This document shows, in pieces, positions 1 through 64,000 of a DNA stretch of 64,000 bases (its first letter is position 1; every line of letters starts with the position of its first letter). The stretch spans positions 806,001 to 870,000 of the forward strand of contig WIUZ02000014.1 in assembly GCA_015956445.1 (NCBI GenBank), written 5' to 3'. Origin of the DNA: Thelephora terrestris (Eukaryota; Basidiomycota; Agaricomycetes; Thelephorales; Thelephoraceae). The notes beneath the pieces are model-generated. The model ran no database searches. It was not told the origin of the DNA and saw nothing but the letters and a program-made list of their open reading frames with translations. The position numbers were made by a program, and so were the translations under genes.

Positions 1-678
1 GGACCCAAGGAAGCGAGCACGGTCGCAGAAGTCGCCGTCTCTCCAGGTACGCCCTCGACGGATAACGGGACCCGCAGCTCACTTACCTTTGCGGGCAGAG
101 ATGCTTAACGGAGCCGGAATCCTACATGGCGGATGTATTGCCTATCTGATCGACATGTGAGCACACCACCTGTCAATCACACCTTGGCGATGGACCGTGA
201 ACGGGATTTACGTTTGAAAAAAAGCTGTGGCAGCACTCCCCTCGTCGTACTCGGTCACGTCCTGGGAAAGAACGGGCTTGGAGTCACCCAAAACATGAAC
301 GTATCCTATCACGCCCCGGTCTCCCTGTCAGTTCTTTCCCTGCTCTCGTACCTATTCCTCTTTCTCACGTCTCGCCTTTTACGCCCTGGATGGTGCAATC
401 TTTGATTGACGTCTGCCCTTCGCACCCTCGTAATCTTCCTTTTCCAGAGGGGCCACCATCGAGATCGTCAGCCACTCGGTCACGATGGGCTCCAGAGTCA
501 TGAGCTCACGGTGCGAAGTAAGCCAGTCGTATACCCCAACCGAACGCCACCACTCATCCCACCGCGCGGTTTCCTCCATCAGATCATCGAGAAAACCTCA
601 GGCCGTATCGTCGCCTCCGCCACCGTCACCAAAATGCAACCACGGGAAGGTCTTTCGATGCAAAAGGTTAGGTTGTGA
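1..678 (+). CDS. Hotdog-fold acyl-CoA thioesterase (PaaI/ACOT13-like), 5' partial
   Basis: Enters from the left edge, so its start is outside the window. Exons 1-46, 99-156, 225-326, 448-517 and 583-678 join in one frame and end at TGA 676-678. The visible part carries the motif GILHGGCIAYLID, the HGG signature of the thioesterase 4 superfamily, followed by PLVVLGHVLGKNGLGVTQ and a C-terminal strand typical of ACOT13-like hotdog proteins. These enzymes hydrolyse acyl-CoA thioesters, usually as tetramers, often in mitochondria. The N terminus and any targeting signal cannot be seen. All four introns are GT-AG (52, 68, 121 and 65 bp). The family is clear from the HGG helix; the substrate is not predictable. 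Confidence 0.82.
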
Positions 679-1579
679 TCCGTACGTTACGGGTTTCCGA
701 AAGCATGGTGCTGGAAAATACACCTTGCGCGTTTTTTTTTCTCAGCCTCGCCCCCCTTACGTTCTCTACACTCGTCGGCGCTGCATGTGGCATAGCCCAG
801 GTTCCGATTCTGCGCCTGTTTTTTTTTCTTTTTGCGGTATCGTAAGGAATTATCGTCGAGTTTAGAACAGTTACGAGAACAGATGGACGTTTGAACGGTT
901 CCACGAACCCTTACACATCCACCCTCCCAATGATCTACTACGATATAACTCATCCCACGCGTTCCACGACTTTGGCCTTCCCCTCTTTATCGTTACGAAA
1001 AAGGGTGTAAGAGACCACAGCCCCCCTCCGCATTTGAAATTATATCGACAACTGCCCGCGAGTGGGACAGCGGAAGAAAAACCCCCGTTTCGCTTGTTCA
1101 ACGAAACTTGCCTAAAGTTCGTTCTTCCCAACGCCTCCACTTTAACGCCATGGGTGCGGGAGGGCTGCTAGGCTCGTGGGAACGACCGCCGGAGGCACAT
1201 CACGAGCAAAATGTCTGTACGCCGGAGAGTTCGGTACAAATCATCCACCGATAGATGGGGCCCCTAGCTAACCAAAATCTAAGCGTTACAAAAGGAACCG
1301 TATACGAGCCCCTCCCCCCCCCCTCGCTTAGCCGTGTGTGGGAAGAATGGAGAACCACAACGGATAGGAGAGGGGCTTGTAAGCGAAAGTGCCGACCGAA
1401 TGAATTAAATTGGGGCGCACACCGTTCGGGGTTGTTTCGAAACAACGCCGACCAGGGCCTTGGCAAAGTTGCGATAGGGTCCTCTCGATATAACCCCCCT
1501 CGTAACAAGCGAAGAAAGGGTCATGGGGGTCAAGTTCAAACGGATACGGCCGTGAATGGGCTTGCGCATCCTGGGTTTG
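679..1579. other. Stretch without an assignable gene
   Basis: There is no recognisable gene. The minus strand is open from 1140 to 871 (89 codons, Gly/Arg-rich, no family recognised) and could be a downstream exon of the unassigned minus-strand ORF at 1580-2074, but I found no splice pattern that joins them convincingly. Confidence 0.3.
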
Positions 1580-2074
1580 TCAATACACACACACACACAC
1601 ACCACGCTGAGGACCGGCGGAGCAGTTCGGCCCCCACCTCTCCGTGGAATGAATTCCCTCTGGTGGAATCAAACCTCGGACGGACGCTTTTCTCAATTGT
1701 TCAACAGTCTCCTGGGTGTCGTCTTCCATTAGTAAACCCAGACGCCTCCAGGGCCGCTCGTCCGGAGGTAATTGTCGGACGCTGTGAGTTCTATACATTT
1801 TCGAGGATAGGTCCGAGGGGGGAGCGTACGGCAAGCCCGCCGCAGGGGACAACAAAGGCAACGCTTCAATATCGTCAATTGTCAATATCCTGGCCATATC
1901 GAAAAAAAAAAAAAACTCTGCGCAGCTCGAAGCATTGTCAAACTCGGCCGATGCTCCTAAACATTTAAGCGTATTCCAAGAACACCGTCGCTTTGACGCT
2001 CGCAGCGAAGGGTAAACCGACTCAATGCGATCGAGCTGCGGGAACCAAGCGTAGGACCGCGCCAGCCCTCTTCC
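1580..2074 (-). CDS. Unrecognised open frame, possible exon of an uncharacterised gene
   Basis: A minus-strand frame stays open for about 165 codons after a good acceptor (TTGTTAG) at about 2075. It reads like real protein around LTIDDIEALPLL, SSKMYRTHSVRQLPPDERPW and LLMEDDTQETVEQLRKASV, with no low-complexity bias until it runs into an (AC)n tract. Five Phe codons come from a T-run at about 1900-1915. I do not recognise the family and could not fix the start or the last exon. It may be an internal exon of a larger gene or the remains of one. Confidence 0.3.
   Translation of the reverse strand, partial: GRGLARSYAWFPQLDRIESVYPSLRASKRRCSWNTLKCLGASAEFDNASSCAEFFFFFDMARILTIDDIEALPLLSPAAGLPYAPPSDLSSKMYRTHSVRQLPPDERPWRRLGLLMEDDTQETVEQLRKASVRGLIPPEGIHSTERWGPNCSAGPQRGVCVCVY
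1585..1603. repeat. (AC)n microsatellite
   Basis: About ten AC dinucleotides in a row at the 3' end of the minus-strand open frame. Confidence 0.9.
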
Positions 2075-2377
2075 CTAACAAAGGCAGTTCAATCGTTAGG
2101 GGCCCCTACTTTTTACGTCTCGCTTTCGAGATCCAGAGGGGTCAGAGGGCAGGAGGCAGATCGTGATCGTTGAACACAGCCGGCGACTCATTCTAAACGT
2201 TTACAAAACCACACACCACCCCCCCATCGCGGAATCAAACTCACCCTCGAGGGTTTCCTCAGCCCCACCCAAGTTTTTTGGCATTGCCGTGTTTTCTACC
2301 GATCAGCGGAACCCGCCGTTTTTCAAATTCGAGCGAGCCGTTTGATTGGGTCACCGATATGATGCCTTCGGAAATAA

Positions 2378-3552
2378 TCATCGAGATCCCTCGACGCAAG
2401 GCAGAATCTCGTCAAGCATCTGCAGATCAAACTTACCGTTGTCCCTGAACTTTTCGAGCCATCGGTCAAGCGTGGCCGTTTTGTCGTTCTGGGGAATCCA
2501 GTTTGGCGACGGTGTTTGCCGGATGTGAGAAAAGTCCTCGACGTGAAACTCCTGATTCGGTTCTCGTCAAGTGACACACGCGCGAGTCTCCCAAGAGACT
2601 TGGTGACGTACGTTCTTTGGTCCATCGGCATTCACCGACCGTTTGGCTGGGTACTCGGAAAAACGAATCCCAATACACCCCTCGATAATGATTTTGACCG
2701 TGGTCGGAAGGCACACATCAACTTGCTCTGACGCGTGCATCCTAAACTAGAGGATCAAATCAGAGGCCGGGAAACAGATTGAGGCGAGTAGTAGGGCGTA
2801 ACGTACCTGATGGCAACCAGAGATAACCACCACACAGCGCCGTAGACCCTGGAGAAGGACGCTCCCACTGATGACCGGTAGGAGAAAAACGCAGTTGTTC
2901 ACGTCGCGGATGTGGACAGCCGTCGGGTTCGTGGTGGCGCTGTTACTGTCCATCAAGTCCACTATACAGTTGTCGAGGTTGGTGATGATTAACTCCGAAT
3001 CAATGGGGATAGAAGAAGAGTCGGGAAGTGATATGCGAGTGAGCAGACATTCAGACTTGGAGGTCAACGAGAGATGTGAAGCAAGCGATGTGTTGGTCGT
3101 CAACGTGGGGATGGGTGCTTCAACCTCTGGTGCGCCTAAAGGGAGTTTATCTTTGCGTTTGAATGCAAACTTTGGCTTTGCGCCAGCAGAGGTCTGGCTC
3201 GTCTGCAGCTTTTCCAAGGTTCGTTCCCACGACTTGAGTTGCTTAGATGGTGTCAATGATCACGTCGAGGGCATCGAGCGAAATCGATACCATTTCGTAC
3301 TGTCGCTGATCATATGAGGGAATAAACTGGCTTGCGTCCACCAAACGTTTCCTGAAAAGGACCAATTGTGCTGACAACTCGGAGACGTGGGAGTCGGCCG
3401 CAGCTGATAGTCGGGCGGTAAAGTCTGTAATCCAGATGAGCGGCAACCCTCCAAGTATCGTGCGTCCGATATCGGCGTAGGCCTCAGAACTGACCACTGC
3501 GCATAACTTGAAACTCGGAATAGAAATCCTGAGCAAGGGTGGAATCGGACAT
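2378..3552 (-). CDS. Tubulin-folding cofactor C (TBCC)
   Basis: Five exons (3552-3495, 3424-3291, 3241-2807, 2746-2612, 2551-2378) give a 311-residue protein; the four introns are 49-70 bp and all GT-AG. The N-terminal part (to about residue 90) is helical and includes FIPSYDQRQYEM, as in TBCC N-terminal domains. The C-terminal part is the TBCC beta-helix, with HIRDVNNCVFLLPVISGSVL, RRCVVVISGCHQFRMH and DFSHIRQTPSPNWIPQN. The usual catalytic arginine of the Q-F-R-M-H segment is present. Cofactor C acts with cofactors D and E as a GTPase activator for beta-tubulin, releasing folded alpha/beta-tubulin dimers in the cytosol. The start is the ATG at 3552. The last exon reads straight to TGA; a GTAAGT near the end looks like a donor but is not needed. 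Confidence 0.88.
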
Positions 3553-4030
3553 TAGGATTTCGTTTGCGACGGGGATTGAGACTGATTGAGATCAGCGTGG
3601 AACGGAAACCGCCGGCGGCCCAATGATCGCTTTTTAGGCCGCCAGCTTGTTGGTCTATGGCGCCCACCTTTTTGGTAAATTAGCAGACGGCGATCCGGTC
3701 GAGCGGAGAGGGTGTTCGTTAAGCGTACGTATTCGAATTTCGTAGGGGGCAATCCGCTGATGATGGCCGTCTCTAAGGCCGGTGTTGTAGGAGCCAGGCC
3801 TTGGTTTCGGGGCCCCAGTGGACCAAACTGGGCAGGTAGATAGGGAAGCGTTCTCAATTATCAGCAACTCGAGCGAGGAGATCATGATGAAAACTAAGTG
3901 AGTATTTGAGGTTGAGGAAAATGAGAAAATCCGCCTCCAATCAAAAAGGAGGAAAAGGCTACGGTTTCTTTGGCGTATAATCGAAATACATTTACGTACC
4001 ACCCTCTGGAACAGACCCCGGTTCGCAATG

Positions 4031-4040
4031 GTATATATAA
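4031..4040 (+). promoter_or_regulatory. TATA-like box
   Basis: GTATATATAA lies about 100 bp upstream of the ATG at 4135 and is the only strong TATA-like element in that intergenic stretch. Confidence 0.45.
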
Positions 4041-4134
4041 CACCATCCTCCTTCCACACTCTTCATCTCCAGGCCCTCTCTGAATCCTCGCTTCTCCACC
4101 CTTCTTCCAAACCTGCCTCTCATCCATCTACCCG

Positions 4135-4743
4135 ATGACAATGATGAACGGTACACAACAGAACATCCCTGCGTATGTCACACGAACTGCACCCACCGTG
4201 TTACCCCTCGATTTACATATTCCCGCAGCGAGTGGGCACGGAACGTTGAGCTCGCCAAGCGTCTCGTTCGCATGTACCAGTCATGTCCGCACACCGAGCA
4301 CCCGACGAATCTTTCCGAGCACGATCTCCTCGGCTACGCTTGGGTCTTCCTCAAAAGCGATATCCAAAGGTGGAAAGACCGCATGAAGTGGGTCGGCCGT
4401 TGTCAGGAGACCGGCCAGGATTACCTCTGTATGACCTACAAGCACGTCGACCGAGGTTAGTTCACCGACTTGATCCCGTTCTCGTTGGCCGCGGGACTGA
4501 CGCCCAATGGCAATTTCCGTGGCAGATGTGATCAAAAAGTCGTACACAATTCATGTGCAAGTGAACAACGAAGACGTCCAATACGGCGTCGTTGCGTATC
4601 TGCTGGGAAAAGAATATGATGGCCCCTCAAACTCGAGCGGTTCGCCAACCAGTAGCGCTGCCTCGTCACCTCCGCGTGACATCCAAGGGTCGAAGAACGG
4701 GGTCGGCTTCACCGGTCCTGGCGGTAGGCAACTACTATGTTGA
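4135..4743 (+). CDS. Small conserved-looking protein of unknown function
   Basis: Three exons (4135-4172, 4229-4455, 4526-4743) give 160 residues. The first intron starts GTATGT and ends CCGCAG, the second starts GTTAGT and ends GGCAG. The middle exon encodes a helical, Trp/Arg-rich core (ELAKRLVRMYQSCPHTEHPT, HDLLGYAWVFLKSDIQRWKD). The third encodes a beta-type segment (KSYTIHVQVNNEDVQYGVV) and then a Ser/Pro/Gly-rich tail. No signal peptide or membrane span is visible. I do not recognise the family. A TATA-like box upstream and clean splicing argue that it is expressed. Confidence 0.65.
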
Positions 4744-5260
4744 CCGCCGCACTTCCCTTCGCCCCCTCCCTCGTCTTTTCTCCCGCCCCTCACCCCCACC
4801 CTGGTTTTCTGGTATATATTGTTGACAGTAATCGTTAGTTTGCTCTCTGTTGTTTTATCGATACTTGCTCTGTATACTCCTGTTTCTTTGCTGTCTAAGC
4901 TTATCGTGGTCATTGACGTTTCGGGTATTTAGTGGGCGCAAGTTGCTTCGACCTTTCCGATGGAAATGAATCCTTAATTTGGTCGTGTCTATGCGTCGTA
5001 CTAACCGACAGAATTGTGATCTTTGAAGAACTTCAGCTGCTCATAACGAACAAAGGCAATTTCGCGCGAACTTATGACTGGAACCCAAGGACCCCGGACA
5101 TGATTTAATCCTTGTGACAATACGGATGCAGTCAGCCCTCTCCCTCGATCAATTCTTCCGGAAAGTCTGTTTTTCCTCACGGTAAGCCGTTTCTGTTCTA
5201 TAAGAACGGCTAAACCCAAGCCTTCCCCCCTAAGTCTCAATATTTGGTCTTTGGAATCCT

Positions 5261-5724
5261 CTATACAAACACCGAGGCCAATGTGATCTCAATGAATTCC
5301 GAAGAGTCAGCGTCATGGAAGAACAGGCACGTCCCACACATAGAACACTTATCAATCGGGGGATCATAGAAGCTCAAAGTTAGGAGTGGTGGGGGAGGTG
5401 AGCTCACAAAAACTCTCTTGTTGCGTGGTTTGAGGATTTGTTTATCGTCGTCGGACCTGCCGCCCGCATTTTCAATTGCTTGCGTGGAATGCTGAACCAC
5501 ATAGCGACCAATGCTCCGGCCGAGCCTTGGCAGCTGTCGCAGTAGCAGTGAGACACTGCCCACTTGTTACTTCCGTCTTTGCCGCCTGAGGCGCGACGTA
5601 GTTCGCTTCCCAGCCAAACCCCCTCCGGAAGGTCCTGCGGAGCCTGTGGAAACAAATACATGATCGATTTGCACAGACAACAGCCTGAAAATGTTCCGCG
5701 GATCTCCTCAACGCTGGTGGTCAT
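5261..5724 (-). CDS. GFA / CENP-V-type zinc-binding protein
   Basis: ATG at 5724. Exon 1 (5724-5408) holds GTFSGCCLCKSIMYLF and SHCYCDSCQGSAGALVAMWF, the paired Cys motifs of the GFA (glutathione-dependent formaldehyde-activating enzyme-like) zinc fold. Exon 2 (5372-5261) holds CSMCGTCLFF, the third Cys pair. The intron between them would be only 35 bp, which is short even here, so that junction is uncertain. The model gives 142 residues, usual for the family. A further open frame downstream (to 5001, including RGPWVPVISSREIAFVRYEQ) may be an extra last exon. Most fungal GFA proteins have no proven substrate, so no reaction is assigned. Confidence 0.68.
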
Positions 5725-8275
5725 GCATTCATGCTCCGAGATTTGATGAAGGGGTTGATCATCCCCGTCTCAAAACGGAGAGCATTCCGCTCCGATGACG
5801 TCGATCGGGTGGACAACAGCATCAATGTTCTTGCAAACTCAAATTGCTTAGGAGGGTGGGAACATTAGCAATGCACTTGATACAGCTTGAAATCCAAGGC
5901 TATTCCAAGTCGCATAGGGGCGGGGTCGGTTTCACTCGACAAAGGCATCATCGAAGAAATTGTGCTAAGATTCATATTGCGAATTAAGCGAGTGCTGGCT
6001 CTATACCCCATCAACTTCTTACACGCTCTATGTCCAGATCCAAGTGCTATAGGCAAGGAGGGAAAGTGGGCTGGGGAATCCCATCAACCGTCCCGGTGCA
6101 AGGACCCTGCAGGGAAGGAACGGAGTCATATGGTGCGTCCCAAGATGGCGCGTGCCAGATGAGCCCACGAGCACCCTACCCATGTAACCCTCTTAAAACG
6201 GCGTTCTTTCATTTCACCCTGCCACGGATATTCCGGGGGAGTCCGGGGAATGAATGCGGGGGCAAGTGTGAGATATGAATGTCATTTCAACCCCTGACGT
6301 GGCGAGGTTAGTTGTAGTTGGTTGTGAAACGAGAAACAGAGCGAGACCGAGCCCGCGTGGTTCGGGTAGATGGTTCGGCTTTGCGCTCATAGAACAACGT
6401 ATAGCATCCAAGCATAAGTTACGAATCAGCCCCCTGGATGGGGCCGAGAGAATGGTGCGGAACAGTGCGGACTTTAGACTCAATGATACCCACGCAAAGA
6501 CCGACGTTTGCTTGTCGTCACTTGGTTCAATTGCAAGATACAATGGACTCTGCCTGCGAAGCGAAAGGATCGCCCGTGAGCCATGCATGATTGTTTCTGG
6601 GCGTGAATGGTGGAGAAGAATGACCTACGCAAGACGAAGGTTTACGCGTGGCCTAATGCTTCCGAAGCAAACACACGCGTGGCGTTCGACATCTAGAGTC
6701 TAGAATCAAATGCTGGTGGTAAGCCAAAAGCACATTCGAGATCCGTTTCACTTAGACGATGATCTTCGCAAAAATGAATGGGCCTGACCGAGGGTCATCC
6801 GAGTGAACGGAGAATGCTCTAGCCTACCTTCCGTTGTCTTTGGAGTGCCTGATCCCGTTCACGAGAGGGGTGAGGATGGACAGGGTGGCGCGAGGGGACG
6901 ATAAGGAGGCACGGCCGTCATGTAAGTTACCGGTGACGTCAAGTGACGTGTTGACCATAGTCCCGGTCTCCGGAATGCCAGAGAGCCGCGCTTGGACTGA
7001 GCCCATATGTCATGCCAGCGTGGGTTAGTGGTCCCTTGAAGTTCATTCACCACGGCGGTTTCGAGAAAGGCATAGCCCAGGTAAGCCTCTTACTATCAGC
7101 ATTCACTCCGCTTAGGAACAAGCATATGGAACAGATACCCTGAGACATGTGACCAACCCAAAACTACCACGCTTAGTGAGCACCCGAGGTTCACGAAGAG
7201 TCAGAGCAAGCCTACGGTCCCGCAGTTACTTCCCGATACCCTTGGGTAAGGCGCCGCACGCTGGCGATTAGATAAGTGCTTGACGGTCTGAGGTTACGGT
7301 GCACTGTCTGATCCCACCAGTGGTTCAGTGAGCAAATGTAGGATGGTGCGCAATCCTCTCAATCGAAGTTTCTGATGAGAAAGAGTGACCATGAGCCAAT
7401 CCTAAAGGGCGTCAGTGTGTCGAGCGTTGTATTAGAAGGACGCAGCTTTGGAACATCCTCCTCAAGGTCACACCCGAGAAAATGTGCGCGAGGTGGACAG
7501 TCCGTGTCGGAGGGGTACGACATGCCGTTGCAACAAACGTATCAATATGATCACCGTGCCGGGATTCGAGGGGGAGTCGAAGCTAGGAACAAGATGCGAG
7601 GGCCAATCAACAAGAGGACGGATGGGGGCGGATAGCGTATGCTGGCGGCGATGGCCAGGATGTTCTGATTAGTGGTCTAGTCGCTGGCCTTGCGGTTGGG
7701 TGACGTTGATGGGCGAGATGGATGGTCGAAGAGCAAACGTTTGACATTTTTTATAGCTGACCATTGGTTCACGAAGCATACTCCCACGCAGCCAATATGT
7801 CACTGGGAAATCAGGGTGGGCCCAGCGGCACGCTCCGAAGAGAATCGTTGGGGAAAATCAACTCCAAGCGTCGACCGTCCAACGAGTTACCGATGGCCAC
7901 CCGAATTTGCAATCGCTACAAGTGACTGCCTACCAAGTCTTCCGTGGTCCATAAGAGGGGGTGGTGGCTAGAAGCAAGGACTCCTGCAGGTGATTGATGA
8001 TTTATCATGCGAGTCTTGAAATCCCTGGGTAGTTTAAACTGTACAAGCTGACCGTTGACAGATACGAGAGAAACCTCACAAGTATCAGTCAAAGGTTGGT
8101 TTGGAAAAGCTGTTGGGCCAACGTTGATCGCTGGTGGCCGAGCGGAATGGGAGATGCAAAGCCTCCGCCTTCCCAATCGGGAAAGGGTACGCTCCTGTGC
8201 TGACCGCCACACTTATCTCCGCCTCCACTGTTACAACCCCTTCTACCTTTCTGCTCTCTTCGCGTATCTTTGATC
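5725..8275. other. 2.5-kb stretch without a recognisable gene
   Basis: Several open frames of 60-142 codons occur on both strands, but none shows a family motif, plausible splice pattern or protein-like composition. I see no tRNA T-loop pattern and no repeat structure. It could hold regulatory sequence, a non-coding transcript or a decayed gene. Confidence 0.4.
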
Positions 8276-8887
<612 letters not shown>

Positions 8888-9142
8888 CTCGTACGTCTTT
8901 TACGCATATAGTTACTTTCCTCTGTGTTCATTACGATGTAGTGCTGAGATACGCAACGATGAATATTTGATCAATCGCCGGCTAAGGCTGTCACGTCGCG
9001 ATCACATGACCGACGCGTCCTTGCGTGGGAACCCCCCAGCGTCCCGCTGGTTCACCCGTTAGTCCCCAAGTCCTCGTGACTGTTTGGTTTCAAACTCGGT
9101 TCTCGCCTTCAACAACGCTACTTCGCGTGCACGCGAGTCAGC

Positions 9143-12100
9143 ATGTCGAGTAGAACCAGCTCCGACCCCTCGTCGGGCTACACCAGGTCTCGAACGTATG
9201 GGACAACAACTTATTCAACTCTATCAACATCGGACAGGCCGTTATCGCCATCAACAAGATATACTTACAGCCCGTACTCTTCTCGCTCGGGTAAGTCTCT
9301 CAATTACAAGTCTCTACCTGTGGGGGCAAACGGTTCAATATCTGTGGCAACGCCATGATATGTCATTTCCTCGGACCGCATGCCCAAGTTCTGCCGTGAG
9401 CCGCTGGATCTCGAACGTGGCTGATTCCCTTCCAGGTTCATCTCGAGCACTATCAGACAACGACACGGGTTATGAGGGACACACGGGGAGAGTTACCGTT
9501 TCTCCGACAGCATCACCCCGCACTTCAGTCTTCGACGCATACACCTACTCTGACGAAGACTCGGTCAGCGATGCCGCTGAGGTGGAGGAAGCACTCGCCA
9601 TGATCGACAATGAGCTGGCAAATACTGAAGATGCACTCACAGAATGGTCTTCTCGAGAGTCAAACGTCTCGGGTCCTACGAGTTATTCCGGTCGAACAGG
9701 CTACACCGGCAGAACAGGCTACACAGGCACGACGGGTTACAGCGGGGAGACTGGGTATTCTGAGCAAACTGGTTATACTGGCCAGACAGGGTACACGGGC
9801 CCGGGATACTCAACGCTCAGCCCACTCAGCAGTGACATTGGATCTCACTCGTCTTCCAGTGGGCCCGGCACCGGCTCACAAACGCGCTCCTACACCACCG
9901 GGTCATATGTCAGCGGTTCTTACCTATCTACTGACGTTTTCTCGCCTCGTTCGGCCGCAGCCGAACCACATCGTCTTAGTACAATCACGGAACGTACGGA
10001 AAACCCTTCTCGCCCTACTTCGTACCAACCCTCCGCTGGGAACCGAAATTCGGGACTTTCTGCTGATATAGCTCGGCGGGCTGTCCATTCTTCCCATATC
10101 CGCGCCTCAACCGACCCCACTGAACGTGTTGCTTCACCAGTCATTGCGCCTAAACGTGCCGGTGAACTGATTGCATTTTTCGAGGAGAAAACGGGTGAAA
10201 AGCCTTCTTTACACACGCGTTCGACCTCCGTCCCTTCGGGTCCCCGCTCTCCAAGCCCATTTGCTTCTAACTACGGCTATAACTCTCGACCCACGTCTCC
10301 GACCAAACCGCGGACGACAACTAATACCAGCCGATTTGCTCCTGGAGACTATACAGATTATACACCTTCGGCCTACACACAGACACAAACAGGCGTTACC
10401 GGTACCTACACCGCGGCGCGTACCCAAGGGAACTATACTTCTACTACCAGCAGCGGCAGCTACTCCGGCGGTTACTCTGGATTCACGGATTCGTACAACA
10501 CCTCCTCGACAGCCACCCCTACATCAACTTTAAGACACCCCGGAGCAACTCGCTCACCTCTGTCGACTGTTCGCAATACCATCAACGCTTGGAAGGAGAG
10601 TAAGCCAGCTAAGCGCGACGAAAAGCCCGTGGATAATGGAGATGGACTGTTTAGCATTCGTAGACGAGCTGAGAGGGGTTCGATCAGAATGAGGGACCGT
10701 GCCTCAAGAGGTCCTAGGGACGCACGGTCGGAGCCTGAGGAGAAAGACCTCCCAGCTACACCCAAATCTGGAACGGAGGATACAAGTGCTTTGCTTCCGC
10801 CGCCGTTTGATGTGTCAGAGTTGGGAAATTATGCGAACGCAGGACGGAATCAAGAGGTGAGTTTTGGTTGAACATGTTACTACAAGCATGACGTCTCACA
10901 TGTCCGATAGCCGCTGAGAATGGGACTTCTCTGGTATTTGAATGTTCACGCACCCCCTCCCTATCGATGGCAGAGGTGCCAAGCGGTACTCTATCCTCAC
11001 ATGCTTGTCCTCTCATGGATTGCTCCAGGAGGTGGAAGAGGAATCGTGACATTGGACTTGCTCAACTGTACGGAGGTTCGATCGGTCCCTTCTCCCACCC
11101 ATCCGAGCGCGAAGGACGATATTGGTACGATTGCTGCTCAAGCCCAGGTCAATGATCGAGACGACCCGGATCTCGAACACTTGGGTGACATGAACCTCGT
11201 AGAGGCTTTATGTCCATTCCAGCTGCTCTACAGCGACGGTATCGAAAGGTTGGCGGCGGAAAGTGCACGTGAGCGTGTCCGTTGGGTCAGCGCGGTTTGG
11301 TCAGTTTTTGTTTTCATTCTTGCGCCCGCAATCACTTACGGTGCACCAGGGAGGCACTGGATCGTTCCGTGACCATCCCCGACAGGTCTACTTCCGGATC
11401 TCCTACCGGTTCCATCAGGACCATTGGATCTATCACCAGCGTGCAATCCTCCGCGGTCTCGACGGGTACTGGCTCTGCTTTGACCACTTTTGTTCCACCC
11501 CTCGACAGCATTCCGGACCTATCTGACTTCCAATCGACGTCCAGCAGTTCTCTCAGTCGTACCCCCTCGCTGATCTCGTCCCACCACACACGCGCTACTG
11601 ACGACAATGCGATCTCGAACTCCAGCTACCTCTACTCGGGGGATCCTCGTGTCATTGCTCCCAGTCGTAGCAGTTCCCTCAGGAGGACGAGTTCGATGAC
11701 GGACCTTGACGAGGAGTTTCAAACAGCAGTTCGCCGCGCCAGAGATGCCAAGCCAGGTCTGGGATTCGGCCTCTCCCTGATTGCTGCCATAACGGGTGAC
11801 GCATCCCCTGTGACTATTTCAAGTGGCTCAACGCTCTCCAGAGAGGTCCGAGTTACCCCTCCTCCCAGCCACCGCAGAGATAGGTCCAGGACCCGTAATT
11901 CGGAGGTTTCCACCGGCAGCGACCCCTTCTATTCCACATCCAACGATTCCCGGAGCAGGGCAACGTCGCCTTATTCCATCTCGACCTTTTCTCCACGTAC
12001 TGGGACTTTTACTGGAACGGGCACTACTACTGAAACGGACTCCACGGTGCGACCTGCCAACACGTACCTCAACGTAACATCTGGAGGCGAGACCGAGGTG

Positions 12101-15100
12101 ATCAACTCATCCTCGTCCTATCGAGGGTCATCGTCCGCTTCTCTGACTGGCGAGTCGCACGACAATTCCGATTCGATGTCCAGTCGAAGCTACTTGTCGA
12201 GAACAAGGGAAGTGGTTCGAAGAAGGCGACTGAGCTCTCGGTATTCTTCCCACCCCAGCGAGGATTCGATGGACAAAGAAGCTTCGGGAAGTTACAGCAA
12301 CAGTCACACTGACTACACCAACACTGGACTCAGCACCCTTGAGAGCTGTTCGTACACCAGCTCGGACACTCCAACAAGGTGTTACTCGTCATACGAACCG
12401 TCAACCGACTCCCGCAGTCCCGACGACGAAAACGGCGACGGTAGAAGCGATGACGGGACCGAGTCAGGTCTCAGCTACGAGAAGGGTTACGACCAGTATT
12501 ACGAACCATCCGAAGGCGAGAAAACACCATCGACCGCGTCATTTGTTTCCCTTCCGAACATCCCATCGGAACTCAGCTTCCACTCCGCCGAAGGCACGCC
12601 TACAGAGTTCAGGACTGCCAGGTCTCCCTCCGAAGTCCACTCCTCTTTCACTACTGCGGAGCTGTGCGCCACCGAAGTGAGTACGGACTTTGAGACTTGC
12701 GAAGTTTGTCGCAGCGAGGCGTCTACGGACTTTGGAACTGCCGAGTGTCGTTGTGGGCAAAAAGCTAGAAGTATCGTGGAAACAGAAACCGAGTCGGAGG
12801 AAGCGGAAATTGAGAAGTCCATCGAGGTCGAAACACCCATCAAGGTCGAAACACCCATCAAGGTCGAAACACCCATCAAGGTCGAAACACCCATCAAGGT
12901 CGAAACACCCATCGAGGTCGAGGAGCCAGAGCCTGTTCAAGTTGAACCAGAGCCAATCGAGGAGGTGGACAGCGTCATTTCACCTCCATCCGAAGTACCG
13001 ACGATCTCCGACGAGGTCGGCCCCGAAGAGATCCCTCTCCCAAGTTCGAGGAGTCCTGCTTCAACGCTTTCTTCTCTGAGTCAAGGGTTGAGCCACCTGG
13101 TTTCGCCGTCAACCTCTGTAGAATCTGCTTCCATTTCTCCGGTTAGATCGGGATCGACTTCAACTATCCAAATCTCGGCGCCATCAGAACCATCCGCCCC
13201 GTCCCCCTCCATCTCGACCCCAACCGAATCATCAGTGACCCCGACTGAGATCTCTCCTCCTTCCGCGCTACCAGAACACATTTCCACCCCCTCGATTACT
13301 GTCTCGTCTGAACCGCCACAGCTTTCACCCGTCGACCGTGCACCCTCTCTGCATCCTTCTCAATGGGCCGAGGAGACCAACGCATCGTACGAATCTTCCA
13401 TCCTCGCGCCGTCAAGCACCATTTCGAAGGGTGTTCCCGAAGGGCCCGATATCAGCTTCGAGACGTCGTTCATGCGACCCAGTGTTTCGCAGCCCTCGGC
13501 AAGCTTGTTAACTAGCCCCACACCTCTCACTGACGTTTTGACTCCTCGCACATCCCCCCGTTCAATATCTCTTCCATCTGAATCTGAGACACCGTCATCT
13601 CCTTCCTCCCCAACGACTTCCGCCACCCCCACCCCCACGCAACTCTCCACCCCAACCAGCGGCGTCACGCCGACGACACAGGCAGCGACACCTTCGCCAC
13701 CGTCCACAATTCAATCGGAAACTGCTTCAGTTTCGATCTCTGAGGGCCCTGCTGTGAGTCTCACACGAACTCCTTCCACAATCTCGACGGTCTCCACTGT
13801 GTCCATAAGTTCGTCCATCTTTGAGACCGAGTCTGCGATTGGAGAATATCGGGGCGAAGAGGAACCAACGGAGCCTTCATTACTGTCGACTGGTCGATCT
13901 TTGACAGTTCCTCGTTCATTGACGCCACGACCGGTACGTTGTCCCGCTTCCAGAAGTTATTTGTGCTAAAGTTTCTACAGAGATCTCCTCGTGACTTTGC
14001 TCTCCCTTCGTCCCCAGAGCCTTCGGTGTCAATGAGTGTCTCGATCGCGACCCCTGACTCCCAGATCCCGTCAATCCACAGCCTATTGGAAACAATCGTC
14101 TCCGAGCCTCCTCGCGAGATCCTCTCACACGATGTCAACAAGCTTCTCTCATACCTACATGATAACAACGCTGCTCGCGATGCACAGCACGAGGAACTCA
14201 CTGACCACTTGCGTGCAATCGAGGACGAATTGTTGGATCTGTCTGATATGTTGCGTCGGAGGGAGGCAGAGGTTCACGTCCATATCCCAGAGCACCGCCC
14301 CGAAGTTCGTCCACAGATAGTTCCAAGGGTTTTGGAAGATGTCCCCCCACCGGTTCCCATGAAGGATAGGTCTGTCGGTTCCAGTCGTTCCGTTTCCTCT
14401 GTGCCAAGCCCAGCCGGTCCTCGAGAGATTGATATGGGTAGTCCTCCAGCTATGTCCTCACCTACGTCAAGTCTCGGACAATCGTGGTTATCTTCGCATC
14501 ACTCGGATGATGATCTTTATTCCTTCATCGGAACAGAGCAAGAGCAGTACGCAGATCAGGGACCAATTGAGGTAGAAGAACGATCACCGACTCATAGCTT
14601 CAAGTCTGAATCCTCGCTCTCTGACTCATCGACATCGCTCGACGACGAGTCCTCATACGCTTCTTCAAGTTTATCTTCGTACCTTGGACCACCCACCCCA
14701 CAAGACGTACCTTCGGTTCCCTCTGTCCCCTCGATTCCTGTTTCCTTAGAGTCTTCTGGCTCCTCACTTTCGAAGACTTCCGAGGGTTCGCTTTCGCCGC
14801 TCTCGATGGGAGGGATGAGACCACTACCTTCTCCAACTCCATCAGTCACGTCTGAAGGGACAGTTCGCGGTCCGGAAATACCCTTGGCAAACCTTCGGTC
14901 TCTATTGGAAGGTCTACGACGACAGGCCGACGCACTGCAGAGAGGTCAAGATTCTACGAATGAGCTTATCAACGACCTAAAGGGAACCATTAGAGAGCCA
15001 CCGCTGGGCAGGATCGAGGACATGTTGCAGGAGTTATTGAACCGGGCTGCCGTCCCACCTCCAGCGCCCACTGCCCCTCCGACAGAACCTGAGACAGAGG

Positions 15101-18100
15101 GAAGCTCTTCCGACCTATCGTCAGGAATCCTACGCGAACGTTTCGAGGCCATCCTCCAGAGACAAAGGGAGCCGCTTCCTCCAATCCACCAGCCCACACC
15201 CGTTCGAATCGGTCGCCAAGAAGACCTTTTCCCCGATTTTCAGGCCGCATCGATACCTCCAATTGCACCTGTCCCACCTCCGCCTCTCATGCCATTCGTG
15301 TACCACCCTGCCCCTCGTCCACCCCGAAGTACTAGTCCCAGGGCTGATATCCCACCCCGTTCTATGTCGGTGCCTATTCCTCAGCCGGAAAGGACGATAT
15401 ATGGGAGGCGCCGTCGGCCTGTCCCCAGGCGTACCGGATTCCCCAAACCACCCTTGTCAACGGCACCGACCGCAGGAGATTTTCATGAACTTCGTGACGA
15501 ACCAAGGACTGCGACAACCGCCGTGGAAACACCAGGACCCAATTTCCTCAGTGGAGTCAGGGCCAGGCGTCCGGGAGATGGATACTGGGAGCCACAGGCA
15601 AGTAACTTGTATTCTCACCGGGAATGCTGATTGATAAATCGCCCATCAGACTTCTGAGATAGCAGATCGACCGGCCACTGCGCCGCCACCTGGAGAAGAG
15701 CCTCAGCAGTGGTATTATCGTCGCCAAGTATGCCTTCCCCTATAAATCATTCCCGTTGACTGAACACTATGCACAGAAGCAGCAAGAACCTGAGGTCCCC
15801 GTCCCTCCCCCTGGTGTAGTCGGCGCCCCGACACAAGCCACCCAGCCTGCGCCTCCTCCCCCGCCACCTACATTCCTCCTCCCTAGTGACAACGTAATTT
15901 TGTTCCACAATCCGCTCCCGCACTGTCACTGATCTTCTTTTCCAGACCGCTTCTGACTCTTTGCTCCGTGACATACTCGCCGTTATGAGGGTACTGTCTC
16001 CGTACACCTCATGTTCCCCAATCTGAATACGCGTGCTTTTAGGATAATCGCTCGTTCCAAATGGCATCTGTGGAGCAGCAAAACCTCCTGATTGACCACC
16101 TCAACCGATTGAATCAATGGCTTACCGGTGACCAACAAGATCGACAAAATGAGATCCTGGGAATATATGCAAGGGTTGAACAACTTCGAGAGGACCTCAA
16201 TCGACTGTACGAAGGTACGGCGAATGATTTTTATTGCCCTGTACGCCTGCTGAAAGTGTTGCCTTAGCTGGACCCCCTCGACCGCCGGCGGTGTATACCC
16301 AAGTTCCTGCGCCACAGATAGTGATCCCTCCTCCTGGATCTGTGCAACCGCCTCCATCTCAAGAACCGCCCATTCCTATGCCAGCTAGCTACCCTGGCTT
16401 CCCCGGTGGTTTCGTTCCAGACTCACAGATGCCGTCGGGTCCAATGCAACAGGGTCCTACAGGCGACTATCGTCCTGTGGTGCCAGGAGGGGTGATTCCT
16501 GACGGGAGCGAATTATCATCAATAACCTCGCCCGTCATTCCCCCTCCACCGCAACATTGGCAACAGGAAGCGGAGATGGGGGTAGTTCCACCAATGCCTG
16601 AGCTCGTTCATCGCCCGCAACAGCCCTATCCGCATGGACGACCGCGATCCGAATCCGACGAAGGATCAATCGTGGTACCAGAACCCCCGCAAGCTCCGGG
16701 CACGACAGTTGTTATACAACCTCCTGGAGTTCAGACAGGAGGACCTGTATATGTCCCTCCTCCTGGAGTTCTCAGACCAGAATCTCCGGGCCGCGAGTCA
16801 TCATTTACTTCGAGCGGATCCAGCGCCAGTTCACGGACCCCCTCCGATATCCACCATGTCCCATATCGCCCCAGGAGTCGACCCACTTCTCCCAGCAGCC
16901 AGAGTTATACCAGCTCTCGCACTCCTCCTCCAGGTCATGCTACGATCGTTAACGTGACGGCTGGGCATCCCCCAACGACGTTTATGCCCCCCGTTCCTAC
17001 GATGGCTCCCCCTGAGACTGTGGTCGGTCCGCCTGGTCCCCCCATAAACATTGTCGCTCCATCTACTCCTTCTGCTCGTAACGAACAAGCACTAACCCAG
17101 ACGCACGGGCCTGCCATCATCATCCAACCCCCTGCTTGGCCTCCACAGCAGCTTCAGCAAGTCCCTCCTATTGTCGCCACCGTCCAAGATCCCAGAGGAC
17201 TCAGACGTAGGCGTCGCGGATACTCCCCCTCCTCCCCATCTTCGTCATTTTCCTCACGATCAAGCCGTTCGAGGTCCAGATCGCGGGATCGTAGGAGGAG
17301 ACCGTCGTATACTCCCTCAAGAACTTCGCGCGCCCGTTCATATACTCCGACAGGACGACGGCATCCTCGCTCTCGCTCATACAGCCCCTCAAGCAGGCAC
17401 CCTTCTCGTTATTACAGTCCCTCGAGGCGCACTCGCTCGCCGACACCCACACACACAGCTGCTCCGGGACAAGGTCTCACTGTTCTTCGGGTTCCCACTG
17501 TTCCAACATCAACAACTTCCCCGTCGCACGTGCATCCACAACAAGGTGTGCCCACAATCCTTGTACAGCCTCCACCACCGCCTGGGATGCCTGGTGTAGG
17601 AATCATGCAGCCTCCGATGGCCCAACTCCAGCCCGGAGGATTCATGCACCCGCCAGCCAGTCACATGCAAATGCCAACAACCTACATTCCTCCTCATCAG
17701 CCTTCGTACGTTGGGCCCACATACACCCATCCTGCCTCCACCCATTTTACACACGGACCACGCTCTCGCTCTACTTCCTCTTCGAGGCGCTTGCGCAGGT
17801 CATCCCGTACCCCTTCTTCGCGTTCAACCCATGGAGGGAGACCCGATGTCTTTGTCGTACCAACCGGTGGGGCCCCTGCTGTCCCAACAGTGACGATTCC
17901 AGGCGATGTCGGTCGCGGACGTTACCGTTCCTCATCGAGATCAAGATCACCTTCCAGACTCCGTAGACGCCGAAGGTCCCGCAGTCCAAGCCGAAGCCTC
18001 AGTTATGGTTCTGATCCAAGTGACTATGATAGGGAAGGCCGTCGGCGGGGACACCATAGACATCGTACTGCTAGATCTAGGACACCCACATCTGAGGAGC

Positions 18101-21100
18101 CTGGTCCGAGTCATCGTCGAAGGGTTTTAAGACGTGATCCCAGACCAGAGGAGATTGAGGACATCGATGAATCGCGTACTCCGACGGTGTTAGCTCCAAG
18201 TCGCAGACACTCTCCAGGCCATGCCCCAAGCAGACTTGTGTACCCCCCGAGCCATAGGCCACACTCTCCCACTGGCACGAGACCCCCTTCACGAGCATAC
18301 ATACCCAGTTCCCCACCACACACGCACCACCCCTACCGTTCTAGGTCACACTCTCCAACAAGGAGGTCTTCTGTTAGCCCTCGACCACGACATGTTCTTC
18401 ATAGAAGACGCTCCCCTGGGGGTACAAGACGATCGAGAAGCAGAACCCCAACGCATCGCGTTAGCCCGAGTCCCCCAGGGCGGATGATCATCACTCGGAG
18501 CTCGACGAGGACCAGGCGTGGTGACAGTCGGAGTCCCGTGAGGAGAAGAAGAGACCGCAGCTCCACTCCGACCACTAGGCATGGCGGAAGTCGAAGCCCC
18601 GTGAGAAGAAGAGGAGACCGTAGTTCTAGTCCGACCACTAGGCATGGCGGAAGTCGAAGCCCCGCGAGGAGAAGAAGAGACCGCAGCTCCACTCCGACCA
18701 CTAGGCATGGCGGAAGTCGAAGCCCCGCGAGAAGAAGAGGTGACCGTAGTTCTAGTCCGACCACTAGGCATGGCGGAAGTCGAAGCCCCGTGAGAAGAAG
18801 AGGAGACCATAGTTATAGTCCGACCACTAGGCGTGCCGGAAGTCGTCCAGTTAGGCTGATCACTTCAAGGAGGTATGATCGAAGTCGTAGCCCATCTAGA
18901 TACGGAAGAAGGAGGAGGACTCGCACTCCTTCGTCTGCGTACGGACGATCAAGAAGCGTTACGCCGACCGGACGGCGCACTGTGAGCCTGACACCATCTG
19001 GAACACCTCGCAGCAGTAGGAGCCCCATTAGACGACGAAGAGGGGGTCCAAGGTCGCGTCGTAGTTTGAGTTATTCACCTACCCCAACTCAGTCGGCCAC
19101 TCCAACGCGCTCACGATCCCCTCGGCGACATCCACCCACCCATCCCACCACCAGAGCTGCGACCGGTCCAATTCCTCCTGGCGCCACTCCGACACATGTG
19201 AGTTACGATCCTGAAAGACGTTCTGCAGCTGTGGCCGTCCCGCGCTCCACTGAAGGAGAGCCCGAGACGCCCGAACCCCAAATGAGAACTGGTACACACA
19301 TCCGTTAGTGGACATTCTCCCCAGGTGGATCGCGCACTTACATTCTTCTTTACATTCTTCTAGAACCCCCAAGTCTCCGTGACCAGATCCGCGAAGGAGA
19401 TACGACGATTCCCCTCTATTCCCCCTCTGGAACTGGCAGGATTGGACGATCCGCTTCGGTTACACCTGAAGACTCTGTCATCGTCAGCGAGTCCAGTCCC
19501 TCGCGCTCACTCAGTCCGAGACGTGTCCCTCCTCCTGGTCGCTCTGGCACCGGGCCAAGGTCCCGCTCGAGGCCGCGATCCCAAGAGCTTACATTTGCAG
19601 ACGCGGAACGTGAGAGACAGGATCGCTTTGGAGACCTCGAGGCACATGTAGAAGAGGTCGCGGAAGCCGCTACCCAGGCCGAGGATCGGAGGGAGAGGAT
19701 TTTCCGTGAGAATGAGGAGGCTCGAGAGAGAGTATTTGACGAAGCAGAGCTAAGGAGAGCGGAAGAAGCTGCTCACAGACGGAACCAAATTTGGGCAGAC
19801 CTAGAGGACAGACTTGCAACCCTCCCGCCTCTTCCGATAGCCACAGTTCCACGTACAGAAGCAGGGTCGTTTGATTCCGTTCACATCGCTGAGAGCATTA
19901 CCCCAGTCCACACTCCGCCGATCTCTCCAACTATACCTGTCACGCCAGTTATCCCAGGGTCGCCTGCCCTTCCATTGGAACCCGCCTCACCAGCAGAACC
20001 GGTTCCGATACCCGAGGATGCAGCATCCATTGTCCAGTCGATGCGAACTGCTGCTGCTCGTCACGCTGACGAAATCAGAGAGATCGTTGACAGTGAGCGC
20101 GAACAGATTGCTCACGAGCGAGCGGAGCTCGCGGCCGAGAGGGAGAGGATGATGGAGGAGCTCCGTGAGGAACGTGCTCGCCTGGATGCAGAGAAGGAAG
20201 CCAGGATTTCGGAGTTGCAAGCAGAACTAGAAAAGGTAAAGGCGGACCTTGAGGCTGAGAGAGCGCTCAGAGTCTCGGAAGAAGCGGACAGGAGGGAGAG
20301 GGAAAGATTCGAAGACTTGGAGAGGCACGAGGGCGTCCGTGCTCAGCTCGGCGATATTACCAACCTCGTTCAGGAACAGCGGGATGAGTGCACCAAGAAG
20401 AAGGAACTAATGGACGAGCGTTGGAACGAAAAGATGAACCGTCGTGTGGAAAAGGACGCTCAGATTAGCAACTTGTACCATATGGTCACCAAGATTATCG
20501 ACGATAGGGAGGCAGAGAGAATCAGCAGGGAAGAGGAGAGGGCCGCTGCCGAATCTCGGCCAGGTATGCTTGTTTGGTTTTAGCTTTTGGCGCGACTCTC
20601 ACGTTTCTTAGGGATTGAACGTGTTTTGGATGAGCTTGCTCGCCAGAGCGTGGACCAACGCGACCTGTTGGAGCAAATGGCTGAAAGCTGGAGGAACGAT
20701 ATGGCCAGGAGCCGTGAAGAAACACTGGCTGCCATTCGTGAAACCGCGAACGAGCAAGTTCCATACAACGTGCAAGGGGTAGGTAATTTGTCTCCTGTTG
20801 TACCCACGCCGACTCACGGCGCAAACAGTACCTCGACGAGTTCAGCAAGTCTCTTGCAAACGAGGTTCGGATGCTTTTGAATGAAGTAGGAAAGCTCCGA
20901 GAGGAAAAGCGGAACATCCAGTTGTGAGTTCCGTCAACTTGCATTTCACACATCGTTCTGACCGCCTCACAGCGAGGTGGGCACCTTGCTTACCTTACGT
21001 GCCAAGTACGGACCAACAGGAGAGTTCGATTCTGCCTGGTGCGTTCCTTCCTCCCAGTACCCTTGGCCGTGTTCTAATGTCACCCCTTCCTTAGGAGACC

Positions 21101-21501
21101 CGACCCTGCTCAGTACGGCGGCCCCTGGCCACCTGGCGGAGGACCGCCTGGTCCTCCTCAACCGCCTGGAGATCCCGCCCCTCCTGAAGCCCCTCCACCT
21201 CACGAACCCGCTCGTCCGGCTTGGAGAACTGTCCAACAACGACCTCGTAAGAAGAAGGCCAAGGAGCCTCCTCCACCTCCTTCTGAGCCTGAGCCTCGAC
21301 CCCCCGTCACTTCGTGGGCCAAGTGGGAACGTGAGTGCTGGCGATTCGTAAATCCTTTTGCCTCTGCTGAGCCACATTTCCGCAGCTGATCACCGATACG
21401 TACCAACCCCCCCAACGACGGAGCCCCAACTGTTAGTTCCGCCTCGAGGAAGCCCTGGGCTATTTGGACCCCGTTCTCCCCGTGATTCCGTCCATCAGTG
21501 A
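9143..21501 (+). CDS. Giant PH-domain / Ser-rich / SR-repeat / coiled-coil protein (3,824 aa)
   Basis: Sixteen exons (9143-9290, 9436-10856, 10911-11299, 11350-13933, 13981-15597, 15650-15727, 15777-15893, 15946-15990, 16043-16214, 16268-19291, 19364-20563, 20612-20778, 20829-20923, 20973-21038, 21095-21330, 21386-21501) sum to 3,825 codons. In order: a Ser/Thr/Tyr-rich N terminus with TGYTG repeats; the motif KRAGELIAFFEEKTGE; a PH-like domain (GLLWYLNVHAPPPYRWQRCQ ... ERVRWVSAVWEAL); a Ser/Thr-rich region with KVETPI repeats; Pro-rich segments; an Arg/Ser domain with 21-residue repeats; a long charged coiled coil from about 19.6 to 20.6 kb; and a Pro-rich tail. There is no signal peptide or membrane span. 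The PH domain suggests lipid or protein binding at a membrane, and the coiled coil suggests a scaffold. Function is unknown. One intron (15598-15649) uses a GC donor. Confidence 0.85.
9685..9803 (+). repeat. In-frame 18-bp repeat (TGYTGx units)
   Basis: About six degenerate copies of an 18-bp unit encode TGYTGR/TGYTGT/TGYSGE-like hexapeptides in the giant protein. Confidence 0.8.
12821..12920 (+). repeat. In-frame 18-bp tandem repeat (KVETPI units)
   Basis: Five nearly identical 18-bp units (ATCAAGGTCGAAACACCC and close variants) encode IKVETP in the giant protein. The lack of silent changes among the central copies suggests recent expansion or conversion. Confidence 0.9.
18526..18840 (+). 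repeat. 63-bp tandem repeat in the SR domain
   Basis: Five 63-bp units encode 21-residue blocks beginning SRSPVRRRRDRSS and ending TTRHGG. Units alternate between RRRRDRSSTP and RRRGDRSSSP forms, so the array probably grew as 126-bp pairs. The last unit is diverged (RRRGDHSYSP, TTRRAG). Confidence 0.9.
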
Positions 21502-21922
21502 TTCGACTGCCAGTGTCTTAGTTGCTCTGTGTGAAGCGGTTCTAAAAAACCCCACAACCGGTGACGTCAAATTGCATACACATACCTCCGCGACACCTCC
21601 ATTTCGCCCGCTTTTCCATCGAGTATTGTCGTTATACTAAGTTCCGAACTGCTAATCAACGTTATCCCAACGGGTGTCTACTTTTTCTTGCATCGTTGAC
21701 TGTATGTAGAATATTCGTGCTCGTTTTCGTGCTCATATGTTTCATCTATCATCCACCATCAACTCTTTTTACCAGCTATCATCTGTACAGCATATCTTAC
21801 AATATACCGTTTGCCAATCATCGAGGAGGTCGTTTAAATCGCAAAGAACGGAATGCAAGGACTCTGATTGGTGGGCCCGGAGTCCGATTTCCGTTCCGTA
21901 GTTGCCACCCCGCTTTCCCACG
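21502..21922. other. Intergenic stretch between two + strand genes
   Basis: This should hold the 3' UTR of the giant gene and the promoter of the gene starting at 21923. No clear TATA box or coding frame is seen. Confidence 0.5.
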
Positions 21923-22768
21923 ATGCCTCTTCCTTGGGCAATAACACCACTGACAAGGCAGAGGCCGGGCATTCTTGCTTGGCGACGAACCTACCTCTCC
22001 ACAACACGCGCTTTGCCACGGAGATACTACAACGTATCCCCCGAAGCAAGCTCCGATCCCAAGTCTCGTATTTTGGCCGACCCAGAACGACCAGACTTGT
22101 TCTACCACTTGTTTGAAGCCCCTTCTGCAGTGTCTGCGACCAACCACGTATTTGGCCTATCGTTTTTGAGAGCTTCAAGACCAGGAGAGGATGCGCGGTC
22201 TCCGCGAATAATCGGGTATTTGCCTGCGACTGAGGCCGGGCACGCAATTGAGGCCGGGCTAAACGATTTTAGGGAGAATCGTGAGTCAGCTGACGGATTC
22301 GAGAGGGTGTGCGTCGTTGAGAACCTTGCCTGGTAGCTGCGTTCAGGAAGATTCTGCATAAAGCCGTACTCGAAGGGTTGGAGGAAGGTGTGGATGAGGT
22401 CCAAGCCAATGGAGCACGCCAGCTTCAGGAAGGATGGATGCATATCCACGGTGTGTTCCTTTTCACTTTTCCCCGTTTGGCCCCGGAGATTGTTGTACTT
22501 ATATTCTTGTAGACGAAAGGAACATACCACCTCTTGGCCGCATTGGGGACCCTGATGACATCATTGCATCTGTTAGAGTGCAAGATGGAAAGGTACGTTT
22601 TCTAGTCATTGATCACGGAATGAATTGTGATGGAACTCGTCACCGTAGTTCTTGACGGACACCTATCAACCGATGCCCGCGTACCGAATGTGTACCTCGG
22701 ACGGAGTACTGAAGCTTACAGAAGGACTCGCGCAAAAATTGAAGCAAGTTTTAGAAAGAGATACTTGA
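21923..22768 (+). CDS. Conserved protein of unknown function, probably mitochondrial
   Basis: Four exons (21923-22280, 22337-22450, 22513-22592, 22649-22768) give 223 residues. The N terminus (about 40 residues) is rich in Arg, Ser, Thr and Leu with no acidic residue before about residue 40, and contains RRTYLSTTRALPRRYY, a good mitochondrial presequence. The body includes RPDLFYHLFEAPS, a helical region ending GWMHIHD, and a C-terminal block (RIGDPDDIIASVRVQDGK, DTYQPMPAYRMCTSDGVLKL) that looks strongly constrained. I recognise no named domain. Introns of 56, 62 and 56 bp fit the neighbours. The mitochondrial location is inferred from the presequence only. Confidence 0.78.
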
Positions 22769-23164
22769 TATATTATCTGCGTTCGTGAGGCGTACTGCTC
22801 GCTACATCCAGTATTGCCTCTGGCACACCCAGATCTCAACTTTAGAACAGCCCCATATAACATACCGGTCTGTTCGCTCACTGCCCGCGAAATCATCGGA
22901 CTACTCGGGTTGCGTACGACGGCCCGCGTGTCGACTCTGGACTCTTTTTACTTCTCGAGGATATGCATGTTAAAGTAGGAGAGCAGACGTGCGTATTCCT
23001 CAGAGTTTAATAAGAAGATTGAAAGAAGTGGGATCTTGCGCTTGTGGGAAAATCCCGAGCTTTATCGATCCAAGAGTGGCTGTGAAAGCGAGCGCTCCGC
23101 CCCAAGGTCTCCCTATGGGATACCAGCATTTTCGACCCCCTTACGAATCGCCCCCCATCTCTTC
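22769..23164. other. Intergenic stretch
   Basis: It contains an open frame (22785-22973) without family features and presumably the promoter of the membrane-protein gene at 23165. Nothing else is recognised. Confidence 0.4.
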
Positions 23165-25550
23165 ATGATCATGTCCATACTGTCTATTATTCTCCTCGCC
23201 GCCTCGTTCCCCATCGACATCGCTCGCGCCGCCCCATGGCACACTGTACACGCAAGGCAATCAAACGGTAGCGGCAACAACAACAACAACAATAATAATA
23301 ACAACAACGGAGGGCTTTCCTCCTCTGTCTGGGTGTGTGCACCTCCCTGTCTTTACAATTTGCGACGGCGCTGAACATGACTCTTTCTTTGGCATGTTTA
23401 GATTCCGGTCGTCTTCATTGGAGGCCTATTCCTCCTTAGCGCTGTATGGGTGCTCCAGAAGAAGATGACGGGAGGGAGTACAAATGCCAGTGGAAATGCA
23501 GTTCCGAACTCCACTGTTACCGGTCAGACTCGTGAATTGACAGCAGAAGACCTCGCCAGCGGTACACGCCCCACCAACACCAGGAGACAGCGGCGACCTC
23601 GTCGCACCCCTAGCCAAGTCTCAACCAGATCTCTTCCAGCCTATATGAAGGAGCCTGGGGACAACGAAGTCGTTATATACCGGTATGCGCTCATAAACTC
23701 CCGTACTTGGGTCATCTCTCATTCGATTATACATGAGCAGCGGTCTAGAAGACATGGACGAAGAGACGGAAGGAGAACTTCATAATGCACAGAACTCTAC
23801 GACCACAACCGCCGACATGTCAATGGACACCGGGCGTACCGACCGTGACTCTCATGACGATACCCATGCCCTCTTGCAATTCCGCACCGACTCCCCAGAG
23901 TTGATGCGACACAGTGTTCACTTAACTCGGGGCAGCTACGATCACCACGGCTCGGACGACAGCCACGCTCGGCTTATTGACGTCCAAAGGGGAGAGGCAC
24001 CGGCCTATGAAACCATTGATCTCAACGCGACAGAAGGTCCTGTGACCGCTCACGGCCACCAGAATTCTCAGTCTGCTGGAGTGTCAGGCTTCTTTAGCCG
24101 GTTTATGCCACAGCGGGGGAACAACGGCAACTCAAGCGAATTGACAACCCTGTCACCTCCATCGGACTCCCTGAATCCTATCATCCCTTCTTCACACTCT
24201 CGTGAACCTTCCGCCCAATCCGGAACGTCCGGTGTTGCCTCTGCAGATTCGCACGATTTGCCAAGGAGATCCCATGCCGACAGAACTCATCGGAACAACA
24301 ACTCGAGCACAGGCTCTGTATTCACCCTCTTTTCCAGAACGATACCGAGAAACCACGATGACGGCCCATTGACTTCACCTTCGACTCTTTCCCTTAACTC
24401 GATCTCACCTCCCCTCACTCACACCGCTACCCGCACCGAATTTACTTACCCCCGTACTGGACCAACATCCGAACAAGTCAAATTCCTTTCTTCCAAAGAG
24501 ACATTTGGCAGGTTCGGTGTCCCGTACGGACCAGATGCCATTGCGTTTGCTGCTTCGTCATCAAGACTAGATCTCCCGCCGGACTTCGATTCAGAGCACC
24601 GCCCGAGTTTCAGTGACCTTTTAGCTACACCTGACGACGGACTTGCATCCAACCTGAGGAGATCGACGAGCGCGGGGAGGCTCAGTACCGATGATCATTC
24701 AGATCTTGGGGGATTTGCATTACCCGAATCCGCGGAACCGTCCCAAGATCGCTCTCTGACGGATCTCGATCAACCACCCTCAATGCGGGAATTGACTCCA
24801 GACCTCGAGGTTGACGCCATTCCGCCTCCGTTGCGGGACCCGTTGTCGAAACAGAAATCTACCCCAAACCTTGGCGTGGGCCACCCTTCCCTGTTAAAAC
24901 CTGCTTTGAAATCAAAATCGATATCTAACCTTCAAAAGGATGGAGGCGGAAGCCTGCTACCACGATCTGCTTCCGCCGCGGGTTCTTACCTGACCGTGGA
25001 GAGCTTCCAGACTGCTCAGGATGACGGAGATGCCTCCGTACCCTTCCAGTCCCTAGGTCCACTCCCGCAGATCACGGTTCAAATGCCGTCGAATAACCCA
25101 AGTTCGGTAAATTTGGTTGAGGAGGGGAGTGATAGCGAGGCGGAGTTCTTTGATGGTGAAGAAGACATGGAAGGCAGTGAGGGTATGCAGAGCGTCAGAG
25201 GTCGAGGGGATAAAGCTCAGAGAGTTCCTTCGCTCAACGAGGGGCATCAATCGCACGCTCAAGGACGGGGCCAGGAGGTGATCAAGGAGGGTGATACTCC
25301 AAGCCGGAGGATACAAAACTCCCGCGCCTACACTTTGTCAACGAACTCTGATTCTGACGATGGGAGTGACGCTGATACTCACTCTCAGCACACGGGGGTC
25401 GGCAAAGCGGCGGATATGGAACCCAGGCATACACAGCGTTTGCACGGAATGATGGACCCGGAGATGGTCGCCATCACACTCAAAAAGACCTCTCCAAATT
25501 CGACGAAGGCAGCCGTAGAGACGTCCCGGACGACCACCATCGAGGCTTAG
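23165..25550 (+). CDS. Single-pass membrane protein with a long Ser-rich cytoplasmic tail
   Basis: Three exons (23165-23332, 23402-23682, 23741-25550) give 752 residues. An N-terminal signal peptide (MIMSILSIILLAASFPIDIA) is followed by a short luminal segment with an 11-residue Asn run, then a membrane span (IPVVFIGGLFLLSAVWVLQ) and a basic stop-transfer region. The rest, about 640 residues, is Ser/Thr/Asp-rich and probably disordered. It carries LPAYMKEPGDNEVVIYR just after the membrane and EAPAYETID further on; both are PY-like motifs that could bind WW-domain ubiquitin ligases (inference). The arrangement suggests a cell-surface or endomembrane adaptor or sensor. I recognise no family name. 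Confidence 0.78.
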
Positions 25551-26861
25551 GCTAGGGCCCGAAGCTCTTTTCACCCCCTCTCTTCGTTACATCCCGCATG
25601 TCATCAACTGATGTGCAGCCCCTCAACACTGCCAGACCCACGTACGCGACATCTTGTTCACACCTCATCATCCCCTATCACTTCTACCTACCACCGGCTC
25701 GTGTCCTTGTTTCATCCTTCCTGCCTACGTGTAATTTCGTGCTGCCGTCTACTGAATGAAATTGTTCTTATTACACATACTTATGTATTTCGGGGCAATT
25801 GCCTCTTTCCCAGCTTGCTTGATTATCTATTTATTTTCTTTGCTGCATTTATCCCTCGCATTGTGTTAGTTCTTTAGATGTCAATTACGAACGAGATTGA
25901 CGATGTCATGCCCTATATGAGGCGGCCTATCATTTCGAGGACTCTTTCGCTCTGCCTCCTGCCCAGCTTCCTTTGTCTTAAGCTCGCATGCACTCACTCG
26001 TTGGCAAGCTTGCCGCGACCGGGAAGTCGAAGAGGACCGCAGAATGAACACAGGAGTTTCCCTCGCGATTGCGCTCCCCGATGGTGTACTGTTTTGCAAT
26101 CTGGGCGCCCATTTTGATAAAGCCCTCTCTCCGCGGACCATGCAAATCAATTGGCCAGGATCGTATTTCTTGGTTTGCACCCAAAACCTTACCACGGGCC
26201 CACTCATTCGCCCGTCACAATCTAGGACTGAGGAAGTCCCATTCTTGTTTCAGTTCCCACGCCTGCAATGGTCCTCGGCACGACCAACCAGGCATCAAAA
26301 GTCAGGACAGCACAGGCGTACGTGATCCCCCGGTCCTTAACTGCAGACGCGAGGATTAACAGCCGCCCTATTATCCATGCCCCTTCAGTGTCTTGAGCTT
26401 CTTTGTGTCTCTATTGAACTGACGCGCTTGTAACTTACTGATTCAGAAAGTGATCGTCGATCCATAGGTGGAAACTGGTGGGTAAAACGGCGGGTGGAGC
26501 CAAGCGGACAGGCCAGGAGTTCCCTGAGTGGCTCCGAGGGCTCCAGAGGACGCTCAACCGGACAACGTTTGGCGAAGAGAGGACTTGCCAGGGACTCTCA
26601 CGGAAGGGTATAATGACCTACTTTCTGTCAGAAGATTCCCGACGCAGGGCTATTACATTGATTGTGGACTACTGGTGTCTCAGTCCCCATGAATCAAGTG
26701 TCAATAACTACGCCTCCTTACATTCTACTTACTCCAAGAAAAGTCGTTGCCGTGCGCTATCGGCGACTACCGGACACTTGGGGCGATGCACTCTGTATCA
26801 GCTCCGAACGGTCCCCACGAGTCCAATTGAGTTAACCTAGGGCGGAGGTGATTGAAGACCT
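25551..26861. other. Stretch without a recognisable gene
   Basis: The T-rich start is probably the 3' UTR of the membrane-protein gene. Several short frames occur, none with a domain. Confidence 0.4.
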
Positions 26862-28528
26862 TTCATTTCCACCAATACGCCGTCGCTTTATTGTGATATC
26901 CCTTGAACCTCCCCTTCGCGACTCTCCGGGCTCGTGATCGGCGAGGCACAGGGTGTCCCGTGGATATCGGGGGTGGAGCTTGAGGCCTTGCGCGAGGTCG
27001 TTCAGTTCATTTCGTATTACCCGACGGCGATCTGCTGCAACCCGGCACGGATAAGAGGGCCAGGAAAGTGCCATATTTCTAACCCCCCCTTTGACCTCCA
27101 TACGCTCCTACCGTCCATTCCGGATTCCCATCTTACGAAATATGTTTCTCAGTGCCAAAGTTCCGTATGTGCCACCTTCTTCAGATATTGTTTGAGTTCT
27201 TATCGCAACCACCCCAAGCCCACCTCCTCCCCTCAGGTACGAGCCGATCTGGGATATCAGTTATACTGCAGGCCCATTGACGGATCACTTCTCTTTAGCG
27301 CTGCCGGAGGAGAACGTCCTCTTCCACCCATAGGCATTGCGTACGCGGCTGGTGCGGTCTACTGATACCTGGGCTAATAGCTACTACAGTGTCATGGGCG
27401 CGACAGGAAGCGGAAAGACCTCGGTGAGGACTACACACCGTTGATATGTCTGTGAGCTGACCCCTAGTTTCTAGTTCATCAACGCTGCCAGCGGTTCACA
27501 CCTTCGTGTCGGAAATAACTTGAAGTCATGTACTGCAGAAGTCGAAATCGCCGAGGAATTCACCCTTGACGGGCGACGAGTGCTCCTCATCGATACCCCC
27601 GGCTTCGACGATACCAACGTGAGCGACGCCGAAATCCTAGAAAAGATTGCTGCATTCTTGGCGGTAACGTGAGTACGATTATTCACCTGTGGATATTATT
27701 TACCCAAGCTGGGCTAGGTACAAGAGCGGGTCCAAACTCGCTGGAATCATTTACGTCCATCGCATCTCCGATGAGCGATTTACCGGGGTATCCGTGCGAA
27801 ACTTCAAGATGTTCCGACAACTTTGCGGAGACTCGACGCTGAAGAACGTCGTTTTCGTGACGAATATGTGGGGGAAGGTTGAGGATGCCCTTGGAGCAGC
27901 TCGTGAAAAGGAACTCGCCGAAGTTTACTTCAGACCGGCTCTCGAAAAAGACGCACAGCTCGCCCGTCATCACAATACCCCACAGTCCGCACACGAAATC
28001 ATTCGCCGTATCATGCAGAACAACCCCGCCCCCCTCCTGATCCAGCGAGAGCTCGTTGACGAAGGCAAAGATATCAAACAGACATCAGCCGGTGTGGCTG
28101 TCAACGAAGAGCTCACCAAGGCGATGGAACGCCATGAAGCCGAGATGAACGCCCTTCGTGAGGATATGCGTCAAGCGCTTGAGGAGAAGGACGAATGGAT
28201 GCGGAAGGAATTGGAGGAAGAGAGTCGTAAGCTGAAGACACAGGTGGATAAGATGAGAACGGAGATGGCGAACATGGCAACCAAATACAACGAAGAACGG
28301 ATGAAGACGGAGCAAGCGATGCGGCGGATGCAAGAGCAGGGGGTCCAGGAGAGGCAGAAAGCTTATGAAGAGCACATGAAGCAGATTGAGGAGCTCAGAG
28401 CCGAGCTTGAGAGGAACACCAACGCTACTGCTGGTGAGCGTGAAGAGCTGCTACGACGGATCCACGAACTGGAGTGCCGATGGGATTCTCGTCCTCGGGG
28501 AGGCGGAAAGGGGTGTATCATCATCTAG
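26862..28528 (+). repeat. Tandem duplication, copy 1 (GTPase plus upstream region)
   Basis: This segment matches 29155-30823 from a block reading ATTTCCACC through the whole GTPase gene. The upstream halves are clearly diverged, while the coding halves are close, so the duplication is direct and the coding part is under constraint or conversion. Confidence 0.85.
27142..28528 (+). CDS. GIMAP/AIG1-like P-loop GTPase A with CaaX tail (396 aa)
   Basis: Five exons (27142-27189, 27237-27340, 27390-27423, 27475-27668, 27718-28528). The 34-nt third exon encodes the Walker A loop (VMGATGSGKTS). Next come the switch region with LLIDTPGFDDTNVSD (G3) and VVFVTNMWGKV at the place of G4. A helical linker and an amphipathic coiled coil (KAMERHEAEMNALREDMRQA onward) fill the C-terminal half. 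The last four residues are CIII, a CaaX box whose final Ile favours geranylgeranylation. The protein should bind GTP, dimerise through the coil and sit on membranes by prenylation; all three are inferences from motifs. The two N-terminal exons are less certain than the rest. Confidence 0.85.
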
Positions 28529-29154
28529 TAGTGGTCTGTAGAGAGTCTGGTACGCACTGGCGATCGAAGTGTTTCCCTGGCAAGGGTCGATAACTCATGT
28601 TGACCATGCTGTACTATTCATGGTCCATTTTCTGGGCAGTGCGATGCAATGCGATAACGTTATAACCCTTCGATGTGCTACGCAAACGCGGCGGAGTGGC
28701 AGCGATGTAGTCCGAGGTCACGTTTTCGGCCGTTGAAAACGTGGGGCACGCGGAGTTTGCCCCTGCAGCACGATGGACTACGATGGAACGTCCAGCAGCC
28801 ACCCTACATTCATACGCCTTCATAAACTGAGCTTCCTTTGCTATCTCCATTGGACCACACTTCTGGCTTGCTGGTGTTCCTGGCATTGCCTGGTAATTTC
28901 CGTAGCACCCCCATGCACTGTACAGCACGGACAATAGTGCCGGTGGGTATCGACCCCCGCCAAGCCCGTCACCAACACACACCACAGTAATCCGGCTGTA
29001 AATTCTTCGGGACCGCCTCGTCTCCGCGAGTAACCGACACAATCGTCCATGCTTTCCTCCGGCATTTATTGTGAAGACCCGCTCGCGTGTACATCATTCG
29101 GAATCGGTGTGCACCCGGGAGGCTGAACAAGGTTTCCAACATTCGGTGGATTCC
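28529..29154. other. Spacer between the two tandem GTPase copies
   Basis: No gene is recognised. Open frames on the minus strand lack domains. Confidence 0.4.
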
Positions 29155-30823
29155 CATCATTTCCACCGAAATGCCGTCCCTTCATCAGGATATCCCGTCG
29201 TACCTCCCCTTCTCAATTCTCCTGGCTCATGGTAGCTGACGATCAGGGTGGCCCGTGGGCGCCGAGCGTGAAGCTTGGGGCTTGAAGCCTCGTTTAATGT
29301 ATCTTTGGTCACGCGACAGAGATCTGCTGTAATCTGGCACGCATAAGAGGGCCGGGAGAAAGCCATACCTTCTTACCCCCTTTGACCCCTTGGACACTCC
29401 TACCATCCAGCCCGACGTACCATCTTACGGAGAATGTTTCCCAATGTCAAAGTTCCGTATGTACCACCTTCAGACATCGTTTGAGTGCTTATCGTGACCG
29501 CCCCAAGCCCACCCCCTCCCCTCAGGTACGAGCTGATCTGGATCCTTGGCCATAACGCAGGTCCATTGATGGATCACTACTCTTTAGAGATGCTGGAGGA
29601 CAACATTCTCTTCCGCCCATAGGCATTGCGTACGTGACTGGTATGGGTTACTGGCACTTAAGCTAATGACTACTACAGTGTCATGGGCGCAACAGGAAGC
29701 GGAAAGTCTTCTGTGAGGACAACACGCTATTGATACGTCCGAGAGCTGATCCATGATTTCTAGTTCATCAACACTGCCAGCGGTTCACACCTTCGCGTCG
29801 GGAAAAACTTGAAATCATGCACTGCAGAAGTCGAGGTCGCCGACTTCATCCTTGACGGGCGACAGGTCATCCTCATCGACACTCCCGGCTTCGACGATAC
29901 AAACGTGAGCGACGCCGAAATTTTGAAAAAGATTGCTGCATTCTTGGCGGTAACGTGAGTGAAATCGCTCACCTGTGGATATTATTGACCCACGCTGGGC
30001 TAGGTACAAGAGCGGGTCTAGGCTCGCTGGGATCATTTACATTCATCGCATTTCCGATGATCGATTTACCGGGATATCCGTACGAAACTTCAAGATGTTT
30101 CGACAGCTTTGTGGAGACTCGACGCTGAAGAACGTCGTTCTCGTGACAAATATGTGGGGGAGGGTCGAGAAGGATGTCGGGGAGGCTCACGAAAAAGAAC
30201 TCGCTGAAGTTTACTTCAGACCGGCTCTCGAAAAGGACGCACAGCTCGCCCGTCATCACAACACCACGCAGTCCGCGCATGAAATCCTTCGGCGTATCAT
30301 GAAGAACGACCCCGCCCCCCTCCTGATCCAGCGAGAGCTCGTTGACGAAGGCAAAGATATCAAGCATACATCAGCCGGTGTGGCTGTCAACGAAGAGCTT
30401 AACAAGGCGATGAAACGCCATGAAGCCGAGATGGACGCCCTTCGTGAGGATATGCGCCAAGCGCTCGAAGAGAAGGACGAATGGATGAGGAAGGAATTGG
30501 AAAAAGAAGCTTCTAAGCTCAAGGTACAGATGGATAGGGTGAGGATGGACGCGGTAACAATGGCAGCTAAATACGACGAGGAACGGAAGAGGATGGAGCA
30601 GGCGATGCAGCGGATGCAAGAGCAGGCCGTCCAGGAGAGGCAGAAGGCTCATGAAGAGCACACGATACAGATCAACGAGCTCAGAGCCAAGCTTGAGGGG
30701 AACACCAACACTTCTGCAAGCGAGCGAGAAGAACTGCTGCGACGGATCCACGAACTGGAGTCTCAGCAGATCTTTACTACCGGCCCCTCGAGAAATTTCT
30801 GGGATCGGTGTGTTGTCATGTAG
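29155..30823 (+). repeat. Tandem duplication, copy 2 (GTPase plus upstream region)
   Basis: Partner of 26862-28528, in the same orientation about 2.3 kb downstream. Confidence 0.85.
29434..30823 (+). CDS. GIMAP/AIG1-like P-loop GTPase B with CaaX tail
   Basis: Close tandem paralogue of the gene at 27142. The core exons are clear: the Walker A exon 29679-29712 (VMGATGSGKSS), the switch exon 29764-29954 (ILIDTPGFDDTNVSD) and the long last exon 30004-30823 with VVLVTNMWGRV and a coiled coil. It ends in CVVM, a CaaX box whose Met favours farnesylation. The N-terminal part is doubtful: the equivalent of paralogue exon 2 (from 29526) meets a TAA after nine codons, so either splicing differs or the 5' end is damaged. 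The start at 29434 is taken from alignment with the paralogue. Confidence 0.75.
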
Positions 30824-31432
30824 CTAACCGCACTGTCAGAGTCACAACCGAAAGTTTTCTCCCTGTAATTCACTGCGCGTTGCTAGTCTTCCACCGGTGT
30901 GCTACATGAAGTAGTCCAAGGGTCAATTTTAGGACCCTCAAAATCGGTACGCCATCGCCTAGATCTTGTGGTCACCGGCAGCACCTACTGGGAAAGATCT
31001 ACCCCATCCAATGATAATCATTAACACATGGGTTGAGTGTCTACGGACTTCCAGGGCCACGCGCCTATCACTCTTGACTGCGGAGGTTGACAACCTCCCT
31101 ACCTCATGTAGATCTCGCCATTCGACGGCCAGCTCAATGGACTGATCCACGAGCTCCGTTCTGCATGCATAATGTGCACCTTTCTCGCTGCATGACCTGG
31201 GCTTATCTGTAACAGATTAAATCTGACGTTAACTAGGCAATGTGATCCGAGAGAAATGAAAATACTTCCCGTAGAAGTTGCCGTTCAATCTGATGTCTGC
31301 CCTCATGGCCTCGTCCTCGCCCCCTCCACATAATGCCCGTGCGTCAGGCACGAGGCAGACCACCCCCGGACAGGACATCCGTATAACAGGCCGTCTGCCA
31401 GCTGATAACAGCTCTCTTCGCTCCTTCACGAA
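30824..31432. other. Intergenic stretch before GTPase C
   Basis: No coding feature is recognised. It presumably holds the 3' UTR of GTPase B and the promoter of the next gene. Confidence 0.4.
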
Positions 31433-32929
31433 ATGTCTGTGCCCGTTCCAGGGTTCATGATGAACACCTCAAGGAAGATATACGATGAGGTCCACTCATC
31501 TGTGAAGAATCTCCAAAGGTCGACACCACCATCGCCCTCGACTTCTGTCGGTCTGCGCCGTCCACCCCCAGCACTACTCTCCTCCCCCAAAGGTAGAACA
31601 AAGGATCGGGCGTACGTAGCTCCTTCACAGGGGTCATACACTCCCGAAGTAAAAATCCTGTATGTTTTACTCATGTCCTCCCGGTCAAACCGGACCCTTT
31701 GCGCTTCGACCAATCTCACCTCCCGCTGATAGTGTCATGGGTGCGACGGGTAGCGGAAAGTCAACTGTGTGTCGCATTTTTGCTGTGTTACCAAGAAAAC
31801 TTACCAGATATCTCCGTCGTTCATAAAGTTCATCAACCTTGTCAGTGGGTCAGGCTTCGACGTTGGCAAAGGACTGCGATCTTGCACGAACAGTGTGCAA
31901 GTGGCAGGGGCGTTCAATCTTGATGGCCGTCGCGTCGTTTTGATCGATACACCGGGATTCAACGATACCACGCAAAGCGATACGGAAATACTTCGGACGA
32001 TCGTTGCCTTCCTCGGGGCCTCGTGAGTAACACACGACCTGATCCATCTTCAGCCTCTGACACACCGAAATCTCGATATCCCCGTCCCCATCGTTCTGGC
32101 TTCTGCGCACAGGTACGAACAAGGTGACACGCTCGCTGGTATCCTCTACTTTCACCGAATCTCGGATCTCAGAATGAGTGGGACCCAGACGAGAAACTTC
32201 AGGATGTTTCAGAACCTCTGCGGTGATGTTGCACTGCAAAATGTCGTCATCGTGACCAATATGTGGAGCAGAGTTGAGCTGGAAGTCGGTCAGGCTCGTG
32301 AAGCGGAATTGAGGGAGGATGACATGTTCTTCAAACCTGCCCTTTCGAGGGGTGCCAAGATGGCTCGGCACGAGGACACCAATTCCTCCGCTAACGAAAT
32401 CATCCGTCTCCTCATCAATAACCGCCCGCTGCCGCTGCAGATCCAGAAGGAGCTCATCGAAGAACATAAAGATATTCTCGAGACGAGCGCTGGACAGGAG
32501 CTAAATCAAGAGCTAAATGATGAGATCAGGAAGCACCAAGAAGACGTACGCAACCTCACGGAGGAGATGGAACAGGCTACGAGGGACAAGGACGAAGAGA
32601 CGAGGGTTGAGCTGGAGAATGAGACTAGAAGGGTACGCGAGCAGATGCGGCGGTTCGAGGAGGAGGCTCAGAGGCTGGAGTCTGAGTACCGGAGGGAGAG
32701 GGGGCAGTTTCAGTTAGAGCTCGCGGAACTGGAGAGAGAGAGGCGGAAAGGATACCATTGCGCCGAATATCCGCTGCAGACCCAACCCTACCATTTCACT
32801 CCCACCATCGGACTCGGAGAGCAAATTGTGGACGCGTCAGGGCGATTTGCTGAAAAGGTGGTGTCTCGGGGGGTCGCCTCTGTGAAAAATCTCACTCGAA
32901 GCGTTGGAAAAAAGCTGTCGGGGTTTTGA
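31433..32929 (+). CDS. GIMAP/AIG1-like P-loop GTPase C with basic amphipathic tail (423 aa)
   Basis: Exons 31433-31659, 31733-31766, 31829-32022 and 32113-32929. The N-terminal 70 residues are Ser/Pro-rich and unique to this copy. The 34-nt second exon again encodes the Walker A loop (VMGATGSGKST); then VVLIDTPGFNDTTQSD (G3) and VVIVTNMWSRV (G4 position). A strongly charged coiled coil follows. Unlike its neighbours it has no CaaX box: it ends in a basic, amphipathic stretch (SRGVASVKNLTRSVGKKLSG) that could lie on a membrane surface. Function is unknown; nucleotide binding and dimerisation are inferred. The start is the first in-frame ATG after an upstream stop. Confidence 0.85.
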
Positions 32930-34314
32930 ACTCGGACTTTCCTGCCGACATTGGAAAACTATTAAGCTGATGGGGCCAAGAGTCATGGACTCGACGTTCC
33001 ATTTTTCTTTTAGGTTTCCTGGCGGCTCATCGTACATAACATATACATCGCTTGATCTGTGATTTCCCATTGCGTATTTTGGCTCCTCGAACTCTTGGGG
33101 AAACCATGGATGCCTTGAAAATTGTCCAGAGAACAAAACGATTGGTTCCACGGTGGCTGGTACTCACAACGACGAGTTGGTGGGGGTTTCGATATGTATG
33201 AACAGACGAGCAGACGAGCAGTCGCGAGTCCAGTTGAGTTGAGTTGATGCACGTTAGACACCCACGTCTCTGGTGATAAAATGGTTGTTCGTGGGTCGTG
33301 TTTTCTGAATATTTGAGGGCTTGAGTTGCAAAGTGAGGGTTCGCACACCGTGATGGCGAGGGGGCGTGTAATGTTTTGGACGGCCTTTGCGATCACTCCG
33401 CTGTCTCCATAGATATCCAAGAAATATATTTAGTTTTTTACGCTCAGTTTGTACATAAGATGCGTGGCGAAGAGCGAACGTTCTTGGCGGAAGCCCACAG
33501 GGCTTTCTGGCTGCGGGATGCGGAATCTTGACGTCTGAGGCAGCTGAGTAGGAAGGTGGTTCCAAAGGGTGGCCAGGGAGTGTGAGGGTTCCAGCACCGA
33601 TGAAGATCTTCAAGATCATGTGGGGACCGGCAACCTGCGCGTGCTCATTTGAAATTGGCTCCCCAGTGAGAAGTCCTCTGGCTTCCTCTGGTCAATTTTC
33701 CAGCCCGTCCAAAGTGCATGCGTCGGATTAGATACACGGAAATAATATGTGGCGTGGCCGTGCATCGATTCTTGGTTTTAATTTTCTACGAAGGCAATAC
33801 CCTGCGTGAAATCACCATACTGGTGGTCATCAAAAGGCTACCCATACTCAGGTGTTGGGGGTGCTATAGGTGTCGAATTTCGCCGTAGTCTGGGTGGCCA
33901 AATGTCACACCCCGCACTGCACTCGACGTTGTTAGTGTATCTCACATCAGTCTCAAGTTACACAGTCTTTATCCCCATAGACCATTATATCCGAGTTACA
34001 GCCGCTGCGTTCAAGGGAGAACTGTGGCGCACACCCCTGTTGGGCGGAGTCGCCTTGCTCGATTCGATCACTAAGATTCGCAGAAAACCCTCAATTTCTG
34101 TCGTCCGAGATACTCTCCCAGAAGACCACACCATGAAATAAAAGTCTACAGTACCCCCGAATGCTACATGTTTTTAATTTGAGTCTGGTGTATGGCAGTC
34201 TAGATAAATTTAGCTTCGAAAGTTACGGAACGAACTCGGTGTGTGGGAATTCACGCGCGGGATCAAATTTTGGCGGAGGGTTGCCGGTCCCCACAAGATG
34301 GCGTGCGGGGATGA
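32930..34314. other. 1.4-kb stretch without a recognisable gene
   Basis: Open frames up to 136 codons on both strands show no domain or splice logic. Confidence 0.4.
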
Positions 34315-34763
34315 AAATAAGGCATAGGGCCGGCGAGCGGCAGAGCCCGGGACGTTTCGCGATGGTCTCGACTCTCACCCCTCCATGAAGCCAGATCAAC
34401 ATCTCTGGGCATATATTTTGACGGAAATGCGATGGATTCTGCACATATAATACAAAATTGTTCACTACAGAAAAAGGACCACCTGTACCACGATGTGTAA
34501 CATGTTTCCAAGATAGCAATTATACCCTCGAAGACGTTGGGCTCGTTCTCAAGCCTCCGCCGTTTGATGCAAGCTCATATACATAGATCAAGCCTGGGCT
34601 TTCACCGCGCGTGATTGAAGGTTTGAGCAAAGGCGAAGGTGATGAACATGAGGGCCGTGTTGGTGACGAGTGCGAAGGTTTGGTTTGGGGGGTGTTGGGC
34701 ACGCGTGACATAGGATAGACAACGGTGAATAGCGTTATAGACCCGGTACTTACGTCCCGGGAA
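34315..34763. repeat. Left arm of a long inverted repeat
   Basis: The reverse complement matches 35155-35717 over nearly its whole length with few differences. Arm ends share GCCTTATTT at the outside and CCCGGGACGTAAG at the inside. A spacer of about 390 bp separates the arms. Confidence 0.85.
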
Positions 34764-34850
34764 CGTTCGTGTAGATGGTTTTGAGAGCTGCCAGGAACGC
34801 CCCGAAGAGTGTGAGCACGAGGCCCCAAAGTGTGAAATTGAACCATCACA
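34600..34850 (-). pseudogene. Fragment resembling a sugar-phosphate/nucleotide-sugar transporter
   Basis: The minus strand reads LWGLVLTLFGAFLAALKTIY, which resembles a membrane helix of triose-phosphate-transporter-family proteins, up to a GTAAGT donor. A second hydrophobic stretch (TFALVTNTALMFITFAFA) follows after an intron-like gap. No start, stop or complete domain is present, so it is a scrap, partly inside the left arm of the inverted repeat. The family call rests on short motifs. Confidence 0.35.
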
Positions 34851-34856
34851 GCCTGC

Positions 34857-34932
34857 CTTGAGCTCCCAGGGATCAAACCTGCGGATGTCGAAATTCAATT
34901 GCATGACGACAAGCTCATCATTTCCGGAAGAC
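34857..34932 (+). pseudogene. HSP20/alpha-crystallin fragment
   Basis: A 25-codon plus-strand frame reads LELPGIKPADVEIQLHDDKL followed by IISG, the start of the alpha-crystallin domain of small heat-shock proteins. Nothing before or after continues the domain. It sits in the loop of the inverted repeat next to an unrelated transporter-like scrap. Confidence 0.6.
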
Positions 34933-34984
34933 GTCCGGCACCCCAGCTTTCTGGGCCGAGCGCCACCTACCCGGTCCAAGATCG

Positions 34985-35115
34985 GCTGACACAGGCTTCA
35001 GGCGGTGTTCGTGCTATGGCCTCGGGTTGTAATGCGTCTGGCAGACACACGAAGAGCCTCGGGGGAGGGAAGAGAGAGGCAGAGGGCGTGATCCGGCATG
35101 AGTTTCCTTTCTGAG
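34985..35115 (-). repeat. Dispersed segment shared with 38690-38830
   Basis: The reverse complement matches the sequence just upstream of the kinase pseudogene at 38832 (both contain a TGTGTGTCTG core flanked by similar sequence). It is probably the 5' remnant of another kinase copy. Confidence 0.6.
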
Positions 35116-35154
35116 GACATTTCCCCAACCCTCCGCCACGCCGCGCCTCTAGTA

Positions 35155-35717
35155 ATTCCCGGGACGTAAGTACCGGGTCTTGGAGAACTATTTTTAAGCG
35201 CCACTGCCAAAAACTCGATTTCTCTGCAAGTCGTCACAGGTCACATTTTGGTCACAGCGACCTCTTGAGTCTTTAGCGTTGCTCTGCCAGGTACTATCGT
35301 CCCGCGCTATTCACCGTTGCCTATCTATACGCCACGTGTGCCCGACACCCCCAAACCAAACCTTCGCACTCGTCACCAACACGGCCCTCGTGTTCATCAC
35401 CTTCGCCTTCGCTCAAACCTCTAATCACGCGTGGTGACAGCCCATGCTTGAGCTATGAGCTTGCATCAAATGGCGGAGGCTTGAGAACGAGCCCAACGTC
35501 TTCGAGGGTATATTGTTATCTTGGAAACATGCAACACATCGTGGTACAGGTGGTCCTTTTTCTGTAGTGAACAATTTTGTATTATATGTGCAGAATCCAT
35601 CGCATTTCCGTCAAAATATATGCCCAGAGATGTTGATCTGGCTTCATGGAGGGGTGAGAGTCGAGACCATCACAAAACGTCCCGGGCTCTGCCACTCATT
35701 GGCCCTATGCCTTATTT
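35155..35717. repeat. Right arm of a long inverted repeat
   Basis: Partner of 34315-34763 in opposite orientation. It is about 115 bp longer because of an insertion or partner deletion at roughly 35180-35310. Confidence 0.85.
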
Positions 35718-35834
35718 GTTTTAGGCCGGTTCACAGAGATCTCTTACCGGAGATCGATATCATACCTGGCTCGAATTCAGTTGGTATGTTCCGACTCGCG
35801 AGTCAGCGCCCCCGAGATGGGGACGTATCCTCCG

Positions 35835-35845
35835 CATATATAAGA
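35835..35845 (+). promoter_or_regulatory. TATA-like box of the kinase D gene
   Basis: CATATATAAG lies about 45-50 bp upstream of the ATG at 35886. Confidence 0.5.
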
Positions 35846-35885
35846 TGCACCTTTCCCGTGACAATACACATAGCGTTCCCTCCTC

Positions 35886-38327
35886 ATGAAGGCTGCCTCC
35901 TCACCCCCATCCTCCTCCTCGAACAGGCCAATGTCACATGACCTACCACGCAGCCCACCCTACCCAAACAACCTTCTCAACCCAGAATCTTTCGAACATT
36001 CCGAACGAGCTCTCGTTCAACAGTATTCCCGGAATTATCTCTCACGGAACACTCCCAATCGGCCGCCAAATCAGGTGTTCAAGCCAAGGTCTGTACTTTG
36101 AGGCAACTACCCATGATATCTACCGGATCCACCCCCCTTCCTCACCTTAATGAATAAACCTGCCTACACGCAGAACGTTGTGTATCCATCCAAGGATGAC
36201 AACTAATCATCAAAGGTTGAGAGTGCTAGGGTCCAAGACAGGTTATGTCCGCATGCCATATGCTCGGGCGCCCGAGAGTGCCTTCCTCACCAAACTCATG
36301 TCTTTCAACACAAGATCCAGGTTACTTTCAGAAGCTCTCACCAAGATACCGACATCTCAAGGAGGCGTGAACGCCCCATTGTCATTGCAAACCGAGGATG
36401 CTTTGACCCTCGTAGACGTCCTCGATCAGGTAAGCGGATCTACGGGATATGGGGTACTCAATTCAATCACCCCCGCACAGGCATTCGAGGCACCAAACAT
36501 GTCCCTTGATCTCCGGAGAAGGAGCACCCGCATCCTTCGGAGAGTTTGTGGCGGACACACAATCCTCCCACGTTCGTGCATCCTTTCAGACAATATCTCC
36601 AAGGCAGGAGACATCGCTTTCGCCTCTGGCAGATTTGCAGACGTCTGGAAGGGCCACCACGATGGGAATCCTGTGTGCATAAAGGCATTCCGCACGTACA
36701 CGGCCGATAACTTGATAGAAATAAAGAAGGTTTGCAGACGATGATTTTACATTGCACGTACCATACCATTGACGACCAGTCGTGGCAGCGCTTATTCCAA
36801 CAACTCGTGATTTGGCGACGACTATCACACCCCAATGTCCTCCCCGTTTTGGGTATCTCCCCCGAGCTTTTCCCGTTATGCATCGTCTCTGGATGGATGA
36901 TTGACGGGAACATCCTCGATTTTATGTCGGCCCATCCCAAAGTCAGCCGCCTCCGTCTCGTACGCCTAATCTTCGTTTTTATCTCAACCCTCAAACGCTG
37001 AAATGTACCATAAGCTCGCGGAAGCGGCGAGCGGATTGCAGTATTTACATTCGATGGACATTGTCCACAGCGACCTCAAGCCCGTAAGTGCCACAAGCAG
37101 CTTCCGTCGGCTCCCGCTAATGGTTCCACACAGACGAACATTGTCATCGATAGCAACTTCCATGCTCGTCTCACTGACTACGGGTTCATGGCGATCATCT
37201 CGGATTTAAGCACTATCGACCCCCGTAGCACCACACCTCCCTCCACAGGAAGCGTTCGATACATGGCACCAGAACTGCTCAACCCCTCCCACTCCGATCT
37301 GGAAAACAGCAACCCGACGAAGGAGAGTGATGTTTACGCGTTTGGAATGGTCACGTACCAAGTGAGCAGCGCGTGTCACATCTAAGCTACGGTGATTAAA
37401 CGCGGCGTGCAGGTGATTACAGGATTGCAGCCCTTCCCCGGGGATTACGATGATGTAATCATTCACAACGTCGCCACCGGAGAGCGACCAAGCCAGCCTC
37501 CGTGCATGATCGAGTGGGTTTCAGATGACATCTGGAACTTTATCTCTCGATGCTGGTCTGCCTCGCGGGATGATCGGCCTGATGTCGAATTCGCAGTGAA
37601 CACCCTGAACGATGCGACCAATGCATCTGAAGCCAGGCGCGTGAAATCTTACAGGACCAATGACCGGGGGAAAAAGGACTCCCGCCGCGGACCTGGTGCG
37701 TCAAATGGATATAGATTACGAACACTGCTCAACTATTTTTTTATCAGTGAGTCGACACTCGCCGAGCGGAAATGCGTCGAGGCGTCGAATTGATGATGCA
37801 TCTATCCATGAAATCTTCCCATATTCTTCATCACCGCCTCCTGAAGTTCCTCCGACTCCATCTCCATTCATCCTGAAGACACCCGCACGGCGGAAAGAGA
37901 GACAAAGTATGTATCATCTGTTGAAATCACACTTGCGCTGACGACGCCGTCGAAGAACGACAAAAGAGGGAATTCAGAACATGGCACGATTCCACCGGGT
38001 TTCATTGCCAGCACGCAGCCCTTGCGTGTCACAAGAATATGGTCGTCCGCCTATCCTCGTCTGATGGCATGCTACTGGAAATACCTGAGGACAAACTTGC
38101 TCGAGATGACGTAATTTACCTCCAGGCGCAAAAAGATCAAAAGGCACAGCGCAAAGTAATTTCTCTCTTCCTCTCTGTACCACCCAATCGGCTGACGTGA
38201 TTTGAAACAGCGGAGTATGAGTCCTGCAATCCTCTACGTTGCCGTTTCTCACCATCTAACAGGGTCCAAAGACTCCACTTACGCCAAACGACCGACTTTA
38301 TTCGAGAAATTTCGAAACCTATTATAA
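35886..38327 (+). CDS. Protein kinase D fused to an SHD1 domain (644 aa)
   Basis: Ten exons (35886-36088, 36174-36429, 36481-36729, 36789-36959, 37015-37083, 37134-37361, 37413-37695, 37748-37906, 37956-38155, 38211-38327) keep frame throughout. A Ser/Pro-rich start and a helical N-terminal region precede the kinase: glycine loop ASGRFADVWKG, ATP-binding Lys in VCIKAF, catalytic loop VHSDLKP, DYG in place of DFG, then VRYMAPELL. A Pro-rich linker (SSSPPPEVPPTPSPF) leads to FRTWHDSTGFHCQHAALACH and VVRLSSSDGMLLEIP, an SHD1 (Sla1 homology 1) domain. SHD1 of yeast Sla1 binds NPF sorting signals in endocytic cargo. HRD to HSD and DFG to DYG changes leave the catalytic Asp and metal Asp, so activity is possible. 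A kinase plus cargo-binding domain suggests signalling at membranes (inference). Confidence 0.84.
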
Positions 38328-38831
38328 AGAGATGAGCGTTGTGCAGGATCTGAAGCTTTCTAATGGCAAACCTCGCTAGCGAGGCGTGTCATTGGGCAGC
38401 CTTCCTCACAACGTGTCCGCAACACAGATGCTATTTGACTCATATTCATGACCACAACGGCACACGAACAGCACGAAACTTATGTACGACTATTCTTCCA
38501 TAGGCCAACCTCATGGACATTATTATATACTCCTCTAGCGCATGTAAAATTTCCTCAAAGCCATGTACTAAGATATTAAATCACAAGTTGTACATCACAT
38601 GCCACAGCCGATCGTTTCCAACCGCCCGTTCGGACGATGCCATGATCGACCTCAGGCCGGCGTAGAGCACTCATCGGTGCTCATACTTGCCGGATCACGC
38701 CCAGTGTCGCAAAGGCACGCCTCTCTTCGCTTCCCTCCGCCAAGACTCTCTGTGTGTCTGTCGGATGCATCACAACCCGGGACTAAAGCACGGACACCGC
38801 CTGGCGTCCGCGTCAGCCGATTTCCCAAACG
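38328..38831. other. Spacer with a dispersed repeat
   Basis: Positions 38690-38830 match the inverted segment 34985-35115. The rest shows no gene. Confidence 0.45.
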
Positions 38832-39960
38832 AAATGCCGCCGGGATTCCATCATTTCCCACCACTGGACCCCAAGTCTGAGGGATTGCTGGAGTTGTTCT
38901 AGTCGTCCTCGCTGTCAAGACATGGGCGCACGACTATTAGGGAAGACAAATCTTCGGCAGGGTATGTCCCTCTCGAACGTTATTTGGCGCAGTTCAATGA
39001 TTTCACCTCTGAACGCTAAGTGTGATTCCAGACGGCGCTTGTAGATGTAACTGTTAAATTCTTTCTGAGGAAGGTTAATGCCTAGAAGAACTGGGTCCTC
39101 GCAGGACGTGGAGAAGAACCGCGCGTGTAGAGCGCGAGGGTGAAAACCTTGTCAACTCGAAAGAACACGTGACTAACTGATCGGTGGCTACGGAATGACA
39201 GAACGAAAGCGGAACATTTTAGCACGAAACTTTGAACTTTGCCTTGGGCATTCTCGGAAAGTCGCGTAGAAAGATGGGGCACCTCCCCACCTCATATCTG
39301 CTATCGGACAAGTCCAACCTCGGGATACCTCAGGGACGCCCGACAAAATCTGGGCCAGTAAGATCTGAATCCAAACGTGTTCAGGTTTGCTCATGCGCCG
39401 TGCAGGATATCTGCAAAGAGGTGGTCATCTGAGAGAGCCCGTCCCATCCCAACGTTCTCGACCTTATTTGGGTCCCTGAAGCCCTTGAGAAGGAATGTTT
39501 TTGAGTAGACGGGCAAAATAACGTGGTGGAATGTGTCCCTGCTAACGGTTGTAGGCCGCAATCGCGTGGTTCATCGTCGCCACTCACCGAACATTGTACG
39601 GCTTGCGGATGCTGGATGCCGTCCTGAAAGGTGCAGGATCCAGCCAGGCCCTACGAATACCCCCCACATGATCGTATGGCAGGCAAATGCTTTGATCGCC
39701 AATACAAACCCCGCCTCAGCATGGGTTCCAGACCCCGGATTCACGGCCACCTTGCACAACGCAAGCCTCGGGGTGGAGGCGGTAATGTCTGTAGCTGGTG
39801 GAGGCCGCCTTCCATGCAACCGGACTTCCTCGTTCCGTAAGTTCGGGTTGAAAAAGTTACACCCAGGGCGGAAGCCGACATACACAAGGCACCAATGATG
39901 ATATACCAAGTGTTTACCGCACGACGTGTTAAGCCAAACACCTTTCTTTTGAGGGTAACA
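38832..39960 (+). pseudogene. Kinase pseudogene related to kinase F
   Basis: Pieces of the kinase F protein can be followed in order on this strand: MPPGFHHFPPLDPKSEGLLE (38835 on) matches its N terminus; GHLPTSYLLSDKSNL (about 39270) matches GHLPSSYLLPDKFDL; ALIANTNPASAW and ASLGVEA (about 39690-39780) match the region around its DFG; and a block near 39880 reading AEADIH and MIYQ matches its helix F. Between them the frame is repeatedly broken by stops and shifts, and the catalytic loop is not recognisable. It is a decayed host gene, in opposite orientation to its functional-looking relative 22 kb away. Confidence 0.7.
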
Positions 39961-41658
39961 TTCAACACCAACATTGATGGCATGGGTGAAAGTATTCCTT
40001 GGAGGATGGTAGCAAACTTTGCGAGGTGGTGGAAGGCAGAGTCAGGCCCTATGGGTACCGTCTCGGTTTGACCGCGCTGGCCTTTCCTGAGTTAAAAATA
40101 CACACAATGAGAACTTCAGACATCTGTGAACAATGGAACCGTGGAGGTCCTATTTATCTTCGGATTGGGAGCTTCAAGCGGGTGATATGATGTACAACAA
40201 AAGGCGTCCGCCCGGTTGGGTCCGTACAACTGCATGTCCGCTTTCCCACGATTGGTTGTTGGACCCACACAAGCAACTGGGCGGATCATCAATTGCGTAT
40301 TGTCCTTGGCGGCCACCTGGACATTCTGCACAGCCGCATCGCCGTATGCTCTCGACAGGCGATGAAGTTCAAGACAAATGAAGTGTATCCTTGAACTGCG
40401 GATGCAAAACAAGGAACACCTTCAAACAGAAGACTATTTGCTAGTTTCACGATGCGGAATCGCTCAGGGAGATCAAGGCCTTCACTTGTACTTGCGTTAG
40501 ACGGATCCGCCGCGAGGAAGACCCTTGCGTCAGAGACCTTTTATGTTGAAAAAAGAGGTTCTCAGCGAGGACGACAGAAGTACCTTGTACATGACACCTA
40601 ACTTATAACCGTAGCGCCGACGAGCGGCATGGACTACGACTCCCTGCCCCTCGCGCCATGTCACATTCCACCGGTAGCGTCAAACGATCACGGTTACATT
40701 ACAGAGATCCGTCTTTACAATCCAACACTTGTGTATTTAATTTTACAAAAGAACATCCGTTGTGTACAATAAGAAGTCCTTCGCCGGTACGCGTACTGGC
40801 CATTTTTTTCCCACCTGTATTCACTGTATTCCCCATTCCTACCACCCAATCACAAGTAAGGTGTTTCTCCCCTCCCTTTGCCGTCCTCTTCACCCTCGGG
40901 TAACTTTCTTTGTGTCAGTCATGCGTGCGTACGGTTTGTATCTCATATATCTATTAAACAAGATAACCAAAAAGGGACAGTGGGTGAAAATCGATTTCAA
41001 ATGACGACGAAGATTAGTCTGTACAGCCAAAGTCGTATCCAACAAAAACCAAGACCCCCTCCCTTATGGTCGTGGGGATAATTTGTTCCTCGGCGAGCTG
41101 GCGCCAAAGCACCACCAACGTGACTATGCGTTTCTTACTAACGCCTTTTGGTTTCGCTCCCGTCGAATTTTTCTTGATCCGAGCAATATCACCCAGCATG
41201 AGAAAGTCCGTTCAGTGTGCCGAGGTAAGGGAGAACGCCTTACCTAAAAGTGTGGAGTTGAGGCAGCGGTGATGAATGGTACGCCGCAGCACGTTCCAGT
41301 TCTATTAACCTGTAGCCCTCTGTTCCCCCCGCTCTAGGCGCCGGTAGAGAGGGGAATGCCGGTCAGCACTACGATCCTCCCGGGTCGAGATAATGTGATT
41401 TAATTTTCAGTGGCTGCAAGCCGGATCCCACCAGAATCACCACGCGGAGAAAAGTCCCGAGGCCACCCAAACCAACATTGATGCTAACAACACCTAACCC
41501 AAGGATTGCTAGATCCTTTTGTTCGAGTAGCTTTGGCCCACAGGTTGAGGGGCAGTGCACTTTGTTCGATTTCTGCATCGCGCTCCCAATTTAACGGGTT
41601 GCACTGCTTGTTAATGAAAGCGATCAGCTGAGTGCGGGAAGTAACTTCAAAAACCTAC
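39961..41658. other. 1.7-kb stretch without a confirmed gene
   Basis: Two minus-strand frames look partly protein-like: 41578-41369 (hydrophobic, LAILGLGVVSINVGLGGLGT) and 41199-41014 (basic, ending VGYDFGCTD). They may be exons of one small membrane-protein gene downstream of the CstF-like gene, but I could not join them. Confidence 0.35.
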
Positions 41659-43136
41659 CTACTGTTGGATCGCGTCCCGCTCGGCTGGCGGCAACGCGTT
41701 GATCTGTTCAGGCGTTAGCTGAAGAACCTGGTACAGCATTTGCTGGATTGAAATTGCTGAGTCGAGAACCGGGTAAAATGCGCAAACTGTGGCTCGTCAC
41801 CAACCTGATGGGTGGAATCAACCCCCAGGTCCTTGACCTGAGGTGGCACGCTTCGGGGCGGGGCCTGCGGCGCCGGGCCACGATAGTAAGGTTGTGGCGG
41901 TGGAGATTGTTGGACAGGCGGTTGTCCGTACATGCCTTGCGGGGGAGGCATGTGTTGGTGCTGCATCGGTGGCTGTTGATGGCTCAATCGACGGAGCAGA
42001 ATATGATGTCTGAGCGTTTGGTTGCGAAATCGTCGCACCCAGCATTCGCTGCGGACGCGCACATGAGCCATTTATCATCAACTCTACAACTCCGGGACGC
42101 GATCAAACCTGAAGCACTGCAGAGTCGACGATGTTATTCAGCAACAACGCCTGGAAAAGGGCATGAGCCAGTTGGGGATGGGCCACAAGCAATGCTTTGG
42201 CCTGTTCAGGGTGGATTATAATAAACACCTATCACACGGTAAGGAGAGAGCACAATCGGAGGTCGGATCTCAGCATGATTCAGGACGTTTCACGCGACGG
42301 GTGGGGAGGTTCGTTTCGTGCACACCTTCATCTGGACGAGGACTTCAATTGGTTGAGAGGGTTCCATCGATGCAAGGCTTTGACTAATTGTATCCAGGGC
42401 TGTTGAGCCCGGTGGAACTTGGGCACCTGGAGGAAGATTTGCAAAGCAGGCAGGTTCACTTGAGCTCGAGCCTTGTCTTCTGTCTTCGCTATAATCCTTT
42501 TGCCACTTGTTATCCGGACCACCGGAGTCTGTAATTTCACCACGCACGGTGGTCTTGCCCTCTGGGAATGGATCAGAATCAGCGAGATCCATTCGCAACG
42601 GACGTCCCCCGACGTCAGCTCCGTTGAGGTTGCGAACGGCAGACATTGCGGTGTCATAGTCTTGAGAAGCCAATGAATCAGGCGGATGTGAGTCAGAGAA
42701 TGAACGAATCGATTGGCATGATGAAGGAGGAACATAGGATGTACCCGCGAACTCAAAGAGGCTATAACCCTTCGATTTACCGGTTTCACGGTCAAACACG
42801 AGACTGCGAAGTGCGTACATGACTCTGAAACACGCACCGAAAGCCGACGACCTGCCCGACGGATTTGAGAACGTCAATGAGCTGACCTTGTGCGGGTGGC
42901 GGGTGAGCAGGGTGGGTATCCCGGGAGAATTATTGGTGATGAAAACTAATGAAAACGTGCCTCGCCCATGTTGTATGGGACATTCCCGACTGGCGAGGAA
43001 GGATGAGTTGAATACGGAAGAGGGACGAGTAGATGGAGAATATCGACCGAAAGCGACCTCGCTCATAGCGATTGCGGTTTGGTGGACAGATGGAGTTGTC
43101 CAGGAAAGAGGGTCGATCTGCGTGACTGCGTGACAT
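41659..43136 (-). CDS. CstF-64/Rna15-like 3'-end processing factor (315 aa)
   Basis: Eight exons (43136-43058, 42989-42961, 42881-42838, 42803-42745, 42660-42326, 42201-42109, 42048-41838, 41756-41659) sum to 316 codons. The RRM shows VGNVPYNMGE (RNP2), VGQVVGFRLVFDRETGKSKG with KGYSLFEF (RNP1), and RNLNGADVGGRPLRMDLADS, as in CstF-64. A hinge-like helix (AKALLVAHPQLAHALFQALL) follows, then a Thr/Ala/Pro-rich spacer, then QQMLYQVLQLTPEQINALPP, the conserved C-terminal domain that binds Pcf11. The protein binds U/GU-rich RNA downstream of poly(A) sites. Oddities: the first beta strand before RNP2 is shortened, one intron is only 34 bp, and one appears to use a GC donor. Either the model misses an exon or this copy is slightly degenerate. 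Confidence 0.76.
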
Positions 43137-43284
43137 TGTTTCAGTTCAGCCATTCCACGCTCCATCATCATGGCAAGTCTCCGTTGTTCGCGGGATGCCG
43201 GATGCCGCAAAATGGGGAAGTATACATTCTCAAAATATAATCTCGCTGAAACCGCTTTCTCGAGGGTGGCGAGGGAAGGGTTGA

Positions 43285-43908
43285 TTAATGCCTCGGGGGA
43301 GGAGGAACGGCGACTCCCGGCATCTCCCTTTCACCTGGGGTGGGGTCATTCTCTAGGTCATGCTCCAAGTGCGGGTGCAGACCACCCCCCCCCCAGCGAA
43401 TTGGGGAGTTGCCGGGCTGTCCGGAGAAGCCATGGACCGGCGTGAAGGACACGTTTTTTCGAGCTGCTGTGGTGATCGTGGAGGACGTGGGTGTACTGAT
43501 ACCGTTTATGACGCGGAGTTGAGCAGCTTTTGGTCTACCCGTTATAGAGGGATTGAGGGTATTTACAACCTCGTTCACAGCCCTAGCCTGGTTATTCTCC
43601 CGGATCATATTCTTGATTGGGTTTGCCCATCGCTGGCCTACGGTAGGGGATAAGAATGATTCTCTACCGAAAGATTTCTGAAACGGGCCACCAAGTTTAC
43701 CCTGACCATCCAAACCCCAGCGCGTTAGCAATGCATGGGCTTGGCCCGCATCGGATTCGTGTACAAGATGGCCGTGAGGGGAGTAGGTGAAGGTGAATAG
43801 GGAAAACCCGTGCAACACATACACGAAACCTGTTGATTTTGAGACCGGGTCCTTGCTGAGAGGCCCGCCTTGTCTTAGTGGTGGGGACGGAGATGAAGGG
43901 TCCCGCAC
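43285..43908 (-). CDS. Unrecognised open frame
   Basis: A 207-codon minus-strand frame. It includes ALLTRWGLDGQGKLGGPFQ and SLNPSITGRPKAAQL-like stretches that look like protein rather than noise, and a Gly run from a G-tract at about 43386-43395. No ATG starts it and no domain is recognised. It may be an exon of an unknown gene upstream of the CstF-like gene. Confidence 0.3.
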   Translation of the reverse strand: MRDPSSPSPPLRQGGPLSKDPVSKSTGFVYVLHGFSLFTFTYSPHGHLVHESDAGQAHALLTRWGLDGQGKLGGPFQKSFGRESFLSPTVGQRWANPIKNMIRENNQARAVNEVVNTLNPSITGRPKAAQLRVINGISTPTSSTITTAARKNVSFTPVHGFSGQPGNSPIRWGGGGLHPHLEHDLENDPTPGEREMPGVAVPPPPRH

Positions 43909-44191
43909 CGGTGGAGGCTTCGGAGGAGCAGAGGTGATCTCTGTCAGCGCGCTGAATTTTATTCCCTTTTTGAACCATTTTTACACCCAACTTGCGCCCA
44001 CTTTCCTTACCTATACCCCTTTCTTATCTTATCATTTCCCTTATCACGACTCACACGTTATCAAGGAACACAGACAAGGACACTGATGATATTACACAAG
44101 GCGCACAGCGAAGACACGAGGCTACCAAACCGACGAAGTTGAATCCGCCCGGACTCTATGGGCGAGGACTAAGGCGTACAAACCCTGGTCG

Positions 44192-45943
44192 TCAAGACCT
44201 GGTCTGCCAGTACTCCTCAGCACTGGCAACCTCCTCCTCCGTCCCCTCCGAGACATTCTCGTCGACTTCCTCGTCGACCATCTCGACGACCCGAGCTTCC
44301 TCCAGACGATGAGCGACGGCCAACTGAACCTCGGCGCGAAGGCGGTTCCTCGCTGAATCGACCATAGTCTGATCCAGAGTCCTCTGGACTGACCAACCCT
44401 CCACCCTCTCGGTCAGTTGAGCCACCAGGCGAACGGCTTCCGCTGCACGCTGAACCGACAAGAGCGTAAGGTCGGTTAAGCCGTTCACGTCGACGGACTC
44501 CACCGGAATCAGCTCGCCGCGATCCACGCGACACTGTAGCATCGTCGCATCGGAATAGGACGGTGGATTCAATGTCTCCACCCTGGCGGACAACGACGGG
44601 ATTACTGGGACGCATGCGGTGCGCTGGACGAAGTGCCCCGCGATAAGGAACCCAACGACGAGCACGGATAGAACGTTGCCCACGCACCGGCGAGATCGAC
44701 GGAGGCGGAATCGGAACAGCCACTTCGTTCTCCCCCGCGTACTCCAACTCGGGAGAACTGCTAACCGGGTTCACGGCCGTCTCCTCGGACGTCTCGCGAA
44801 CGACTTCCTCCCCGCCATCGGTATGCGCAGGTGTACGGTACGACCCATCGGAAGCTAAAAAGGGACGTCAGTGGACAAACCAAATATGTCAACCGACATC
44901 CCACCTATGGGAGAAGCCATCCGATCGGGTATCGACTCATCCTCGGACTCGTCGCGAACCGCAGCTACCGAACGAGTGCGGCAATGGCACAACCGCTCGC
45001 TCATCGATTCGACTCGAGCACCCAATAATGGCAAGGCGTCGTCCAATGTATCAACCTAGGAGTGGTATGAGCTCTCTTGGACCAAAAACCAGGAGAAGTC
45101 GCACCGACCTTGGTGTCGAGCTCATTCAGAGCCCTTCTATGACGGTTGAGCCGTCGGTCGACCTCGATCAGGTCTCGTTGAATGGTGTCATCCCGTTCCT
45201 TCAAGGACTCGACCAACCGATTGTGTTCTTCACGCATCGCTAGCATCTCGCTCTCAAACGTGACGCGAAGCGTATCGTTCATCAGGAGCAGCGTCTTCTT
45301 CATGTCCAACGCTTCCGAGTACATCCTACGGGCATCATCTTTCGCTTCCTTCACCTCACGCTTCAGCCGCTCATTCTACAAGCCTGTCAGTGTTATCCCA
45401 CAAGAGGGATGCACAGACCGACTCACCGCTTTCTGTTCGGTCCTCAAAAGGAACCAGAGACGGTGACCAACGGCTGCTGTAAAGTGTTGCGAACGAGTCG
45501 CTCCCGGCCACCTTCCTTCACCGTTTCCCAGATCGTAGATTCCCATCTTCAGAAGACCCCATAACGATGACGCCACCGGAGTCTCCCATGGCATACGCAA
45601 CTCGGTGTCAAACGTGACCCCGCGCATAGACTCTTGCAACTTATGGTCGATCAAGTTGTGGTACCACAACTCGTCGTCTATGGTCAAGTAGTTGGGAGGC
45701 TTGGCTATCGTCGCCTCCAGTTGTCGAGCATCCACTTTGGCGGCAACCGCGAAGATCTACGATGCGATGTCAGTTGTTGCCAGCAAACGGCGACACGTGA
45801 CGTCGCACCTCGCGATAACTAGGGTACGCCACGTTGGCGTTCGGAAGGAAGTAACTCTTGTTCTGTACGGAGCGCGGATCCGCAGACTCGATGGTAGCGG
45901 TGCTGTTCTCAGCACGGAAGACACGATCGGAGATCATGGGCAT
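44192..45943 (-). CDS. Unknown protein with central coiled coil and PPxY motif (491 aa)
   Basis: Six exons (45943-45809, 45756-45427, 45375-45109, 45055-44905, 44854-44675, 44604-44192) total 492 codons with no internal stop. Residues about 46-155 form a globular, Trp-rich region (NYLTIDDELWYHNLIDHKLQ, RMPWETPVASSLWGLLKMGI). Residues about 156-245 are a coiled coil (KREVKEAKDDARRMYSEALD onward). The rest is acidic and Pro-rich, with NPPSYSDAT, a PPxY motif able to bind WW domains, and then a long helical stretch and a Glu/Asp-rich end. No signal peptide or membrane span is present. I recognise no family. The first ATG in frame (45943) was chosen; the frame is open for 21 codons upstream. Confidence 0.65.
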
Positions 45944-48082
45944 AATGGATGAGTAGATGGTTGGTGGGATTGTTGTCTTGGGAAGAAGGGAGTTTGATGG
46001 ATCCAATGGCCGGTTTGCACTACGCTTTATTCGACCCGCGACAGCGCCCGCGCCCTATTCGCCATTGGCTCGGCCCATCGTTTCACCGGTCCAGACTCCT
46101 CTACATTCGCCTTCGACATTCGCGCCCCACTCGGCCCTTTGTTGTCCCGATCGCACGAACTGACGCGTCGTCCCCTCATTGGTTCACCCTTGCATGTGAT
46201 ATTATCCTTTGTCATTCCTTTCCCACACGACGTCATGACCCCTTTCTTATTCTCTCACGAACCCTGATCCATTAGTCATTCCCTTATCATTTCAATTCTA
46301 TACTCCGGGCCGCTTACTGTTCATGTTTACTCTCGGCCCTTCTTTGTTCCGAGTTATTATTAGATAGGGTTATCTATGTCCCGGCCACTCTCTTATATAA
46401 GTACCAGTAGAGTAGCTGAGGACTCCCCATCTTTGATATCTCGGGAAGTCCTCTTCTCCTTGCAGCATCGGTGTATTTGCTGTAGGCCACTGAAGAGCTT
46501 ATCGAGTAACTCCTTGAACCGTTCGCTCTCCTCTCTCACTCAGTCTTGCTCCTTAATCGGTGTTTGAAGCGAGCTCGGACACGACATCGAGTTCCGCACT
46601 GCTCTTTGGATCAAGTCATCAGTTTGAGGCGCCATCCTCGGGCTCCTGTATCTGCCCTCAGAAGACGATAGGGATTTACCTGATAGAGGCTCGGCACTCC
46701 TGCTGTGAATTCGGACAACCTACCGGAGAACGCTCGTCCATCGCGTTTTGGACCACGTAGACTTTGGGTGGATATAGGGAAGTCGTTCCCCCTTTGCCCC
46801 ATTGTTTCTTGTTGGTTGGAGTTGCGACTCACCAACAGCACTGGTACCTGAAGGGCGAAGAGTGGCCCTGACAATCTCCTCATAACGGGGTCCGGCGACG
46901 AGCTCGGGATCTTGGGTGCGGGCGGGCCAAAAGAACCGAGAGGGTGAGGGCGCAGAGGGGATGAGCACCAGTAGGTCATAGAAGCCTTTGTGCAGTATGG
47001 TGCTGCCTCGCAGAGTGATGGAACGGTGAGAGGCACAGAATCGCTTGTGTCCATATCCGGCAGTGAGTGCAGGGTGTCACGTGAAAAATCTTTATTCGTG
47101 TCCGAGTCCTATTGCAGACGCTGCGTTCTGTTTTCATGAGCTTCGTGAGTGTGTTCTGAGGAGGTCGATGGCTGAACGGTGATAAATTGATCAATGTTGT
47201 GAAGTGATCCCTGAAAAATGGAACGAGAGTGGATTTCTTTTATGAAACTTTTGTACAAAAGCGAAAGCGTGATATGCACGTAGTTGAAGCGGTGCAAGAC
47301 CCCATCCACTGGTGTTTCATCTTTTCTTCGGCAAGTTCTTTGTGCGGGGATTGCCGACGGTATTTAAACTGTGTGATATCAAAGTGTCAAAGAAACCCTA
47401 AACTGGAACCTAGCCGCCTTTTTCGTTTGCTCAGTCGACCCGATCCAGTACTTGCATCAATCCCTGCTTCTAACAATGTATTGGTACATTCCGACGCAGG
47501 AACAAATATTTGGTCAACGCAATTGGCGCTTGCTCTCTTCCTTACGTGCTCAGAGCATATACATATTTGAATTCCCTCATTACATGATGCAACCGCACGG
47601 CAAAATTCAATCACCTCGTGCCAGCCACTCGCAGCGGCCGGAAATCGATGATCCACACCAGCGGAATCTGTGCCGTATTACTATCCTCGCAACCGCCCGT
47701 CACGTACTTTGTATATTTAACGCAATGTCCCTCCTTTAAGCCGATGATTTCTCCTCCGCGCGACATCTGCGAGACCCTTCGGCCACCATCCCGTGCTGCC
47801 CACTCTTAGACTCCTTCCTACTCCCTACTCACATCAAACACTCTGTGTTTCGATTGACCAAGATCAGCCACAAGTTCGCCGCGTGGACCGGGAGTTCTTT
47901 TCACGGCACACTCCCAATAGGTCGCCGAATCAGGTGTTGAAGCCAAGGTCTGTACTTTAAGGCAACTACATGTGATATCTACCGGATCCATCCCCCTTCC
48001 TCACCTCAATAATACACCTGCCTGCACGCAGAACGTCGTCTATCCGTCCAAGGATGACAACTGATTAGAGGGTTGAGAGTAC
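45944..48082. other. 2.1-kb stretch with only a possible gene fragment
   Basis: On the minus strand, 46968-46720 reads RFFWPARTQDPEL and PRYEEIVRATLRPSGTSAV, and after an intron-like gap VYVVQNAMDERSP. This looks like a piece of a real gene without a start. A TTATATAAG lies at about 46393. The last 200 bp (about 47880-48080) match the region upstream of kinase D exon 2, so the duplication of kinase E included 5' sequence. Confidence 0.4.
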
Positions 48083-50204
48083 TTGGGAACAGGTTCTGTC
48101 CGCAATGAAATCTGTAAAGCGCCCAAGAGTACTTTCCTAATCTTACTCACTTCTTCCAACACAAGGTCTTGGGAATCCCCAAACATTCTCACCGAGATGC
48201 TGGCATCACAAGAAGGTGTGAACGCCACATTGTCCTTGCAGGGCGAAGATGCGTCGACCCTCTTGGATATCCTCGATCAGGTGAGCAGACCGGCGGGTGT
48301 CTAGGTATGCCATTTGATTATGCCCACACAGGCTTTCGAGGCACCGAACATGCCCCTTGATCTCCGGAGAAGGAGTGTCCGCACCCTCCGGAGAGTTTGT
48401 GGCCTACAGACCACTCTCCCACGTTCTTGCATCCTCTCCGAAAATGTCTCGAAGGAAGGAGATTTCGCGTTCGCCTCTGGTGGTCTCGCAGACACCTGGA
48501 AAGGCAACCACGATGGGAATCCCGTCTGCATCAAGGCATTCCGTACGTACACTGCTGACGCCTTGATAGAAATAAGAAAGGTTTGCAGACGATGATTTTA
48601 TACTGACTGTATCATGATTTTGACGATCATTCGTGGCAGCGCCTATTCCAAGAGGTTGTAGTATGGCGACGCCTATCCCACCCTAATGTCCTCCCCGTTT
48701 TGGGTATCTCTCCCGAGCTTTTCCCTCTATGCATCGTCTCCGAATGGTTGATTGACGGGGACATCCTCGATTTTGTATCGGCCCATCCCAAGGTTAATCG
48801 TCTTCGTCTTGTGCGCCAAGTTTTTGTTTCTCCCTCAATCTTTTAATCCTGAAATATATTTCAAGCTCACAGAAGCAGCGAACGGATTACAGTATCTACA
48901 TTCTGCGAACATTGTCCACAGCGACCTCAAGCCCGTACGTGTCACAGCCAATTTCCGTCAGCTCCCGTTGATCATAGTTCCACACAGACGAACATCCTCA
49001 TCGACAGCAACTGTCATGCTCGCCTCACTGACTATGGACTCATCGCGATTATCTTGGATCCGAGCATTGTCGACCCCGGTGGCACCACACTCCCCCCCGT
49101 GGGCGCTGTTCGATACATGGCACCAGAGCTGCTTTGCCCCTCCCGCTTCAATCTGAAGAATAGCAACCCGACAAGGAAGAGTGACATATACGCGTTGGGA
49201 GTGGTCACATACCTAGTGAGCATCGCGTGTTGTATATTTAGTATGGCAATTAACGGCAGGGTGTAGGTGGTTACAGAACAGCAATACTTCCCTGGGGCAA
49301 CGGACGGTGTGATCATTCACAACGTCGTTGCTGGGAACCGACCAGGCCGACCCACCAGTACCAATGAGTGGGTTTCAGGTGACGTCTGGAACTTCATTTC
49401 CCGCTGCTGGAGTCTCTCCTGGGATTGTCGGCCCGATGTTGAATTCGCAGTAAACACCCTGAACGATGCAACTGATGCATTCGAAGCCAGACGCGCAATC
49501 AATGGCCAAGGGGCTCATAGTGAATCCGGTGCGTTATATGGACATAGACCGCGAACACGGCTCAACTGTTTTAATCAGTTAGTGGACACACGCCGAGCGA
49601 AAATGTGCCAAGGCGTCGATCCAGTGGTACATTTATCCCTGAGGTACTCCAATATTCATCACCGCCTCCGGAAGTTCCCACGACTCCATCTCCATTCGTC
49701 GCTAAAGCGCCTGCAGACCCGAAAGCACAGCGAAGAGAGAGGAAAAGTATGTCTCATTTGTTGGCGTCATGACTGGCGCTGACGACGTTTTTGAAGAACG
49801 CCAAAAGAGGGAATTCAGAACGTGGCACGATTCAACTGGGTTTCACTGGCAGCATGGAGCCCTTGCGTACCATAAGAATGATGTAGTTCGCATATCCTCT
49901 TCCGACGGCATGCTACTACAGATACTTCGGAAGGACCTTGCCCCAGATGACGTAAATTACCTCCAGGAACAGATAGATAGAAAGGTACAGCGCAAAGTAA
50001 CTTTTTATCCTTTCTGCACCCTTCCCGATTTACTGACATGGTTTGGAATAGAAGCAGCGGCGGAGTTTACGATCCACCATTCTTGACATTGCTGTTTCTC
50101 ACCATCGAACAGGGTCCAAAGCCTCTACTGAAACAAAACGACCAAATTTCTTCCAGAGGTTTCTGAATCGCATCCCAAACAGAGGGGCGCGGCCTCTCCT
50201 ATAA
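48083..50204 (+). CDS. Protein kinase E fused to an SHD1 domain (5' end uncertain)
   Basis: Paralogue of kinase D with the same exon plan: 48083-48280, 48332-48580, 48640-48810, 48866-48934, 48988-49215, 49267-49528, 49579-49746, 49797-49996, 50052-50204 (566 codons including the stop, in frame). The kinase part has VCIKAF, VHSDLKP, DYG and VRYMAPELL; the SHD1 part has FRTWHDSTGFHWQHGALAYH and VVRISSSDGMLLQI. The glycine loop is altered (ASGGLADTWKG), and HSD/DYG replace HRD/DFG. The first exon of kinase D has no intact counterpart: the homologous 5' sequence at about 47880-48080 meets a stop, so the true start is unknown or the gene is 5'-damaged. It lies 0.6 kb upstream of the biotin ligase gene. 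Confidence 0.75.
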
Positions 50205-50788
50205 CGATTTCGCAACATGAATCACCGTGACCACAACGGACGTTCCTACCATATTATACCGTAGACGTCATTATATACGTACATCTTTAGCGCTGTGTAA
50301 CATACTACTAGAGACGTGTACCTGTGATTGTTGTACATTACATGCCACAGCTAATAGTTTCAAACCCCGTGGACGTTATCGACCTCGAGTTGACGGAAAG
50401 TGATTTTCCGCAGTAGCTGGGAGGCCTCCTTTCTTCAACAGATCCTGCCTCATTCATCACACGGAGGTCACAGGGAAACCTATTGGGTAACATCTGAGTC
50501 TGCGCAGACGCATGCACGGGTATTCGGGCTCAAGCGCTAAGCCTCGTGTTTTCACCGTGACGAGTCTTCTTTCAATGACATCGAGGAGTTGAGAAAAGCG
50601 GTGGAACGGTCTCAGGTTATGCGTCCTCCAATGCGTGGTGCGGGAAATGTTGTGGTAGCATTTGTATATTGCACAAGCAAAGACAAGCAACCGGCAAGAC
50701 AGGAGGGCCAGCGAGGGCTAACTTGGTGGTCAGAAACGAGGAATGATCGCGATGATCGGGCGGGTGACTCGCAGGGTGCCACTGCACC
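50205..50788. other. Intergenic stretch before the biotin ligase gene
   Basis: It holds the 3' UTR of kinase E and the promoter of the next gene. No other feature is seen. Confidence 0.45.
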
Positions 50789-52899
50789 ATGACCGCGAGG
50801 GCAAAAATGAACGTCCTCATCTACTCCGGGCCCGAAGTTGTCCAAACATCGCTCCCACTCCTGACAAACACTATCCGGACTCTCCTCTTACCGAACTACA
50901 CCGTGCAGAGCATCACCCAACACGCGCTGATCAACCACCCTTGGGCGCCTACCTGTGCCCTGCTCGTCATCCCGTCTTTCTCATCGACAACCAGCGGATC
51001 GGAGTTGACGACTCGGGTGTCGAAATATGTAAACGATGGGGGCTTGCTTCTGGCTTTTTCTGTTGGCGCAAGGGGTCGAGCAAAGGACGTTTTGGCGCTT
51101 CCGGCTTCCTATGAACTAGGATCGAGTGGGTCGTCGCCGAGCTTGGACCTCCCTGATTCCGTGGTTGTAGAATTTGCGCCTACGCCGGGTCTGTCCGGGG
51201 GTGGGGGCATGGAAACTGCAACGGTAGAGAGTTCCGCTGGTGATATCCTGACATCGGTCCAATCCCAAATCCCACGTCCACTCTTCACAAATCTCACGGA
51301 TCGACCTAATGTCAGGGTGTTGGGGAGATTCGGGGATGGAGAAGTTGCGGGGATCGGCCTTTCATTTGGTCCTCCCAGATCAGGACGAGCTATACTGTGG
51401 GCCCCAAGGTTGGATCAACCGTTGGTGAAAGTACCTTCGCCAGATCCAGATGAGGAAAAGCGAAGGCTGGGACTCTTGAGAGAGAGTCTGCGGGAGTGTG
51501 GGTTAGAGCTTCCCACCGCGGAAGCCGTATCTGCTAGGGTTCCGACTCCCATGTATTTCGTTGGGGCAGCCCCGGTCGTCGATTCCATCCTCTCTAAGCT
51601 CTCCGTGGACTTCACACGAGAGGCGACGAAGGAACTGAAGGATCAAAACGACACTTTCGTTGTTCACCCTTCCTCTGACACCTTGACGGATCTTCCGGAA
51701 CCAGATGCGACGACGTTGCAGCCGAAACGCATCATCGCTCTTACCAACAATATATTCCCGCCAAGAGAGAAAACTCCCACGTTCGACGTCGCGCTATACC
51801 TGGATGAACTAGCGAAGGGGAAGCAGAGAAGGGATATGGATGACGACTCGGATGCTTGGCCGATCGGGGCGGCCCTAATGTACGGCGAAGTGGTCACAAG
51901 CACACAAACCATGCTGGATAGGTTTGTCCTTATGAGCTCACAACTGTATTATACAACGGGATGACACAGCTGTGCAGGAACCCCAGATTTCTTGCCAACT
52001 TGCCGAACCCTCTCCTCTGCCTCGCGTCTTACCAACTCCAAGGGAGGGGAAGGGGAGCAAACATGTGGTTATCTCCTTATGGGTGCCTTCAGTTCTCACT
52101 CGCCCTGAGGATCCCTTGCGCGAAGGTTCCGATGAACAAACTCGTGTTCTTGCAATATCTCTTCTCGTTGGCGATCGTGGAGGCGTGTAGGGACCAAGCC
52201 GTGCTGGGAAGCTACGGAGAAGCCGTCAAGATCAAGTGGCCGAACGATATTTATGCCGTTTTCGGTGAGGGAGAGCACAGAGAACTAAAGAAAATCGGCG
52301 GAGTGTTGGTGAACACTGGGATAATCAACAAGGATTCTCAGATCGTGATTGGTAGGCACCGAGTTGATTCCTGTTCTTGACGACCTTGCTGAATGCTGCG
52401 TAGTAGGGTGTGGCCTGAACGTCCTTTGTTCACCTCCATTGTGTTCTCTCCTTCAACTGGTTCCACCGGAGGCATCTTTGGAGCTCAGAATGGAGAAGGT
52501 CGCAGCCATGATCATGATCAAGCTCGAACCTCTGCTAAACCAGTGGATCAGCGATGGAGGATCGTTCGAATCTCTCACAGATCTTTACCTGAGAAGGTGG
52601 CTACATTCGTACGTATATCTTCAACTGCGATCGTTCGAGACTTTCGCTCATTCCCACATAGCAACGAGACCGTTGAGTTGACGACGGTGACCCCACCACA
52701 GCGGGTCAAGATCGTTGGGATAACCCCCGACTTTGGCCTGCTACGCACCCTTCCCGTCGGTCGAAGTGGTTCTAGCGGTTATGGCGGGTGGGGATACAGT
52801 GGATACGGAGGGTCAAGCTCGTTCATTGACTTGCAGCCCGATGGTAACAGCTTTGATATTATGGCTGGGTTGATTAAATCCAAGTCCACATCAGCCTGA
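50789..52899 (+). CDS. BPL1: Biotin--protein ligase (holocarboxylase synthetase)
   Basis: Four exons (50789-51921, 51978-52351, 52407-52608, 52662-52899) give 648 residues, close to yeast Bpl1 (690). The N-terminal half is the GATase1-like BPL domain (MNVLIYSGPEVVQTSLP, YVNDGGLLLAFSVGA). The catalytic half starts near EVVTSTQTMLDRNPRFL and contains YQLQGRGRGANMWLSPYGCL, the GRGRxG biotinyl-AMP loop, then VKIKWPNDIYA with the catalytic Lys, and IGCGLNVL. A C-terminal beta domain follows, with a short Gly/Tyr-rich insert (SSGYGGWGYSGYGGS). The enzyme activates biotin with ATP and transfers it to carboxylases such as acetyl-CoA and pyruvate carboxylase. It converges with RPC6, 136 bp away. Confidence 0.94.
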
Positions 52900-53035
52900 C
52901 CAAGCGGGTTCACGCACCCGCATGCCAATGTCAGAGCGACGTCCTGTACAGTGCGTGTACTTATCTTACTATTTCTCGGAAACGGTGTACCACGGACCGG
53001 TCCAGGTCCCCCACTTCTTTCTCAACCGGATACTA

Positions 53036-54814
53036 TCATTCAGCCACTGCTGTCGCGGAGCTTAACCATTCCCCATAATACACACAATCCTTCGCGTTTA
53101 CAGGCCCTCGGTCGTCACAAAAATCGAAGCTCGGACAAGCCGTACATGGCGCTTGCGACCATCCCGGAACTGCACGTTCAGGCCGGATCGCACGGTACAC
53201 ATGAGTCGTCCCCATATTCTCGAAATCGTATTCCTCAAACGGCGCAGGGGAGGATGACCGCTTGGCAGACTTCGAGACATTCGCTTTCGATCTCGATTTG
53301 GAGGAGCTACCTCTGGCACGTCCACGCCTTGAGGATCCATCAGATTCTGTATCAGGGTCGGAAGAAGCGGTGGTGGACTCGTCCTCGGATCGCCCTCTGC
53401 TTTTCGACTTTTTCGACTTTGACCGGGACTGTTTCCTCTTCCGCTTTTCCACTCGGTCTTCATCCTCGTCTTCCTCGCTGTCACTGTCACGGGCTTTGGA
53501 TTTCTTTCGTTTTCGTTTTGGTTCGTCGTCAGAATCGCTGTCCTCGCGTTTCGATCTGCGGCTCTTTTTCCGTGGCGGGGAAGAGGCGTCATCCGTTTCC
53601 GAATCGCTGTCCTGTCGTTTGGAGCTCTTGCTTTTCTTACGACCATCACGGTCCTCGCGGGACCGGTGTCTTCGTTTACTTTTGGAATGACGCTCGGATT
53701 CAGACTCTGGGTCGTCCGCGATAGCCTTTGCGTCCCAGAGAGATGAACCGTACGCAGGAATCTAGGGAAGATACTCGTTAGAGTATAGTCGACGACGGGA
53801 AGGACAACAGAATCACCCGTTCAATTTCTCCGTCGAGAACAAGAACGTTGAGAAGGCTTTCGACGTGCTCAACAGAGAGCGGGGTCTCTGTTATTCTGGA
53901 CTGCTTCAAGAACTGCAGCACATTTTTAGCGTTCGGGTATTCAGGAGGGCTAGAGATCGGGTAGAGTGCTGGTTGGGGTTGGTTTGTACGACGTTTGGGG
54001 AAGGTCTAGGGAAGATTTGGCGCGTTTCAAGATCAAGAGGATTACTCGACGTACCTTGTCCTGAATCAGCCGAAGACAGGCGTTGCATAAAAGCTTGATG
54101 AATTCCGTGTCAAGTTCGTTGTCTGTGTACCAGGGACCTCCTGTGAGCTCCACAGAAGGGTCGAGGTGGGAAAGCATGTAGATTTTGCGGGTTGGGTGCT
54201 AAGCAGGACGTTTGGGTCAAACGGGGAGGGTAAGGGGTTCAGAAGTCTATGGCTACCTTGACGGATTTGACAGCTTTGATCAGTTGCTTTTGGGTCAAAG
54301 TCTTGATACACCTATCGATAACCGTTTGGTGTAGGTCGGTCTTTCCCTTGAGGTGTTTGGTCCAGATACCTATCCCGACTGAGCACGGCGCGTGGAATAA
54401 GAAAAGATCAAGAACGCACCCTCATTTCCGGCTGCTTTAATATGACCCAACACAAGGCTCTCCTCCCCGCCGAGATCTTTGGTTCTGAAGTATCAATCGT
54501 GAGTATTCCGCGATACGGCAAGCCGACGACGTACGCGTTCATCTCGTTCTTTGCGACAGCGCGAAACGACACGGTGCCCTGGTTGTCCTTGAGCATCTTG
54601 AATAGGCCCACTCCGAGGAGGAAGTTTATCGCGTTTTCGCGCATCTTGGTGTCTGGGATGAGCGCCTCGGACTGCTTGATGGTTATCACCTGGAAAAAAT
54701 CGAGGTAAGGCTTCGGACGATGGTCTAAATAGCAGGCAGACATGCCTTTTTGGGGTCGACTAACGCAGCCTGGTGGAGTTTCCTCTCCAGTTCGTTGGGA
54801 GGTCGCGCGGTCAT
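53036..54814 (-). CDS. RPC34: RNA polymerase III subunit RPC6/Rpc34 with an expanded linker (486 aa)
   Basis: Seven exons (54814-54746, 54689-54535, 54484-54420, 54369-54257, 54198-54055, 54005-53817, 53761-53036) sum to 487 codons. The winged-helix part shows INFLLGVGLFKMLKDNQGTV, HIKAAGNEGIWTKHLKGKTD, KQLIKAVKSVK and ELTGGPWYTDNELDTEFIKL, all typical of RPC6. The end, CTACPSFDFCDDRGPVNAKD followed by CVYYGEW, is the Cys-rich 4Fe-4S motif of the family. Between them sits a Lys/Arg/Ser/Asp-rich linker of about 140 residues absent from yeast and human proteins (about 317 residues). RPC6 helps TFIIIB recruit Pol III and open promoters. Intron 1 (54690-54745) appears to use a GC donor (AAG|GCATGT). 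Confidence 0.92.
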
Positions 54815-54977
54815 TTTGGCGTTCCGGGATAAGATGGCGGATTATGTAAGTGGCTCTCAGCTCGAATTTCGGCCACAGCCAGCCAGGTTACTCGACGAAG
54901 ATTGCACAACACGTTGGTGAGATACAAAAGTCTACGTATTTATGGAGTTACTGGACGAGGATACAACATAGCCAACA

Positions 54978-56339
54978 CTACATGACAATACATCTCTTAA
55001 CGTCTGCAGCTTTCTTACGAAGTTCAGCCATCGTCTTCTTCAGAGTCGCAATCTGTGACGCGTTTTCGCGTCCATCGCGTTCGAGCTCCTTCACCCTCTC
55101 CTCGTACTTCCGTAACTCGGCCTCGTATCCCGCCTGGATCCGCGACATCTGCGCCTCAAACCTGGTGTTTATCCTTTCCTCCATCTCGCGCCGGGCCCCT
55201 TCAAACTTGGACTGCATCTCCGCAGAGTCTTTCTGGAGTTTTCCCAGCCTTTCTTCCATCCTCTTCTTCTCTTCCAGCAACTCTTCCTTAGACTCTTCAT
55301 CCTTCTCCTCCATCGCCTTCCGCATGTTCTCCTCCAGCTCTCTCATTTCCCTCTCATGTTTTTCTACCAATTCGCGGATCTCCCGGTTCAGTTCTGCTCC
55401 TGCCCCTGTCTGTCCAATGTCCTTTCTTTCATCGATCAACTCGCGTTGAATCTTTAGGACGATGGGCTGGTTCTTGAGAACCTCTCGCAATATCGCTCGT
55501 GCGGACTCGGGTGTGTTGTTATGGCGGTGCACCTGTGCGCCCTTGTCAATCGCGGTTTTGAAATGCTCGTCCCTGAGTTGTTGTTCTCTGGCTGCCCCAA
55601 GCTGAGGGTTTACCCGTCCCCACATGTTCGTCATAAGGATGACGTTCTTCAACGTCTTCTCCCCGCAGAGTTCCCTAAACATCCGGAAATTCTTGACCGC
55701 CAGGCCTCCAAACTTGTCGTCTGAAATACGGTGGACGTAGATGACTCCTGCGAGTTTCGCCCCAGCCGAATATCTGAATATCTCAGCCCATCGAGCTCAG
55801 GAATTTGGATTTCATACAGTTTGACTCACGATTCTCCCAGAAACGCTGCGATCGACTTCAACACGTCTGTATCGCTCATGTGGGTATCGTCGAATCCCGG
55901 AGTGTCGATGAGCACAACTCGTCGGCCGTCTAGTATGAACTCTACAGACTCTTGAATCTCGGATGTACAGGAGTTGAGGTCTTCCCCAACTTTAAGATGA
56001 GACCTGCTCGCTAGGTTCACGAACTGTAATTGCGTTTGTTAGATTTGGCGTTGAAATAGATCGAACGGGGCGTTCCGCCGTACTGTAGTTTTCCCACTCC
56101 CGGTGACCCCTAACACGCTACGCCAAAGGTTAGCCGCCTCGAACGTTATCCGAGACGTAGACTACACACGCGATGAGCGCTGGAGGATCTTCGGAGTATT
56201 TCATGAACGGGTCATCGGTCGGTGACCAGCCGCCGCTCTCAAGGTCATCTGGTGTAGAGAAGGTGTCGACATTCGTATAACCGTCGGGCGTGAGCTGACC
56301 GGATCCGTCCTGGGTTGAGAGCCACATGTCCATGTCCAT
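54978..56339 (-). CDS. GIMAP/AIG1-like P-loop GTPase K with CaaX tail (397 aa)
   Basis: Exons 56339-56170, 56117-56084, 56023-55830 and 55773-54978. An Asp/Ser-rich start (MDMDMWLSTQDGSG) leads to PPALIA at the end of exon 1; the 34-nt exon 2 encodes VLGVTGSGKTT; exon 3 holds VVLIDTPGFDDTHMSD; exon 4 holds VILMTNMWGRV and a long Glu/Arg/Lys-rich coiled coil. The last residues are CIVM, a CaaX box whose Met favours farnesylation. It starts a minus-strand run of four related units (K, a remnant, M, N) and is the mirror image of the plus-strand GTPases at 27-33 kb. Nucleotide binding and membrane attachment are inferred from motifs. Confidence 0.87.
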
Positions 56340-56539
56340 GGGTGTGGTAGTAGGGAAAAGCGTGGCGTATCATCTGGCAGGCGCCCTCACCTCAACGTCC
56401 CATCTGCTCCGCGTGCAACCCACGACATACGGCCAAGTGGTTTACGTAACTTCTGACCCAGGTCTCGCACCACGTCGATGCGGGAGCGATTGGACAAAGC
56501 TATAAGTATGGCCCGAGTTTGCATGGTCACAAAACTCCA

Positions 56540-57275
56540 ACTGTTATCCCTCCCCTAGAAGATCCTGCGTGGTCCTCTTCAAATTCTCGATCTCGATCAC
56601 ATTCTTCTGTCCCTTGCGCTCCAGTTCTTCCACCCTGGCCTCGTGTTTCGCTATCTTTTCCTCCATCTCACTTTGAGCTGCTGCGAGCTCAGACTGTATC
56701 CGGGTACACTCTTTTTGGAGCTTCTGCATCCCCTTCTCTCATGCCAGCTCCCGGCACAAGTCTTTTTTCTTTTTCTTTGATCGGCTCTCGTCTGCTTGTC
56801 TCCAGCTCCCCGAGACATCCCTTTGGTACTCTTCTATCACCTCAAGAACCTCCCGGCTTAGCTCTACCCCTGTCTCTGTCTGCCCGATGTTCTTGCGTGC
56901 AATCTAGCTCTCTGATTTCCCTCTGGTACTTCTCTACCACTTCACGGATCTCTCGGGGTCAGTTCTGCCCCAGCTCCCGTCCTCTTCAATCTTTTTTCCT
57001 TCTTCAACCAATTCATGTCTAATTTTGAAAAAAAAACCGGCTGGTTCCCGATTATCTCTCGAAGGATCGCCTGTGCGGACTCAGGTGTATTGTCGTGGCG
57101 CCCCTCTCGATCGCGGCCTGGGAGTGCTCGACCTTGAGCGCTTGGTCGTGTGGATACACACACCTAACTAGGATTGTTGACTTGAAGGTACGAGTGCAAG
57201 CCCAAGTATAGATGCTGATACCACCTGGAGACCGAAGAGATGCCCACAGTTTACCCGCCCTCGCTTTCAAATTCT
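56540..57275 (-). pseudogene. GTPase remnant L (chimeric, no G domain)
   Basis: Reading the minus strand, 57270-57180 resembles the tail-anchor end of GTPase N (KLWASLRSPGGISIYTWACT versus SLWASLRYPARIAIS). This is followed by the middle and coiled-coil part of a CaaX-type paralogue (NTPESAQAILREIIGNQPV, then EKIAKHEARVEELERKGQKN). Frames are broken several times, and the Walker A, G3 and TNMW segments are absent. It looks like a junction left by unequal recombination between two paralogues, and then decay. Confidence 0.7.
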
Positions 57276-57449
57276 CGTGTTCTGCATTCGTGTTCTCCGA
57301 CCCGTTGACTCTCAGACCTTGGAAGTCCGTCGATCCTCCGAGGCCGCCACCCGCATACTAGTTTCCCTCTGCCTATGACTTTTGGCCCGGTGTTTTCACC
57401 GATCTGTTTCTAGAGCGATAATATACGTGTACTGTACAAAATGGCCAAG

Positions 57450-58712
57450 CTACATGATTGCACAGCTCCGTGCGTACTGCAGAACTCGTGTGCTCCTTTG
57501 CAAATCCTCAATCTTCAACGAGTTTTCGTGTTCCCTGCGCTCCAACTCTCTGACCCTGTCCTCATATTCCTCTCGGATTTTCCTCACCTGCATCCTCATC
57601 TCAGACTGAGCCACGTCAAACTCGAACTGCATCTGGGCAGACTCTTTTTGGAGCTTCACCATCTCCTCTTGCATCGTCCGTCTTTCTTCGGCAAACTCTC
57701 GACGAGACTCTTCGTCCTTCTCCTTCATCGCCTTCAACATGCACTCCTCCAGTTCTTTTATATCCCTTCCGAACCTTTCTATCACCTCACGAATCTCCCG
57801 GGTGAGCTCCACCCCTGCCCCCGTCTGTGCAATGTCCTTTCCTTCGTCGATAAGCTCGCGTTGGATTTGGAGAACGACCGGCTGGTTCCTGAGGATAGTT
57901 CGCAAGATCGCATGTGCGGATTCAGGAGTGTCGTCGTGACGACACAGCTGTGCGCCCTTCTCGATCGCGGCTTTGAAGTACCTGTTCTTGAGCTGCCTCT
58001 CTCGCGCTGCCCCCTGGTTAGAGGTGACCCGTCCCCACATGTTTGTCATGAACACGACATTCTTCAGCGTGTTCTCCCCGCAGAGTTCCTTCAGCATTCG
58101 GAAATTCTTGGTGGCTAAACCCCCAAACCTATCGTCCGAGATTCGATGGACGTATATGACCCCTGCGAGTTTCATTCCGGCTGAATGTCTGAACAAATAA
58201 GTCAGCCATGAAAGGTAATTCCACGCCAGTTGGCTTACACTTCTCCTAGAAATACCGCGATCGATTTCAACACATCCGTATCCTTCTGGTTGGTATCGTC
58301 AAATCCTGGGGTGTCAATGAGCGCGACTCGTCGCCCATCCAGGATAAACTCCTCGGACACCTGGGTCTCGGAGGTGCAAGACTCAAGGTCACCCCCGACC
58401 GGTAGAGAAGACTTGGTGGCTTGGTTCACAAACTGCAGTCGCATCCGTCAGGTTCAGCGACAATATGCCACACATACAGCCTCCCCACCGTAGTTTTCCC
58501 ACTTCCGGTGACCCCCATGATACTGAACCAGTGGGTAAGCCGCCTCAAACGTTGTGCGGGAGGCAGGCTACGTACGCGATGAGCGCCGGAGGATCTTGGA
58601 AGTAGTTCGAGAGCGGGTTCCCGGTGGGTGGGCGGCTCTGGGTGCCGTCTGATGTAGATACAGCATGGGTGTTTGTTGTGAGCCGGTCAGACTTTTGCGG
58701 TGCGATCCGCAT
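57450..58712 (-). CDS. GIMAP/AIG1-like P-loop GTPase M with CaaX tail (367 aa)
   Basis: Exons 58712-58576, 58522-58489, 58432-58239 and 58188-57450, in frame (368 codons). Exon 1 ends in PPALIA as in GTPase K; exon 2 (34 nt) encodes IMGVTGSGKTT; exon 3 holds VALIDTPGFDDTNQKD; exon 4 holds VVFMTNMWGRV, a helical linker and a coiled coil. The end is CAIM, a CaaX box favouring farnesylation. The frame is open upstream of the chosen ATG (58712), so a longer N terminus is possible. It is closest in sequence to GTPase K. Confidence 0.87.
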
Positions 58713-58906
58713 GACGATGCGAATGTGGCAGTATGCGGAAGAAAGTGTGGCGGGTGTGACGTACATACCGGGCGCCCTCATCGTATTCTATACGCACACG
58801 GCCAATCCTCGGGCCTGAATGTTGAATATTGAATATTGAATGCGCATACCGAGACTCCAGTGACAAGAGCTACAGTTATCGTGAGAGTGCAGATACGATT
58901 GTCAAC

Positions 58907-60002
58907 TCAAATGTACAAGCTCAAGCCCCAGTATAGAGCACCAAGCACTATGCAAGAAATGGCAATCCTAGCTGGGTATCGAAGAGAGGCCCACAAGGAA
59001 GCCGCCTTCGCCTTCCTATTCCTGTAGTCCTTGTTCATGTTCACCGACCCGTCTTTAAATCTCCTGATCTCCTTCAGAAGTCCAGCGATGTCGGCCTCCA
59101 TCTGCAACCTAGTTTCCTTCTCACTGTCCCTCAAATTTTCCAGCGCATTTTGCAACTCCTGGACCTGTTGAGCGAGCCTCCTCGTGGACTCTGCCACCTC
59201 TCGATTGATTTCTTCTCCCACAGCTGTCCGATGAAATTCCCTCCCCTCGTCGATCAGCTCTTGTTGGACCTGGAGCGCAGTTCGGCGATTCTTCAAGATC
59301 GCCCGTATGATATCATGGGCGGACTTGGTAGTGTTGGAGTGGCGGAGGAGTTGTGCACCTTTGTCAAGAGCGGGCTTGACGAATTCCGCTGCAAGTTGTG
59401 CCTCCCTTGCCGCGCCAACTGCCGAGTCCACGTTGCCCCACATGTTCGTCGTGAGGACAACGTTCCTCAAAGTCTGATCGCCACAGATTCGTTTCAACCA
59501 CCCAAAGCTACGGGTATCGGACCTCCTCCACCGTTCATCTGAGATCCGATGGAAGTAGATGACCCCGGCGAGCTTCACCTCACTCTCATACCTGGATCAC
59601 GGGTCAGCAGCATGCGATGTGAGGAGAAAATTACGCACACAGTTGCGAGGAAAGCTGAAATGTCCTTCAAAACGTCTGCATCCTCCATTACAGTATCATT
59701 GAACCCCGGGGTGTCAATCAGAACGACCGGACGACCATCGACGTTGAATTCTGGAGAAAGTTGTATTTCCGAAGTGCAAGAACGAAGGCCGTTCCCCACA
59801 CGGAAGGCGTCGGTATTGGTTGCGCGATTTACGAACTGATTTTACGCCACGCTGTCAAGGTCGATGCTGTTGAAGATAATTTTGCACACATACAGTGGAC
59901 TTTCCAGATCCCGTCTCTCCCAGCAGTCTGTTGAGTGTCGTGAGCGACAGTTGATAGATCGCCTTCCTACACTACGCACGCAATGATCTCCTGGCTAACC
60001 AT
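58907..60002 (-). CDS. GIMAP/AIG1-like P-loop GTPase N with C-terminal membrane anchor (309 aa)
   Basis: Exons 60002-59980, 59927-59894, 59835-59641 and 59584-58907. The N terminus is very short (MVSQEIIA) before the 34-nt Walker A exon (LLGETGSGKST). Then VVLIDTPGFNDTVMED and VVLTTNMWGNV follow. The coiled coil is shorter than in its neighbours, and the protein ends in a basic stretch and one hydrophobic helix (ISCIVLGALYWGLSLYI), a tail anchor with almost no residues after it. It should insert post-translationally into ER or mitochondrial outer membrane (inference). The third intron is phase 0, whereas in the relatives it is phase 2. Confidence 0.86.
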
Positions 60003-60411
60003 TGGGGAAATGTCTGAAATCCAAGCAATAGAGGGCTAGTTGCGACACCTGGACCGAGAGGATTGGGGAGGCGAACGGAACGACACAAGGGATTGTGGGA
60101 CCAAGAGAACTGGGCCTAGATTCATATAACAACGGCCATTTCGCTTCTGGGGCCACAAACTGTGGCTGGGGCTATTACCAGCCCATGTAAATGAGGAAGC
60201 CATGATGTCTAGCGGTCGGGCGGACCGGCCGGAAGTATGTGCTGACATGGTGGTTGGACGCTGGCTGGTCGGCATTTTCCGAACGTGATGGCTGAACTCG
60301 GGTCCCGCCATCCACACCCAGTTTGAGCGTTCTCCACGACCCCCGGGCTAATCTCTGGCGAGAGTGCGAACCCAGATGGCTACTAAGAAAACGAGGAAAG
60401 TGGTCCTAACG
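60003..60411. other. Spacer between GTPase N and remnant O
   Basis: No coding feature is recognised. It should contain the promoter of GTPase N. Confidence 0.45.
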
Positions 60412-60985
60412 CTAAACAACGATACATCCACCGTTATCCTTGTTACGAAGGTCACCGTACTGTTGCTGGAGCTCGTTGATTCGCTCTCGCATCGCTTCTC
60501 TCTCTGCAGCAGAGGCAGCAGCAGCGTCCCGTAACTGCCTATAGAGATCTTGCATCTCCTTCAAGAATTCGGCCTCCGCTTGTTCTCTCTCCCTACGCGC
60601 TTGCTCTTGCATCTGCTTGATTCTCTTCTCCGTCCTCATCTTCTCCCCCCGGTAGTGTGAAGCCATACTCTCCGAGTCCTTCTTCATCCTGAGTATCTGT
60701 TCCTGGAGTTTGTGTATCTCCGCCTCCAACTCATCCCTCGTCTCCTGTCCGCGCTCTTTGAGCATCTTGATCATCTCCTCGTCCCTTTCCTTGAGCGCCT
60801 TCTTGATCTCCTCATCCTTCTTTTTGAGCGCCCTCTGCATCTCCTCGCGCGTGGCTTTGAGTCCTGCCCAATACTTCCTGATCTTCTCGTTAAGCTCTTT
60901 GCTGATGGCTTCACCAGCGGCGGTATCGATAATGTCCTTCTTTGCATCGACCAGCTCACGCTGGATCTGGATAAGTAGTGGTGGT
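60412..60985 (-). pseudogene. 5'-truncated GTPase remnant O (coiled coil and CaaX only)
   Basis: The homology starts abruptly at about 60985 inside the linker (IQIQRELVDAKKDIIDTAAG) and runs as one open frame through a charged coiled coil to the terminal CIVV, an intact CaaX box. The whole G domain is missing; upstream sequence is unrelated. As the remaining frame is undamaged, the truncation may be recent, or a coil-only prenylated protein may still be made from an unknown start. The first in-frame ATG would be at about 60840. Confidence 0.7.
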
Positions 60986-61183
60986 TACCAGATAAGGAAG
61001 TTTTCCTCGGTGACAAATGTTTCGACTTCTGAAGCGACTGAGAATTTGGAGAATAATGAATCCGTCAGTGAGGCGTCGGACCCGTGGCTCGGAAGGCGTG
61101 TTATTGCTAATGGTGGATTCGTGAGTGCACTTGAGGGTTATAGCAAAGCAATGTGCTCACAATCTCCAGCTAAACGGCCTTGA

Positions 61184-62853
61184 TCATCTACGCCACATAA
61201 CGTTAGCATTCGGCAGGTGTGCGATGGAAAAGATTGATCTACAACACCTTATGAATTCGACGTCCCTGGGCAGCTGGGAAAGGGACGCACCAAACTCTGT
61301 GAAGTTTGAGTCAGAGACCTCTTGCCGTTGGGTGGCATCCCCAACGGGAGATAGATTACCACAGGCCGAGGCAGCTGACTTGACACGGCTCAGGACATCG
61401 TTCACCTGTGGCCTGAGCTGACGTTTTGTTTGCCAACATTTGTCGAGTAGCTCCCAGAGCTCGTCAGAGAGGCCGATTTCCAGTGCATTCAAGGGCTTAG
61501 GGGGTTTCACTCCTCCCATAACCTGGAAAACCACCTCAGGTCCGGTCCGTTTGCCGTATGGCAGTGTCCCGGTGAGCACCTACATTGAACGATTAGTATG
61601 TGTGCGGGTTAAGAATCGCAATGGTAAGTACTTGGTATATCACCATCGCCATTGCGTATATGTCGGCTTCCTTCGTGGGTGAACCTCTGAAGTCAAGCCC
61701 GAACCTTGACGGAACAAGGCGCTCTGGTGCCATAAAAGGGGTAGTCCCCCCATCCACTTCGGTCTCTTCTGCCTCCATCCCAAGGCTTGGGTCATCCACG
61801 ACTGTCATGGACCCAAAGTCCGCCAGACATGCTGAGACGGGATTGGTATTAGCGATCAGGACATTGGACTATACAATCACGTGAGGGTTGTCCGTGGGAT
61901 CCTGACTGGGAGACTCACACCCTTCAGGTCGCCATGTACAATGCTGGCATTGTGAAGGTACCTCAGTCCTTCAACAGCGTCCGCAAGCTTTAATGTTTCA
62001 GGCAAGCGATGACAAGAAAACACGGAATTGTAGCATACCAGCTTTAGGTGATTGCTAGCGTGAGCGCGAACAAAATCCATGATGTTGCCGTTGACCATCC
62101 AATTGGAAACCATAGAGAACCTCCCTTCCTCGAGGGTATCAGGAACCCCAATGAGGGTGAGAATGTTAGGGTGGTACAGGTTCTTCCACATGGCAACCTC
62201 TTTGCAGAAACGCTGCGCGGTGTGAGCGAGCCTGAACAAGCAGCACTGGCAAGGTTTCCACTGACCTTACGGATTCGGGTTTTGTCGTCCGATTCTAGGA
62301 TTCTCAACGACTTTACGGCAACGGTCACCTCCCCAGACTTGGACACCTTCCACACATTCGAGAAGCCGCCGGAATTGTAAGGTTTCCCGGAGAGGTCGAA
62401 CTTGTCGGGTAAGAGGTAGGAGCTGGGGAGGTGTCCTGTCTTGCCGCACAACTTTGCGAGAACACTGAAAGCAATTACTTCGAGGTCTTTGTCCAGTCGC
62501 AGTTCTCGGAATGCCTTGAAGGTCAAAGATAAAATCATTAACCAGGCAACACAGAACATTCCAGGGAAACACACGCTTGCGATTATCCCGATGAAAACCT
62601 TCGCATCTTCTTCAGAGAGGGCAAGGATAGCCGTCCGTTCGTCCTTCGATAATAAGAATGACCGGAACAAGTTCAGAAAGCCTTCAGATTTCGGGTCGGG
62701 TGAAAGGTAATGCAATCCTGGCGGCACATTGTTTGAGAAGACTATTTTGCACGGATTTAGATAATGACTCGGCAAAAGCTACAACATCTCACTTCTCTTC
62801 GGCTTTGGCTTAGCGTTTCGTGCTTTCAGTAGGTTTGGATGAGACAGGGACAT
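61184..62853 (-). CDS. Protein kinase F (442 aa), canonical catalytic motifs
   Basis: Exons 62853-62793, 62717-62575, 62514-62266, 62212-62039, 61987-61919, 61868-61632 and 61579-61184 total 443 codons. The start has a strong context (GCCACCATGT). A helical N-terminal region (DPKSEGFLNLFRSFLLSKDE) precedes the kinase: NSGGFSNVWKV loop, VTVAVKSLRI with the ATP-binding Lys, IVHGDLKGSNVLI, LADFGSM and PFMAPERL, then a C-lobe ending near QLRPQVNDVLSRVKSA. This resembles the TKL-like kinases expanded in agaricomycetes. Unlike kinases D and E it keeps DFG and lacks an SHD1 domain. The first exon is inferred; the frame is also open upstream of 62717. A MITE sits about 40 bp upstream of the start. 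Confidence 0.82.
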
Positions 62854-62891
62854 GGTGGCGTGTGCAGGAAGGAAGGCGGCGTGTTCGACGG

Positions 62892-63178
62892 CACTGGGTC
62901 CAGGATAGAATAGGTTTCTGGGGATTATTCTAAATAATATTCAGAATATAATCAGAATAATAAACATGTCTTATTTTAAACATATTCTAGCCATATCCTA
63001 GGATTATTTTATTCAAATCTGATGCCCAGAGCCAACTCTGCTGAGAGTTCATTTGCATTTGCATATTCCTTGAATGTGGGCAGAATCTGTTTAAAAAATA
63101 ACACATTTATTATTATAATTATATTCAGAATATCGTTTAGAATAATCCCCCAAAACCTATTCTACCCTGGACCCAGTG
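62892..63178. mobile_element. MITE of the CACTA type (287 bp)
   Basis: Terminal inverted repeats of roughly 78 bp with few mismatches begin CACTGGGTCCAGG and end CCTGGACCCAGTG. The element is flanked by a 3-bp target-site duplication, CGG at 62889-62891 and 63179-63181. CACTA/CACTG ends with 3-bp duplications are typical of the CMC (CACTA/EnSpm) superfamily. The interior is AT-rich and has no gene, so it is non-autonomous. It lies about 40 bp upstream of the kinase F start and could affect that promoter. Confidence 0.88.
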
Positions 63179-63411
63179 CGGCAGGTGTTGGACTCGGGGC
63201 AATGCAATTATACGCACAGGAACCACGAGGCAGACTAAGTCCATCCTGACTGTCAATATCTGGGAGTCAGCATCAACACCCGCAAGGGTCTTGCCCGATG
63301 GCAGTAAGATTGGAAAGGATGTATGTCACGGCTTGATTCGCGCGCCTTGGCCGGCAGGTTCGATCGAGGGCAGATTTGGGCGACAAAGGTCGAAAAAGTT
63401 CCTTCGCGATC

Positions 63412-64000
63412 GGTATCTCTACTTTGCTTCCCCTTCGCTAGTTCATCCAGGTATACGACGTCAAACGTGGGAGTCTTCTCTCTTGGCGGGAAAGTATTGT
63501 TGGGCAGAGCGATAATGCGTTTCGGCTGCAACTCTGGCTCTGTAAGATCCGCCAAGGCGTCTGAGAAAGGATGTATTACGAAATTGTCGTTTTGATCCTT
63601 CGGTTCCTTCGTCGCCTCTTGTGTGAAGTCTACGGAGAGCCTAAAGAGAATGGAATCGACGACCGGGGCTGCCCCAACGAAATACATAGGAGTCGGACCC
63701 CGGCAGATACGGCTTCCGCGCCGGGAAGCTCTAACCCACACTCCCGCAGACTCTCTGTCAAAAGTCCCAACCTTCGCTTTTCCTCATCTGGATCTGGCGA
63801 AGGCACTGTCACCAACGGCTGATCCAACCTTGGGGCCCACAGGACAGCTCGTCCTGATCTCGGAGGACCAAATGCAAGGCCGATCCCCGCAACTTCTCCA
63901 TCCCCGAACCTCCCCAACACCCTGACATTTGGACGATCCGCGAGATTTGTGAACAGTGGACGCGGGATCCGGGATTGGACGAAAGTCAGGATATCACCAG
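63412..64000 (-). pseudogene. Biotin--protein ligase pseudogene (partial copy)
   Basis: The minus strand matches the biotin ligase gene from about 51238 to about 51830, with long stretches nearly identical (EVAGIGLAFGPPRSGRA, PSPDPDEEKRRLGLL, TPTFDVVYLDELAKGKQ). It carries at least one frameshift near 63690, so the two halves lie in different frames. Homology stops at about 63412, before the catalytic domain. It runs off the right edge, so its 5' part is not seen. It is in opposite orientation to the intact gene about 12 kb away. Confidence 0.85.

Follow-up and report, generated by a model that had tools for sequence, protein, structure and literature searches.

The window analysed here, a 64,000-nucleotide stretch of one contig of the basidiomycete Thelephora terrestris, carries between 26.9 and 62.9 kb a group of GTPase-like genes lying among protein kinase genes. 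A preliminary description had taken the former for membrane-targeted GIMAP-like GTPases and had proposed that they form, together with the kinases, an island with a possible role in immunity or allorecognition. The locus thus raises two questions: what kind of proteins these GTPase-like genes encode, and whether the kinases belong with them. The reading that we favour, with a probability of about 0.55, is that the genes encode lineage-expanded P-loop NTPases that work as nucleotide-switched membrane scaffolds of GBP- or GIMAP-like build and lie in a duplication-prone region.

Gene content of the locus

Spliced models bore out six GTPase-like P-loop genes with complete G domains. On the forward strand, G1 (27142–28528; five exons in the model, GT-AG splice sites) encodes a protein with a coil and the CaaX terminus CIII, its tandem sister G2 (29562–30823) ends in CVVM, and G3 (31433–32929) belongs to a non-CaaX clade in the tree. 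On the reverse strand are G4 (54978–56339; CIVM), its sister G5 (57450–58712; CAIM) and G6 (58907–60002), which has a hydrophobic C-terminal tail as judged by hydropathy. The models were made by hand or with our own aligner from genomic DNA alone, and the first exons of G1 and G2 are uncertain. All six have one splice pattern in common, in which the G domain is spread over three exons and the final exon is long, and share the motifs GxTGSGK[ST] (the P-loop), SCT and DTPGF[DN]DT. The two GTPase remnants described before were also found, both on the reverse strand: a degenerate one with stops and frame breaks, pieced together by tblastn (56559–57225), and a coil-only one ending in CIVV (60412–60984), which directly follows the tail of the kinase gene K62.

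The account of three kinases and one kinase pseudogene held less evenly. K62 (~61184–62853, reverse strand), with HGDLK and ADFG motifs and a Pkinase match of 120.7 bits, looks intact. K36 (36196–~37613, forward strand) is mostly open, with PK_Tyr_Ser-Thr above the cut-off in two pieces and Pkinase in one, its extent being given by tblastn pieces. Its sister K48 (48089–49467, forward strand; tblastn) is doubtful as a gene because, relative to K36, its first exon carries an in-frame stop at 48302–48304. The pseudogene was recovered by tblastn at 39226–39945 on the forward strand, in pieces interrupted by stops. Ordinary genes, thought to be present only as borders, occur inside the stretch as well, namely a CSTF2-hinge gene (42293–43330, reverse strand; CSTF2_hinge, 38 bits) and a biotin-protein-ligase gene (first long exon 50768–51964, forward strand; BPL_N, 66.6 bits). 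The latter is followed by more ORFs to about 52899, and a Pfam search of the ORF region at 52393–52896 gave no match. The earlier observation is therefore partly confirmed and holds in outline.

Duplication and selection

The copy-number expansion is real: at least 17 open members could be modelled across the genome, a lower bound as weaker candidate places remain on contigs C34, C1, C25, C6 and C59. The 3′ ends of three of the models (C34_2360, C23_1816 and C45_2015) are uncertain. Twelve of the 17 lie on the 1.05 Mb contig that contains the window (C6), which makes up 2.6% of the genome (binomial 5e-16, assuming independent genes, which tandem copies are not); the clustering is therefore not due to chance. 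In the tree, G1 and G2 (support 100/100) and G4 and G5 (100/99) are tandem sisters, and G3 falls in a clade of seven rows (98/96). An origin of the six window genes in one burst was rejected when they were tested as a clade (AU p 0.0016), and a sister relation of G6 and C6_755 was no more than compatible with the test (p 0.48); these clades were picked for testing after the tree had been seen.

Segmental copies were seen beside the tandem ones. A DNA repeat of 77% identity joins 36042–38316 to 47901–50167 and spans K36 and K48, biotin-ligase fragments and kinases are among the duplicated neighbours, and many relics of the GTPase-like family are present in the genome. The pieces seen would suggest that the whole of this part of C6 is prone to duplication. 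Several relics are near contig ends, yet a subtelomeric origin was rejected, since seven contig ends (both of C6, both of C25, one each of C34 and C1, and the start of C59) carry no TTAGGG array in their outermost 1 kb. A bacterial or viral source was rejected likewise. Among the matches listed from at least 594 bacterial stretches, 12 loci share only ~57–62 residues of the G1–G3 core, and 600 viral stretches yielded no confirmed match.

The G domains are under purifying selection, with dN/dS of 0.07–0.18 by Nei–Gojobori counts in nine paralogue pairs of the 136 possible. The positive selection that had been put forward as a check was not found between these paralogues; over the whole gene all nine pairs are purifying, with dS above 1 in 6 of them. 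Such constraint, the many relics and the segmental duplication of the neighbours would all be expected if ordinary signalling or trafficking GTPases, without any particular defence function, had multiplied through drift in a region prone to duplication. We regard this as a possible but rather unlikely explanation. The retention of at least 17 open members whose tails differ hints instead at diversification, although it is compatible with drift too.

The G domain and the kinase neighbours

The AIG1 family of Pfam (PF04548; cut-off 27 bits) was matched above the cut-off by four of the six window genes, G1 (30.9 bits), G2 (34.0), G3 (32.1) and G6 (43.3), and below it by G4 (23.9) and G5 (24.7). 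MMR_HSR1 was found in G1 (34.2 bits), G2 (39.1) and G4 (32.5), and G1 also passed the cut-offs of Dynamin_N (30.2) and FeoB_N (27.3). At E ≤ 1e-3, AIG1 and MMR_HSR1 each matched 17/17 members of the genome and Dynamin_N 11/17. Judged by these profiles, the family shares an AIG1/MMR_HSR1-type G1–G3 core. Direct Pfam searches of the genome gave no match for AIG1 and 14 for MMR_HSR1, none of these at the GTPase-like genes, because introns probably split the domain. The septin profile reached 17.9 bits at best among the six window proteins, against a cut-off of 26.2, and E ≤ 1e-3 in one of the 17 G domains (6.1e-4).

Besides this core, the family has in common with AIG1/GIMAP/IAN proteins a predicted coil downstream of the G domain, putative membrane tails in part of its members, and tandem clusters with partial copies. 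The fungal family differs from them in its host, in the CaaX terminus of some members and in the second half of the G domain. The AIG1 match ends at position 121–122 of 212 in all six window genes, the second halves of the 13 members given, out of 17, in which a GIMAP would carry its conserved box and the G5/IAN motif, returned no AIG1 match at E ≤ 1, and a PDB profile search with the second half found no GIMAP at E ≤ 10. Furthermore, where NKxD-type GTPases have their G4 motif, NMWG is present in 15 members, NMWS in one and NMWD in one, in a register fixed by NKWD of Der in the PDB profile search; the Lys is replaced in 17/17 and the Asp in 16/17, in comparison with the NKxD consensus. Identity with GIMAPs is therefore not established, and the term GIMAP-like is retained for the core but fits neither the second half nor G4. 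Among the best 60 of 74 PDB rows GTPases rank highest, and GIMAP7 (3zjc) alone aligns over most of the length (2–238; E 0.022). Coral GIMAPs likewise have no recognisable conserved box according to a passage in PMC3723955, so the second-half criterion is not absolute.

The altered G4 suggests, from its letters, a relaxed or changed base specificity. The published parallel is YchF/OLA1, which in an excerpt of PMC8779481 has NxxE for NKxD, an altered nucleotide specificity and a helical coiled coil after the core. The fungal proteins resemble it in their aberrant G4 and in the predicted helical coiled-coil part, but TGS, a domain of YchF/OLA1, is absent from the Pfam families listed for the six window proteins; YchF/OLA1 was not named among the best 60 of 74 PDB rows. 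The conservation of NMW[G/S/D], in G domains that purifying selection maintains, offers a direct and cheap test for a changed nucleotide.

Kinases are enriched on the window contig, with 15 of 118 listed genes (merged from the matches listed, of 204, K36 and K48 not being among them), and each of its 12 GTPase genes has a listed kinase within 53 kb. However, four of the five GTPase genes on other contigs have none within 110 kb or on their own contig, and many contigs are rich in listed kinases. A functional module of GTPases and kinases was rejected on these grounds; the kinases are a separate large family, neighbours of the GTPases rather than demonstrated partners, and the idea of one island, true of their adjacency on the window contig, is weakly supported at best. 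An apparent fusion at about 61 kb, where the coil remnant continues in the frame of the K62 tail after one TAA, was also rejected. The conserved 3′ tail (60988–61125) is present in three of four kinase relatives and the coil in none (K62 copies lie on C6 at 663k, 890k, 554k and 699k), and the join is therefore read as a deletion junction. In its size and its PK_Tyr_Ser-Thr match the kinase family is like the expanded TKL kinases noted for Laccaria bicolor in part of PMC2838846.

It is unlikely, in our estimate, that true fungal GIMAP/AIG1 proteins and kinases make up an innate-immunity or allorecognition island here. The four AIG1 matches above the cut-off and the kinase enrichment would fit it, as would features described for animal AIG families in the relevant passages of PMC7053062 and PMC3723955, namely tandem clustering, coils and membrane tails; the second halves, the aberrant G4, the distant kinases off the contig and the purifying rather than positive selection would not. 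Excerpts of the same two papers report AIG1 as undetected in representative fungi, and PMC7053062 in part mentions kinase-bearing AIG proteins in fungi. Our literature search found nothing on the pairing of AIG1 with Agaricomycetes. Mushroom genomes hold many such proteins. That the family consists of pseudo-GTPases, coiled-coil membrane scaffolds independent of nucleotide whose G domain has lost binding, is highly improbable. The replaced NKxD residues would agree with it, but 17/17 members keep the Gly and Lys of the P-loop, the Thr of SCT and the DTPG motif unchanged and the G domain is under purifying selection, and both speak for retained binding of phosphate and Mg.

Helix, anchors and the scaffold reading

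As nucleotide-switched membrane scaffolds, the proteins would be built of an AIG1/TRAFAC-type G domain, a long helix forming a coiled coil and, in many of them, an anchor to the membrane at the C-terminus, one group ending in a CaaX box and some of the other members in a hydrophobic tail. Nucleotide binding would drive dimerisation of the G domains, the coils would join paralogues to one another, and the anchor would set the assembly on a membrane, so that switchable scaffolds or coats could form by analogy with GBPs and GIMAPs. Duplication, both in tandem and of whole segments, gave rise to the clusters on this reading, in a stretch of C6 that also holds many copies of a protein-kinase family unrelated to them. 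Such scaffolds might serve defence, stress or trafficking. If NMWG abolishes nucleotide binding, the proposed switch step fails.

The G domain being split over three exons, the fold was predicted from an uninterrupted translation, and the long helix is predicted in one folded member, from a partial model. AlphaFold gave the last exon of G1 strands and helices in the order seen in the second half of a G domain, together with a 110-residue helix (123–232; mean pLDDT 74.8, pTM 0.33). With this partial model (pTM 0.33), Foldseek returned nothing at E ≤ 0.001 (best 0.077, aIF2-gamma), its top rows mixing GTPases with unrelated proteins, and GIMAP was not among the best 50 of 581 rows.

The G domain, long helical part and C-terminal CaaX are also features of guanylate-binding proteins of the dynamin superfamily, from which the fungal family differs in G4. 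GBPs are larger than the fungal proteins. The GBP domain (PF02263) was found at E ≤ 0.1 in G3 alone of the six, with 18.4 bits against a cut-off of 21.1. If this architecture can be taken at face value, fungi would possess GBP/GIMAP-like membrane scaffolds omitted by work on AIG1 evolution. A bolder version, which we consider very unlikely as a whole, would make them a fungal membrane-coat family with an origin separate from that of the GBPs and GIMAPs of animals. Its coiled-coil NTPases, altered in base recognition and possibly using ATP or several nucleotides, would gather on membranes by alternative anchors (prenyl, transmembrane, perhaps amphipathic) and serve cell-autonomous defence or allorecognition, and duplication within a single plastic region of the chromosome would have diversified the set.

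A coil combined with a membrane anchor is described for some AIG/GIMAPs in part of PMC7053062, and GBP1 requires CaaX farnesylation for membrane binding according to an excerpt of PMC7025589. Five of the 17 members (G3, C6_741, C6_624, C34_2360 and C45_2015) have neither CaaX nor a tail hydropathy above 1. The C-terminus is a CaaX motif, a putative prenylation signal, in 8/17, and tail hydropathy exceeds 1 in four of the nine members without it. Membrane targeting, as first described, is accordingly suggested by sequence for five of the six window genes, through CaaX in G1, G2, G4 and G5 and through the tail of G6, whose mean hydropathy is 1.98 over 19 residues.

The gene cluster and its family in the genome

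In the genome of 40.6 Mb and 60 contigs, six GTPase-like genes (G1 to G6) were modelled in the window (contig C6, positions 806001–870000). Gene content and short GT-AG introns are consistent with a fungal, probably agaricomycete, genome. The six genes have a common exon layout: a phase-2 intron, a small P-loop exon, an exon with SCT and DTPGF, and a long last exon. Two GTPase remnants were also located, a degenerate one at 57.2–56.56 kb and a coil-only one with C-terminus CIVV at 60984–60412. The cluster claimed in the preliminary description is real, and in architecture its proteins combine a core resembling AIG1, an aberrant G4 motif and an overall build like that of GBPs, in a fungus. Housekeeping genes had been placed only at the flanks, which did not hold, as a CSTF2-hinge gene and a biotin-ligase gene sit within the GTPase/kinase stretch. 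According to two papers, searches of representative fungi left AIG1 undetected (PMC3723955, PMC7053062); the latter also mentions kinase-bearing AIG proteins of fungi, and AIG presence in fungi is therefore not new.

The protein of gene G4 gave 82 exon-level matches in the genome, and the G6 and G3 queries gave 63 and 86, with the strong places all among those of the first query. Of 21 places outside the window modelled from the protein search, 11 have a complete open G domain, making at least 17 members with the window six; the frame-error and internal-stop check flagged none of the 17. The other 10 are fragments, relics or a divergent copy with a degenerate P-loop (C45:2216832–2217455), in which TTDW replaces TNMW. 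Twelve members lie on C6 (624, 738, 741, 744, 753 and 755 kb and the window), and C13, C58, C23, C34 and C45 carry one gene each. Degenerate G3-like relics occur near contig ends (C1 4488–4545 kb, C25 90–120 kb, C34 2376–2560 kb and C6 1029–1041 kb), and their similar spacing and the like scores of some pairs, e.g., C25:120 kb and C34:2549 kb, suggest copies of one long segment.

The G domain and its G4 motif

Pfam MMR_HSR1 was above cut-off in all six window proteins and AIG1 in four; FeoB_N was likewise above cut-off in G1 and G2, and Dynamin_N in G1. At E ≤ 1e-3, the 17 G-domain sequences matched AIG1 and MMR_HSR1 throughout and Dynamin_N in 11. The PDB profile search was weak and mixed (Era 3.4e-4, Der 4.4e-4, GIMAP4 0.0022, septin Cdc12 0.0047, GIMAP5 0.0056), and GIMAP7 (0.022) was the sole near end-to-end alignment among the best 60 of 74 matches. 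The second half of the G domain, tested in 13 of the 17 sequences, matched neither AIG1 nor, searched alone against PDB profiles, any GIMAP. On the tests made, the earlier GIMAP label is not earned.

Structure was predicted for one piece, the last exon of G1, giving the strand and helix order of a G-domain second half followed by a 110-residue helix (mean pLDDT 74.8, pTM 0.33). Foldseek with this partial model found no PDB match at E ≤ 0.001; the top of the list held GTPases such as aIF2-gamma, G-alpha and Nog2 alongside unrelated proteins, and GIMAP was absent from the best 50 of 581.

With the register fixed by alignment to Der NKWD, the G4 motif reads NMWG in 15 members, NMWS in G3 and NMWD in the C23 member. 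For YchF/OLA1, one paper describes NxxE replacing NKxD, a change presumed to alter specificity (PMC8779481). All 17 members share an Arg directly behind the presumed fourth strand (HRISD), and it might be an Arg finger by analogy with paraseptin GTPases, for which one is reported (PMC11238149).

C-terminal tails, descent and selection

Membrane targeting, claimed for the island, is supported in part at the sequence level. A CaaX end is present in 8/17 members (CIII, CVVM, CIVM, CAIM, CLIM, CVIM, CMIM and CVIM); a final Met favours farnesyl. Hydrophobic tails were found in G6 and the members at C6 738 and 755 kb (hydropathy 1.98, 1.87 and 1.69), and a weaker one at 744 kb (1.17), but the other five members without CaaX do not exceed 0.90. 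By eye, the tails of G3 and the members at C6 741 kb and C45 2015 kb look amphipathic. A seven-row clade including G3 (support 98/96) has no CaaX, and a single clade of all eight CaaX rows was not rejected (p 0.56).

G1/G2 and G4/G5 are tandem pairs. The six window genes as one clade were rejected (AU p 0.0016), and the cluster therefore mixes old lineages. In nine paralogue pairs of 136 possible, dN/dS was 0.07–0.18 in the G domain and 0.10–0.41 in the tail, and 0.51–0.52 in the N-terminal part of the two pairs measurable at length. These ratios speak for function; positive selection, which the preliminary description proposed to look for, left no sign in this gene-wide, not site-level, measure.

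Kinases, duplications and repeats

Among the matches listed, the nearest relatives of K62 (61184–62853, minus strand) are on C6 at 554, 663, 699 and 890 kb (62–87% over exon matches). The wider kinase family has at least 118 genes merged from those matches, 15 of them on C6 (binomial 4e-7). The count of three window kinases was weakened, as K48 (48089–49467, plus strand) has an in-frame stop at 48302–48304 relative to K36 (36196–37613, plus strand). By the matches listed, all 12 GTPase genes on C6 have a kinase within 53 kb, but off C6 only one of five has one near (13 kb), the rest having it at 112, 386 or 596 kb or none on the contig. The kinase partnership is not supported beyond C6. At 60984–61125, a kinase 3′ tail runs through one TAA in frame into the GTPase coil remnant, probably a deletion junction.

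The stretch 48089–51836 is repeated inverted at 63414–67169 with 88% identity, the second copy lying partly past the window end (C6:870001–873169). This 3.8-kb duplication carries a kinase together with the initial portion of the biotin-ligase gene, and because of it the window stretch is read as part of a larger duplicating zone. A further biotin-ligase fragment (91%) is at C6:886.0–886.6 kb. An inverted-repeat element at 34315–35717, with arms of 92–96%, adjoins by eye an Hsp20-like fragment; it recurs at 90–99% identity on C13, C1 and C12 and in partial form on C23, and looks mobile. A tandem repeat with a 63-base shift (18511–18845) lies within a long ORF (16234–19308).
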